Shown: one piece after another, positions 1 to 64,000 of the stretch | Layout: each line of letters begins with the position of its first letter | Position numbering within the stretch: position 1 is the stretch's first letter | NCBI GenBank assembly: GCA_029959195.1 | Contig: CP114126.1 | Location: forward strand, 1,550,001-1,614,000 | DNA length: 64,000 nt | Source of the DNA: Dictyophora rubrovolvata | Lineage: Eukaryota; Basidiomycota; Agaricomycetes; Phallales; Phallaceae | Direction of reading: 5' to 3' | The notes under the pieces: generated by a model | Told to the model about the DNA's origin: nothing | The model's input: only the letters and a program-made list of their open reading frames with translations | Database searches by the model: none | Made by a program: the position numbers and the translations under genes

Positions 1-603
1 CCAGATGGGTAATTTCGGCAAACCCATATTTGGACTCAGGTTCTTCTCTTCATCATGGATTGCGCCATTGGGATAGAAGAAGTATGTGCCATGTAGAAAA
101 AAGAGGATCTAAAATGAATCTGATATTATTAGTCAAGCCCCATATGGACTCATTGAAAAAAGCGGCCTTTCTCTCCTCAACGTGATACTATGGCTGAGTT
201 CAATTCGAAAGTGTAGGCAGATCTCAGCAATAGAAAATCACAAGAAAAAAGTTGCATTCAAATAGAAAAACTGAAACCAAACAACTTGATTATAATAAAT
301 TTTCAGTGGCCATAAGCAATCGCCGATATCGATATGGCATGTCACCTGAACCTAAGTTCACACGAGCCGAAAAGTGCGCTGAGAGAAAAGGGATGAGTTT
401 TGTTAATTAAAAAAAAAAGCGCCACCACAAATTCATACGGCAGCCAAATTACGAGATGAACAGAGCGAGTTCTAATGTCATCTAGATGTCAGATTAGAAG
501 GCATAGAAACAATTAGACGTCATGCTTTGTTCAATATTTTCAATTATACAACCGGTCGTCTTCCGAGCGATGTCGGAGTGGAATAGAAGTGTGGCGTTAT
601 AAT
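1..603. other. Non-coding arm of a segmental duplication
   Basis: No convincing gene is seen here. The first 60 bases resemble about 5195-5255, and the stretch as a whole resembles the sequence downstream of the second, decayed glycolipid-transfer-protein copy. It is therefore the 3' flank carried along in the duplication. Short open frames on both strands lack splice or family support. Confidence 0.5.
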
Positions 604-1526
604 TTAAACAGAAGCACCACCATAAGTACCACTGGCATAGAATGCGTTCATCCTTTTCAAGATCACATCCAACGAATTCAACCAAGGGCCGAATTCGGCG
701 TCCACCTTATCCTTGGGCCCCAGTTTAGTATAGAAATCGTTACGGTAAGGACAGGCCTTCATGGCCAACTGATGAATCGAAGATGGGATAAGACATAAAA
801 CAATGAAATTGGGCGTATGCACACGTACAGCAAAGACCGGTCTGACCATGATACCATGGTATTTCTTCAACGTCGCGTCATATGACTTGTTGAAACTGAC
901 ACTCAATTCTTCATTAGCGTCAGCCTGAGAGTTCTGGAGAGCTAATTTGGTGAAGTTCAGACCCCTGATATGGAAAATTAATTCATACAAAGCAAGGTTT
1001 GATGCAAGCGGGGCGGGGCGATGAGCACAAAAATCGGTTGCAAACAGGGACATACCGAAGAAGCCACATAAGACCTTCAGTAGCAGTATTCTTCTTTTCA
1101 GCTTTCTCATTCACGACAAGTTTCTCTAGGGAATCTGACAGCGTTGGTGCCGCATTGTACCTATTCCTGACTTTCTGAAAAGAGAACAAAACAATCCCAA
1201 TAGAGTTAAATGGTGGAGAACAGCCTGCCGGGAACCACATACGGTAATGTTTCCATTCATGTCATTCTTTACTACCGCGAAAGTTGTCGATCCAAGCAAA
1301 TCTTGTGTGAATGAAATAAAGATCCACAGTTGGGGAAAGACACATGACGCTTGTTCGTACCAAACATGCCCACGAGCCCCCCTGCCGCCTCCAGGAATGC
1401 TAGAGTATCGACCCCGCTATCTGTAATAGGCACGTCTTTGAAGCTCTACGCAAGAATTCAACGTCATTTATAATAAGTTCTGAATTCGACGCTTACTCTC
1501 TTGATTTGATCGAAATATGTGGCCAT
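604..1526 (-). CDS. Glycolipid transfer protein (GLTP/HET-C2 type), 6 exons
   Basis: A 197-residue protein of the GLTP fold, which moves glycosphingolipids between membranes from the cytosol. Exons read on the minus strand are 1526-1497, 1445-1361, 1301-1243, 1174-1056, 964-829 and 768-604; all junctions are GT..AG and keep frame. The start is the ATG beginning MATYFDQIKR. Diagnostic stretches are 'LLGSTTFAVVKNDMNGNIT' (the conserved D..N glycan-binding region), 'TATEGLMWLLRGLNFTKLAL' (W and R of the headgroup site), 'YDATLKKYHGIMVRPVFALA' (the conserved HxxxxRPVF region) and 'MKACPYRNDF', ending in 'FYASGTYGGASV'. Length and motif order match fungal HET-C2-like proteins with nothing missing. 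It is the intact member of a duplicated pair; the second copy at 5.6-6.45 kb is decayed. The fold assignment is firm; the exact lipid is not known. Confidence 0.93.
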
Positions 1527-1911
1527 TCCAATGCAATGTTCAGGATAGAGTTTAAGATACGATACGATCAATCACCAATCACGTAGTCACACGGGTCACA
1601 TTCGAATTCAGACAGTCGTTTAGCTGCCGGCAATTTCCTACGCGTGATTCTGACTGAAAGGGATGAGAATCATGAGATTTCAAGCACTATGTTAAGTATG
1701 CTGGTTTCGCAAAACAATGGAAGTGTACAGGCTCAAAAGAAAATAGTAAAAAACAAAAACAAGATGAAAAAGAAGAAATATGCGAGAGGTCAAAAGGTAT
1801 CTAACGCGATGTGGGACCGCAAATGTGGGGTGATGTTCCTGAAAGAATCATTATTCAACGAAGCATAAAGCTTGGCGAACTTACACATAATTATGTTCTT
1901 AAAAGAGTGAA
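1527..1911. promoter_or_regulatory. Intergenic: GLTP promoter side and 3' flank of next gene
   Basis: This is the 385-base gap upstream of the GLTP start and downstream of the next minus-strand gene. It contains an A-rich run near 1740-1785. No clear TATA box or regulatory site could be fixed. Confidence 0.4.
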
Positions 1912-3427
1912 TCAGGTATTCAAGCCATACAGCTTCTTGCGATGAGATCTTTTGTTCCTCATTCTCACGTTCCGTTTGTCTATATCTAGTTTATCAGTGA
2001 CAGTATTAGGTGGCGGTGGTTGCAAATCTTCTTCCAAATTGTCTAGAACATGTATACTTTCGTCTGATCTTACAGTAATCGGATATCGTTGTTGACAACG
2101 TTCGCAGAAATGGGTTGGTCGTTCCCATATCTCCTCAGTGATTGCCTATAATCGATGGGGAAAATCGTAAACAGGCATATTAGCACAAAACAGAAAACTG
2201 TAAAACAAACTACGACCGTACATCATTGCCTTGATTAGTCAAAGCTGACTCTATTATTGTCATCATCCTAAGCCTGCTAGCCATACCAGTCGACCCGGAC
2301 TTGATGCCGCAGACACCTCGTTGTAGAAGCACTTCGGGATCCCACGAGACAATCACAGACCAGGGTACACCGAGAAAGGCACGAGCGCGATTACCAGTTT
2401 TGAGACTTTTGTCTTTACCAAACAGACACCTGATACACTTCTGCATGTCTTCTATTGACATAGGAGGACGCATATAGGGTCCGATGGGATTTTGCAAAGT
2501 GTCTCCCTTGGCTGATTGGAAAGGACTGTTAAGACCGTTGAAAGAAGTCTCTTCAATTTGCTTCGAAGCCGTGCCAGGCAATTCATTTTGGGGTGCTACC
2601 TTCGTTTCTGTCACGCTTCCGGCCGGTTTCGATTCATGTTCTTCGAAAGGTGTCCTTGGAGGAGTCAATAAGCAATGCTTATGGTTAGCAGGGACCAATA
2701 GAAGATCACTCCGAGGGCTGGGCAAAGAACTTCCAGAAGAAAAGGCTAACGATGTAGTAGAAACAGAACGTGGAACGGTAGATCCGACCCATAAGCTAGA
2801 CTGGCGTCGACGAATAGCGAGACGTAGATCTTGTAATGCCATTATGCGTTCGTTCGCACATCTTTCTCTTTCTCTCTCGGCGGCCTGGAGGGCAGCGATA
2901 GCCTTTGACAGCAGATCTTGCGCGGCCTTCTTCTCCTTTTCCGCAGTTAGACGACATTGAACAAGGTATGCATAGCGCTTCTTCATAAGGTTTTTTTGGT
3001 GAAAGTTTCGTTGCCGAGTCTGTTCCCATTCGCAACATAGTTCCGATAACATAAAAGACACAGTGCGCTGTACAAGTCCCGGAAAGCAGTCCACGAATTG
3101 AAAGTCTACAGGCTGGAAGGATGGCCCAGGATGTCCCAGAATATGTGAAGATCTGCCATCGCAAAAGACGGTGGGCTGAAAAGCCGACGGCAGAGACGAA
3201 CCAGACGTAGAAACAGCTGCAGAGCGACCAGAGTTGGTGGTGTTGTCGGACGACCTAGAGGGCGTGAAATTGCCAAGAGCGAGCCGTAGAACTTTATCTC
3301 GCAGCGCGAGGTGCCAATCTTGAATGGATTTAATGATTTCTTCTTCCAAATTTGTTGCGTCGTGTGGAAAAACGAATGGTCTGCCTGCATCCAACTCCAT
3401 CGGATGGAGACTGGTATTTTGAGACAT
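1912..3427 (-). CDS. Unrecognised coiled-coil protein, 2 exons
   Basis: A 479-residue protein whose function is not recognised. Exon 1 is 3427-2222 and exon 2 is 2145-1912, joined at a GT..AG intron of 76 bases. The ATG (MSQNTSLHPMEL) is preferred to a GTG three codons upstream. An N-terminal acidic, helix-forming region ('NLEEEIIKSIQDWHLALRDK') is followed by a Ser-rich stretch, a probable coiled coil (about residues 155-215, with 'AEKEKKAAQDLLSKAIAAL' and an Arg/Glu-rich run), a Ser/Pro linker, then a conserved-looking globular end with 'RARAFLGVPWSVIVSWDPE'. The last exon has 'HFCERCQQRYP', possibly half of a metal site, and a basic tail that could be a nuclear signal. A decayed copy lies at 6.5-7.5 kb, which supports this being a real gene. 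Confidence 0.7.
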
Positions 3428-4201
3428 GGGTATCACGCTTCATAAGAAAGTTAATAAAGTTAGAAAAACTTGACGTTGTTGTCGAAAACAATGAATGAAA
3501 TGTTGAAAATTGGTTGAAAAAGAAGGTTTGGTCTGTTGAAAAAGAGCGTTGCAGTTACATAATACACAAATTCGCTTGGTGGCGCCGCCGGCCGGGTCAA
3601 GTTTTGAAGTTCTAACTTCTGGGAGCTCATAAAACAACTTATAGGGCGCGGCACCGTAAACGTATTTACACAAGTGCCAAGGCTGTTCTCCTCGCTGAGG
3701 ATGGCGCAATTGCAGACCTAGAAAAGAACTACAGAGAGAAAGTAATAACAAGCAATAGATAGGAATAATAACATCATTATCGTCTGATCGCATTAAATAT
3801 CTGCAAGTAGATACTAGTACTACTAGTACCAGACAGCTATTTTGACAGTCTCATCCACGGTCAAGGTCATACGACCGTTGATTAACTCTGCACGATATTT
3901 GACACTACCCAGTTTTTTAGATTTCCAGATTGCAGCTTGTATGTGTGCAACTTGTGTCAGTCCTGCTTCTTTCAATTAAATGTTCAAATTATGTATGTAA
4001 TACTCGGCGGGAGCATATATGTGCAGCAAGAGTTTGTCAAACCTTGCTTGATTTAAGAAAGTGATACGTATTACGAATCTCACGACTTTCAAAAGGTTCA
4101 ATCGAAAACAAAAACATATATTCAATCACAGTTCTGAAAGATAATACATTCTGACATTTAGTTGACAAAGACATTGCTTTGATGCCACATTTATTCTGGA
4201 C
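3428..4201. promoter_or_regulatory. Intergenic, 774 bases
   Basis: This lies between the coiled-coil gene start and the lectin stop. An open frame at 3440-3793 on the minus strand has no family or splice support and is probably chance. Around 3811-3830 there is a small repeated ACTAGTACT palindrome-like motif. Otherwise nothing is seen. Confidence 0.4.
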
Positions 4202-5079
4202 TTATTCCCAAGCTTGAGAAGAATAAAAGGATAATCCAGAAATCCCAGCTGCAGTTATTGTGAGCTCAATCAAAAGTGGTAAATAAAGAAGAAAAATAGT
4301 TTTACCCTCTTGAACATTAGTTAAATGGTAGCCAGAGAAAGCCAAGGGGCCAGAAACGTCGAAGTATGCACCTTGGCCGGTATTGTCTCCATTTCCAAAA
4401 GGCTATAGTGACAAAATAATAATATCAGTGGTTTTAGAGTTGGAATCAAGGTTTACTCACACCAGCAATGCGGGTTGCAGCAGTTGAAGTGTTCGTAATG
4501 ACAAAGCCGATTTGGGAAACCACAGATCTGTTGTAATTGTTGTTGGGACCAGCTTTCCCGAAAACACCGGTGATCACTTCATCGGCTGCAGTTGAATGTT
4601 ACTTCAAAATCCGTAGACATTTGTTTATGATGTAATAGTACATTACCTGCGAGAGTAATAGTTGTTATAGTACCTGTTTCTGCACCATGTCCGATAATTT
4701 TAATTGGATCTTTAGAATTATGGACATTATAGGTAACCTTGATACCGTTAACCTATTGACTCATGAGCCACACAAAATGATAGTTTGTTCTGAAGCAAGT
4801 CTACGTACGGCAAGACCACTGTAGACGACTCTGTAATGATAGGATAAGCCAAAATGTCAGGAATTCGGAAAAGGAGCACTTGCATTCTAGCAATGGGGTT
4901 ACCAACGACGATAGGCTTTTCCTTAGGCCATCCGACTAAGTGATAAAAAAAATTTGTCAGAGCCTGAAGGCCCTCATTCACGCCTGACACTCACGAAATC
5001 GAAGATCGTCGAACTCCGTGCCGTCATAGCCACCGACAAGTACACGTTGAACGACAGCAGAGTCAGAAGTTTGCAGCAT
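4202..5079 (-). CDS. Jacalin-like lectin domain protein, 6 exons
   Basis: A 196-residue single-domain protein with the strand pattern of jacalin-type (mannose-binding) lectins. Exons are 5079-4995, 4935-4805, 4752-4647, 4585-4461, 4402-4306 and 4248-4202, all GT..AG and in frame. Visible family features: 'GGYDGTEFDDLRF' near residues 15-28 (the Gly-Gly...FDD opening), 'VNGIKVTYNV' (the I..I...Y strand), 'HGAETGTITTITL', 'ADEVITGVFGKAG' (the E.I..V.G..G turn), 'VVSQIGFVITNTS' and 'GPFGNGDNTGQGAYF' near the end, where jacalins have GPFG..GT.F. No signal peptide is seen, so a cytosolic lectin is likely. The domain call rests on motif order by eye. The sugar specificity is unknown. An upstream in-frame extension is possible but not supported. 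Confidence 0.72.
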
Positions 5080-5599
5080 GTTGTAAGTTTCGAAGAGAGG
5101 TAGATGTAAATGTAGAAATGTGGACGACCAGTGGCCTGGGGTTTGTTGGACAAATTTTAGCTGGTTTAAATAACAATTGCAATCGCTTTCGTTTCCAAAT
5201 GGGTAATCTCGCGGAAAGTCATACTTTAGGTAAGGTTCAGAGTCCACCTCCAGATGTGTCAGATTATATATAAAAATATGGTTTGGGTTGCCAACTCTGG
5301 CAACTGGGAATATTGATCTCAAATCCGAAGTTTGATCAGCTTGACCGCAGCCATCAATGCTATGGCCAACATGTTATAATAAAGTTCACATGAACCGAAA
5401 AGGGTCTCAGGCTGGAAGCCAGCGATAATGTACATATGTATCACAAAGAAACACCACCACAGACATTTTATGAAAATAGTAGAACGAGTTTTATTGCTAT
5501 TGAATGTCATAATTGCGAAGATAGACACAGGTTTGAGACTCTCAATTGTACAGTTGATCGCTCGCCGCCGAGCAATAACTGAAAGGGTGAAAGAGGGTT
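5080..5599. other. Lectin upstream region, duplicated with 1-600
   Basis: This stretch holds the upstream region of the lectin gene and the 3' flank of the decayed GLTP copy. Around 5195-5255 it matches the first 60 bases of the window. No gene is seen in it. Confidence 0.45.
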
Positions 5600-6450
5600 A
5601 TGTCGTTATCTAAACGGAAGGATCACCGTAAGTGCCATGAACATAAATTGCGTTCATTGGTGTCAAGATGACATCTTACAAATTTAACAAAGGACAGAAA
5701 TTCGCGTCAACCTTATCCTTGGGTCCTAGTTTAGCATAAAAATCGTTATGGTAAGGCTAGGTTTTCCTGGCCAACTAATTAATCAAAGATACATTGTTCA
5801 CAGACTGGTCCGATTATGACACCATGATACTTCCTCAACGTCGCCTCATGCCGAGGATTTCAGACACTCAATTCTTGAGCGTCCATCTCGGTGAAGTTTA
5901 CGCCCCTAGGAAATCAAATAAAGTTTCGTGCAAGGACAGCAATGCTGAGCACAAAAATAAACTGGTGGCGAACAAGGACATACTGAAACCCTACAAACTG
6001 AGACCCTCAGCTTAGTGGCAGTGCTCTTCTTTTCAACGTTCTCATTCACCGACAAATTACCTAAAGCAACATTAGTCCCCCATTGTGTCTATTCTTGACT
6101 TTCTATATAGAGAACGATTTACCCAAATAGCCAATAGAGAAATAGCCCGCCGGAACCAGGTACTACCGGGTAATATCCCCATTCGTGTCAATCTTTACTA
6201 CCGCAAAGGTAAGGTTATCGATCTGGACAAATCTTTGTGTGAACGAAATAAAAATCCACAGTTGAGCAAAGACGTACCGCACTCGTTTGTACCGAACATG
6301 CTCACGAGTTCTTTTGGAATGCTAGAGTGTCGACCCCGGGCCGTTGTCTGTGACAGTTACGTCTTTGAAACTCTACACAAGGATAAATCAATGACTCGAC
6401 TTTTTTAATTTAATCGAAAATACACCATTCCAATGCAATGTTCAGGATAA
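5600..6450 (-). pseudogene. Decayed second copy of the glycolipid transfer protein gene
   Basis: Read on the minus strand this region follows the intact GLTP gene (604-1526) exon by exon, with recognisable equivalents of the last exon (near 5605-5770), the middle (5900-6060), the strand with the glycan-site exon (6170-6240) and the exon with the GVDTLAF-like stretch (about 6320-6345). The frame is interrupted many times by small insertions and deletions and by stops, so no product is expected. It is a host-gene pseudogene left by segmental duplication. Confidence 0.82.
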
Positions 6451-6479
6451 AGTCTAAGAGCCACGTAGCCGAGCGGGTT

Positions 6480-7540
6480 TCATCCGAATATCAGACATTC
6501 GTTTCTGGTAAGTTCCGACAATGCCTAATTATGAGATTTCAAGTTGACGGGAAATAAGATAAGAAGAAGTTACGCAAGGGGTTATAAGACATCAATGCGA
6601 TGTTCTGGGACTGCGAATGTGGGCTAAAACAATCAAAAACCTTATTCAATGAAGCAAGGACTGAGGCAAACGAACGTACACATAATTATTTTTCTTCGAG
6701 AAAAAAACAATGAATTATCTATTCGTGTCTTACAGCCTCTGGAGGTAGGACTTCTCTTTGTTTCCAGTTCGCGATGGCCAACAATCAATGGGAAAAATAA
6801 TGAAGACGCCACCTCGTCGAAAAAAAGGGGACAAACTTATACGGCTATACATCATTTCCTTAATCAGCTACGGCTTGCGTTATGATTTCTATTATTCCGA
6901 TCGTGTAGGACACGATGTATCCCAATAATGGAATTTTGAATACAAAATTTTGTTTCGAATATATAATAGTAAACTTGAAGTATGTATGTGTACGTATCTG
7001 ATATGGGGTAACGACAAACAATATGACTGATTTACCAAATCATGGTTCTAAGCCTGCCAATAACGATACGAGTCGACCGGATTGGCGTCGCAGACACATC
7101 GTTACAAAAGCACTTCCAAATTTCCCGAGACACTCACTGTGCACAAGCCACTGGCAGAACACACGGGGAAAGAAAAGGGCACGATTACTTATTTAGAGAC
7201 CGTTATATTGACCAAACAGATATATGATATATTCTTGCTGACATCGGAGGACGCATATAAGGTCCAATGAGACTTTGCAAAGTGTCTGGGTCCCTTGGAA
7301 TGGCAAGCAACGACTAGCGTCGGTGTTGTCAAATAATTGTGAGAACGGGTGAGTGTCGAAAACAGGCTATCGTAGTTATTTTCCAGTGTAAGATGCCAAT
7401 CTTGAACGGATTCAACGACACTATTCTCCAGCTTTGTTTCGTTCTGTGGAAAATAAAAGGTACACCTGTCGCGTCCGACGCCATCGGATTCGGACATGCG
7501 GGGCTGAGCGGTACTCTGGCTGATTTTGGCCAATATTAGT
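6480..7540 (-). pseudogene. Decayed, shortened copy of the coiled-coil gene
   Basis: This matches parts of the gene at 1912-3427. The start region near 7390-7500 still reads a relative of 'IIKSIQDWHLALRDK' (here 'VVESVQDWHLTLENN'), and 7240-7290 matches the 'PIGPYMRPPMS' region (2460-2500). Most of the central coiled-coil coding part is missing, so the copy is about 1 kb rather than 1.5 kb. It follows the GLTP pseudogene in the same order as the intact pair. Confidence 0.75.
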
Positions 7541-8240
7541 ATTATTGTGAGATAGAAAAAGAGGGTTGCAGTTACGTTATTCACGTTTCCACATATTTAC
7601 AAGTGCCAGAGAATTAGGGTACCCTTTAATTTGGAGCTATGAAAAAGATTTTATGGTGCAACACAATCAACAGTTGATCGTAGACTGTCTAACCTATAAC
7701 TTTGAGGAGATGTTTCCGTTTATATAAACATCCACATGATTGTAATAGTAAATTATGTTTTGATATCCAATTTTTTCCTCGCTGGAATTGACTCAATACT
7801 CCATTTTGGTCGATTTAATGATATAATGTCTATTTAAATTTAACCAATACCCAACAACTGCGGACAATTTGAGTGGAACTCCGAGATGTGCTTCGTTCTT
7901 GTAATCCATCAATTCTTTTCTCCCCAGCATCGATCCCATTACCAGACCACCCCCCTTTATGCAGGCTTTGACCACCCCACCGCCCAACAATCACGTACCC
8001 CTCCAGGGGACCGCCTCACTTCCTTGTCCAGCCTCGTCAATAAATAATCCTTAACCCAGTCTGCCTCAGGAGGTTCTCTTTTGCGATGATATTTCAATTA
8101 TTTCCGTGGATTTAGACATAAAAAGAAAGTGTTAAGGGATGAAATAATTGTAGGATTTTTACGCTTCTATCGAATGTTAGTCCGAATGACTGCCATACAT
8201 TGTATAGCAATAGAAATTTAAAATCATGGACACGATGACA
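7541..8240. other. Intergenic, nothing recognised
   Basis: AT-rich sequence with short chance frames. No conserved protein, RNA gene or element end was recognised. Confidence 0.4.
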
Positions 8241-10240
8241 AGAAAATGGAGACGCAGAGCACTACAGGGTTATGGAATGTTCCGCCAAAAATTGCGACCG
8301 CCCAAAGGGTGCTCCCCCATGATATCAAACCCAACAAAATGATCATGTTCAAAGACATGTTCTTCCCTCTCCTTTCATATCAACATATTGGCAAAGGCAC
8401 ACTATCGATAGTGCCACCCGAGAACCGAGGCACGGCAAACAGTATCCAATGTTCTTCCATCCAGCGTTGGAACACGACAGCCTTGCAATTGTCCCCCAAT
8501 GGTTAAGTATAAGGCTCATGCGCCGAAAGCGGAAGAAAAACTTGCGTCAGGATGAACCGACATCGCATAAATATCCAACACTGAGTAAAAATCGCCTGCA
8601 TAAAGATCTATTTCGTACCAACTCAATACTTAATTATCTAAAAACAATATCCGTAAGCCATTTCCCGAAGCTATTCTGTCGATACCACACGTCTTCTGCG
8701 CTGAGGGGGAAACTGTGAGTAGCCACAGTCAGGAAGCAATACCAGTATACCATTGCCCAGATTCCGCTCCATCATTAATTAATAATACCCGAAAAACACC
8801 CGCCATCATGGTTATGAATAACCTTCGCGAATTCCGGCACCTCTTGAAGAGTTGCCGAAAGTAATAGTTCGGATCTAGTAACGATATGGTGGTCCTGCCT
8901 CCTTCAGTGGGAAATCTTTATGCTCAAAAAATCTTCTTCTGTAACGGAACCGTTTCGAATGAGGCCTCCCGGATGACAGTGCATCATCATCTTAAAAATA
9001 TACGTTTCTTCCTCCATGGAAAGAGATGCGATTGTCGGAAAGGAAAATTGTGACCTATTATGTAGTCACATTTTTGCTCCTGCATCTCTTCCTCTGTCAT
9101 TCTGTGCACCTGTTCGTTGTTTCTTTAGCTCAGTATGGCCCTACACATAGCCCGACTGGTTACAAAGGAGTTTGTGGTTTCGTAACGCCCTCTTATAACT
9201 GTATAGCAGCAGAATATATCACAGAGGAGGCTTTATACTCAGTATTGCTAAACGTGGTAAACTTTATATTGCAAACCCTGGACCCAAAGGCCCGGTACAA
9301 CTTAAGAGTCATTGAACGATTGTTTCATCGCTATCCCTATCTGCGCTCCATTCAAACCTTACAAACAAAAGCTCGACTGCTTCGAACACGAACAGAAAAA
9401 CATGACTGGTGACAAACGAATTGAGAACATCTTTTGCATGAATATTTACCAACCCTCCTAGATGCGCATGTGGCAATGCTTTCCTTTTATGCCGGACATT
9501 TTGCTCGGGAAAAATGAGCGGCACGCCCAAACGAAGCACCGTTATTGACACATTCGTCACCAAGGCTCGTCTCATTCTCCTTAATTGGGCTACGCATTGT
9601 TGGATGCAGTGCGTACTAGCCCTCTCTCAAATCAGCTCCACGATAATCACAAATAAACGAGTCCCTAAGAATTTTGACAATTCGGCAGTTCACTAATTCC
9701 TTACTTCTGGAGTCTGCGCGCATCCTTTTTGGTTGACATCCTGTCCAGTCCACCTCCAGTGGACCTCGCTTCTAACGATTCTTATCCGTTTGTGCTACAA
9801 AGGATTACACCAAATACGCCAGATTCGTGTTTTTGTTCGGAGCTTCGAATTTTCAACAAACTTCCAGGCTCCTTTAAGGCTTCTCTATACCTCCAGAGGG
9901 CCTTTGTGGTGGTCTGAGCTTGGGAAAATTCTCACCGTATGAATCTGTCTAAGCCAACGCCTTCTTTTCATCTTGATAGATGAAAGTAGAAACTAGTAAT
10001 CGTCCCCGAGATTCTACAGACCGCAGGTTACTCGTGTATCTTTTCCCCGCCAAGCAATGTCAACAAGCTGCAAACCCCTTCCACAGTTGTATAAACTGGG
10101 CTCGTCGGTGGATCCGAGTACACCTTTCAGCGATCTCGAGTTTGGTAAGCCAGTTCCCGTCTGTGGCATCTATAAGCATGATAAAACCTCGATACTATTC
10201 TAGCCGGACGTTTGCATGAATCTCGATACCAACAGCCTTA
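8241..10240 (+). other. Possible decayed coding region, family not recognised
   Basis: Several plus-strand frames of 60-130 codons follow one another (8246-8718, 9026-9412, 9729-9942), with a codon pattern less random than the flanks. They cannot be linked by convincing splice sites and contain stops. A glycine-rich stretch near 8890-8920 faintly suggests a P-loop but lacks the full motif. It could be an eroded gene or transposon. No product is proposed. Confidence 0.25.
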
Positions 10241-13048
10241 TTTCAAAAATATATTTAAGTCTCTCTCTTTAACTCTCGCTTTTCTTTGTTTTTTGCTAAA
10301 CACTAAAATAGTTCAAGCTCAAACGAGTACTCAATTTTCTTGGAGGCGTGATACGCTTGATCATCTGTCTGCTGTTTGTTAGCCTGCAATGGTACTACCT
10401 TCCATGCTCCTGGTGTTATCGCTTTCGCCAGAACGTGAACATGTGCCCCGGGTGAGACTATGTATTCACTTTTCTTTGAAGTCGATGTGCTAATAGGCAG
10501 ACTTGTTGCTCCTTATTAAACTCTTAGGCATGGCGATCACTGGCATTTCGAATATATACCGAGCACCCGACATAAACATACGCACTTCGAGTTGCGGGTA
10601 GACCCAAATTCACTCCCTAAATGAATAAATGGCTTGAGTGATCCACTATTATCTACTCGTACGCGTGCAGAGAGCGCTCGGTCATTTACTACCTTGGAGT
10701 TAGGATTGCTGCTCCAAATAGCCAACATTCCCCTTTTACCTAAAACGTCCGGGGATAACGATCCCATTTGGAGTGGGAGATCAGTTTGAATAACTAGTCC
10801 GCCAACACAACGAGACAACTACGAGAACATAAGGGAGGTTTGGCCCAGACGGGCGGACGAAGCATTTTGCACGGCTTGTTTTCGTTTATTGCTCGCTGAT
10901 AGGTTTGTTGGTTGAAAATCTAAGTTGATAATTGGCGTTTGTTGTAGGGCCCGCCGGTGCATAGCGTTACCTCAAAAAAAACGGCAGACATTCCAAACCA
11001 CCTCTCGACTGTCTTATTGGACACCTATTCAGCTTGGAATCCAATATCCTCCTTTGTAGGGAGACGTTGAGTACGTTTTCTAAATATTGAGTACTCAACC
11101 CATTTTGACGAGTAGAACGCAACATCACTTCTGATTCATGGATGCTTTGTCACGTCACATACATAGATTTTCCCCTGAAAACCAAACGGTAATGATACCG
11201 CTCCTACACCGACATTTCAGAGTCCGAGTCCGTTAGTAAGAGCAAAATAATTTCAAGACCAAGCCAAGTAACGAATATTTAACTCCGCGGTCTCCGACTC
11301 GCACAATGTGAACAAAGTAAAAGTTCCGGAGTTTTAAGCGTTACGTCTCGGCAGCAATCGTCATTGCTCAAGTTCGAGTTTCGAGGAAAACACAGCAACG
11401 TTTGTTTCGGATTTCGTTCATGCTCTCGCAATAAATCAAGCAATGACACATAAGTCAAGTGAAAACATCCAGCCTGTCTGTACCCATCAGAATTCTGGAT
11501 TGAAGTAGCTGGCAATTATGCAAGCCAGCCGCAGCAGATCTCCTTCCGGGTCTCCCATGTATGCAAATAGCCATGGACCATGTAAACAAGGCCTTGGAAA
11601 TTTACTCCCGTAATAATTCTCGATCGCCGAGCATATCCTCGAGGCTTTGTGTCATGCCCCATCACGATCGGGGTCGGAGGAAGATTGAACCAAAAAAAAA
11701 GGATAGAATTCGAAAGCGGACCGTTTTCGACCCATGGGCCCTTGGGAGCTCATGATTCTTAATCAGGCGATGCTATGATGCATCGCATAGCCTGTATGAG
11801 GAGGTTATGTATATAAATAAACGAGTGGAATAAGCTGCGTGCATGCATGTTACATACGTAAAAAGTTCCTTGAATGTTGATTGACCCTGCACCACTGAAC
11901 TTCCTAATAGTATCAGGAAGAGCCTGGTTATCTATGATCAGCTGTTCAACCGAAGACAAGACGGAACCCTTAATTAAGAAACCTGCGCATTTATTTCACA
12001 CGTCCAGCATTTGAATCCGCGTGCTGCAGCGGGAAAGCTTGACGAACGAACTCCGTAGCCGAGGGGCAGGATCCGCCTCGAGGTCCACAGCTTTTTCGAC
12101 CTTGATTTTTTTTTTCTATCGTTGATCTAGAATACTTTTGTATACATGTGACTGTCATAGTCAAGGCACTTACTGGGCACGACGCCAAGCTTGATAATAA
12201 TCTAGATAGCTTGAGGCCAGGCCGTGGCTGAATTCAAGCCACTGTCACCTATCTTCGAGCTGCGTAAACGTTTACGTGTGGAGAAAAAAAGAATTGGACC
12301 AGCACATGTAGTACTTGCAAGTTGCTGCAATTGTAAACACGGGAGAGACTCTCCAAGCTCCGGCTAATAAAAGTAAATTTAATTAACCTACTCGCCAGAC
12401 GTTACTCTCGAATACTTTTGGATTAGTACGTACGTAATTTAAATGGGGAGTCGGGACAAAATCTCTCCTCTTCGGAAGTAATCTGCATCCATCGATCTTG
12501 GTATTGAATAAGACTGGCGCGGCGATTTGTCAATGGCTTCTTGTCCAAAAAAAAAACGTGGTAAAAAGTGTGCCTACTTCTCAAGTCTGGGAGAACAGGA
12601 TTGTCCATTATTTCTCTGAATCAACATTAAAAAAATGGGAACTCATAAAACGTCATCCGAGAGATTGATACATACATCATCCAGTACCATCTAGTAACAT
12701 CTAGTTCGGTTGCAAAAAGTCCACCATTCGCCATTTATGACTGTGACCTAATCCTTTGATTCATTAATCTGAGCGTTTAAAGTATGCTAGTGTGCCTTAT
12801 ACTTACACATGTAATACGGAACTCGGCTTGCCCTAGAAAGAAACGTGGCAGACATAAATATATGCGGGGGGCATGGAATGAGGGTCAAGGAACACCCCTT
12901 TCAAATCAACCCTGCATGAGGGAGAAAATGAACCACAATGAGGGTCAGATCGTTTATCTCGGTTAACCACATAATGTAATCATGGAATGCGTGGTATATC
13001 TTTGCTGGAAATACCTTTCTATTCCAGGGGAAGGGGGGCAAGGAAAAG
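10241..13048. other. Gene desert of about 2.8 kb
   Basis: Only short frames on both strands, none with splice, family or repeat support. The 93-codon minus-strand frame at 10537-10818 is the longest and matches nothing recognised. A T-rich run lies near 12110. No tRNA or terminal-repeat structure was seen. Confidence 0.4.
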
Positions 13049-13049
13049 G

Positions 13050-13058
13050 TATTTAAAG
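13050..13058 (+). promoter_or_regulatory. TATA-like box upstream of the small secreted peptide
   Basis: The motif TATTTAAAG lies about 150 bases before the ATG at 13207. It is followed by a pyrimidine-rich stretch (about 13140-13200), which is common in the 5' leaders of highly expressed basidiomycete genes. Confidence 0.45.
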
Positions 13059-13206
13059 AGGGAGGATAGACACTGTCGTTTCTCCACTTCTAGATCATCC
13101 CTCGAGGTATCAAAGCGCTACAACAAGGTAATAGTTCTTACCTTTGTTTTTCCATCCTCCCATATCCATATCCCACCTTCTGACTCTGAATTTCTTTAGT
13201 TTCATC

Positions 13207-13386
13207 ATGAAAGTTAACGTTATCATCGCTGTTCTCTCTACCTTGTTCGCAGCCTCTTTCGCCGCACCCACTATCAACCCTGATTCAGGGTATGTATTTT
13301 GATTCGGCAAGTCCTAAGTGATCACTAAAATCCTTACATCTAGTATTTGCCACGATGGTGGTGGTCAATGCATTGGCGAGATATAA
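13207..13386 (+). CDS. Small secreted two-cysteine peptide, 2 exons
   Basis: A 41-residue precursor. Exon 1 is 13207-13289 and exon 2 is 13344-13386, with a 54-base GT..AG intron that keeps frame. Residues 1-20 (MKVNVIIAVLSTLFAASFAA) are a textbook signal peptide. The mature part is only about 21 residues: 'PTINPDSG', then 'ICHDGGGQCIGEI' with two cysteines seven residues apart that could form a loop. It lacks a CAAX end, so it is not a lipopeptide pheromone. Below usual gene-calling length limits, it is supported by the coincidence of TATA-like box, pyrimidine-rich leader, signal peptide, clean intron and a stop soon after. The function is not known. Confidence 0.62.
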
Positions 13387-13639
13387 ACATTAGGAACTTG
13401 AACTTGCCTTCCCGATACAATAATGTCTGGTTAATAACACGAATCAGACTTGTAGATTTCTTACTTGTGCTTTGTTTTTCATGTTATGTGTTTTCATGAT
13501 CACTTGTATGACAATGGATGTTTTCCGCTCTTTGGGGCTCGCCTCGTCAACACTTTAATTATTACATAGCAGCTAATAGTCTGGCAAGCTGTGAGAGGTG
13601 AAAATGAGTATATGCAAGATCATTGAATCAATTTGCACC

Positions 13640-14425
13640 TTTTTCTCTCTGTTATAACTTCTCCAGGAGCATTGAGTTTTGGTAAGCGGGAGTACAATAC
13701 TTCAACCTTCTGTCTATTTGCATCCATGAGAACACTATCCCTTACCAGGACTCTGAAACTGACATCCATACTAACACAATTGCGTACAGGTCGATGTGAT
13801 TTTGAATTACATCGCCCCGTCGAGTGCCAAGCTTCGTCTCGGGATGCAACAGCGTTACCGGCAGCCACATTATACCGAAGAAAAGGGTGTCAGCTACCCT
13901 GACGTGATGCAACATTTGTTGGAATTTGTGAATGCGACGAAACAAAGCCGCCTGGAAAACCCGCGGACGAATCCGAAACGAAAGAATTTGGAAAAGCTCG
14001 AAAAAAGACGTGCCCCAGTGAGACGGAAGAGACAGCGAACCGGCGCATCAACTTCGAAGTTCGCATATCACTCAAGCTGACGCTGAGGCATTGGTGAACC
14101 TCATGCACAAGTCATGAAAGGAAGGCCGCTCAATAATCTATTATTATCGTAGATGTTAGAAGTAACTACAAGAAGAGATGGAGCTAAAGTAGAAGTTTCG
14201 GCGCATAAGACTTCATGATCCATGCGGAACGGGTGTCGTAGGAGCATGTTGAGGGAAATCCCGACGAGACCTCAGAAAAGAAAAAAGATACAACCAGAAT
14301 GTTTCCTGACAAAATCCCTACAATGTACGAGCGCAAAAGCATTCAGAAGACCAAGACGCCACTGCGGGTGAAAATTCAACAAGAAAAAAAGAAGCCAGAC
14401 GCGCCGAAGAAGAGAAAGTAAGTCG
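13640..14425 (+). other. Possible small basic protein or gene remnant
   Basis: An open frame at 13796-14080 reads 'YIAPSSAKLRLGMQQRYRQP' and 'GVSYPDVMQHLLEFVNATKQ', then a Lys/Arg-rich tail like a nuclear signal. Farther on, 14299-14421 reads another Lys-rich end finishing in 'KKKPDAPKKRK'. No single spliced model joins these pieces convincingly. The gene is not recognised; it may be a decayed gene or a small nuclear protein. Confidence 0.3.
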
Positions 14426-14892
14426 CGTCACACGGTGACACAGACGCGGAGTTTTGGACTAACGCCCAAGAAATGAAATCATCAATTCGAACACATTGAC
14501 AATTCCTCGCAGATAAACTTAGCCCCGTGTGTCAACAGGCAAGAGATACAAAATGGACCTCATACATGGTTTTGGAAATAATGCTTGGAGTGGGCTGTGT
14601 ATAAACAATTAAACTGAAACGCCGCCAAAAGACGTTCTCTTGGAAACAGCAAAAAAACATCCAGATTCCAAACCTTTGACGGACTGAATTCGCTCGCTTA
14701 AAAAATATTCAATTGCACCAATTTGGTCTAGACCCATTTTTTTCGCCTTCTCGGCTGTTTTCTTTTATTTATAAGATTTGCCTGGCTCGAGGGTTTTTCA
14801 GCCTCTTTCTTTCCTCTTACCTTTTCGCGCTTCTCTTTCAATCGTTTGTATACTCAAGCTCGTATACAGTCCACTCATTTCAATTCCCCAAA
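14426..14892 (+). promoter_or_regulatory. DyP peroxidase upstream region
   Basis: This is the gap before the peroxidase ATG. From about 14740 it becomes strongly pyrimidine-rich, as expected for the leader of an expressed basidiomycete gene. The open frames that cross it (from 14713) are in the leader and are not the true start. Confidence 0.45.
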
Positions 14893-16898
14893 ATGCGCTC
14901 CTCTGCATTTCTCACTCTCGTTCTTTTTCTTGTCGTGAACCATACCTCTGCGTTTGGCTTTCCAAGCTTTGGAAACTTTCCTCACAGTCAGCTCTCCAAA
15001 CCCCACGCTAAGCCTTCTTCCCCCTTCGCACAACCACACCATGGTTTACTAATCAGTATGTCCCTCTACTTACTCGCCAACAAGTCGATGATTTAAGACA
15101 GTCGTGACCGTTCTTCAGATCCTCCTGCCCAACCCAGTCTCCCTTCTAACTCGATCGCCAGCAAAAACATCAACACCAAAAACATCCAAGGCGATATTCT
15201 GTAAGTAATGTTCAACAAGTATACTACGGCATCATCGCTGATCTCGATTCGTTCATGAATCGTTGAAAAGGGTCGGTATCAAAAAGGCGAAAGAATCTTT
15301 TCTTTTCTTCCAAATAACCAATTCAAACTGTTTCCAAAGCAAACTCGGAAGCCAGATCCACAGCCGTATCACGAGCGTCGCCCAACTCCTCGCAGACCCC
15401 AGTCAACAGCCTACTACAGCAGTCAACATCGCCTTTACCCAGGCTGGTTTAACCACAATGAATGTCTACGACCCACTCGGAGACGCGGCTTTCTCCGCCG
15501 GCCAATTTGGTGCTGCTGGCAGTTTAGGGGATAATACTGCTAATTGGGACTCGGCTTTTTCACCTGGGAACATTCATGGTGTTCTCATGGTAATTTCCAA
15601 CACGACTGACAATATCAATACCGAATTGAGTGCCATTGAATCGATATTAAATGGTTGTATATCACCTGTATTACGTTTAGATGCGTCTGCCAGACCAGGT
15701 GCTTATCAAGGTCATGAACGTACGTGTTTTCCTATGTATGGATTCAGAATTCTTCTAATTTTAAATTCATTATTCTTCAATAGACTTCGGATACATGGAT
15801 GGTATCGGCCAACCTAACGTTGAGGGCTTTGGAGATGCTCTCCCTGGTCAGACTACCGTTCCTCTCGGTACAATCATCACTGGCGAAAGCGGTGACAGCA
15901 CATTCAGACCCACATGGGCGACTGGCGGTTCTTTCCTCGCTTTCAGAAAGCTTAAGCAACTCGTTCCGGAATTCAACCAATTCCTCTGGGACAACGCCAT
16001 TCAGATGTCCGGGATGACTCAACAACAAGGTGCCGATTTATTGGGTGCCAGAATGATTGGACGGTGGAAGAGTGTAAGAATTTTCAGAAGATGTATGGTA
16101 ATATCTAATTTATCCATATATATATATAGGGAGCACCTGTTGATTTGTCTCCTTTGGCTGATAATCCCGAGCTTGCGGCCAATCCCTCTAGGAACAACGA
16201 TTTCGATTACACTCATGATGGCTTTGATCTCGATTCAGATCAAACTCACTGTCCCTTCACTGCTCACATTCGTAAAACTAATCCTCGTGCCGATATCAAC
16301 CCACCGAACACTATCAATCACATCATTCGATCTGGTATCCCCTATGGTCCTGAAGGTAAATCCATACCCTCATTGAATTTGTATTCCAAGCTTCGACACA
16401 GCCCTGATTTTGATTTTAGTCACGGATGGTGAAGCTAGTTCCAATACGACCAGTATTGACCGTGGACTTGCTTTCGGTAAGTGTCCACATATATGACTTC
16501 GACGGGATTCCTAATAGGCCACGGGCACCATTCCATTCAGTGTCGTATCAATCGTCTATCAACAACGGCTTCGCCTTCCAACAAACCCAATGGTCTAACA
16601 ACATTAAGTATGTATATTCCCCTTTCATTCATTTCCAAATTCAATAACACGTACCTGACGAATGCTCGGATAATTCCACAGCTTCCCCTTCGGCAAGAAC
16701 ATCTCGCAACCAGGCTTCGATCCCATAATTGGCGAGAATGGCGGGCAAGAGCGCTCCGTAACCGGTTTATACCCCGCCAATGCAAACGAAGCTCTCACCC
16801 TGCCCACTGATTTCGTAATCTCTAATGGTGGAGAATACTTCTTCTCTCCTCCGATTAGCGCACTTTCGGGTAGATTGGCTGGTGGTTTTAATTTCTGA
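14893..16898 (+). CDS. DyP-type heme peroxidase, secreted, 8 exons
   Basis: A 516-residue dye-decolorizing peroxidase that oxidises dyes and aromatic compounds with hydrogen peroxide. Exons are 14893-15055, 15119-15200, 15271-15719, 15784-16073, 16130-16355, 16420-16476, 16541-16607 and 16682-16898. The ATG is chosen because it starts a signal peptide (MRSSAFLTLVLFLVVNHTSA). Key features in order: 'NIQGDIL', the opening of the DyP domain; 'GHEHFGYMDGIGQPNVEGF', containing the G-x-x-D-G motif with the catalytic distal Asp; 'ARMIGRWKSGAPVDLSP', carrying a conserved Arg; 'HCPFTAHIRKTNPRADI', where His is the proximal heme ligand; and the C-terminal 'LAFVSYQSSINNGFAFQQ' and 'PGFDPIIGENG'. Nothing essential is missing, so it should be active. 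It lies tail to tail with the monooxygenase gene. Confidence 0.95.
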
Positions 16899-17180
16899 GC
16901 ATGTGGCCTGTTCCTTTGGTTTGATTTAAGGGTACGAGTTACCCCCTGATATCGAGTGATTGCCTTTTGCTTTCTTTGTTCGTCTGGGACTCTTCCGGTG
17001 TTTACTGTACGTGATTCGGACGCTTTTAGGTATTACCCGACAATAATATTATAATAATAATAAACTGCTTGCTGGCAATTTCTAAGCGCACGCTTCGCGA
17101 CTAGATTAAAAGTGGTTAATGCACATTTTGATGACTGGTTTAAATATTGAACTCTGTCTAACGACCTAAACCACTCATAT

Positions 17181-19035
17181 CTACGAATCCGAGCCATTCC
17201 ATAACTCTTCCCAGCGCTCCAATGCGTCCTTCTGGCAATCAAACCCAAACAAAAGATTCTGAAGGGTCCTAAGAGAAAGGAGTGGACTGGTGAGTAAAGT
17301 AACACTAATGAATACAAATAGCCCAACCTGTCAACTACTCTATCAGGATTTGCACCGCCTTCTTTGTTGGCTTCTCGGAAACGACGATCTCTCTCAGTTG
17401 CTTCTTCATCGGACAGATGCATTTCACGACCATTTTCAGCGGCTTGAACGACACAATATTCGGCTCGCTCCTTTCTTAATTTCTACATGGAGCAATATAT
17501 CTAATTAATACTTGCGAAAGTTGTAAAACTCAATGGTGCTACCTGAAATACTTTTAACGCTTTGTTGACTTCGTCTTTGGAATGAATTTTGGATAAAACT
17601 ATAGCAATGACAGCGGCATCTTCTACAGCTTGAGCCGCGCCCTAAAACGAACAACGTAAAAGAATTTGTGACTAGTGAATGCGCTGTAATAGTACCTGTG
17701 CAATATGAGGCAAAGTCGGATGACAGGCGTCACCCAAAAGTGCCGTCTGACCATCAACCCACGTCGGAAGAGGTTGATGAACCCTCAATTTCCACTCGCA
17801 CACCTCGTCTTCTTGGACTAGAGAAAGTAACTCCAGAACCCTGGGACAAAAATCCGAGAAGACTTCAAGCATTCTTGATTTGGAGCCGCGTGTGGTCCAG
17901 GAGGCGCTTGGAGCTTGTGCGAAATTTTCGTCCGGGTGTGCGGTTGAGATGTTGTAGACTTGGTGAGATAGAATTGGGTATGACTTTACAAGGGATTAGA
18001 AAATTATGAAATATCGGGAAAAGGGAGATACCATGATGAGTCGTTTCGGTCCGATCCATCTATGAGTTGCGCTGCTGTCGATTAGTGAAAGGAGATGAGG
18101 TTTGTCGAGCAGTTGAGAACGTCGTAACATTATGCGGTAAGCAGCTTGGCCAGTATCTTCAACTGTAAATGTTGTTCAGAGACGTTGATTTACGTTCCAC
18201 GTAAATCATGTATGCTTGGGATGATCACCTTCATCTTTTATATTTAATCTCGCCAACATTAAAGCACGCGTCGGACTTTTGACACCGTCGGCAGCAACAA
18301 TGACATCTCCAGGAATCCATTCACCCTCACTTTCTTTGTCCTGGGTAGGTCGGATGCGGATGCATGTTTTATCCAAGTCAACGTCAGTGATTGTCGTTCC
18401 GAGACGGAACCGTATAGAACTTGATTTTTGACAGCCATATATGAGTGCATTTTGGAGTGTCGACCTGTGCGCAACCTGTAGAAAATAAACACGGCGTAAG
18501 CCTTGGATAAAGGGCGATCAGGAGAAATGTTTAACCATTGGTGGATAACCAAACTCTCCAGCAGCATATCCATAACTGACAGTCGACAGAACTTCGTCAG
18601 TCTTCGCTTCTAATTAAAGACTGGCACTCAGTATCCTGATTCCTATTATCAGATTTGTCGAGAAATCAGATTACTATAAATGTTTGCGCTCGTCAGCTGC
18701 ACTGCGTCTTCTTTGAGGAAGTCCAGAATACTGAAATAATCAAGTAGTCGTGCGAGATTCGGTGTGATATTGATTCCTGCGCCGACCTCCGCCAGTTCTG
18801 GTGCAGACTCAAACACCGTTATATCTCTGAAGCCACGCAAAGATAGAGCCAGAGCGGTAGATAAGCCGCCCATTCCTCCTCCTATAATCAGAATCGTTAG
18901 ATCGGACAAAACGGGCTGTCCAGAGTCATTGGCATCCGTCTGGACCACGAGTTTATCGACAGTGTACTGGATGGATTGTCCATCCGCGGACGACCACAAG
19001 CTTGGGACCGTCAAGACCGGTTGAGGTACTGTCAT
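17181..19035 (-). CDS. FAD-dependent monooxygenase, salicylate-hydroxylase-like, 8 exons
   Basis: A 480-residue group A flavoprotein monooxygenase, expected to hydroxylate an aromatic substrate using NAD(P)H and oxygen. Exons on the minus strand: 19035-18675, 18609-18536, 18475-18229, 18162-18032, 17983-17696, 17641-17543, 17482-17328 and 17268-17181. The ATG is used rather than a GTG three codons upstream. Motifs: 'ILIIGGGMGGLSTALALSLR' (the Rossmann FAD site), 'GAGINITPNLARLLD' (typical of salicylate hydroxylase relatives), 'GDVIVAADGVKSPTR' (the DG motif) and 'ALLGDACHPTLPHIAQGAAQ' (the GD motif contacting the FAD ribityl chain). The N-terminal 40 residues before the Rossmann strand are longer than usual. 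Substrate is not determinable; kynurenine or 6-hydroxynicotinate relatives remain possible. Confidence 0.9.
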
Positions 19036-19457
19036 GGTTGACACTTGGTAAGAAGATATTCGTGGCTAGGTTGGTGCGTAATTATTTAGGCAAGCCAGTT
19101 TTGGACTTTCTGTCAATCATGGGAATTGCGGGACGGAACTTGTAATCCTAGGGTTGTCAATGAGTCTGACTTGTCTAAACGGCAATGAAAAACTTTTTCT
19201 CTATTTAAATAGGCATACTAGGCAATTTCCTGCATTGGCTTTATGTGCGTTGGATGCTTAAGGTAAACAAGGTTCGCCGTTCCAGTCAGACGGTGACACG
19301 CATGTGACTGAAACAACTCGGAGTTACCCGCTTACCTAAATTCGCACTCTGTACGAATTTCAAACTCAGCTTTATTCGTATCTTCCTGCTTCGATGATCA
19401 ACATCAAGTATCAAAGACAAGTCTCAATCAGTTCTCGATTTTTCATGATTATCTGAA
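19036..19457. promoter_or_regulatory. Divergent intergenic region
   Basis: A 422-base gap shared by the starts of the monooxygenase and the membrane-protein gene, so it probably holds both promoters. No clear TATA box was fixed for either side. Confidence 0.45.
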
Positions 19458-21757
19458 ATGTCTGGATCAATTGAAAGCCAGAATTTATCTCCAAGTACAA
19501 ACTATCGATTCAGGAGTGCTGGTTCCGACACTGGTTCTATTTGCGCATCCGGCTCCATCTGCTCAAATGTCGTAGCGGGAGAGGAAGAAATACACGCTGA
19601 TGAAATCAGAAGTACTCTTCGTTTGGACGAAGATAATGACGTTCGAGAATGTGAGTGTACGCTTGACCTTTTCAGCGAAAAGTGCGTGGTTTGCCAGTGT
19701 ACAAAATTACAGCGGTGATGTCCTTTTCAACACGCGAACACAATCAAACTCTTCCCCAAGGTTTTATATCAATTTATATACCTCACCCAGACTCCGGCTT
19801 AATGTTTTTCTCTTCAGTAACGATAACTCCGTCTCATTTACCAAGGGCCGGTTGGTTCTTCATTTGTTTATTGACTTATCGAGAAGTTTTCTTATCTTTT
19901 TGAAGTTGATCCTGACACACCTGTTGACCTATCATACCTCCAATGTAAACATAGTCTGACATGCATTCATAAACTAAGATATTTCTTTAGCTGGTGTCCC
20001 GAGTAGTAGCGTGCCTTTTCCTTCGAAGAACAACAACACTGAACCACGTGAGACCGTTTATTTTGATTCGGATATGTTACTGATAACTGTACTAGAATCG
20101 ACGTCTTCATCCGTTCCTAGTGATCGTGATAAACTAGCAGAACTTCCTACCAGTAATACTTTCATGGGGCAGAGAGTTTTTTCTGCGAGTCGGAAGATTA
20201 ACGCTGACACTTCCAGTTTGCACACTCATGAGTCATTTGCCTCCTCTTTAAACCCTCTAAAGTTCCGTGCCGCCGAATCGGAGAACTCACTTCATGTTCA
20301 TAAGTCACGCGAGCGTCTCCCGAAGCGTATATCATTTGACAACGACCGACTTTCTATCTCTTCTTCTATCCATAACGTAAAAAATGGTGGGTGGAACTAC
20401 TGAAAGCATTGCCTAATCTCACATTCGCTAGCCATAGCCCGTGCTGAAGAAACATTCGTGAATGCTAGTGCTAGAGTTAAACCCGGACCTCGTGCCAGAT
20501 CACCTTCTCCTTTACATTTCCTATTCCCTAAATCTCACCATAAATACGAACCGTTCCTTCCTATTGACCCTTACAAATTCAACATATGCAAAGCTGCTAA
20601 CTTCGGAAACTTCGGTGATCTCTTCTCACAGATATTGCGCCAGTCCTATAGACATCTCCTCCTCCGTCTTCCATCCATATACTTCAGCCGCGTGACCCGG
20701 GTCTTCACCGCTGCAGAACTAAGCCGTCCGGAAGTGGAGCGTATGATTGAAGGCAGAAATCACGATCGGTTTCGATGGCCTGCAGACCATGAATGGGTGG
20801 ATCCGATCGTTAGTCCGGCAATGATAAGGTTCAAAGAAAGCTGGGAATGTTTCATCGAGAGTGTCCTAAAAGAATGGAAGACGCTAAACGTTGTCAGTGC
20901 ATTACTGCTGACGTACGTATCAACAACTTTTTCATATAAAAGCTCATCGTTTAAACTTGAGGTTTTCCGCAGCGCTGTTTTGGCCATTCTTCAAATTGAG
21001 GGGGCCTCAAGATCACTTATCATTCGGAGCACTGCGTCTCTTTCCCTTATTTGTGGCCTTATGAGCCTTATATACGGCTGTGTCTACATCTTACGGTTTG
21101 CTACGATGAAGAATATGTATAAGGCGTTCATATGGGCAGAGGTGATATACGGCATGCGTAAGTATGAGATCAAGACCTTCTGATCCCGACTAGGAAACAC
21201 AGCAAGTAACGTCCATAGTATGGAATATCTGGGTTCTTTTGTCTATGCCTGCGGTCTGGATAGCGTGGTCCATGTTCTTCTTCTGCATATCCATTTTAGC
21301 CTTCGTCTGGGAAGAACCAAGTTCAGTTTCGGACGATATGGACTCCGCTGGTACTTTGATCCATAGAACAGGGAAATCACGTTTTTCATCAACGAGGACG
21401 GCTGGCATCACAGCAAAAGTATTGGTATCGCTCGTTTTTGCGCTTGGGTTATTTTACTTTGTACTTGTCATAAGGACGTTTCGAAGTTGGAGGGATACGG
21501 ACATTTCTCAAGCGGCGAGGAATAGCATGGAAATTGGAAGATGGGCGACAAAGTCGCCTAGTCCCGGGAGAGAAGTCGCGAATGCCCTTAAGCAAGGAAG
21601 AGAAGGTAATGTAAGTACCACAATCGACAGACAAGCTCATCATCAGGCGGAGTTTTCGGAAGTAAAAGTACATCCAGTCGCTAAACTTGGGGTGGAGCAG
21701 AAGAAATCGCGTAGAACTCGTTCAGTAGGATCAACGGATGTTTTTCAATTTCCATGA
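19458..21757 (+). CDS. Multi-pass membrane protein of unknown function, 8 exons
   Basis: A 637-residue protein not assigned to a named family. Exons: 19458-19650, 19713-19760, 19818-19850, 19906-19944, 19991-20386, 20432-20912, 20973-21157 and 21219-21757, including three micro-exons that stay in frame. The first half is polar and Ser-rich. The second half has about four hydrophobic segments: the stretch after 'LLLTAVLAILQIEGASRS', 'LSLICGLMSLIYGCVYILRF', 'IWVLLSMPAVWIAWSMFFFC' and 'AKVLVSLVFALGLFYFVLVI'. The charged C-terminal tail is cytosolic in style. The layout recalls large families of uncharacterised agaricomycete membrane proteins. Confidence in the gene model is good; function is not known. 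Confidence 0.78.
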
Positions 21758-22438
21758 TTGTACGAAATATGACAGCTTTTTTTGAACGATGTTATGAGAG
21801 ATGAATTTATGTGACGAAGTCTATTTGAGATATGAAAAGCGTTGATAGTGTACGCTTAGTTGAGCAAAGTCGAATTTGTCGAGCAACCCAATGTATTGTA
21901 TCCCAACTGTCAAGGTCGTCTTCTCAAACGCCCCGAATCACCATCAAACTACCCTCCCGCCTTGGTTGAATGGTTTTCGTTTTGTCTTTGAGTGAAACAA
22001 CGCGCGTATTTGCATAGAAGGATTTCTCAAGATGGCCATCTTATCACGGGACTGGGTTATAACTTGTCCCGAAATCGTCAACAGTCCCGAAAAGTGTTTG
22101 GGATGTTATAAATCACGATAGATAACAATACTCCATACTGCAGACGAAAAGATGAACTGATTAGCAAGGGGGTGTTGGGCAGTAAGAGGGTCAGGCTGCT
22201 AAAGAGATGATGGACACGAGGAAATACGAAGGACTCGTTCAATGAGATCGAGGGATGCTTTGCAAGAATGCTATGAGGGGAATATATTGAGGTATGATTA
22301 TGGAATCTACACAAGTTAGGTTAGTGAGGAACATTGATAAGACTAAGTGTGTTGGTTCGTCAGACTGAACGTTGCCGTAGTAAGGTCAATCTTCGATAAT
22401 GTGAGGAGGTTGATGTATTGTGAACCAGAACCTGAGAA
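21758..22438. other. Intergenic, with the conserved 3' flank of the g1 family
   Basis: No gene is seen. The last 100 bases (about 22345-22438) recur almost unchanged at 30138-30375, where they also sit beyond the 3' end of a g1 copy. The duplicated unit therefore extends past the g1 stop codon. Confidence 0.6.
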
Positions 22439-25400
22439 TTACCCATCGCAAGCGACGATCTGGGATCGCCATTCTACGATGACTTTTGACAGACGGGTCG
22501 AGTCGTCAACAGCCTCAGACTGATTGCCGCTCCGCTGATCTTCTTCCCGCTTACCATCCCCTTCGTCTCCGCTTTGTTCTTCTGTATTATCTTCATCATT
22601 TGAGCTATACTCATCAAGTGTTTCGTCCGATCCGTGTATTCGCAGATATAGTTGAGTCATGGGGTGAGGCTCTACCATATATCCCCTCTCAGCCGGCGTC
22701 AGCACAGGTCCAAGATACTCCCTTTCCAAGATCTCTTCCCAAGAGACTAGTTCGTCTGGCCATACAACGCATTCCCAAAGGCCTGCCATATGGAACGCGT
22801 GTTTCTGCAAAGACAATAGTGCTAGTCCGACACGAAGTCGATCCAAAAACCACGGTTCTGATACCTTCGCCGATCCAGTTACAGGTGGAAAAGAGATGGT
22901 GTCGACGATGCAAGACAAAAATGAGTAACGATGATCATCCTGCATGTAAGGTATGTGTGCAACGATGGTAACTTCTTCAGCGTCGTATATTAACCCAAAC
23001 AGCATGAACCACGGTGGAAGGTCTCTTGTAGGAGCAAGACCCTGTTCGAATCGCAGTTGCCAGTTTATGAGATGCGTCTTCAGACTTGGTTCGATTGCTT
23101 TCGCTAATTGACGTAAGGCTTCTGATTTATCTTTCGGTCGTGAACATGACAATGCCGGGGAGCACGCAAATTCATCGGGCCATAAAGTAGGACCTTCAAC
23201 AGCTACCACCAACGCCGGATTCAGGATCGTTGCTCGAAGACTGACGTCGGGTGTTAATGGTGTCATTTCAATAGGAACAGTCTGGACAGAATGTAAGAGG
23301 AGCGAGAAGTCAACCTGGGGGGATCCGCCGGTCAGTGCAGACGGAAAGCGTGACTCAGTATCACTGAAATTCGAATTAGCTTAATGCTTTTCTCTAACTT
23401 ATTTGAAACCTCACTATGTCAACCAACAGCCCGGCGTACACATGAATGGGCTAGAGATAGCCATCTTCGCTTCGTACTCGTGCGAGACGTATTGGAAGAC
23501 ATCTTTGAAATGTTGCAAGGAATGAACAGCATTTGGACAGAGATTTTCCAGCGGTATGGGTTTATATACGTCTCCTCGTTCTTTGCGAGCAGGCGTTGAA
23601 AGATAGAAGTCGGGAGAGAATGATTGTGGATCAACATGCCTTCTCCGCAGCTCCTCTTTTGTCAATAGAGCAATGTCATCTTTGCGACCCGAAGTCCATA
23701 TCTGCAGTACCATTTTTGGAAGGTTTGGAATTAAGTGGTATGGGCCTTTACGGCTCTACATTAACAGTCAGAAATAATAACATAACCAATAACCAATACA
23801 ACTTCGTCTTTTTTTTGTATCGTGAACCAATCTTCAGGCAAGTAAATCTGTCCAGAGCTTCGCGATCGCCAGTTGTCAATGAATTCGACAAGGAAACATT
23901 TTCGAGGAGCCGCGAAGGTATCCATGTCAAGAAGATCTAAAAATAACCAATTGCTTGATACAGTATCGCTCTGACTATTATTTTATCAGAAATGCGTTCA
24001 TATGTTGGTTATTCGCCTACCACCGAGATGAGGTATCCAGTCCTGTCCGGTAAATACAGTCTAATAAGCATTGAGTGGCAGCCTCAGCAGCTTCATTTTC
24101 AACGACCGGCTTGTCATTTACGCATTGAACTGTTTCGAAGGGATGTGATTCCTCGAGTGCTTTCAACTGAGGAGCCCCTAGCACTGGCAACATTGGAGAA
24201 ACAGGATTCAGACTATCCAGAACTTGACATATCCTCTTGGTATGTCGTTGTATTGCTAGCAAAACAGAAATTCGGTTCGCACGTCGGAAAAAAGCCCGAT
24301 CAGCGAAAAGTTCGAAATCTTGGAATGGAGCACAGACAAATTCCCATTGCAATGGTACACCATCGTTATCACATACCAAAATCTTTGGTGTGAAGGTGTA
24401 ACAATGGGCATCAAGTGCATCATAAACGATTCCGTGAATAAATAACCAGTCAGGAAGAACAAATATCTTCTGTGGAACACAGACAGCCTTTAGTCACTAA
24501 TTCCTTCACAAATTTATGTCTCACCTCATCTGTTGTTCGCTTCCGTTTCCAATCATTGATTGCATAGACAAGTAACGCCTTCAGGGTTTCTTCAACTGCC
24601 GATGCCAGGGGAATTAACATTTCCGGAATTTGGCAATCATCAAGTTTTCTGTTTTGCAAAGCCCATGCAACACATCTGAGTTCGCTGATAGTCCGGAGAT
24701 GTTGGGGGAGGAACACAATCGGAACGAATCCATCTCTCGTCCATTGAGGATGCGAACTTCGTTTAAATACGTGAATCGAGTCGATCATTTCTCTTGTGGA
24801 AAGGCTGCGGAATGACATGATGAATCGTGTGGAGTGATCTGTTGAATACCAAAATACCATACCCTGGCCGTATAATCCCAAACCAATCAAACAATGAAAA
24901 CAAAAGCAACGAGGTATTGCGTTCGGCATCCATTTCACATCGACATATCGTTAAACCAGGATATGTAAACATGTGTAGCATCGCCCTAGATAGTCTTGTA
25001 TAATATTTCAAGGGGTTATGTTTGTCGGGAATGATTTGAGGCTGCGGAAAGTGAAGGTCGTCAATTTCAGCCACACTACCATACGATACATAGGGAATTG
25101 GAGGTCGAAAAAGGAAATTTGCCAAATCAATGAGATAGTTGAAATATAGCTCCACAGATTTGAAAAGAATGGAGGAAAGCACGTCAGTATCTTCAGCAAA
25201 GGTCTATCATGTTGTGAGAATCTATTAGAAACACGCGGAATTCTGAATGTTCTATGTACCTTCCAGTCTTGGGGAATCATGAGCATCCTCATCTTATGAT
25301 CTAATTGATATTGATACTTGTTTAGTGCCTCTTCAACGGTTTTGCATGTGCATCTCAGTCTATATTCTCCGTAACCAGGGAAGCTTGAATATGCTTTCCA

Positions 25401-25490
25401 AAGGTTGCAGTCTAATGGAAGACCATTCCTAAACAGAGTATGTAAGTTTCATCTTGAACATCAGAGAGCAGTCGCTTACCTTTGAGGCAT
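22439..25490 (-). CDS. g1, large protein of an unrecognised paired gene family, intact copy, 8 exons
   Basis: An 892-residue protein of unknown function. Exons on the minus strand: 25490-25480, 25428-25260, 25203-24863, 24804-24525, 24469-24021, 23974-23803, 23755-23424 and 23363-22439, all GT..AG and open. The first exon is only 11 bases (MPQR), and the same tiny exon occurs in the other two copies that reach the start. Visible regions: 'RCTCKTVEEAL', 'MFTYPGLTICRCEMD', 'DGFVPIVFLPQHLRT', 'WLFIHGIVYDALDAHCYTF', 'FFRRANRISVLLAIQRHTKR', 'KCFLVEFIDNW', 'LPPWFMLFGLIYDAEEVTI' and an acidic Ser/Asp/Glu tail. There is no signal peptide or membrane segment, so it is probably intracellular. It starts back to back with g2 at 26034. 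It could be a host multigene family or the larger gene of an undescribed mobile element. Confidence 0.8.
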
Positions 25491-26033
25491 GTTGTATGTC
25501 GGTATGTCAAAACTTCAAGCGTTTGAAAAAACCGCATTTGTTCTGCGTCACTCGATGTCACGCGTTATGGTGACTTGTCGAGTAGTCTCGGCACAAGCCC
25601 GGGCCTCCGTGTGACCGATGCAGTTTCACTCGGCAAAACGGCTCTGGTGCAAACCTAACCCAAATAATCGCAACTCACTGGGGATTCAGACGGAGGGGAA
25701 TACTGTGCAGTGAGGCAAAGGGGCGGGATGTGACAAACATGATCAATCCGAGTTGTTTTTAGAAATTTGCAAGACGTGAATTTCAGCACTCGCCATTTAG
25801 AACATAGAAAAGTCAGCGGCTCAGAGTTACCAGGATTGGTGGTATGGTATGATCTCGGCTCGCCCGTTATACAATAAAATTTCAGCTTCTGAACTCGAAA
25901 TTACTAAGCCATCGATATCGATAATCATGACAAAAAGATATAATAATAATATGCCTGCGGCCTGCCGGACTTGATACATATCTTTTTAAGTCGGACTGTA
26001 GTCTGTCGCCCTTTGTTTCGACGATTATAGTCT
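25491..26033. promoter_or_regulatory. Divergent g1/g2 promoter region, unit I
   Basis: A 543-base gap between the two divergent starts. The g2 side has a block just before the ATG (about 25990-26033) that is conserved in the copy near 63335-63385. The same head-to-head spacing recurs at 63.3-63.7 kb, which suggests a shared bidirectional promoter. Confidence 0.55.
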
Positions 26034-27558
26034 ATGGCTCCCCGGCAAGCGAGTATACCGACAGTGGCGATTAAAAGACCAAGTGTTGACCTCAAACTGA
26101 AAAAAAAAACTAATCAAGCACAACAAGCGAATACGGGTCGAATAACTCGATGGCTTGAGCAGCATGGCGTCCCAGTGAATAGTACCCCCCAGAAGAAGCC
26201 CAAAAAGTCCAAGAATCCGGAAGACTCAAAAACTCAGTCTTCTAAAATAAGTATTACTGCAAGGTTTGTGATATTCTTCATTGTGTTACATGCGCTCAAA
26301 TCCATTTCAGTAATGTTACAACGATGGAGCTAGAGGCGCATTTTAAGTGGACATTTCAGTCATCTATAGACAACTTGAATGTCGATGATAACGATGAATT
26401 GATGTTCGATAGCGTCTCAGAAGTGCTGAACGGGGTGGCACAATTGTCTAGATCGGGTTTTACATCCCAAGGCAATTCCTTGGACGGGCACATCGGAACA
26501 ATGATAAGTCTTCCGTCGGAATGGATTGAAAATACGGAATCCATGGTTAGAGAGTCAATTTTTTCAGAAACATCACTAACTGTTTATGCAGCCGTCAGAT
26601 AGCAGCGAAACTCATTGGCGTCGAGTTCTCATAACGTTTTTAGCTATCCATGATCCTAATCGTAATTATGCCAATTTCCTCTCGACCAACAAAATTAAAG
26701 CCGCCACGTACCCAAACCCGAACATTTTTCACATGCACAACGAAAAATACGAAGGAGGTGGAATTGCGTGGACCCTAACGAACGCATTAATGTCGCCGAC
26801 ATTCAAAGAACAACCTAACACAGAGATGGAGGTAGAGCATCTGATCTCCAGTTTTCTAAGTGGTTTTCTCAATGTGACAGAGTGCGAAACGAGCTCGTAG
26901 GTCCCCGCAGCTAAATCTATCCTCACCATTTTATGCACTATAGCACTAGAAACGCCCAGTTAAAATTCAGGGAAGAAATTACATGCTTTGGTTCTCATTC
27001 ACATCCTGACTTCGCCGCTCGTATCAAAAACGGAATTATCTTAGATGAACGTTTACATTACGACTTATATCCGGCAGTTTTTTTAGCAGAGGCCAAAAAG
27101 GAACCTCTTCCTGAGACACAAACTATACAGTCCGCTGGTCATCTTCAGGTTCCTTCTGGGTCTGAGAAGAGTTTGGGTATCCAATACCCACTTCCGAGAA
27201 ATGCGAAAACATTTCCTATGGTAGCACAAATGGCATTCGCGGCATACCCCTCGCTAGTGATAATCATTGCGTTCTTGATCAGGTTATGGCGGTCTGAATC
27301 CAAAGTCAAACCTAGCCGCGAAGTATTAGCTCAATTCTTTGTTATAAACCAACTTGGGATATTAAAAAGTGATTATAGGACTATCAGATCCCTGAATGGG
27401 CTGTTATTTATAGTATAGGATACACGGCAAATGGAATCCTTGTTTACGCGTTTTTTCCCCGTGTCATCGATTGGGACGAAAACAACTTTCCGAAGAAATG
27501 GGGATTCATGTCAGTCATAGTCTCCACCGAATTCGTCAATATCTTCACAGAGAAGTGA
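26034..27558 (+). CDS. g2, partner protein with PD-(D/E)XK-like motif, unit I, 5 exons
   Basis: A 448-residue protein. Exons: 26034-26263, 26311-26545, 26592-26896, 26944-27340 and 27379-27558. The N-terminal 75 residues are basic ('KKKTNQAQQ', 'PQKKPKKSKNPEDSK') with a short helix 'RITRWLEQHGVPVN'. The central part reads 'HPDFAARIKNG', then 'PAVFLAEAKKEPLP', i.e. P-D, about 26 residues, E-A-K, followed by 'VAQMAFAAYPSL', which fits the Gln/Tyr helix of PD-(D/E)XK nucleases; this is inference. A hydrophobic segment 'YPSLVIIIAFLI' overlaps it. The last exon stops early inside an inserted element (27556-28116); about 38 further family codons resume at 28122. It is divergent from g1. Function is not known. 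Confidence 0.68.
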
Positions 27559-28116
27559 TACGTGCGCAACAGGAGCGAACAGGAAGGAAAGGGAACCAAG
27601 TGGTAAGTGTGAGTCGAGGAAAAATAGTATAGGATAGGAATTGTAAATATAGAGAAGTAGAAATAAAGCTTATTTGCTCAATTTCAGACTGAGGGAAAAG
27701 CTGCGATACAAAACTAAGGAATTCAATGATATTGTTGGTCTTAAAACCGCGGATTTTTATATACATGAGTAACTCAGTGTCCGAGTGAAAAACGGAACAC
27801 TTGTAATCTAAATGTGAACAAAACGAGGTAAAACCATGTGGAAAAATGAATTCATGGTCTGGGGATTGGAATTTAAGAGAAAGGAAAAGGGTTTCGCCGA
27901 GTGATTAAAATGTAAAATAAGGAGAAAACATGAAAATGGAATGCGAAACCAAGGAAAAAAACACGACACGGCCTTTATAATTGTCTTAGGGAACACAATG
28001 TCGGCGCATATAAGAGGGATGGGCTGTGCGAGTATTGGTTATTCCGGCTCGGGTAGTACTAAGCCCGAAGCATCAATTTCTACTGTTTCTCCTTGTACAG
28101 CGTTTTCGCGTGCGAC
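27556..28116. mobile_element. 561-base insertion in the last exon of g2
   Basis: Comparison with the other g2 copies shows uninterrupted coding sequence here, so this block is an insertion. It is flanked by AGAAG at 27551-27555 and 28117-28121, a probable 5-base target duplication. The ends (TGATACGTGCGC... and ...GCGTGCGAC) show no convincing long inverted repeat. No coding potential is recognised, and the family is undetermined. Confidence 0.62.
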
Positions 28117-28121
28117 AGAAG

Positions 28122-28235
28122 GAACGATCACAATGTTTTAATATGATTCGATTCCTTTTGATGCTCCAGCAGCACGTGAATCGATTGAAAGACCGGATGA
28201 AGAATTTGAGTTTACCAGAGGAGTTTTTAGACTAG
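28122..28235 (+). other. C-terminal coding tail of g2, separated by the insertion
   Basis: This reads 'FLLMLQQHVNRLKDRM' and ends 'LPEEFLD' before a TAG. The same tail occurs at 42440-42536 and, on the minus strand, at 55915-56030 (LPEEFLG). It is probably no longer translated with the main frame. Confidence 0.65.
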
Positions 28236-28506
28236 TTGTGATATCATGCAGGCTATTACGTATTTGTGTACTTGTTTTTTTGTTTCCCATTTTAGTAATA
28301 CACATGTCTATATGTCAATATCAATGTATGCTACCTTTTCCCCCGAATTTAAGATCCTCATCTCATAACTTAAACTCAATGCATTGTCACAGCTCTATTT
28401 TTTTCGCAATGTTGACTAAATTACTAAATGTTTCTGGCGGCCTTACACTGAATGTGGCCAAAGTATGGTCAAGTGTCTTCTATCCTGAAGGGAGAATTGT
28501 GTACGA

Positions 28507-28738
28507 TTACATGCACCATTTCACCAGAATCTGAGGGTCAAACCTCATGAGAGATTTCCATTCTACGATGACTTTTGACAGACTGGTTGAATCGTCAAAA
28601 GTCTCGGGCTGATTGCTGCTCCGCTGGTCTTCTTCCCGCTTACTATCATCTTCATCTCCACTTTGTTCTTCTGTATTATCTTCATCATTCAAGCTATATT
28701 CATCAAGCATTTCATCTGATCCGTGTATCTGTAGATAT
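28507..28738 (-). pseudogene. g1 tail fragment, unit II
   Basis: This matches the acidic C-terminal end of g1 ('EDNTEEQSGDEDDSKREEDQ') and the sequence just before it. The match breaks at about 28738 and resumes at 30096-30135 beyond a 1.36-kb block of inserted elements. Only about the last 95 codons of the gene are represented. It lies tail to tail with the g2 copy ending at 28235. Confidence 0.75.
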
Positions 28739-29608
28739 GTCATGATCCAATTCATGACATCACTAGTGATACAGATTCCTTATTATATTTCCTTATCTTA
28801 TTGTACTTAAATGTTATCTTATCACAATCGCTTCGTAGATGCTACAACCGGAAGTCTTATCAGACTTCATCGCCGTTTTCATGAAGTCCTAGACATCGTT
28901 GTCTTCCTAGGACTTACAGTAAGCCGCGGATAGACCTTTGGTCTATATTCTAGTTCCAAACCGTGCATGAGATCATCTATGACGGTCATAGGTCCTTGTA
29001 TGTGCTTTCCCTTTGTTCTTGTTGCCTCATGTTTGCCACATGGCAAACCAACCCTGCATACACTCATGATACTCATGAAACGTTATGACATATATACGTT
29101 CTCAAGTTCATTATCTATTTCGAACTGAGATTCAAACTTCTAGCATACTTGTATATAAAGCCTCCTATACTTCGTAGCTAGACTTCTCTTCAGACTTAAT
29201 ATCGAACCTAGTTCGATATCTCAATATAGTCTTCATTTCCCAATAATGCTTCAGTCATTTCCAAATGCTTTAAATCTAAACCGTCCGTAGTGACAACGCC
29301 GTTCTGGCGTTGGATCCGCTACTTCTTCCATCTCTTGTTCTTCTGCTTTCTAGTCGACGATCTATTCTACCAGATCATTCTAGACTTCTTAGAGCTTCGG
29401 CTCAACGATATTCTTCGACAACTCGAAGATCCCAATCGACGTCAAGACAAGTAGAGCCAACATCCAGAGGACTGTTGTGATACAACCCACTCAGGTTGAG
29501 ACCACGCTCTACGACATTACGGTGACGTTTGTATCATTATTAAATACAAGTATTAACATTTATACCTTCGTCGCCGATACCCGAGAATCGGTACTTAACA
29601 AGATACAG
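28739..29608. mobile_element. LTR-retrotransposon debris, probably Copia type
   Basis: This block splits the g1 tail fragment. Sequence around 28760-29240 has the look of a Ty1/Copia LTR on the plus strand: a GTGATAC-type start, a TATATAAAG box near 29152 and pyrimidine-rich sequence after it. A second TGTTGTGATAC-type start lies near 29468. No gag or pol coding is seen, so it is a fragment. Its exact ends are uncertain. Confidence 0.4.
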
Positions 29609-30095
29609 TGTTGAGGACACAGATGAGTTACAAAGAGAAACACGTATAATTGAAGGATCACGTAACAAGCTGACATAGCTCTTTTGCTGAGGAGACGGAA
29701 CGAACTGATTCGGGAAACAGTTGATCTTAGCGGTTACAAGGCTCGGTCACTCATATATGCGAGTTCACCATGACAATCTCATTAGGGTTATAAATGACAT
29801 TCAGAAAGTCAGTACCTCAGGAGTTCCGTTGTGTAATGAAGTTTTCTTTCCCCCATTTATCTCTTTTTCCATACTTTCCGATTTTCTCGTCCCTTTTCTC
29901 TTACTACTCTTAGATTACTTAGATACCAATTTCCAAAAAAGTCCGCTACAAAACGGAAATAAATGTATATAAAAAACCACTTAGTTCGATACAAAAAGAA
30001 TCATCACATCTTTCCCCTTTTATATTTCTCTTGAGATACACATTCGCTGGTTCCCTCATCCTTCTCTGCCTATCTTCTGATGGCGCATATCAACA
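29609..30095 (+). mobile_element. 487-base dispersed element D (solo LTR or tRNA-derived SINE)
   Basis: It begins TGTTGAGGACA and ends GCGCATATCAACA, so it has TG..CA ends and a 6-base inverted repeat, like a solo LTR. A related copy lies on the minus strand at about 32035-32509 and a degraded one near 59050-59445. Inside, 'CTTAGCGGTTACAAGG' followed about 35 bases later by 'GAGTTCACC' loosely recalls tRNA A and B boxes, so a SINE is the alternative. It has no coding capacity. Confidence 0.55.
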
Positions 30096-30180
30096 GTTGA
30101 GTCATAGGGTGAGGCTCTATCATATATCCCCTCTCAGTATTGGTTCGTCAGACTGAACATTGCTGTAGTAAGGTCAATCT
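30096..30180. other. g1 tail piece joined to g1 3' flank
   Basis: Bases 30096-30135 continue the g1 tail interrupted at 28738. Then 30136-30180 switches to the 3' flank found downstream of the intact g1 (22349-22393). This junction marks where two g1-bearing units were joined. Confidence 0.6.
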
Positions 30181-30318
30181 TGTTGAATGAAGCACTGAGG
30201 AGCTTCGGTCAAAAGACGGAGTCTTTGGGCCGGCGCCTCAAGATACTATGTACAGCGCGTTATGTAATATATAAGTTCTAATCTACCTAGTACCGTGACC
30301 GCATCGTAAACTCCAACA
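30181..30318 (+). mobile_element. 138-base mini-LTR (TRIM-like solo LTR)
   Basis: It starts TGTTGAATGAAG and ends CTCCAACA, with TGTTG/CAACA inverted ends. It is flanked by AATCT on both sides (30176-30180 and 30319-30323), a perfect 5-base target duplication. The empty site is visible in the homologous flank at 22384-22400. It contains a TATATAAG box near its middle. The size fits a TRIM solo LTR. Confidence 0.75.
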
Positions 30319-30365
30319 AATCTTTGATAATGTGAGGAGGTTAATGTATTGTGAACCAGAACCTG

Positions 30366-31246
30366 AGAATTACCCATCACAAGTGACGATCTGGGATCGC
30401 CATTCTATGATGACTTTTGGCAGACAGGTCGAGTCGTCGACAGCCTCAGACTGATTGCCGCTTTGCTGGTCTTCTTCCCGCTTACCATCCCCTTCGTCTC
30501 TGCTTTGTTCTTCTGTATTATCTTCATCATTTGAGCTATACTCATCAAGTGTTTCGTCCGATCCGTGTATTCGTAGATATAGTGAGTCATGGGGTGAGGC
30601 TCTACCATATATCCCCTCTCAGTCGGCGTCAGCACAGGTCCAAGATACTCCCTTTCCAAGATCTCTTCTCAAGAGACTAGTTCGTCTGGCCATACAATGC
30701 ATTCCCAAAGGCCTGCCATATGGAATGCGTATTTCTGCAAAGACAATAGTGCTAGTCCGACATGAAGTCGATCCAGAAACCATGGTTCTGATACCTCCGC
30801 CGATCCAGTTACAGGTGGAAAAGAGATGGTGTCGACGATGCAAGACACAAATGAGCAATGATGGTGATCCTGCATGTAAGGTATGTGTGCAACAATGGTA
30901 ACTTCTTCAGCATCGTATATTAACCCGAATAACATGAACCAAGGTGGAAGCTCTCTTGTAGGGGCAAGACCCTGCTCAAATCGTAGTTGCCAGTTTATAA
31001 GATGTGTCTTCAGACTTGGTTCGATTGCTTTTGCTAATTGACATAGGGCTTCTGGTTTGTCTTTTGGTTGCGAACACAACGATGCAGGAGAGCACGCAAA
31101 CTCATCTGGCCATAAAGCAGGTCCTTGAATGGCTACCACCAGCGCCGGATTCAGGATTGTTATTCGGAGACTGATGTTGGGTGTTAATGGTGTCATCTCA
31201 ATAGGAACAGTTTGGACAGAGTGTAAGAGGAGGGAGAAGTTGTCAG
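30366..31246 (-). pseudogene. g1 C-terminal fragment, unit III
   Basis: This corresponds to most of the last exon of g1, from 'MTPLTPNISLRITIL' to the acidic tail, about 90% identical by eye to 22439-23330. It carries about one reading-frame break. The match ends abruptly at 31246, where a MITE begins, and the rest of the gene is not found to the right. Confidence 0.82.
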
Positions 31247-31464
31247 GGCTACTCTCTCAGACTAGAGGGAGGGGATCCTAAGCAAAATATATTCTAGGAA
31301 TAATACTAACTCACCTAGAGGGAGGGGATCCTAAGAGAACAAACTTAGGGATCCCTCCTCTAGGGCTACTAACTATATACTATGAAACACAGCGAAGGTC
31401 GTATGTGGCCCTCAGTTCATGGACTGGGTGCGGATATGTGCCAGTTCCGGACTTTTAGCTGGTG
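31247..31464 (+). mobile_element. MITE family M1, truncated copy
   Basis: It starts TGTCAGGGCTACTC, the same terminus as the copies at 36449 and (inverted) 41007. Inside it the motif CTAGAGGGAGGGGATCCT occurs twice and once inverted, which can fold as a hairpin. The copy stops at 31464, where the other terminus of an oppositely oriented M1 copy begins. Confidence 0.7.
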
Positions 31465-31574
31465 TCAGGGTACGCTAGCATCGTCCCTTTCGTTTCCTCC
31501 ATTTATCTTTGGTTCCTATCTATTTTATTTATTTTCACATTTCTCGTATTTTATCCCACTCCTTGTTTTCCCCT
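31465..31574 (-). mobile_element. MITE family M1, second copy, first part (continues at 32722)
   Basis: It starts TGTCAGGGTACGCTAGC, the opposite terminus of M1, and follows the copy at 40602-41007. At 31574 it is interrupted by an LTR, and the same MITE sequence resumes at 32722-32762. So this MITE was here before the LTR arrived. Confidence 0.68.
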
Positions 31575-32721
31575 TGTCACGCCCCACATGACCCATAGTC
31601 TAAATCTGGACATATCCAAACTCTGTACTCTATTCTGTCCCACTCCCCCAACTCTGCACTCTGCATTCTTGTCCGTACCCCATATCACAGAATTTCCTTA
31701 TGGGGAATTCTGTCCCGTGCACTTAGCAACAAGGTACCTAGATTATATTATCATCATCTTGGCTTGCACTAGTCAATTCCCACTTTCCCTTATTTGTCAT
31801 TATCTCCATTTACATAGTTCTGCTCCCTCCTGTATTTAAACCCCAGCTTTCTCAGCTGTGGATCCTCAGTCTGAATATAATCAGTTTAATCAGTTACTCT
31901 CTCATCTCTAATCTGTCTTGTACTCTTAATCCGTATTGTGTAGTTGGCTTGGACTGAATGTTCGAGTCAACTCATACTTATTGTTCATATCATCTTCGAC
32001 GATGTGGACTTGTACTCCATCGTCGTATCACACATTGATATGCGCTGTCAGGAGGTAGGCAGAGAAGGATGAGGGAACCAGCGAATGTGTGTTTTGAGAG
32101 AATTTGTGAAAGGGAAAGATGTTCTTCTTTTCTTCATATAGAACTAGGTGGTTTTTATATATATTTATTTCCGTTTTGTAGCGGACATTTTGGAAATTGG
32201 TATCTAAGTAATTTGAGAGTAGTAAGAGAAGAGGAATCAGAAAGTATGGAAAAAGAGATAAATAGGGAAAGAAAATTTCATTACACAACGGAACTCCTGA
32301 GGCACTGACTTTCTAAACATTGTTTATAAGGTCTAATGAGATTGTCATGGTGAACTCGCATATATGAGCAACCAAGCCTTGTAACCACTAAGACAAGCTG
32401 TTTCTCAAATCATTTCGTTCCATCTCCTCAGCTAAAGGGCTATGTCAGCCCATCACGTGATCCTCCAATTATATGCGTTTCTCTTCATAACTCATCCATG
32501 TCCTCAACAACGTCATATCACATGTCATTGGACTTGTATGTACTTGTGTACTTCCTCGTATTCCGAAATCAAGGGATATCATAAGCTGGGCAAGTGGGCA
32601 TAACATATAAGTTGAAGCCAAGTCCCTCACCCCGTACTTCAGTACTCCATTTCCTGTCTGACCCCGTGGTCCGGACTTCTTTGGAACTATCCGGAATAGC
32701 TTCGGGCCACTGTATGTAACA
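31575..32721 (-). mobile_element. Solo LTR, family B, carrying a nested element D
   Basis: On the minus strand it runs from TGTTACATACAG to GGGGCGTGACA. It is flanked by CCCCT at 31570-31574 and 32722-32726, a perfect 5-base target duplication. Without the nested insert it is about 670 bases. The sequence 'GCCCACTTGCCCAGCTTATG' near its start is shared with the family B copy at 33527 and with family A. It has no internal coding region, so it is a solo LTR of a retrotransposon, probably Gypsy or Copia. Confidence 0.72.
32035..32509 (-). mobile_element. Element D nested in the family B LTR
   Basis: This is a second copy of the element at 29609-30095, in opposite orientation. It interrupts the LTR. 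The host LTR sequence CGTCRTATCACA appears on both sides (about 32022-32034 and 32511-32523), suggesting a target duplication of about 13 bases. That is longer than the 5 bases usual for LTR elements and favours retroposition of a SINE-like element. Confidence 0.55.
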
Positions 32722-32762
32722 CCCCTTTCCTTCCATATTCCCATTTTTCCCTTCAATGGGCG

Positions 32763-33526
32763 CTGTCACGCACCAAAATCTTCCCCACTTGGTATTTAGG
32801 TTGTCCTTCCTAAAGTGGACATTCAAATTCCCCTTCCTGGATAAACAGCTTCCAACTACCCAAATTCCTTCATTCAGAAATAATAAAATGTTCAAATTTC
32901 ATCTATCATCCTCTCTTTCCCTCAAAAATCCTACTTCTCTCTCTATTCCCTGAGAACCATCCCCAGAAGAAGATGTCACTCCTCCGTTATTTCGTTATAC
33001 TCACGATAGTCCCTGCACTCACAATTTGGATATTGAGACAACTTTGTTCACTTATTATTCACCTACTCCAATCCTCGAACTTGATCCCATGACTCTCTTC
33101 CCTGTTTACTCGCCCGAGATTCCCCGAGATATCCATAAGTGTCGAAGTTCAGATATCATACACCCCTTCATGGCCTTCGGAAGAGAAGTTTATGTTGAAC
33201 GAGAATTAAGATGGTTTACAGTCACACATGTTTATTCTACTCAAGCATCAGCCTTACAAGATTCATATCATGTTTGGTTAATGACACAAGTTGGATTAGA
33301 ATACATGGTAATGGTCCTCGACATTCTAAGTCGGTGGATCTTATCAACATGTAATCACCAACCAGTCTTAGGATTTTATTGCTCAGCAAATCCTATTCCC
33401 AAAGAACCCAAAGCATCTTCCAATAATCCTTCATCCCCTCATTCCCCAACTTCATCCAATCTAACCATACAACCTCCCCGATATCAACAAACCCTTCGCA
33501 TACTTCAATGTGTTTGTTCTGGATTC
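32763..33526 (+). pseudogene. Unrecognised coding region interrupted by an LTR
   Basis: The frame from about 32968 to 33520 has good protein character: 'FTYYSPTPILELDPMTLFPV', 'FMAFGREVYVERELRWFTVT' and a Ser/Pro-rich linker. The family is not recognised. A solo LTR with a GATTC target duplication is inserted right after it (33527-35670). More coding-like sequence follows at 35818-36135, perhaps the same host gene. No start codon could be fixed. Confidence 0.4.
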
Positions 33527-33971
33527 TGTTACATACAGCGGCCCAAGATAGTTCCGAAGAAGTCCAGGCTGCTGGGTATGACGGGGGATGGAGTACTGAA
33601 GTATAGGGTGAGGGACTTGGCTTCAACTTATATGTTGCGCCCACTTGCCCAGCTTATGATATCCCTCAATTTCGGAATACGAGGAAGTATGCAAGTACAT
33701 ACAAGTCTGACAACATGTGATACAACGACGGAGTACAAGTCCACGTCGTCGAAGATGACGTGAACAACAAATACGAGTTGACTTGAACATTAAGTCCGAG
33801 CCAACTACGCAATACAGATTAAGAGTATGAGATGGACTAGAGATGAGGGTAACTGATTAAGCTGATTATATTCAGACTGAGGATCCACAGCTGAGGGAGC
33901 TGGGGTTTAAATATAGGAGGGAGCGGAACCACATAAATGGGGATAATGACAAATAAGGGAAAGTGAGAATT

Positions 33972-34518
33972 ACATACATGAAAAGACATCCCAGGGTGTT
34001 TGTGGGTGTTTTTTTGTATATTACGTAAAATTAGTGTAAGCAAAAAAGATGCTTTGTAGTGTGCGAGGCGCAGCCGAGCTAGCCAATCACGAGTTGCTGG
34101 GACGGGCTGTTGACCAATCACGAGGCGCAGCCGAGCCACAGGTGAACGTGAGTGAATAAGCGCAAGTCAACACTCCCACTCAAATGCATTTACCAAATTC
34201 GAGGCCCTTCCAGTTCTACTGTGAATTAACATGAGCAACCACCTGAGACAATAAGATAAAATTAAGTCACTGAAATACTAAGATATAAGATAAATATTGA
34301 GATAAATATAAGAAAAATAGGAGAGAACTAAATATTCAAGAATAACTTGAGACTGTGGTTTGGGATATTATTATAGGGTTCTAAAAATTATAATTTAATA
34401 TTAGATATTACAAATGTTATGGATTTATTTGTGGAACAAAGTTGAAGGGACATGTATGTATTTTTGTGAGAATTAGTAAAGTGGGTGTAGGGTATATATA
34501 CATAGCTTTGCTAAGTAC
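33972..34518. mobile_element. Inserted sequence inside the family B LTR, AT-rich
   Basis: This is the left part of the 1.5-kb insertion. A pair of direct repeats 'GAGGCGCAGCCGAGC' occurs at about 34068 and 34120, each next to 'CCAATCACGAG'. The remainder to 34518 is AT-rich with no coding. The element type is not identified. Confidence 0.4.
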
Positions 34519-35032
34519 TGTTAGGTACAGTGACCTGAGACTATTCTGGATAATTCCAAATAAGTCCAGACCACTGGGGACAGATGGAACAGAAGTACAG
34601 AAGTATGGGATGAGGGACTCAGCTTCAGCTTATATACTGCACCCACTTGCCCAGCTTTATATATCCCTCAATTTCGGAGTGACAGGGACTTAGAGTACGA
34701 GATTAAACTGATATTTAGACTGGGGATCCACAGCTGGGAGCTGAGGGTTTAAATACAAGAGGGAACAGAACTACAGGAATGGGAATAAGAATAGATAAGG
34801 AAAGGTAGCATATGGTTGAACACAGCTTGGGATGATGATTATACAATCTTCATCCCTTATTACTAAGAGTCTGGGGCTGATATCCCCATAAGAAAGGTGA
34901 CGGATATGAAGTCTGGACAGAGTACTGACAAGTACGGAATGGGATTGATATGGAGATGCAGGATGAGTGCAGAAATAACCAGAATAGGATTGGACTTCCA
35001 AATTAGGAAGGTGTGGCATGTGGGGCGTGACA
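34519..35032 (+). mobile_element. Solo LTR, family A
   Basis: It runs from TGTTAGGTACAG to GGCGTGACA, 514 bases. It matches the solo LTR at 39965-40490 in opposite orientation over its full length, with a TTTAAATAC box in the middle. No matching target duplication was found next to it. No internal region is present. Confidence 0.68.
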
Positions 35033-35675
35033 GAGCACAAGGAATGAGTACAAAGAAAGGGAATAATGTTTTCAAGAGGGTATGACACAGGAACAATATA
35101 GGTAGAGTAAACATGAACCAAAAATAAGAAAATTGCAATGCATGACATTAGCACACCCTGTCTCCTGCTGCTGATGAGCTAGAGACTGGTGACAGGGATG
35201 TGGATCTGAAATCCCAAAGGTATGAGTATTTTTCAGCTGAATGTTTATCACTTGCTCTCTGTTGGAATCTGAAACATATATGTTTTGATTTTATAACCTA
35301 TGCAGTTTATTGATGTTGAATACTCTAACTGAATTTTTGAGAGTTTAAAATTAGTTCAGAAAATTTTTCACACATAATTTCTTTCATATGTAGATTTAAT
35401 CTTTTTATACTCAAATACAATATGCTTGGATTAAGCCTTGAACACAGGTGCGGCTTGCCGCACATATTCTCTGCTAGTTGACTAGTACAAGCCAAGATGA
35501 CAACCAGGTACCTTATTACTAAGCGACCGGAATACACATCCCCTTAAGGAAGGTGTCTGATATGGAGTACAGATGGAGTACGGGTCTTGGAGTTAAGGGG
35601 AAATACGGGGTATGTAGTATGGGATTCAGAATAGTCCGGATTTGGACTCTGGGGCACACGGAGTATGACAGATTC

Positions 35676-36448
35676 CTAGAATGAGCTTGATCAGGTTTGG
35701 AACATAATAAAGAATAAAAATAATGAATAAGGGCAAACTTCTATTTTAATTATCTGGTCTCTTTTTGTTTCAGAGTTCCAAGTTTCTTCAGCCTTACTCT
35801 ACCCCTTCGTTACCATAATGATTGACCTCACAGCCTCTTACTCCATGATATCTTCCCAGCATCCACATGGCAATTTCAAAATGGTCATACGAGAATATAT
35901 CCTCCGTCGAAAAGGACTAATTGATGTCCACAAAGAAACCTTGTTACCCTTTCACAATGGGTACATCCAACATATGCTCTACTACAATGATTTAAGGTTA
36001 CCACCAATACTTTGTTTATATGATCAATATCATATCAGAGTAAAGGGACATTCGTATGAGCTTGCGGCATATCTAAGATACATCAGAATGGACGACTATC
36101 TTGGCGACTCATCTTCCAACAATCTGTGCTTTTAGCCAGACAAGTCCTGTTCCTTGATGCCCCTTTAGATGTGTTCCCATACCCTCCCAGTTTCTACTCT
36201 AACCCTCCCAATCCCCTAACTCCATCCCCTTGCTATAAGGCAACTAATTTGATAACATTTTATTTGCTGACGACCAGACAATCTCGACTGATAGAAGAAG
36301 AGGATGTATGACTCATAAAGAGGAGAAGAGTAAGAGATTAGGAAAATGGAGGAATCATTGCTGTAGCAGTATGGTGCGAAAATGGTAAAAAGGAGAGTAT
36401 CGCTTTCTTCCAAATTGGGACTGTTTGTGTTTGTTATACTTCTATTTC
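35676..36448 (+). other. Possible continuation of the interrupted coding region
   Basis: The open frame 35818-36135 reads 'MISSQHPHGNFKMVIREYIL', then 'VHKETLLPFHNGYIQHMLYY' and 'YDQYHIRVKGHSYELAAYLR', with real protein character. An acceptor-like TTTTTGTTTCAG lies just upstream at about 35763-35774. It may belong with 32763-33526, but the frame across the junction did not resolve. The family is not recognised. Confidence 0.35.
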
Positions 36449-36783
36449 TGTCAGGGCTACTCACTCAGACTAGAGGGAGGAGATCCTAAGCAAAATGTAT
36501 TTCGAAAAAATACTAACTCACCTAGAGGGAGGGGATCCTAAGAGAACAAACTTAGGGATCCCTCCTCTAGGGCTACTAACTATATACTATGAAAAAATGG
36601 CGAAGGCCATGGCTCTGATGGGAACGGGTGCTCAGCGCCCGTTAGAGGGAAAGAAGGGAATATGGAAGGAAGGGGGAATGCAGGAAATGGGATAAAATAC
36701 GAGAAATAAGGAAATGAATAAGATAAACCAGAACTGAAGATAAATGAAGGAAAATAAGGGGATGACGCTAGCGTACCCTGACA
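36449..36783 (+). mobile_element. MITE family M1, complete copy
   Basis: 335 bases from TGTCAGGGCTACTC to CGCTAGCGTACCCTGACA, so the terminal inverted repeat is TGTCAGGG followed by a few weaker matches. Internal CTAGAGGGAGGGGATCCT repeats are as in the other copies. The CAGGG terminus fits the YARNG rule of hAT elements. It is non-coding, and no clear target duplication is seen. Confidence 0.72.
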
Positions 36784-37826
36784 TTATCCATAAAATCTAC
36801 ACATTATCTTAATTAGCTCAAATTGTAGTAAACAATCTATAGATTTATCAACAAACCTAACTACTGCTTTATCAACTCATAGTATACTCTAAGATGATCT
36901 AATTATATATGAGTAGTTCAATCAACCCAGTGTGGGGTTTCCACAGGGTCTGAGAGCAAGACTTGGATTATCTCAACTTTAGATATGTTTCTTTCTGTTT
37001 CTTTTTTTCAGAAAAATTATAATTAAAATAATACTATTTGTTCTTATGTATTTTTCCTATTATTTGTAGTTAGTATAATTAGTCTTATTGAAGGGAAACA
37101 GCCTATATGCAGCTGTATCTCTTCTAAACTTGTCTTTCTTTCTTTTTTTTGATTTTAAAGAGTTTTTAGAGACAAGAAGGACGTGTTTTTGGCTATAGAA
37201 AGGTTGTTGGGACAGAAATACCTCTAGCATGGGAAGTTCAGACCGGGAGGCTGAACAGGGACATGTCTTCTATTGTGCTCAGAGCCTGGACACCTCTAGG
37301 GCCAAATGCGAGGTATTTTTGGAACAATGGTTGGACTATGCTGGACACCAGGACTTCTGAGTCTTAGTTTTGTATATAAACCCTCTAGTTAGTTCTTATA
37401 ATAAATAGTTTGGAGTTTTCCCCTTTTTCTCTCTACATTTGAGCCCCAGAAAGTGAATTTTATTTCCCTTTTCTACTTCTATCCTACTCTCTTTTTCTAT
37501 CTAAAAGTTCCTTCTAGATATCTTCCTTACTTTCCTACTAGAGTGCTTCGGCTCTCCTCACCGGGCATACCCTAAAAAGGTACCTATGTCTCTAATTTAC
37601 TCTAATTTAGTTTAATCTACTCTACTCTACTCTAATCTATTCTGATATATTTTAATCTGCTCTAATTTGCTCTAACTTGCCCTAATTTATCAAGTTATGA
37701 GCTAATGAGCCATCCAATATGTTTATTGATTCTTTGAATAGTTAATTAGACTAATTAACCTTGGCTGCATCTTGCCCGTCTAATATATCTAATTAGGGTT
37801 AATTAACCTGTTTTGATTTTTGTGAC
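36784..37826. mobile_element. AT-rich transposon debris with an LTR-like segment
   Basis: From about 37197 there is a TGTTGGGACAG start, a TATATAAACC box near 37372 and an AATAAATAG signal near 37400, which together look like an LTR fragment. The right edge (TTTTTGTGACA at 37816-37826) is the same terminus as the TIR element ending at 39871, so a related element probably abuts the g2 remnant here. No coding is seen. Confidence 0.42.
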
Positions 37827-37982
37827 ATAACATTACAATGATGGAGCTAGAGGCCCACTTCAAGTGGTCATTCTAAAAAACTCTGAACAGTATCCCTACT
37901 AATGACAAGAAATTAAGACTCAACAGCATCTTAGAAGTTCTGAATGGGATAGAACAATTGTCTAAATCGGGCTTTAGTACAT

Positions 37983-39871
37983 TGTTGCAAAAATCGAAAT
38001 GAGTTTATAATCCAAACTAGCTTTATTTTCTTGATGCAGTTCTGATTTTGCATTAATTTTCCTTTTGCAATGTATTTAACCTTAGTTTAATACAGTCTGC
38101 ATTTATAGTCGGGTCTTTTCCCCAATGAATGGGCTGCAACTTCACCTTCGCTATGATTGGCTAAGACCTATTTATCAGTTAATTAGCTAATGCCTCTTTG
38201 TACAAGCAAAAGAGGGTGGTCTGTGCACAATATTGGGTTCTGTCAAGATCTGAAATTGTTCGAGATCGTGAAATCAATAAAATGATGCTGACAAGGAACC
38301 TGGCTTCAACTTGTGTGTTGCACCCACTCCAAAGACTTGAAATGTTCCTCAATTTGAATCTTGACGAATGTACACTCACAAAGATGGAATTCGAAGAGAG
38401 ATGAGGCCTTTGATAACAGAGTCGTTAAAGACAAGGAGAATGGAGAGTTTGAGAAAACAGGAGTTTGAGATAGAAACGAGTTATAACACAAATAAGAGTT
38501 TAACAAAGATAATATTGAATCTCAAGACGACTTTAACTATGTATTTACAGTAAGTTTAAATACTAGTTAAATCGTGCAGGGTCAAGAACAAAGAAAGTAC
38601 AAAAATAGAATAGTACTTAATAGTTCTTGTCTACATCGTGTTTTGTTAGAATCTTATAGAACATGATGGAAAATGTTCTATATATATCATGTGAACTTTA
38701 CCAATCAAAGTAAATATAGAATTCAGTGGTTCGCAGTAAAGTTCAATCGTAATTCATATAACGATTTATCATTATAATTCGTGAGTATGAAAAACGGATG
38801 TCATGAGAAAACGGCTCATGACAGGTTCCCTATATAAACTCGGGACTTAGCTATGTTTCATCAGCCATGTCTGTTATGTAATAAGCGACCCTCACCTAAA
38901 AACACAAAGAAAACCTCAAAACACTCATTATTTCTTTTCTCGCCTTTCACTCAGACTTCTCAGGCTCACACTGGACTTAGCGCAAAGCGTACCTTTCTTT
39001 CTTTCTTTCTCTTTGTATTTGTACTTAGTTGTTTACTCTAATTTATTCTTCTCTTAATTCCTTAACTCCTTAACTCCTTTTTGCCTTGTAGACAGCTGTT
39101 TGGTATCATGGACCATTTGCCTCCTAGAACGGCTTATTTTGTAAATCCGTTGTCTGTATAAAAGACGGGCTGTTTTGTAATTAGATAGACATCACAATAC
39201 ATAGTAATTTGGTTCTAAACTCTGGTCTGGCTCTTAATTCTACTTCTATCTAATTCTCAACACTCGACTTATATTCGCGACTCATCATTGCTTAGATAAA
39301 GTCTTCTTATCACACATTCTCGAATCTCTCAGCTTCAACAACAGGCCTTCGACTTTAATCATCATTTCACACATTTAGCTTAAGCTCTCATTCGACATTT
39401 AACTTAATTAATATTTATTCTACTATAAAAATACAGGGCTAACTAAGGTAACCTTACAGTGTCACCCCTACTTGTAGTAATTATAGTAGTATAGTAATAG
39501 TAGTAATAGTAGTAATAATAGTAATAGTAGTAATAGTAATAAATGTTAGTAGTAGTAACCCTTAGTAGTCTTGTAGTATAATCAGTAGTACTTCATTCCT
39601 GTATATAGACTATATACATTCAATATACTGTTTTGAAGACTACTCTCTAACTTATGATCTTAACAATGAAAAAGTCCCTAAAAAAAAACAAAGAACAGGC
39701 ATTTAATTTTTTATGTAGATTTTAAATAAAAAACTCTCGACTCAGTTAATAAACACAGCTGCAGGTTTGTCATAGCCTTGAATTCATTATAATGCATTAT
39801 AAACTGTCTTGGCGTCTGACAGCCTTATTAGGTTTATAATCCTAAATAAACTAATTTCAATTTTTGTGACA
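37983..39871 (+). mobile_element. 1.9-kb TIR element without transposase
   Basis: Its ends are TGTTGCAAAAATCGAAATGA and, read inward from the right, TGTCACAAAAATTGAAATTA; the inverted repeats run about 25 bases with a few mismatches. It is flanked by AT on both sides. The interior holds other repeat debris, including LTR family sequence near 38285-38360 and a possible Copia-like LTR from about 38640 (CTATATAAAC at 38832). It is a non-autonomous DNA element whose superfamily is not settled. Confidence 0.62.
39466..39560. repeat. TAG/TAA microsatellite
   Basis: A tract dominated by imperfect repeats of TAGTAG and TAATAG. It lies inside the 1.9-kb TIR element. Confidence 0.85.
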
Positions 39872-39964
39872 ATCTCAAGGCAACACATCAGATACTGATA
39901 GATACATTGGAATGATGATAAGTCTTCCGTCAGAATGGATTGAGAATACGGGATCTATGATTAG

Positions 39965-40490
39965 TGTCACGCTCTGCATGCCACACCTTCCTAATTTGGA
40001 AGTTTGATCCCATTCCGGTTATTTTTGTACTCACCCTGTATCTCTGTAGCAATCCCATCCCGTACTTGTCAGTACTCTGTCCGGACTTCTAGTCTGTCAC
40101 CTTCCTTATGGGGAAACCAGCCCCTGACTCTTAGTAATAAGGAATAAAGATTTTATAATCATCACCCCTAGCTGTGTTCAACCATATGCTACCTTTCCTT
40201 ATTTATTCTTATCCCCATTCCCGTAGTTCTGTTCCCTCTTGTATTTAAACCCTCAGTTTCCAGCTGTGGATCCCTAGTCTGAATATCAGCTTTATTAGTT
40301 TCATCTCATACTCTCTAAGTCCCTGTCACTCCGAAATTGAGGGATAGATAAAGCTGGGCAAGTGGGTGCAGCTTATAAGCTGAAGCCGAGTCCCTCGTCC
40401 CGTACTTCCATACTCCGTCTTCTGTCCGTCCCTAGCGGTCCGGACTTTCTCGGAGACATCTGGGATAGTCCTGGACCACCGTACATAACA
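39965..40490 (-). mobile_element. Solo LTR, family A, with perfect target duplication
   Basis: 526 bases, TGTTATGTACGG to GAGCGTGACA on the minus strand. The flanks are ATTAG at 39960-39964 and 40491-40495, and removing the LTR restores g2 coding sequence. It is about 80% identical by eye to the copy at 34519-35032. It is a clean solo LTR left by recombination of a full retrotransposon. Confidence 0.85.
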
Positions 40491-40589
40491 ATTAGACCTT
40501 CAAAATTTCTCAGAAGTATCGCTAATTGTTCATACAGCCCTCAGATGGTGGCAAAGATTATTGGCATCAAGCTCTCATGACATTTGTGG

Positions 40590-41505
40590 TAGTGATAGAT
40601 CTGCCAGGGTATGCTAGCGTTGTCCCCTTCTTTTCCTACGTTTATCTTTAGTTCTGGTCTATTTTATTTATTTCCATATTTCTCATACTTCATCCCATCT
40701 CTTGCTTTCCCCTTTCCTTCTGTATTTCCATTTTTCTCTTCAACGGGTGCTGAGCACCCATTCCCATCAGAGCCATGGCCTAGGCCCCAGCTAAAAGTCC
40801 AGGACCGGTGCGTATCTGTGTCCAGTCCATGAACCGAAGGCCGCATATGACCTTCACCGTTTTTCATAGTATATAGTTAGTAGCCCTAGAGGAGGGATCC
40901 CTAAGTTTGTTCTCTTAGGATCCCCTCCCTCTAGGTGAGTTAGTATTTTTCCCAAAATATAATCACTTAGGATCCCCTCCCTCTAGTCTGAGTGAGTAGC
41001 CCTGACAGGATCCAGTTTGGTTTGAAACTGGTTTGGTGCAGTTTGGAACCAGTTTGGGAACCGAACTCAAACTGGGATCATCCAAAATTTCGAACCAGTT
41101 TGGAACTGGTTAAACCAGTTTGAAACCAGTTTGACTAGAGTCAAATTACCCAGGGTTTCTGAGACTGAAAATAGGCTTTAAACTATACATTTTTAAAGGA
41201 GATTGTTCACATTTCCTCTCATATTACCATCTTTGAGCTCCCTAGTCTCTGAACATTTCATCTACAGCCAAATGTCAGCCCATCCGGTAAGTGGAGGAGC
41301 CCGAGAGACATTACTAATCGTGATTACTAAGCATTAGCGCCCAACAATTACCTGCGTTAAACACAAGTCTTTTTAAACCGATCAAACCGGTCTCGAACCG
41401 GTTTCGAACTGAATTGGGATCAAACCGAACTCAAACTGCAGTGGGTCACCAAGTGCGAACTGGTTTCAGACCGAACTGAACTGAACCGAACTGGATCCAT
41501 CACTA
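40590..41505. mobile_element. hAT-like MITE with internal AACCAGTTT repeats, hosting an M1 MITE
   Basis: Its ends are TAGTGATRGATCCAGTT in inverted orientation, fitting the hAT terminal rule YARNG. The flanks are ATTTGTGG (40582-40589) and GTTTGTGG (41506-41513), an 8-base target duplication with one mismatch, typical of hAT. Without the nested M1 copy it is about 510 bases. The interior is full of AACCAGTTTGGAAC-type motifs in both orientations, which could fold into long hairpins. No transposase is present. Confidence 0.75.
40602..41007 (-). mobile_element. MITE family M1, 406-base copy nested in the hAT-like MITE
   Basis: It runs TGCCAGGGTATGCTAGCG to GAGTAGCCCTGACA. It sits a few bases inside the left terminus of the hAT-like element. 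AGATC/GGATC on either side may be its target duplication. It contains the same GGGAGGGGATCCT repeats as the copies at 31247 and 36449. Confidence 0.75.
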
Positions 41506-42541
41506 GTTTGTGGCCACCCATGATCCTAATCGTGATTATGTCAATTTCCTCTCGACTGACAAAATCAAAGCCGCAACATACCCCAACCCAAACATATTTC
41601 ATATGCACAATGGAAAATACACAGGAGGCGGAATCGCACGGACACTAACGAACGCGTTAATGTCGCCGACATTTAAAGAACAACCTGACACGGAGATGGA
41701 GGTAGAGCATTTGATCTCCAGTTTTCTGAATGGTTTTCTCAACGTGACAGAGTGCAAAACGAGCTCGTGAGTCTTCAGTTAAACTGTCCTCACCATTTTA
41801 TGCACTATGACACTAGAAATTGCCCAGTTGAAATTCAGAGATGAAATAGCATGCTTTGGCTCTCACTCACATCCTGACTTCGCCACTCGTATCAAAAACG
41901 GAATGATCTCAGAAGAGTGTATACATCATGATTTGTATCCAGCAATTTTCTTCGCAGAGGCCAAAAGAAAAACTCTACCTAAAAAGACGCAAACTATGCA
42001 ATCCGGCCACCTTCAGGTTCCTTCCGAGTCGGAGGAAATTTTAGTTTTCCAAACCCCACTTTCGAGAAACGCGGGAAAATTTCCTATGGCAGCACAAATG
42101 GCGTTCGCGGCATACCCTTCACTCGTAATAATCATTGCATTCTTGATCACGCAATGGCGGTCCGAAGCCAAAGTAAAAAAACATAGCCGCAAAGTATTAG
42201 CTCAATTCTTTATTATTTATAAACGGAGGATATTGAAAAAGTGATTATAGGATTACCAGATCCCTGAATGGGCTGTTATTTATGGTATAGGATACGCGGG
42301 AAATGGAATCCTTGTTTGCGCATTTTTCCCCCGTGTCATCGAATGGGACGAAAACAATTTTCCGGAATGGGGATTCATGTCACTCATAGTCACCACCGAT
42401 TACATCAATGTCTTCACAGAAAGGGAAAGATCAAGACATTTTGATTTGATTTGATTCCTCCTGTTGCTTCAGCAACATGCAAATCGATTAAAAGACCGTA
42501 TAAGGTTTTTAAGATTACCAGAGGAGTTTTTAGGCTAAGTG

Positions 42542-42999
42542 ATATCATACATACTAGTAGCTCATTGTGTGTATGCTTTTTTTCATTCTTGAGTTAGTTT
42601 ATATGTCAATAAAAATTTCGTAAATGATTGTATTCGTTACCCAAGTACTGAAAGACATGGGCGTTTGATAACGAGCATGAGAGAAAGGACATTTGTTCCC
42701 ATCATCATTGATCTAGAGATTGTCGAAGTTGCCGAAAAAGAACACACCATATTTTCAAATCGCTAAGAGGCCTATCCATGATTACCTCAAATGAACGAGC
42801 TAGTATCATCGCAACACTTGCTGCATGTTGCAAGGCCGACCATCTTCATGATCGCGATTGATGATATGTTCGTTATCGTGGGTAGTCGCTGAGTTCACCA
42901 ATAGTTTCTACCAATCGATGCAGTATGGTTTACTATGGGAAAAGGCTTATTTTTTTTTGAAACAACTTGAACTTAGTTTATCATTAGCATTTAAGGAAG
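42542..42999. other. Gap between g2 and g1 3' ends, with a conserved block
   Basis: Around 42788-42915 a block (frame 'NERASIIATLAACCKADHLH') is also found, inverted, at about 62740-62880, again between the 3' ends of g2 and g1. It could be a remnant of a third gene or a shared 3' region. The rest is AT-rich and empty. Confidence 0.45.
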
Positions 43000-44125
43000 A
43001 AGAATCTCGCGATCGCCAATTATATGACGCTTCTCGAAAGGCTAATCGTCATTACCGGTATGTTCTCTTTGCTCACTACCATGGGCCCTCTGTCTTCACT
43101 CCTATCTCCTTCGCGTTGTTCCGCCCAGTCTCCTTCATCGTTCGAGACAATCATACTACACTCATCAAGCGTTTCGTCAGATCCATGTATCCTCAAATAG
43201 AGTTGAGTCATGGGGTGAGGTTCGACCATATATCCTCTCAGCCGGCGTCAGCACAGGTCCAAGATACTCCCTTTCCAAGATCTCTTCCCAAGAAACCAGT
43301 TCGTCTGACCGTACAACACATTTCAAAAGTGTGGCCATATGGAATGCGTGTTTCTGCAAAGACAATAGCGCTAGTCTGACACGAAGTCGATCCAGAAACC
43401 ACAGTTCCAATACCTTCGCCGATCCAGTTACAGGAGGAAAAGAGATGCTGTCGATGACGCAAGAGACAAATGAATAACGATGGTCATCCTTCATGTAAGG
43501 CATGTGTGCAACGATGGTAACTTCTTCAGCGTCGTATATTAACCCAAACAGCATGAACCACGGTGGAAGGTCTCTCGTAGGAGTAAGACCTTGTTCGAAT
43601 CGTAGTTGCCAGTTTATGAGATGCGTCTTCAGACTTGGTTCAATTGCTTTCGTTAATCGACGTGAGACCCTCGATCTGCCCCTCGGCCGCGAACATGACG
43701 ATGCCGGAGAGCACGCAAATTCATCAGGCCATAGTCCTTGCATCGCTACCACCAATGCCGGATTCGGAATCGTTGCTCGGAGACTGACATCGGGTGTTAA
43801 TGGAGTCATCTCAATAGGAACGGTTCGGATAGAATGTAAGAGGAGCGAGAAGTCAACCTGGGGGATTCGCTGGTCAGCTCGGATGGAAAGCGTAACGCTG
43901 ATCACTGAAATTCGAATCAGCTTAATACTTCTCTCTAACTAAAAACCTTACTATTTCAACCAAAAACCCGGCGTACACATGAACGGGTTAGATACGGCCA
44001 TTTTCGCTTCGTACACATGCGAGACGTCTCCGTAGCTCTTCTGTCAATAGAGCAATGTCATCTTTTCGATTGGATGTCCATGTCTGCAGTACCAGCTTGG
44101 GTAGGTCGGGCAGGAAGGTTGAGTT
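43000..44125 (-). pseudogene. g1 C-terminal part, unit IV
   Basis: This covers the last exon of g1 and a little of the exon before it (near 44030-44120, 'KDDIALLTEE'-like). The long frame at 43177-43905 keeps 'LPPWFMLFGLIYDAEEVTIV' and 'KTHLINWQLRFEQGLTPTRD'. The acidic tail is altered, and the 5' two thirds of the gene are absent. It faces the g2 remnant tail to tail. Confidence 0.8.
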
Positions 44126-44930
44126 GTATTCGGCATTGATAAAGAAATTCATTCTCACCTTTGACCTCGCAATTCATTTAAAATCATTCGCTCCAGTCAA
44201 GACTCAATTGTCCTAAAGTTGAACAAAAATTCCACGAAGAGCCGAAGAAGAATTGAAACTGAGTTCTAAATGTCGCCACGGTGCCGACTGTCCAGACGGG
44301 GCCGTTGTTGCGGCTAGTGCTTCTTACAGCGGCGATTGTCTCAAAATATTATCATCTCCAGACATTTGAGGGAGATTATGTCGTTCTCTTATCAACAGTC
44401 AGGCATGTCAGGCCTTGCTTAATATCGTCTAAACAAAATTTGTACTCTTGTTGTGAGTGTTCTGAAGATGGTCCCCGAGGCCCGAGCGCAAAGTACGGAA
44501 ACGTAGGTAAGGTGATTGAAAACGGACAAGTTGTCCCAAGCAAAAATTCGCATCATTCATTTTAGTTTATGTATGAACGAACAAAGCTGAAAATATTTGA
44601 AAGTACGTATAATGTATATATACATCATAATTTTTTTCGATCATGACATTAAGTAAATACAGACGAACGAAAAATAAAAGTGGATATGAGCTTAGTGACA
44701 GAAATGAGTTTCATTACGTGCTTGATGCGGAGAGTGGCAAAGTTGAATTTTTGACAAGGTTGATACCTGATATTCTTGTTCAGCGAATAACAAGATAATT
44801 CAACTAGACCACTGGCACAGCCTGCCGTACGTATTCGCCAGGCTACGTTTAGCAGACACAATACAACCCAAAGCAGCTCCAGGAAGCCTCAAGCGTCCGC
44901 AGAAGGCAAAAATATTTTCCACAGACACAA
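44126..44930. other. Intergenic, nothing recognised
   Basis: This lies between the truncated g1 and the zinc-finger gene stop. A 94-codon plus-strand frame at 44281-44565 has no support. AT-rich toward 44570-44650. Confidence 0.45.
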
Positions 44931-46262
44931 TCATCCACATATTCGGGTCATATGCCTTCTGAGCGCATCTGTTCTGCTAAAACCCCCATTGCAATGAGGA
45001 CATTCGTACTGAAAGGGTGGTTCGCCACATGCTGCTCGGTGCTTGTTGCTCCGAAAGTGTCGAGCAAGATCGCTGGGTCTGTTCAATGTAAACTTGCATA
45101 CATCACATGCGTATCTCAAAACCCCATCACAATCGACTACTGGGAACTTTCGATAGTCTCGCCGACGTTTGGATTTGAGGAGAATGTCTTGCTTGATGAC
45201 TGGTCGAGGATGTAGAGATGGTCTACTAATAGGTTGTTTCGTCTCAACTTTGGAGTTAGGACAAGTACTCGGGGCATTAAGCGTAAAAGCACGAGGTCTC
45301 TGATCGTCTGCACAGATGGACGCAGAGGTGTTGTTAGAGTACAAAGAAGTGGCTGGTTTGATGGAGTGCGAAGTTCTTGGTTTGATGGGATCTTTCAAAG
45401 CGATTAAAGAATCAGATTCGATATCTTCGGGGACCGATGTACTACCGTGGAACTGGTCGACAACCACATCAGCAGTAACCAGGTTTTGCGTGCACAGTTT
45501 CGTCTCAGGACGGTTCGAGTGATCATACACATAGTGAATTACGACTGCTTCAGGCGATTCGCTAGAAAAGGAGCATCGACTACATTTGACTTTGTCAACT
45601 CCGTATTTGGCTCGATTCTCAACTTTGGCCATATGCCCGCGAGAGGTTATGTGTCTTTGCAGTTGAAGAGCACGGGAAAAGGTTCGGTTGCAGACTGTGC
45701 ATGTGTGGCCTCCGGTGGCGTCCATACAAGTCCGAGACAGTTTGGCTTGAGAACTTTCACTGCCTAAGCTATCTTCGCTGGAGGACTCGACGTAGCTAAT
45801 TCCTATGGCGCAAGTGCGACGTTTCCTTGAAGGAGTGAGAGACGGTGAAGGCGAGGCGGGATGGTCGACGTCCTCCGAGTCGGTAGACTCAGCAAGCAGA
45901 ATAGTCGGAGTGAAGTTATCAGACAATGGGATTAAGTCATCGGTGTTTGGAAGAGTTTTAAGTACAGTATCAGAAGATACGTCTTTTCTGTTGCTATCCT
46001 TTTGAACGATCTTGGAGTGATGTGGGTGGCATACATTTTGTGGCGAGTCAACCCTAGGCGGAGGCTGGAAAGAAATGAACAGAAAGGTCGACATCCATGT
46101 GAGTTTACTTACAGATTCCCATATGCGACAGTAGTTATGTGGACGATAAGGTGATCGGGTAGAGAGATTGTGGGTATTGGACGAGTCGGACGGGTGATCT
46201 TGAGTAATGAATGTTAAAGACATGGGATCGTTGGTCGATGGTGGCATGGAAATGGACAACAT
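44931..46262 (-). CDS. C2H2 zinc-finger protein, 2 exons
   Basis: A 427-residue probable transcription factor or nucleic-acid-binding protein. Exon 1 is 46262-46113 and exon 2 is 46064-44931 (GT..AG, 48-base intron). Four fingers are visible: 'CTVCNRTFSRALQLQRHITS' with GH after it; 'CSRCSFSSESPEAVVIHYVY' with DH; 'YACDVCKFTLNRPSDLARHF' with NKH; and 'YECPHCNGGFSRTDALRRHM' at the extreme C-terminus. The N-terminal half is Ser/Pro-rich and disordered, with 'SRKRRTC' as a possible nuclear signal. The protein ends two residues after its last zinc ligand (TRICG). It shares an 875-base divergent upstream region with RNA14. The target is not known. Confidence 0.85.
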   Translation of the reverse strand: MLSISMPPSTNDPMSLTFITQDHPSDSSNTHNLSTRSPYRPHNYCRIWESVSKLTWMSTFLFISFQPPPRVDSPQNVCHPHHSKIVQKDSNRKDVSSDTVLKTLPNTDDLIPLSDNFTPTILLAESTDSEDVDHPASPSPSLTPSRKRRTCAIGISYVESSSEDSLGSESSQAKLSRTCMDATGGHTCTVCNRTFSRALQLQRHITSRGHMAKVENRAKYGVDKVKCSRCSFSSESPEAVVIHYVYDHSNRPETKLCTQNLVTADVVVDQFHGSTSVPEDIESDSLIALKDPIKPRTSHSIKPATSLYSNNTSASICADDQRPRAFTLNAPSTCPNSKVETKQPISRPSLHPRPVIKQDILLKSKRRRDYRKFPVVDCDGVLRYACDVCKFTLNRPSDLARHFRSNKHRAACGEPPFQYECPHCNGGFSRTDALRRHMTRICG

Positions 46263-47137
46263 AGCAATGTGGTAAAAAGACAGAGAAAAAGACGTTCAAT
46301 TTTCTGAGGGGATGCCAAGAAGGAAAAAAAAGCTGGTGGCGGAGACCGGGAAAAAAAAGGATATTGATCTGTATGTAAAAAAGCTCAGCAATGAAAAGAG
46401 TAAAAGGAAGAGCGAACGCCACTACCTCAGAATTATATATATAAATATATACAAGGAGATGGTGAGATTCACATACCCGTCAGCTAATTAGCCGACTTAA
46501 AAAATCGCTGTAGTTCTCAAGCATGTGGCAAAAACGCGCTCAAACTCGGTCTTGTCCCAAAGACCGAGACCGCGGTTACGCCACAACACACCGAAACGCG
46601 ACGATGTGCGTGCGAAATATAATTAAACATCAATCAAAGCTGTAAATTGAATAAGGTATAAAAATGTAATGTATTGATATGTATCATCAACAAAATGAAT
46701 ACGTGTGCAAAGAGAGCTGATTACCCTTACTTAATACATTCTCAAACTTTTTCGGCAAAAAAAAATTCAACATGACGTATGTTTTATTTGTCTAGATCTA
46801 TCAGAAAGTGTTTCAAGGGATAACTAATGATTTTAAGTGGAGTGGCAAGCTTCAGTAGGGTGTTTTACATGATTTGGAGGACCACAAGTGCTCACCAACG
46901 ACAAGACAACCGACGGGAATGGCACTAGGTGAAATACTTTCAGCCATAATTATTGAATCTAGAACATCCAGATTTAATCGATAGAAGAACGAGACCAGTG
47001 CGGGAACCGCTTCCAGACAAGCTTCAGAATCCGAAGGTTTGTCGGATATTCAAACTCCGCCTCAAAATTGTGCAGTTCCTTGAGCAGCTACGTTTCGTGT
47101 CTTAATCCTTTTTTTCCTTGCCACCGCCGTATGAAGG
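46263..47137. promoter_or_regulatory. Divergent intergenic region of the zinc-finger and RNA14 genes
   Basis: 875 bases with no gene. An A/T dinucleotide tract (TATATATAAATATAT) lies at about 46434-46450, roughly 180 bases before the zinc-finger start. Pyrimidine- and A-rich runs precede the RNA14 ATG. Confidence 0.5.
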
Positions 47138-50100
47138 ATGGGCATGGAAGACTTGCAACCGGAATATCCAGATGTAACTGAAGCATTACAAAATGAATCA
47201 GTCGATGATCAAACTTTGCCGACGATAGCTGAACCGCAGGCAGACGACTTACAAGACTCTCTTCAAGACGCATTAGGCGACGTCCAGACAGAATCTGTGG
47301 CTCAGGAAGCGGCACAGTTAGCTCAGGCAATGGAGACGTCCCCAAGTAACACACAAGAGAATGCCGAAAAACCAGCAGAACCGGACGCACCCCCCCTCCC
47401 AGAGTATGAGGCACTACAACAGCATCTCGAAAAGAACCGTTTCGATCCAGCATCCTGGAATAGACTAATCGACTTGGCGGAAGAAACCACTGACCTTGAA
47501 AAGTTAAAGCAAGCTTATGAAAGTCTACTATTAGCTTATCCTAACATCGTGCGGCTCTCCTTTTCTTTACATCGTGTGCATCTTTGTCTTGTCTAACTCT
47601 GCATGTGGGATATAAATTTCTATTCCTTGTTTTTTATGCTTTCAAAGGCCGATGCACAGATTGCGTACCTAGAGCACTTTATGCAACCCGGATTGTACCC
47701 GCACGCTGAGGCCCTTTTCAACCGGTTTTTAAGACCATCCCCATCGGTTCAGCTCTGGAAATTCTACTTAACATATGTCCGGTGAGCTTGTGGTGCTGAA
47801 ACAATATAGATTTCCCTTCTTTTCTGTGCGATCTGCCTCCTTCACGGCTTGTTCTCATTTCCTTTTCTCTCCAAAGGCGTATGAATGCCGATCCCTCGAC
47901 GCGAGATATGGTTATCAAGGCTTACGAGTTCTCACTCTTGTACATTGGCCAAGATAAAGACAGCGGCGAAATATGGCGCGAATACCTCGATTTTCTAAAA
48001 GCTGGCGAAGTAAGCACTTTGGCGATTCTGTGTGACCTATTTGCGTGACTGCGTCTGACGTGTGATAACCAGACTCATAATACTTGGGAAGAACAACAAA
48101 AGATGGATGCACTCCGGCGTGTATATCAACGAGTAGTTCAGATTCCTCTCGAGAACTTGGAACAATTATGGAGCGAATATAATTCTTTTGAAGTCGGTCT
48201 GAATAAGATAACCGTAAGTTCTTTCTCCGACACAAAAAGGCTGTCAGATATATTTGTTCACCCCGTTTGTAATACTTTTTGAAAAGGCTCGTAAATTCAT
48301 TCAAGATTTGAGCAAAGCCTATATGACCGCCAAAGAAGTATTGAAACAGCTGCGAACACATCTGGCTATACTTTGTCCACCCCCAATACCAACGTCTGCC
48401 ACGTCTACTGGTCGCAAGCCTTTCAGTTTGTTAGAGCCTACCTCTCCGCAGAACGAAGGTCATCGGATGCTTGCCAAGTCATGGAGAGCTTACCTTCAAT
48501 GGGAAGAAAAGAATCCGCTCGATATCGAAGATAAGTCTGTCTACAACGCCCGAGTATATGCTACGTATAAGAAAGCCGTTGTCCGAATGCGCTTCAACCC
48601 TGAGACATGGTAGGTTGCAACCACGCTCTCATCAGAAAGGGAGGTGCACTAATTTCAATTAGGTATATGGCTTACAGTTGGATAGAAAAGAACATTAAAC
48701 CTGATGAAGCGATCGGTTATTTAAAGAATGGTTTGGATGCAAATCCGGCAAGGTAAGATCCCTTACAATTGATCACAAGAGGAAAAAGTGTTGATGGGTC
48801 TACTACAAGTTTTATCCTCAATTTCGCATACGCAGAGGCGTTAGAAGTCGCAAAAAACTATACCGATGCCCACAGCTTATTCACCAAATTCATCGAACTT
48901 CTTCAGGTCGAGCTTGAAAAAAAATTCCATACCCTAGCCCCAGATCCGTCTTTCGCAATGAATGGTACTGCAATTGTACAACATCTTACTGCGTCATCAA
49001 CGTCATCAGCTAACTCGTCCAGTGGTATATCGCCTTCTCTTAAGGAATTCCTCAAGCGCCGAACAGAGTTGTGCATCGCTTGGATAACTTACATGCGTTT
49101 TGGATTACGCGCAGAGGGGTTGAAAGCCGCCCGAAATATTTTTGGGAAAGCGAGGAAAGATAAGTGGATTGGATGGGAAGTTTATGAAGCTGCAGGTAAG
49201 TTCGATGCAAGAGATTACTGCACTACGCTGACCATCATTTTCCGCAGCGTCGCTTGAATATCATTATACCAAGATGTCTGATGTCGCAACGCGAATATAT
49301 GAAACAGGTCTTACCAAGTTTCAAGAGGAGTCTGAGTATGTGATACGGTATCTCAAGTTCTTGATATCCATCAACGATGAGACTAGTAATTTTTTTCTAT
49401 CATTAATACGCCTTCGGTTACTGACCATTTTGAAAATAGATGCAAGAGCTCTCTTTGAGCGCATGGTTAACACTTATACACCGGAAAAAGCTCGTTCACT
49501 GTGGGAGACATGGCTTGGTTACGAGTACAACTATGGAACCCTCACCGCTGCGCTGAAACTAGAAAAACGGATGGCTGAAATTTATCCCGAAGGTATATTT
49601 CTTTTTTATACTTAACCGGCTCAGAATCGCTCAGAATAATAAATAAAAATAATTAGATAACAGCATGCGACGGTTTGCTCAGCGACATATGTACGGGAAC
49701 CATGATCCGATAGCCGAGAGAGACCTTGGTTATGTCCGACTCCCCAACGGATCAGGAAGCTCGACATCGAGTAACGGGTCAACCAAGCCAGACGCCCTCG
49801 CAGCAGTTACTTCTCTCCCCGCTCCCCTTCCAGCTATTGTTGCTGTACAATCTTCGACAAAACGTCCTGCATCTGTCGACCGTGGACGTCCGAATCCTTA
49901 CAATGAACCTCCTGATATTGGTCCCCCGTCCAAAAGGCCACGGGAGTTATCCCCTCCGAGAGATAGAGAAAGAAGAGACAGAGATAGAAGGGATGGGCCG
50001 CCGCCGCCGAGGAGGCGGTACGGAAGCCCGGATTGGGGTCGAGGTAGCCCACCTAGGCGCGAAGGACATTCACGTGACTGGGATCGAGATTCTTCATCTC

Positions 50101-50497
50101 AGGATGATAGGACTCTTGTTCCTGGTCCAGTGAGTTTCTTTATGGGATTATTGCCCCCGTCGGGCAGTTTTGATGGTAAAGCTTTTTTTGTTTGTTTGAT
50201 GAATCGCAAACTTGAATTAGCATATTGACATTTTTTTTTCACAGGTCCTGTGTTCCGCGTAGATGATCTTATGCAGGTATTTCGGACGGCTGGTATACCT
50301 TCCAGGCCTTCTGGAGGACCGCCACCGCCACCACGTGGGAGGTCCCCTCCACGAGGTACGAAAGTTGTCTTTGATCAAGCAAGTGCATACGTTTCACCTC
50401 TTCACCAACCAATTTAGGTCGGCCACCACCGGATTATAGTCCATATCAAGGTCCCGCCGCTGGTGGCAGTGGAAGAATGCAAACAAGAAAGTTCTAG
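47138..50497 (+). CDS. RNA14: RNA14, mRNA 3'-end-processing factor (CstF-77 homologue), 12 exons
   Basis: An 872-residue scaffold of cleavage factor IA, which cleaves and polyadenylates pre-mRNA in the nucleus. Exons: 47138-47548, 47648-47781, 47877-48009, 48073-48213, 48287-48609, 48663-48752, 48810-49195, 49248-49385, 49440-49592, 49657-50175, 50245-50355 and 50418-50497. After an acidic N-terminus come HAT (half-TPR) repeats: 'NRFDPASWNRLIDLAEETTD', 'RFLRPSPSVQLWKFYLTYVR', 'SGEIWREYLDFLKAGE', 'TWYMAYSWIEKNI' and 'ARALFERMVNTYTPEKARSL', then 'RFAQRHMYGN'. The C-terminus is unusually rich in Arg, Asp and Pro (runs of RDRERRDRDRR) before a final 'PVFRVDDLMQVFRTAGIP', which resembles the Monkeytail region binding RNA15. 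The length is normal for the family, and it is the clearest housekeeping gene in the window. Confidence 0.93.
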
Positions 50498-50975
50498 TGG
50501 CGCGGAACGACTTTTAAAAAAAAACATAATTTTTTAATTCGATTTATTTTTGTTCCTACTTTTTGATCAGTTTGTTGATTATGTTTTGTATGTTTTTCAA
50601 GATGAAATAAAGCCTGTCGTACGCGCAACATATGCTCCTGCGGGCGAACTTAGACCGTAATGAACAAAACAATGCTGGCTTGCGACTTGAGCGACTTAAG
50701 TTGTTGTGCATGATGAGCTTAGTTTGCGGAGTCGTTGCCTTTGTCATTACATAAATGAATTTGACCCCGAAAGAAAAAGTAATATATAAATAAGTACAAT
50801 TACATGTAGGCTGTGTCGCCCCACACAAGTGTCCATGAATGTATTTTGACTAGCTTTCTCTCTAAACCTACCCGTCCTGGCTTGTCCCATGCTTGACACA
50901 GAATGATATGTGAAGTTAAGAAGAAAGGCTTATTTAAAGAACCCTAGAAAGCAATAGAGTTAATCAAAATGACTA
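50498..50975. terminator. Convergent 3' region of RNA14 and the DUF3455 gene
   Basis: The genes on either side end tail to tail here. An AATAAA-like signal (AAATAAAGCC) lies at about 50604-50613 on the plus strand. No gene is seen; the 90-codon minus-strand frame at 50556-50828 is unsupported. Confidence 0.45.
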
Positions 50976-51916
50976 TCAAAAGATAATTAATTTAACAAAA
51001 AACATACAGTAGTTCGCCGCGTATGGGATACTAAGTGTAAGCGGAATTGAACCTGCTGCACACTGAAGAGGTTTGCAAATTTAAATGAGGTTTAGAATTA
51101 CTACGTTGAAAAAAAAAGTTGGGACATACCGATGCTGGTGGTTGACCACCTAAAGTGAAGAGTCTGTAAGCCGCGGTAGCAAATTGACCATCCTCACAAC
51201 CTGGAATCGCGTTTAGCTGGAGCCAGTCAATGTTGTTTGCAGGATCGACGGGAGATTGAACATTTTGAGTCTTGTTCATTATCACGAAACCTTCAGGGTT
51301 GCCCTTTTCAGCACCCGAACGAAAATCGAACACAGGAGATAGCGAGGATGGTGGCGTGCCGGGGGCATCAGCAGCAAAAAAATGGTCCCCTGAAACCGTA
51401 AATGGTCTCAACTGGTTAAGTTTGACTTCGACAGGGGTAGTTGAGTCGTCTACTGTTGTTAGGTTGAATTCGGGCGATAGGAAGCTATATATAAAATTTG
51501 AGATGCAAGAAGCATCGACAAGAGTGGCAACTGCGCCGATAGACCTGAAAAAAGAGTTCAACGTGGGTTATCGATACGGCGTTGACAGCAGTGGCCATAC
51601 GTATATGTCCCGGAAGAGTTGCACGTATAATTTTGGATGCCAACACCGAGCTAAGAATTGAAAAGAGAAAAGGGACGAAGATAGTATTCGTCAATACTAG
51701 CGATTATTGAATCATGACCTCATTGCATACCACAAGAGAAATCAGTTTTGAACCATCAGGTGGCGGCGGCAGACCAGCTTGGCTAATAGCCTCGATTGAA
51801 ACATTCGACAGATCACAGTTGCTCCCCAAGTTTGTAGCTAGAGGTATAGCACGACTGGTGGAAGTGTGTCCGAGAATGGAGACGAGGCCCAACAAAGCAA
51901 TTTTAAAGAAGGACAT
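50976..51916 (-). CDS. Secreted DUF3455-family protein, 4 exons
   Basis: A 245-residue protein. Exons: 51916-51731, 51650-51601, 51544-51130 and 51062-50976. The start is the ATG beginning MSFFKIALLGLVSILGHTSTSRA, a clear signal peptide; an upstream in-frame ATG at 51997 would bury it. Family features: 'LGVGIQNYTCNSSGTYTSIG', 'AVATLVDASC', 'SPVFDFRSGAEKG' and 'NNIDWLQLNAIPG', then 'TAAYRLFTLGGQPPASC' and a final 'SIPYAANYC'. Fungal members are often labelled malate dehydrogenase in databases without support; no such motif is seen. The last few residues after 'YAANYC' may differ if a further intron is used. The biochemical role is unknown. Confidence 0.82.
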
Positions 51917-53927
51917 GAGAAAAGCTGGTAGAGATATAATTTTGTCTTGTATAAAAGTATTAGCCGTGAATGAAGTAGATGAATGGAGATGTCGCATAAA
52001 ATCAGATCAAACGGGTGGTTTATATAAGGGACCAAGACCGGCTCTGCGTGGCGTACTGAACGGAATGCACTATCACGACTCGGCATTGACTGACAGATCC
52101 GGGAAGAATTCAGAGATTTACACAAAGATATCAATTGAACCCTAGGCATGATCAATATTTTATGACTGCGCAGTATATACGATATGCTTACTGATGCGCG
52201 TGTTACTGCATTTCTTCTCTGCGTCGGGCACTTCCACGCGATTCGGTACGCGTGACCGTCAATATCTAATACTATACACGACGCTAGCTTTCTGTTGAAC
52301 AACACCATAGGATTTTTTGAGACCTTCGGAAAAGAAAACGGAAGTATAATATGAAGGTGTGATGCTGTTCCGGAAAGCTTCAGTGCAGGGCAGAATAGTG
52401 CCACACACCGCGGAACATTCGGAATTGACGGGTTTCTTCGCTGTCGTATTCTTTGTCTGTCCCTCACGTTTCCATACTGTAGGAGTACGTTGTCTCAAGA
52501 TGTTTGATTATCTTGTTTCGCTGCTTTCGCACCGAAAGTTTGGTACAGGATCGTTGATTTGGCACTTACAGATGGGTTGTTCGTTTCGTGTTACTCCGTG
52601 CATTGCCATCGGAAAAATCGAAACAAAACCCGCGTGATTGACGAATTAGTTGAGACCTAGATTGGAGAAAATGAATTTAGTATTTGTATCACCTTGTGAC
52701 TGATGAATCCATTCCTCCACCAGATAGGTCATCCATCAACAAACTAATACTGTCTCGACTTACATTTGTATGAATATCTTCGTTGGCTAGAAGTTGATAA
52801 CGCACTTTCATTGGCAGCATGCCTTACTAATAAAGACACAACACGCATCGGAATAAACCACGCTAGGCACCAGTTACAGTACCGTGGACACCCGCGCAGC
52901 AAGAAATGCCAGAGATCCATGACTCTACAAACAGTAGTCACCTAAGACCTTCTCTTGGACGACAAGGGGAACTATGGGTGAATCCCAATCAAGTTAAAAA
53001 AAATAGGGCTCGGCCCCAGGGGAACGACCTCAGGAACACCCTTCCGGAGTGATCCCGCTACAGCGCGGAGCGTCACGGAGTTACATATGAGCTCCTGCTT
53101 AGGCCTTTCAGGCTCGGCACATACGTATGCATCTCTTGAGCTGGCGCTATTACTATTAGACTGTGTAGGAGTAAAGACGCGTAAAAGGATCCGAAGGATT
53201 TATAGTGCCTCGCCCTAGCTGAGAGTTTGGATACCTCTAGGAGAGACATTAATGCGACACCATCGACTTGACTGGCAGAAATTTGAGTGCTTAGGTTAGG
53301 TTCGTTCTACATCCTGATAAGATTTGTTTTACCTCGTTGTGTATAAACAGATCTTGACAAGTCAAGTATCCGTTTTATTAGTTGTGGATCGATGCTAAAG
53401 GTTCCTTGCAGAAGTTGATCGACATTGCGGGAATGCTTTCGGCTTGCGACGACTTCGTCATTCTCGTTCAGTCGCAAAGAGGTCTAGCATACGAAAATGT
53501 TTTTTGTTTGTATTTTTATCGAGACTTGCGAAGCTATAACCTGGACTTGAGATATTCCAGTCAAAATGTTTGCGCGTGTCGAGATCGACGCCTTCATACC
53601 GGGAATACCTGACCAAATATGAATCTTTTACCGATCTGTTAGGTCATCACTTTTGGACAAGATAACCACGTTTAATCCTAAGATTTCGACGGGAATATGT
53701 GAATCAACTACATGAATGCAAACGGGAGAGTTGGCAAAGAAATGGTTCCGTTTGTGACACCGCGTGACACCGCGTCTTTATCCCATGTCTCCATGTCCAC
53801 GACATCTCTAAAGTACTGCCTTCGTTTAATATAAGTCAGTTTCCTTGATTCTCTCACACGAAATTATCATAAAATGCTCTTTAGATTATCGCATCCACAA
53901 TTGTATGATTTAACCACGAATACAACA
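51917..53927. other. Intergenic, about 2 kb, no confident gene
   Basis: A minus-strand frame at 52259-52498 reads 'NSECSAVCGTILPCTEAF' and could be an exon of an unrecognised gene, but no spliced partner was found. The stretch around 52990-53240 is more GC-rich with short internal echoes (CTCGGCCCC, GGCTCGGCAC), perhaps an old repeat. Nothing else is seen. Confidence 0.35.
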
Positions 53928-54682
53928 ATGTCGCTCGTTTTCATGACCGCCGCACGTCAGACCGGTTACACGGGTAGTTCTTTCGGTAAGAGAAACAGTA
54001 CAATTATCTCTTAGACTCATTAATCGAAACCATAATAGACCCACAATCTTTGCAAATTAATTCTTATGATGCTGATACCTCAGTATCCTCAAGCCCAGAT
54101 CCTTCTCTTCCTATCACCACGTCTGATGCATCTCAAGCGTCAGTTCCTTTAACGGATACAACGGATACGTCCGATAACACTAGCACTATCTTCATGACAA
54201 GCACAAACACGACCACAGCTCCAGCCACGGCCGCGCCTTCTGCAAGGGTTCGCTATATTGCCATCGGTGTACTGGCTTTTGTCACCGGAATAATCCTACT
54301 ATCTGTACTTGTCAGAAGAACGTGCAGAAAAGACCGACGCCGTAGGCTTACTATCAGACTAGTTCGAAAGCGCTCTGACTCCAGTTTGCAAATTCAACGA
54401 GGAACGGCCTCTTCCTCGTCTTTTTGCATTGGAGAGAAATCTCCGGAGGATCGCTCAAAATTGAACGGACACGGGACAAGAAGCGAACGAGGACTAGACT
54501 GTGCTTATTCTGCTGGACTTGCTGGGATTGGAACCACTAAATCAACGCATAATTTTCGATACAATACTCAACCACAACCACCAAATCAGAGCACTGATGA
54601 GAGTAATCCGAAGCCCGTTTGTTTCTTTTCTCCTGTTTCATCTACTTCCTTGATTTTATTTACGCCATTTTTAGAATTTTGA
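53928..54682 (+). CDS. Ser/Thr-rich single-pass membrane protein, 2 exons
   Basis: A 233-residue protein. Exon 1 is 53928-53985 and exon 2 is 54039-54682 (53-base GT..AG intron). The N-terminal 80 residues are a mucin-like Ser/Thr/Asp stretch (e.g. 'TTDTSDNTSTIFMTSTNTTT'), followed by one membrane span near residues 93-113 ('YIAIGVLAFVTGIILLSVLV'), a strong basic stop-transfer (RRTCRKDRRRR) and a polar tail. No signal peptide is seen, so the N-terminus is probably outside, with the span acting as anchor. This layout recalls fungal wall-stress-sensor-like proteins but lacks a Cys-rich WSC domain. The C-terminal end may be off by an unseen intron. Confidence 0.62.
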
Positions 54683-55570
54683 TACCCCATACGGAACCTC
54701 TACACGCATATTGAAACAATGGCAAGGGATGGCAGCGCCTTTCACTTCCAGTCACCTTGCGCCAGAATTCAACACCGAGAAAAACAAAGTTAAGAAATTA
54801 GATATCCGGCAAGAAAAGGAGGTACGCGAACACAGCCAGATTCTCAAAGCCGACTAACATCGCGTATCTTGCTAGAATCTGTCCAGATACGATGCTAGAA
54901 ATGATACGAAACGGAACGGCACTGCTTTTATGAAATTCCCTGCAGGCCCCCTCGTGACGGTGCAAAATGGCGCAATAGAGAAGATCCCTTGTATTTATCC
55001 CGTTGCCGTACCGCCTAGAGTGCTTACGAACGCCGAAAAGGAGTGGATGCGCGGAATAGCATTTTAAGTTATCGTTTTGTATGTGCACTGACGGTAGCTG
55101 TGTTTAGACTTGTCAAATATACATAATGGCTAGCTATCACTTATACTCAATTGTGAAATGTCCGTTATTAGGATTTTCTCGTACTAGTTATGATGTAATT
55201 TCACGTATGCCATCGGCGAAAGCTTTGAATTATGATTCTTGTTCAGACGGACATTGACTAATTCGGATTTAGTATACAAGATTGGATGTCTTTCTGTCGT
55301 CAAATTCATTGAGCTGTCATACATATTTTTATCTGGATAACGTTAGTCTGATTGAGATATAAATAAACAATTCAAGGGATTCGACATTGAAGCAAGTATA
55401 CGTATGTACATGCAAATTCATTAACCGGCAACCTGGTACCTTCTGATTTTGGGTGCTCATGTTGTTAATGGAACCTAAGCCAAACTTGGGCGTTCTTACA
55501 ATTTTCCCCTTTTTTGGATGAAATAGAAGCGGGAACTGACACTGACATGGATCACCATTCTGCTGGTAAG
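54683..55570. other. Intergenic, nothing recognised
   Basis: A 96-codon minus-strand frame (54798-55088) is unsupported. AT-rich toward 55090-55400. Confidence 0.4.
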
Positions 55571-55790
55571 TTATTTTGTCTCAATCGATGATATCAACCA
55601 ATATGAGACGTAACCATGAATAGTCGACAATGTAATGTTGAGAATCAATGTCGTCGAGTATGCAGCAACTGCGAACTGAGCTGCCATACAACGTCTTTCG
55701 GCGTTTTGCTGGATTTTAAAGAAAATTGGAATGCCGAATCCGCCCCGATCCCATGTGAAGATGTCTGGAATCTTGTACCGACGAGGTTGT
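55571..55790 (-). pseudogene. g2 fragment, unit V
   Basis: This reads 'NAERRCMAAQFAVAAYSTTL' on the minus strand, a relative of the g2 stretch 'NAKTFPMVAQMAFAAYPSLV'. Only this hydrophobic Gln/Tyr-helix region survives. It lies directly beyond the 3' end of the next g2 copy and may be a separate older copy. Confidence 0.55.
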
Positions 55791-55883
55791 TTTATACCCT
55801 GATAATTGGAAACTAACCGCTGGTTTGCTCTAGGTCCACCGGGTTTATGATTATTTATTACTATTTGGCCGACTGGAATCATG

Positions 55884-56640
55884 TACATTTTACGGGATCA
55901 CTTCAAGTTGGCCTAAAAACTCCTCCGGTAATCTTAAATCCTTCAGGTGATCTTTTAATCGATTCGCGTGTTGTTGTACCATCAACATGAATTGAGCCAA
56001 ATTGAAACGTTCTGATCTTTTGACACATTGAGGAGCTTGGTGGCGACTACAAGTGACATAAATCCCCATTTCTTTGGAAAATTGTTTTCGTCCCATTCAG
56101 TGACATGGGGGGAAAAAGGATTCCATTTCCTGCGTATCCTATGCATACCATAAATCACGACCCACTCAATAGCCCTATAACCGACGTACCTCTTGTTTAT
56201 GTTCTTTGCCTTTCGGTTGCGATCACCATTGGGTGATTAGAGATGCGATAATTGTAATGAGCAGCAGATAGGCGGCGAATGCAAGCTGTGCCACCATTGG
56301 AAGTTTCTCTGCATTATCTTGTGACTTCCTTAGGGATTGCAACCCTGCTGAACCCATATCCTAAGGAACTTGGGGATGACCGGAATCTTCTTCTGGCGAT
56401 TGCATGTAAATAAATCGGATCTTGGACGGATTTTGAGATAATCCCCTCCTCTATACGAGTCACAAAGTCGGGTTTTGGACGAGAACCAAAGCACATTATT
56501 TCGTTCTCTGAATTTCAGCTGGGCATTTCTAGTATCATATGAAATGGTGAAGATATGTTTGGTGGTGAAGGCGTACGATGTCGTTTCGCACTCTGGTACG
56601 TTCAAAAAAATCATTCGTGAGACTACAAATTCACCGCTCT
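55884..56640 (-). pseudogene. g2 remnant, unit VI
   Basis: The matching parts in order are the end of exon 3 ('NVPECETTS'), exon 4 with 'FGSRPKPDFVTRIEEGIIS', the 'VAQLAFAAY'-like stretch near 56240-56310, and the tail 'HANRLKDHLKDLRLPEEFLG'. Several breaks interrupt the frame. The 5' half (exons 1-2) is missing; instead a GC-rich kinase gene follows at 56.8-58.8 kb, separating this g2 from its expected divergent partner at 59565. Confidence 0.78.
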
Positions 56641-57079
56641 ACATTCACCTGTTGTTGTCCAAACGTCGGTCATGATAGCATGTGTTGGGATCTCAGGCTG
56701 GTTGCGGACACAGAAAGGTGTGGTATTAGGTGCTAGTTATGTAATCTTCATAGCGTAACTTTTTCCGAATTTCTTGTCCAGCCGTGGTCCGTTGATTTCC
56801 ATCGAAACGGTACCTAGTTGCTAAGAAAAAGCTGCGACTGATGAGAGCCTTATTACTTATTTTCAAGTTTGATCGCCCCTCTTCCAACCGACGGCACACA
56901 TTTGCATGCACTACTCCCTTGGGCGTGCGAGGCTCGTTTTCAATTTGCTACCAGTCTCAGTCTCTCCGCCTCTCCGCCGTCCTCTCTCCTCGCGGCGTTC
57001 AGCATATCCTTCCTCCTCCCCAGTCTCAAACTTCACTTGGACTTGTTGGCAGCTGCCACCCCGTCGTGCATTCTCGAGC
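56641..57079 (+). promoter_or_regulatory. Upstream region of the kinase-like gene
   Basis: From about 56870 the sequence becomes GC- and pyrimidine-rich (runs of CTCTCCGCC and CCTCCTCCCC), looking like a basidiomycete 5' leader. The change of base composition near 56840 marks the left edge of the GC-rich island. Confidence 0.45.
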
Positions 57080-58828
57080 ATGTCAGGCTCTCCTGATGAT
57101 CTCTTTAACTATTCATCGGGACGCTGGTTGTAAGTCTTATGCATACATGTTGTTCTCTGGCGTATACATATGTCTAATCCGTAATCTCGCACATTCAGCG
57201 TCAACAATGATCTTCGCCTCGCAGAGCGCAGACGCGAGTTCGACGTCGACGAGCTTTGTCGACTTGCGGCGCAGTCTGTTGGTCGGACTTTGCAAGATAT
57301 CCACACATTTGTAAAGCTCGCCGAGGGCGGCTTCAACCGGACTTTCCTTATTACCATGCATGACGGCTTCGAGATGGTAGCCCGCATCCCGTACCCCGTC
57401 ACGGTCCCCAAGTTCTACGCCATCGCTAGTGAAGTGGCTACAATGCGTTTCCTCCGTTCCTCTGGGCTGCCTGTTCCCGAGGTTTACGATTACTCTCCTT
57501 CATCGGACAACGCTGCGAAGACGGAGTATATTTTCATGGAGTTTATGAGAGGCACGAAGCTCAGCGACGTGTGGCTAGAGCTGGAGGAACCGGATATCGT
57601 TTCTGTCTTGCGTCAACTCGTTCAACTCGAATCTCGCTTGATGTCAATTCCGTTTCCAGCTGGTGGAAGCCTCTACTATACCAGCGACCTGGAGAAGAAG
57701 GTGGCACGGAGGACGAGCATCCCGCTCAACGACGAGCAGCGCTTCTGCGTCGGTCCCGATGCCCGGCTGCATATGTGGTACGGAAGGAGGTCGCAGCTCG
57801 ACGTGGACAGGGGACCATGTACGCCACTCTCTGCCTTTTCGTTTGTCGAACTTTCCAGAACTACTACTTCGAGACTATAGACGAAAACGCCAAGGCAGCG
57901 CTCGTAGCAGCAGCTCGCAAGGAGCTGGCGTATCTGGAAAAGTTTGGTCGACCGCTACTACCGTTCCAGCGTGAAAGAAGGGAGGCCTATGGGTACAAGG
58001 AGCAGTCACCTTTGGACCACATCAAGAATCTCGAACGCTACCTTCTCATCGCATCCTCGCTCGTCCCCAAGAACTTAGCCCTCCATCATTTCCGTATCAA
58101 GCCTCCCGATCTCCAGCCCAGCAATGTCATCGTGTCGATACCGCCCGACTCTAACCAGTTGAAAATCGTGGGCCTGCTCGACTGACAACATGCCTCGATC
58201 TTACCCATGTTTCTCCTCGCTGGTATACCAGGTCGCATGCAGAACTACGATGACCCGGTCTCGCAGGCTCTGATCACCCCACCCTCACTGCCGGTGAACA
58301 TGGACGAGCTGGACCAATCCGAGCAGAACCACGCGATGGGACTCTACCACCGCCGTCTCCACTTCCACTACGTCAAGAACACGGAGGAGCACAACACGCT
58401 CCATCACGATGCATTGTCGGACCCCGTGTCCACGTTCATCTATCGCCTTTTCGACCAAGCTGGTGCTCCATGGGAAGGTGAGACCCACGCGCTGAAGACT
58501 ATGCTGATAGAGGCAACGGAGATATGGGGGAAGCTTATGGGGGAAGAAGGTGTGCCGTGTCCAGTCGCGTTCGAACCCAAGGACCTACACAAGATGAAGG
58601 AGCTGAGCGCAAAGCTGCAAGTAGCGGACGAGAATTTTGAGGGGTGCCGAGGCATGATTGGCTTCGAGATGGAGACCTGGGTGTCCAACGAACACTACAA
58701 GATGGCTATGGCCCTCGCCGAGCTGCTAAAGCTGAGAGTGTTGAAAGAGATCCTGGAGGAGGAAGTCCAGGCCAAGACTGAGGCGAATTGGTTCTTGAAC
58801 AATATGGACGAAGAGGATTACATGTAAT
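57080..58828 (+). pseudogene. APH-family (aminoglycoside-phosphotransferase-like) kinase, disrupted
   Basis: This is a fungal phosphotransferase-fold kinase related to the AIM9/FMP29-like group. Exon 1 is 57080-57129, exon 2 starts at 57199. Motifs: 'KLAEGGFNRTFLITMHDG' (Gly loop), 'MVARIPYPV' (the Lys is replaced by Arg, as often in this group) and 'SEVATMRFLRSSGLPVPEVY' (helix C Glu), with 'HHFRIKPPDLQPSNVIVS' where the catalytic HxDLxxxN is expected and 'GLLD' at the metal-binding D. The invariant DWQ that should follow reads D-stop-Q: a TGA at 58183-58185, after which the same frame continues for over 200 codons to 58828. The junction after 57818 also does not keep frame. GC content and codon use are well above the neighbours, so it looks like a recently arrived, now dead, copy of a gene from elsewhere in the genome. 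Confidence 0.75.
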
Positions 58829-59564
58829 GAATCGATTGAAGTATTCCATGGTGTGTTATTTTATTTAGTGCTATTGTAGTGTGGTTCGATTATGACCACG
58901 GTAGTCACCCAGGACGATGGGACGGAATTCCTTTGCATGTGTACAAGGGCTCTCCATTCCCATAGGATTTGCTCCCATATGCCACTTGTTTGCATTTAAC
59001 TAATTTCAGTTTACTATGATAAATACAGGCATTATCTTGTTGAGGACCGGAACGGCTTACACGGAGATCACGTGGAAATAGACTAATTAGCAATGGCGCG
59101 TTTGGTCAGCATTTGATTATATTGCAATTAGTATTTGATTCGTATTGAGTGCAGTTTCTCGCCTTTCCTTCATACTTATTAGATACTTAAGTCCCTCGTT
59201 CCTGCTTACTCATAAACCATGTATATAATAACCAATAGTTAAACAAAAATATCATCAGAGAGAGAGTTTCCCCCCATTTTTCACAACTTTTCCCTCAGTT
59301 TGAGCCTTAAGAAATATATCTTCTATCCATGGATTATATTATACAATTCTCTCTATCTATCTAAAAATCCCTTATTTTCCCTTGACACACATAAACACTG
59401 GTTCCCTGGATCTCTGCGTACTCCTGAGCGGCGCATATCAATCTATTACGACCTGAATGTTGCCTGAACGCCGGTGCCCTGCTTATTGATGGGACATGCC
59501 GGTGATATGTGACATGTGACACTGGACAAAACTGTTGCGCTGAACGCTTGGAGTTTTAACAAAC
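58829..59564. mobile_element. AT-rich region with a degraded element D relative
   Basis: The stretch about 59050-59445 ends TGAGCGGCGCATATCA and contains 'CTGGTTCCCTGGATCTCTGC', matching the right end of element D at 30030-30095. The left end is not clear. No coding is seen; the g1 start follows. Confidence 0.4.
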
Positions 59565-62500
59565 ATGCATCAAAAGTAAGTAATAGCCCCCCAACATTGA
59601 AAATAAAACTTACTTATTTTGATTAGAAATGATTTTTCGTCGCACTCCAAGCTTTGGAAAGCATACTCGTGGTTTCCTGGTCACAGCGAATATGAGCTGA
59701 GATGCACATGCAGAACCATTGAAAAGGCACTACACGAGTATAAGGAACAATTAGAACGTTGGATGAAGATGCTCATGATTCCACAAGACTGGAAGGTAGT
59801 TAGAACGTTCAGAATTTCACGTGCCTGCCTCTTTTAGACTCTCACAATATAAATATTAGATCTTTGCTGAGGATACTGACACGCTTTCCTCCATTCTTTT
59901 CAAATCCGTGGAGCTATATTTCAACTATCTCATTGATTTGTCCAATTTTGCCCGACGTACAACTCCCTATGTATCGTATGGTGGTATGACTGAAATCGAC
60001 GAGCTCGACTTTCCGCAACCTCAAATCATTCCTGACAAACATGACCCCTTAAAATACTACACAAGACTATCTAGGGCGATGCTGCACATGTTCACATATC
60101 CTGGTTTGAAGATATGTCGCTGTGAAATGGATGCGGCACGCAATACCTCGTTGCTCTTATTTTCATTGTTTGATTGGTTTGGGTTTATACAGCCAGGGTA
60201 TGGTATCTTGATGTTCAATAGATCACTCCACACGATTCATCATGTCACTCCGCAGCCCTTCCACAAAAGAAATGATCGACTCGATTCGTGTATTTAAGCG
60301 AAGTCCGCATCCTCAATGGACAAGAGATGGATTCGTTCCAATCGTGTTTCTTCCCCAACGTCTTCGGACTGTCATCGAACACAGACGTGTTGCATGGGCT
60401 TTGCAAAACGAACAATTTGATGATTGTCAAGTTCCGGAAATGTTAATTCCCCTAACATCGGCGGTTGAACAAACCCTGGAGGCGTTACTTGTTTATGCAA
60501 TCAATGATTGGAGACGGAAGCAAACAACAGATGAGGTAAGACATGATCTTGTGAAAGAGCTAGTGACTAAGAAACTGTCTACACTTCACAGAAGATATTT
60601 GTTCTTCCTGACTGGTTATTTATTCACGGAATCGTTTATGATGCACTTAAGGCCCATTGTTACACCTTCCTACCAAAGATTCTGGAATGTGACAACCATG
60701 GGGTACCATCACAATGGGAATTCATCTGTGTTCCAGTACAATGTTTCGAACTTTTCGCTAATCAGTTCTTTTACCTCCGTGCTAATCGAATCTCCATGTT
60801 GCTGGCAATACAACGGCATACAAAGAGGATTTGTCGAGTTCTTGATGATTTGGATCCCGTTTCTCCAATGTCACCAGTGCTAGCGACTCCTGAGCCTAAG
60901 TCCTCGAGGAATCCCATCTTTCTGAAACAGTCCAATGCGTAAATGACAAGCCAGTTATTGATAAACAAAATGAGGCCGCTGGGGCAGCCGCCCATTGCTT
61001 ATCGGACTGTATTCACCGGGCAGGACTGGAAAACCCGTCTCGGTGGTAAGCAAATAGCGAATGTACGAACGCCCTTCTAATTGCATAATAGTCAGAGGGA
61101 TCCCACACCGAGCAATTGGTCGTTTATGGATACTCTTCTTGACATAGATGCCATCGCAGCCTTGGGTCCTCAGAAATGCTTTCTTGTCGAATTTATTGAA
61201 AACTGGCAATCGCGGACTTCTGGACAGATATACTTACCTAAAGATTGGTTCACGACACAGGAAAAAGATGAAGTTGTATTTGTTATTTGTCAGGTTCTCA
61301 TTTCTGACTGCTATTGTAGAACCGTGATGGCCCATACTACTTGATTCCAAACCTACCCAAGATGGTACTGCAGATATGGACTTCGTGTCGAAAAGATGAC
61401 ATTGTTCTATTAACAGAAGAGGAGCTGCAAAGGAGGCATGTTGATTCACAATCATTCTCTCCCGACTTCTATCTCTCAACGCCTGCTCGCAAACAACGTG
61501 GAGACGTATATAAACCCATCCCGCTGGACAATCTCTGCCCGAATGCTATTCATTCCCTAGAACACTTTAGAGACGTTTTTCAATATGTCTCGCACGAATA
61601 CGAAGCAAAGATGGCTATATCTAGCCCATTCATGTGTACGCCGGGTTGTTGGTTAAAATAGTGAAATTGTTTTGGTTGGAGCGACGTATTGAGCTGATTT
61701 GAATTTTAGTGATACCGAGTCACGCTTTCCGTCTGCGCTTATCAGCGAATCTCCTCAAGTCAACTTCTCGCTCCTTTTACATTCTATCCAAACTGTTCCG
61801 ATTGACATGAACCCGTTAACACCTGACGTTAGTCTTCGAGTAACGATTCTGAATCCGGCATTGGTGGTAGCCGTTCAAGGACCTACTTTATGGCCAGCTG
61901 AGTTCGCGTGTTCTCCGGCGTCATCATGTTCACGACCGACAGATAAATCAGAAGCCTTACGTCGATTAGCGAAAGCAATTGAACCAAGTCTGAAGACGCA
62001 TCTCATAAACTGGCAACTACGATTCGAACAGGGTCTTGCTCCTACAAGAGACCTTCCACCGTGGTTCATGCTGTTTGGGTTAATATACGACGCTAAAGAA
62101 GTCACCGTCGTTGCACACATACCTTACATGAAGGATGATCATCGTTACTCATTTGTGTCTTGCATCATCGACACCATCTCTTTCCCACCTGTAAACGGAT
62201 CGGCGAAGGTCTCGGAACCGTGGTTTCTGGATCGACTTCGTGTCGGACTAGCACTATTGTCTTTGCAGAAACACGCGTTCCATATGGCCCAACTTTGGGA
62301 ATGTGTTGTCTGGCCCAATGATCTAGTCTCTTGGGAAGAGATCTTGGAAAGGGAGTATCTTGGACCTGTGTTGACGCCGGCTGAGAGGGGATATATGGTC
62401 GAACCTCACCCTATGACTCGACTGTATTTGCGGATACATGGATCGGATGAAACACTTGACGAGTGTAGCTCGAACAATGAAAATAATAAAGACGAACGAA

Positions 62501-62577
62501 GCGGGGAAGATATTGAAGATGATCGAAGTGAAAACGAAGAGGGTAGTGAGCGGGGACATACTGGTACCGACAATTAA
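59565..62577 (+). pseudogene. g1, nearly complete copy with about one break, unit VI
   Basis: The same eight-exon layout as the intact copy: 59565-59575, 59627-59795, 59860-60197, 60256-60535, 60592-61045, 61092-61272, 61320-61651 and 61710-62577. Every splice site is conserved, which independently confirms the unit I gene model. About one reading-frame break is seen in the middle, so it is called a pseudogene, though a sequencing error is possible. Conserved stretches include 'MFTYPGLKICRCEMDAARN', 'KIFVLPDWLFIHGIVYDAL' and 'WFMLFGLIYDAKEVTVVAHI'. The acidic tail is diverged and shorter. Confidence 0.8.
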
Positions 62578-62889
62578 CCTTTCGAGAAGCGTTTGAATCC
62601 ATATATTCACGATCCCTATACTATTCTCTTTGAAATTTTAACCGCTAATCATGACTAAATTGTTTTCAAAATTGCTCATTCAAGCCTTATATTATAGTAA
62701 ACATGCATCAATTGGACATTACTATTGATGTTAACCGTAGAATTATGAAGAAGGCGGAGCACTGGGAGATGAACTCAGTGACTAATAACCACGTCAACGA
62801 ACACGTCGTCGATCGCGATAAAGAAGACCAATGCATCATGCCGGAAGTGTTGTCATGATACTAGCTCGTTTGCGATGTCACCATTCAAT
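62578..62889. other. Gap between g1 and g2 3' ends, conserved block
   Basis: On the minus strand, about 62740-62880 resembles 42788-42915 ('ERASI' region). In both units it lies between the 3' ends of g1 and g2. It may be a relic of a third reading frame or a common 3' region. Confidence 0.45.
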
Positions 62890-63334
62890 ACGTTGCCTTG
62901 GGATATAAATCGCGATCTAGACATTGTACTATCCCGTTCAGCACTTCCGAGATGCTGTCGAGTCTTAATTTCTTGTCATTGCAGACACGTTCTACAGATG
63001 TTTGGAATGACCATTTGAAATGGGTCTCCAGCTCCACCATCGTAACGTTACTGAAGTGAACTCGAGCGCATGTTAGTAACACAGTGAAGAACATTACGAA
63101 CCTTGCGGTAATACTTATTTTAGAGTACTGGGTTCCTGAGTGTGCAGGATCTTTGGTCTTTTTGGGCCTCTTCTGATTGGTATTGTTGACTGGGATGCCA
63201 TTCTTCTCAAGCCATCTAGCGATTTGACCCGCCGTACTTGGTTGTTCTGTTTGATTCGTTCCTCCTTCCTGCCGATGATCAATACTTGCTCTCTTAATCG
63301 CCACTGCCAGTATGCTTGCTTGACGGGGAGCCGT
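62890..63334 (-). pseudogene. g2 5' fragment, unit VII
   Basis: Exon 1 (63334-63102) and part of exon 2 (63050 to about 62890) are recognisable: 'RQEGGTNQTEQPSTAGQIAR', 'WLEKNGIPVNNTNQKRPKKT' and 'NVTMVELETHFKWSFQTSVE'. The codon at the position of the unit I start reads ACG. The match ends abruptly at about 62890, so the nuclease-like part is absent. It is divergent from the g1 that starts at 63747. Confidence 0.8.
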
Positions 63335-63746
63335 AGATTATAATTGTTGAAACAAAAGGCGACAGTCCGACTCCAAAGATACGTATGAAGGCGGCATATT
63401 ATATCCCCCCTCTCATAATTATCGAAGTCGATGGTTTAGTAATTTCTGTAGGCCATTACAGACGATATCAATGTAACCTGAGTAAATTCATGGCTCGGAT
63501 AGTCATGTTTGCCGTATCCTGCCTCCCTGACAGTATTTCCTCCATCTGTAATCATCTCGGTTCATACCAAGCCGCCGTTCCGAATTGAAGCTCAGTTGCC
63601 TAACCCCGTACCATAGCCGTTTTGCCGAGTAAAAAGGGACGGTCCCGGACGGATAACGGCTTGTGCTGAGTTTATTCAGCACGTCACCTTGACGCGTGAG
63701 TACTCGTGAGTCGTGACATTGGGCAACGTCTTGTTCAACATACAAC
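63335..63746. promoter_or_regulatory. Divergent g1/g2 promoter region, unit VII
   Basis: 412 bases between the two starts. The block next to g2 (about 63335-63385, containing GTCGGACTGTCGCC on the minus strand) matches the block before the unit I g2 ATG. The rest is diverged from 25491-26033. Confidence 0.5.
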
Positions 63747-64000
63747 ATGCTTCAAAGGTAAGCAACTCCTCTCTTTAATGATCAAGATAAAACTTACATA
63801 TTCCGTAAGTAATGGTGTTCCATTAGAATGCAACCTTTGGAAAGTATACTCGAGGTTCCCTGATCACAGAGAACATGAACTGGAATGCACAAGCAAAACC
63901 ATTGAAGACGCACTACAGGAGTATAAAAAACAATTAGACCATTGGATGGAAATGCTCGTGATTCCCCAGGACTGGAAGGTACATATAAGATTCATGTCAC
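63747..64000 (+). CDS. g1, 5' end only, runs off the window, unit VII
   Basis: The first two exons are visible: 63747-63757 (MLQ plus the split codon) and 63810-63978, reading 'NGVPLECNLWKVYSRFPDHR' and 'MEMLVIPQDWK'. The second intron starts at 63979 and the window ends. It is open as far as seen, so it may be a further intact copy. Confidence 0.72.

Follow-up and report, generated by a model that had tools for sequence, protein, structure and literature searches.

Head-to-head units of g1 and g2

The window analysed here is a stretch of 64,000 nucleotides of the Dictyophora rubrovolvata genome (contig CP114126.1, positions 1,550,001 to 1,614,000). Two genes, g1 and g2, form a head-to-head pair that is repeated, as whole or broken units, within the window and on a second chromosome. 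The features of the window, numbered from its first nucleotide, are as follows.

22439..25490, minus strand: g1 of unit 1, predicted double pseudonuclease of 898 aa; exons 25490-25480, 25428-25260, 25203-24863, 24804-24525, 24469-24021, 23974-23794, 23755-23415 and 23363-22439, with borders shared with four other copies
25900..25922, plus strand: 23-bp element with the palindrome ATCGATATCGAT, between the genes of unit 1
26034..27558, plus strand: g2 of unit 1, putative PD-(D/E)XK nuclease of 442 aa, C-terminal end cut off; exons 26034-26263, 26311-26545, 26592-26896, 26944-27322 and 27379-27558
27562..28110, plus strand: dispersed repeat inside the last exon of g2 of unit 1 (stretch as queried, ends approximate)
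28115..28281, plus strand: displaced 3' end of g2 of unit 1
28558..28738, minus strand: g1 3'-end fragment
30319..31240, minus strand: g1 last-exon fragment
37828..37976, plus strand: g2 exon 2 fragment
41506..42582, plus strand: g2 copy D, exon 4 motif retained, N-terminal part absent, stop before the C-terminal end
43027..44106, minus strand: g1 3' part, tail to tail with g2 copy D
55898..56609, minus strand: g2 copy E, broken
59565..62543, plus strand: g1 copy A, frameshift in exon 5
62870..63446, minus strand: g2 copy Bx, 5' part only, with ACG at the start ATG of other copies
63421..63443, minus strand: 23-bp element of unit B
63747..64000, plus strand: g1 copy B, open frame, extending beyond the window to 66.7 kb

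As in the initial annotation, g1 of unit 1 has eight exons, the first of 11 bases, although its product is 898 and not 892 aa long. The five exons of g2 were also recovered, with products of 442 aa in unit 1 and 477 and 486 aa in two other copies, compared with the 450-485 or so given before. An insertion of some 550 bp, a dispersed repeat with at least 40 genome copies including this one, separates the rest of the unit 1 g2 from its end, which is coding in other copies. The query in early genome and Pfam searches with g2 was a 408-aa model whose last intron was provisional.

Neighbouring units meet tail to tail near 28.3/28.6, 42.6/43.0 and 62.5/62.9 kb, in agreement with the initial annotation, and the broken g2 copy E was probably once paired with g1 copy A. 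Beyond the window, the array continues with the remainder of g1 copy B, a g2 at 67.3-68.9 kb and a further g1 at 69.3-72.5 kb. Contig C8 carries one more unit (C8a) and one relic, so that the further pairs on which the initial proposal depended are present in the assembly. Tight linkage of two genes, as in poison-antidote elements, holds for U1, B, C, C8a and the C8 relic, where g1 and g2 lie head to head. The exception is a stray g2 piece on C9; all other g1/g2 places listed for the genome fall in two clusters. A weak g2 match on C5 (E 0.27) was judged by eye to be an unrelated open frame.

Exon borders match between comparable copies, but the identity first claimed for them does not extend to the first g1 exon, which varies from 8 to 35 bases. 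Retroposition is rejected because the copies retain their introns, and the comparison of copies indicates that the units multiplied via tandem duplication; duplication at the DNA level had been proposed initially. Shared borders and selection on the protein (see below) together mark a tandemly duplicated family. A non-coding 3' block was also said to travel with g1; similarity to another copy does continue past the g1 stop, but for at most about 150 bp.

The 23-bp palindrome-bearing element lies between g1 and g2 in four units. A genome search allowing up to three mismatches returned four matches, all of them between the two genes, while the reversed pattern returned none.

Relationship of the two proteins and their selection

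The two proteins were initially taken to be unrelated. This is ruled out by the profile-profile match between g2 and g1 (hhalign probability 97.3%, E 2.2e-11, 295 columns), which lies far above shuffled controls: g2 scores 98.5 against the N-terminal half of g1, and the highest of 40 column-shuffled controls reaches 22.8. Single-sequence searches point the same way: a g2 query hit g1 exon 5 at five sites (E 2e-6 to 1.4e-4), while a g1 query hit g2 exon 5 (best E 4e-6). Intron positions agree as well. In a profile alignment built without intron data, g2 intron 3 falls exactly on g1 introns 3 and 7, while intron 4 is at most one residue off and intron 2 is 4-6 residues off. Judged from these comparisons, g1 and g2 share ancestry.

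The two halves of g1 also resemble each other weakly (profile score 40.3; 40 column shuffles reach at most 23.4), and intron phases run 2,0,2,0 in all three listed g2 copies and 2,0,2,0,2,0,2 in all three of g1. Taken with the profile match, this makes g1 look like a doubled g2. The C-terminal half scores 35.0 against g2 (at most 24.8 in 40 column shuffles), but hhalign gives it low probabilities, 54.5% against the N-terminal half and 22.6% against g2, and by eye it retains a PD and a Q; its relationship and its loss of the active site are therefore less clear than those of the N-terminal half.

The residues of a PD...ExK...Q motif occur in order in g2, as in nucleases of the PD-(D/E)XK (restriction-endonuclease-like) superfamily. 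P, D, E, K and Q, together with an upstream E, are invariant in all four g2 sequences compared (141 of 411 columns are invariant overall), and copy D also retains PD, E-x-K and Q. One of the four, P0002, is a g2 relative from another source with 56% identity, found in a protein database in which about 8000 candidates were scored; no g1 relative was found among about 8000 scored candidates. In the N-terminal half of g1, the positions of D, E, K and Q are occupied by Q/R, Q, L and P in four of four copies.

Searches of Pfam, NCBIfam, PADLOC and PDB sequences with g2 yielded nothing significant, for this superfamily or any other. Searches of Pfam and PDB with g1 were likewise without significant match, and relatives were sought without result in viral and prokaryote contigs; the collections searched hold few or no fungi. 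The initial description of an undescribed family is upheld, as no match above the cut-off in the libraries searched links either protein to a well-described family that occurs alone. Members of the superfamily have an alpha-beta-beta-beta-alpha-beta core fold; AlphaFold was run on two individual exons, with 2 and 4 close rows in the alignments, and the models were poor (mean pLDDT 42.8 and 43.7). Foldseek, queried with one of them, found nothing at or below E 0.001. A PD...ExK pattern is by itself weak evidence for a nuclease, and the assignment of g2 rests on such motifs.

Both genes are under purifying selection. dN/dS is 0.14-0.30 in all six g1 pairs and, over the whole gene, 0.22-0.29 in all three g2 pairs. 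Frameshifted g1 copy A was excluded from the whole-g1 protein alignments and dN/dS, and its last exon forms a row of A3. For g2, dN/dS and alignment A6 exclude copies D, E and Bx, and copy C was trimmed before its tail, where its frame differs from its relatives.

Possible roles of the pair

Building on the common ancestry, doubling, motif replacement in g1, purifying selection, tandem spread and intergenic element described above, the best explanation, held at about even confidence, is a duplicated pair of paralogues, a putative nuclease and its pseudonuclease partner, that share a single divergent promoter. Under this explanation, g2 would be a PD-(D/E)XK-type nuclease, and internal tandem duplication of a g2-like gene would have given rise to g1, which then lost its active site to become a double pseudonuclease with an acidic tail. 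A single divergent promoter region with the unit-specific palindromic element would drive both genes, presumably jointly. The most likely role of g1 would be to bind g2, or the substrate of g2, and so to restrain or direct it. We propose that the linkage has been kept because an unbalanced nuclease is harmful. On the other side, just one of the six sizeable g2 copies is fully intact, and the protein database yielded a relative for g2 and none for g1 among about 8000 scored candidates each; the two proteins thus need not always act together. Among the three initial guesses, a selfish two-gene element, a nuclease-plus-partner system and a fast-turnover host family, the second fares best.

One special case of this explanation, quite possible if short of an even chance, is a host family with a steady role, for example in mobile-DNA defence or DNA repair; its active subunit and its double inactive subunit would come together in one complex. 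Supporting this, purifying selection on both genes holds across synonymous distances of 1.7-2.2 (C10 versus C8), dN/dS is lowest (0.08-0.12) in the last part of g1, and g2 has its relative in another source. However, copy number turns over locally, many copies are broken, and no wider distribution emerged from the fungus-poor collections.

A second special case, which we consider somewhat unlikely, is a poison-antidote element. Here, g2 would be a killer nuclease and g1 an antidote evolved from it, and the unit would persist because cells or spores without g1 are harmed. The open frame is kept in four of five full-length g1 copies (leaving out the fragments at 28558, 30319 and 43027 and the C8 relic), compared with one fully intact gene, that on C8, among six sizeable g2 copies (not counting the g2 relics on C8 and C9 or the piece at 37828); in unit B, an open g1 stands beside a truncated g2. 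A palindromic element confined to the units recalls autoregulated toxin-antitoxin loci. In Podospora, killing and resistance are combined in one SPOK protein (PMC6660238), a predicted PD-(D/E)XK domain being required for the former and another domain for the latter. Against this, the motif is intact in four of the six g2 copies, so g2 has not plainly been discarded, and its dN/dS, taken over the whole gene, does not point to an arms race. The counts are also small, and the g1 copies resemble mosaics of each other and are not independent. It is decidedly doubtful that the pair is a eukaryotic two-gene killer in which a doubled, catalytically inactive version of the toxin serves as the antidote, with a shared palindrome-bearing promoter that the proteins may bind.

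It is also rather unlikely that g2 is not a nuclease at all, its motif having arisen by chance and the pair being paralogues with no assigned activity. The want of a library match or usable fold is consistent with this, but the motif residues are invariant throughout the g2 sequences compared, while every g1 N-terminal half compared has other residues at the four catalytic positions.

A mobile DNA element carrying g1 and g2 is held unlikely, with a very low probability: copies do occur on two chromosomes, with the stray piece on a third, and imperfect direct repeats flank the C8 unit (72% over 567 columns), but comparison of about 600 bases of flank at U1, C and C8a revealed no inverted match longer than 10 bases and so none of the terminal inverted repeats of an element, the places other than the C9 piece are clustered, and neither protein has a Pfam match to a transposase, integrase or reverse transcriptase. 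Next to the left C8 repeat lies a g1-tail-like stretch, as would remain from a collapsed tandem array, although simple repeats account for part of the likeness; the direct repeats may represent the remaining tail of a previous tandem unit.

Comparison with known systems

The HD1/HD2 mating-type genes of mushrooms also form head-to-head pairs repeated within one locus, but neither g1 nor g2 has a homeodomain match in Pfam, which rules out this identity. Prokaryotic type II toxin-antitoxin modules consist of two linked genes with a palindromic operator. The g1/g2 pair shares the linkage and possibly such an operator, but its genes are homologous, divergent, intron-rich and eukaryotic, and toxicity is only hypothetical here. 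Pairs of an active enzyme and a dead paralogue are already known; the open-access literature searched yielded no account of one in which a nuclease gene stands head to head with that of a doubled pseudonuclease and the two have multiplied together.

The SPOK genes (PMC6660238) are similar in being a duplicating fungal family with a predicted PD-(D/E)XK nuclease, a Q motif and a protective function alongside. However, SPOK is one protein with a kinase, whereas here there are two divergent genes and the partner appears to be a dead nuclease copy. No kinase match was found in g1 or g2 (Pfam), and membership of SPOK, which combines nuclease and kinase in one protein, is ruled out.

In this family, which has no Pfam match, the g1/g2 pair offers a testable case of a toxin, defence or repair enzyme from which its own regulator may have arisen.

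Gene copies and array layout

The pair comprises g1, a gene for a putative double pseudonuclease, and g2, a gene for a putative PD-(D/E)XK nuclease, arranged head to head. Unit 1 (U1) and two further g1 copies are laid out as follows.

22439-25490, minus strand: g1 of unit 1, 8 exons, 898 codons
26034-27558, plus strand: g2 of unit 1, 5 exons
27562-28110: dispersed repeat of ~550 bp, inside the last exon of unit 1 g2
28115-28281: C-terminal end of unit 1 g2, split off by the dispersed repeat
69.3-72.5 kb, beyond the window: g1 copy C
contig C8, from 1187933: g1 copy C8

The eight exons of g1 in the initial annotation stand, with its 892 residues corrected to 898 codons. The genome analysed (28.2 Mb, 11 contigs) is probably fungal, judging from short introns and the genes it contains; the window is 1550001-1614000 of contig C10. 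Copies were detected by blastn in a 110-kb region that includes the window and in a 50-kb part of contig C8. Protein searches covered the whole genome and give lower bounds for g1 and g2 copy counts. Full-length g1 copies are U1, A, B and C on contig C10 and the C8 copy, with open frames in four of the five (A is frameshifted). Only one of six sizeable g2 copies (U1, D, E, C, C8 and Bx, the 5' part of g2 in unit B) is fully intact, that of C8 (486 aa). The repeat interrupting unit 1 g2 has at least 40 genome copies (40 matches scored: this copy plus 39 more with 80-95% identity).

Head-to-head units whose neighbours meet tail to tail, as described initially, were seen on C10, where they appear to form a tandem array. 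In the cluster on C8, one unit is intact and a relic pair lies at 1207.9-1210.1 kb. Sequence next to the intact unit, in part simple repeats, may represent a further g1 tail. A tandem repeat in ~240-bp steps lies near the relic pair (C8:1213362-1214551). Contig C9 carries a stray N-terminal piece of g2, with no g1 piece among the matches listed in the protein search of the genome.

Other sequences occur in this neighbourhood. Nested inverted and direct repeats among g1/g2 fragments at 29609-41000 (e.g. 29609-30093/32035-32509 and 34519-35032/39965-40490) are probably mobile elements. A C2H2 zinc-finger protein (Pfam; 44934-46295) lies amid g1/g2 fragments, and a Suppressor-of-forked/Rna14-like gene (47135-50228; piece 48757-49254 above the Pfam Suf cut-off, another below) is a resident gene within the array region. 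A coding stretch at 57185-58827, flanked by g2 copy E and g1 copy A, resembles an aminoglycoside-phosphotransferase-type kinase on visual inspection; two pieces of it had no Pfam match. A DyP-type peroxidase gene occupies 15242-16376 (Pfam match over 15242-15814).

Common ancestry of g1 and g2

The two proteins had been called unrelated. This is contradicted by profile-profile comparison, far above shuffled controls, and by matching intron phases. Shallow profiles of three g2 and four g1 sequences aligned g2 columns 137-471 with g1 47-354 (97.3%, E 2.2e-11, E-values applying to one comparison each). On rerunning, g2 scored 98.5 against the N-terminal half of g1, compared with at most 22.8 for 40 column-shuffled g2 profiles and 18.4 for reversed g2. 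Scores were lower for g2 against the C-terminal half (35.0, probability 22.6%; shuffles at most 24.8) and for the g1 halves against each other (40.3, probability 54.5%; none of 40 shuffles above 23.4). In six-frame genome searches, C8 g2 matched g1 exon 5 in five copies (E 2e-6 to 1.4e-4), and g1 matched g2 exon 5 (best E 4e-6).

Intron phases are 2,0,2,0 in g2 and 2,0,2,0,2,0,2 in g1, each in all three copies listed. When the two were aligned by sequence only, over their full length by constraint, g2 intron 3 coincided exactly with g1 introns 3 and 7. Intron 4 is one residue off g1 intron 4, with no counterpart in the second half of g1. Intron 2 is four residues off g1 intron 2 and six off intron 6. 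For intron 1 the offset from g1 introns 1 and 5 is seven residues, in sequence that aligns poorly. A counter-argument is that, when the two halves of g1 are aligned directly, the match is weak and intron 7 is 13 residues out of register. Judged by sequence, g1 and g2 are one family, and the profile scores, cross-matches, intron phases and intron positions together suggest, most simply, that g1 is an internally doubled g2-like gene minus one intron.

Putative active-site motif and constraint

PD-(D/E)XK nucleases carry PD, then E-x-K, then Q, and g2 has this order. PMC6660238 describes SPOK, the spore-killer proteins of Podospora, in these terms. All of these g2 residues, together with an E upstream of them, are invariant in 4/4 sequences, against a background of 141 invariant among 411 ungapped columns. 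One of the four, P0002 (480 aa), comes from another source at 56% identity over 99% of its length. It is a single open frame on a 2,873-base contig, as expected of a spliced transcript, and by eye reads through all four g2 intron sites. At the aligned positions g1 has Q or R, Q, L and P; by eye, its C-terminal half keeps PD and Q, with E or Q, then G-P, at the E-x-K site. Library searches (Pfam and PDB sequences for both genes, NCBIfam and PADLOC for g2 only) and structure searches gave no support for a nuclease fold, so the nuclease call rests on the g2 motif and its loss in g1.

Nei-Gojobori dN/dS is 0.14-0.30 for g1 (6/6 pairs) and 0.22-0.29 for g2 (3/3 pairs). Between C10 and C8, dS is ~1.7-2.2, near saturation, indicating that the pair is old. 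Stepwise comparison with A and B (200 bases per step) shows g1 copy C as a gene-conversion-like mosaic. It is nearer B in all four steps at ~1.3-2.1 kb (95-98%) and nearer A in most others (94-97% at 2.1-2.9 kb; 83-96% up to 1.3 kb, with B favoured in one of the six steps there).

Intergenic element and proposed working

Units U1, B, C and C8 share a 23-bp stretch between g1 and g2, ATTACTAARCCATCGAYWTCGAT, although the remaining interval is barely alignable. A 24-base C8 window has 22, 21 and 22 identical bases in U1, B and C (30 base shuffles, at most 15). Allowing up to three mismatches, the pattern has four genome sites, all without mismatch and all in these four intervals; as it was built from them, the exact fit is by construction and its absence elsewhere in the genome is the result. 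The reversed pattern gave none. The end of the element is palindromic; three units have the palindrome in perfect form, and in B its arms are conserved. The palindrome lies 89-421 bases upstream of g1 in all four units and 78-122 bases upstream of g2 in U1, C and C8 (B, whose g2 start is lost, is left out). The interval is a putative shared promoter region.

Paralogy, doubling, motif replacement in g1, constraint, linkage and the common element are all apparent at the sequence level. The g1 protein is acidic (pI 4.9-5.2) and g2 more basic (pI 6.7-8.9; three copies, two without a normal C-terminal end). In the proposed working, the two would be made together, and g1 would hold or steer g2, the putative nucleic-acid cutter. 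No description of the pair was found among the papers listed by searches of an open-access library. Poison-antidote action, defence or repair are possible settings for such a nuclease and partner, and overlap with this general reading. An antidote role for g1 would agree with its being better kept than g2, but counts are small and the motif is kept in four of six g2 copies. In its working the pair may be somewhat like SPOK and toxin-antitoxin modules, without being classed as a member of either.
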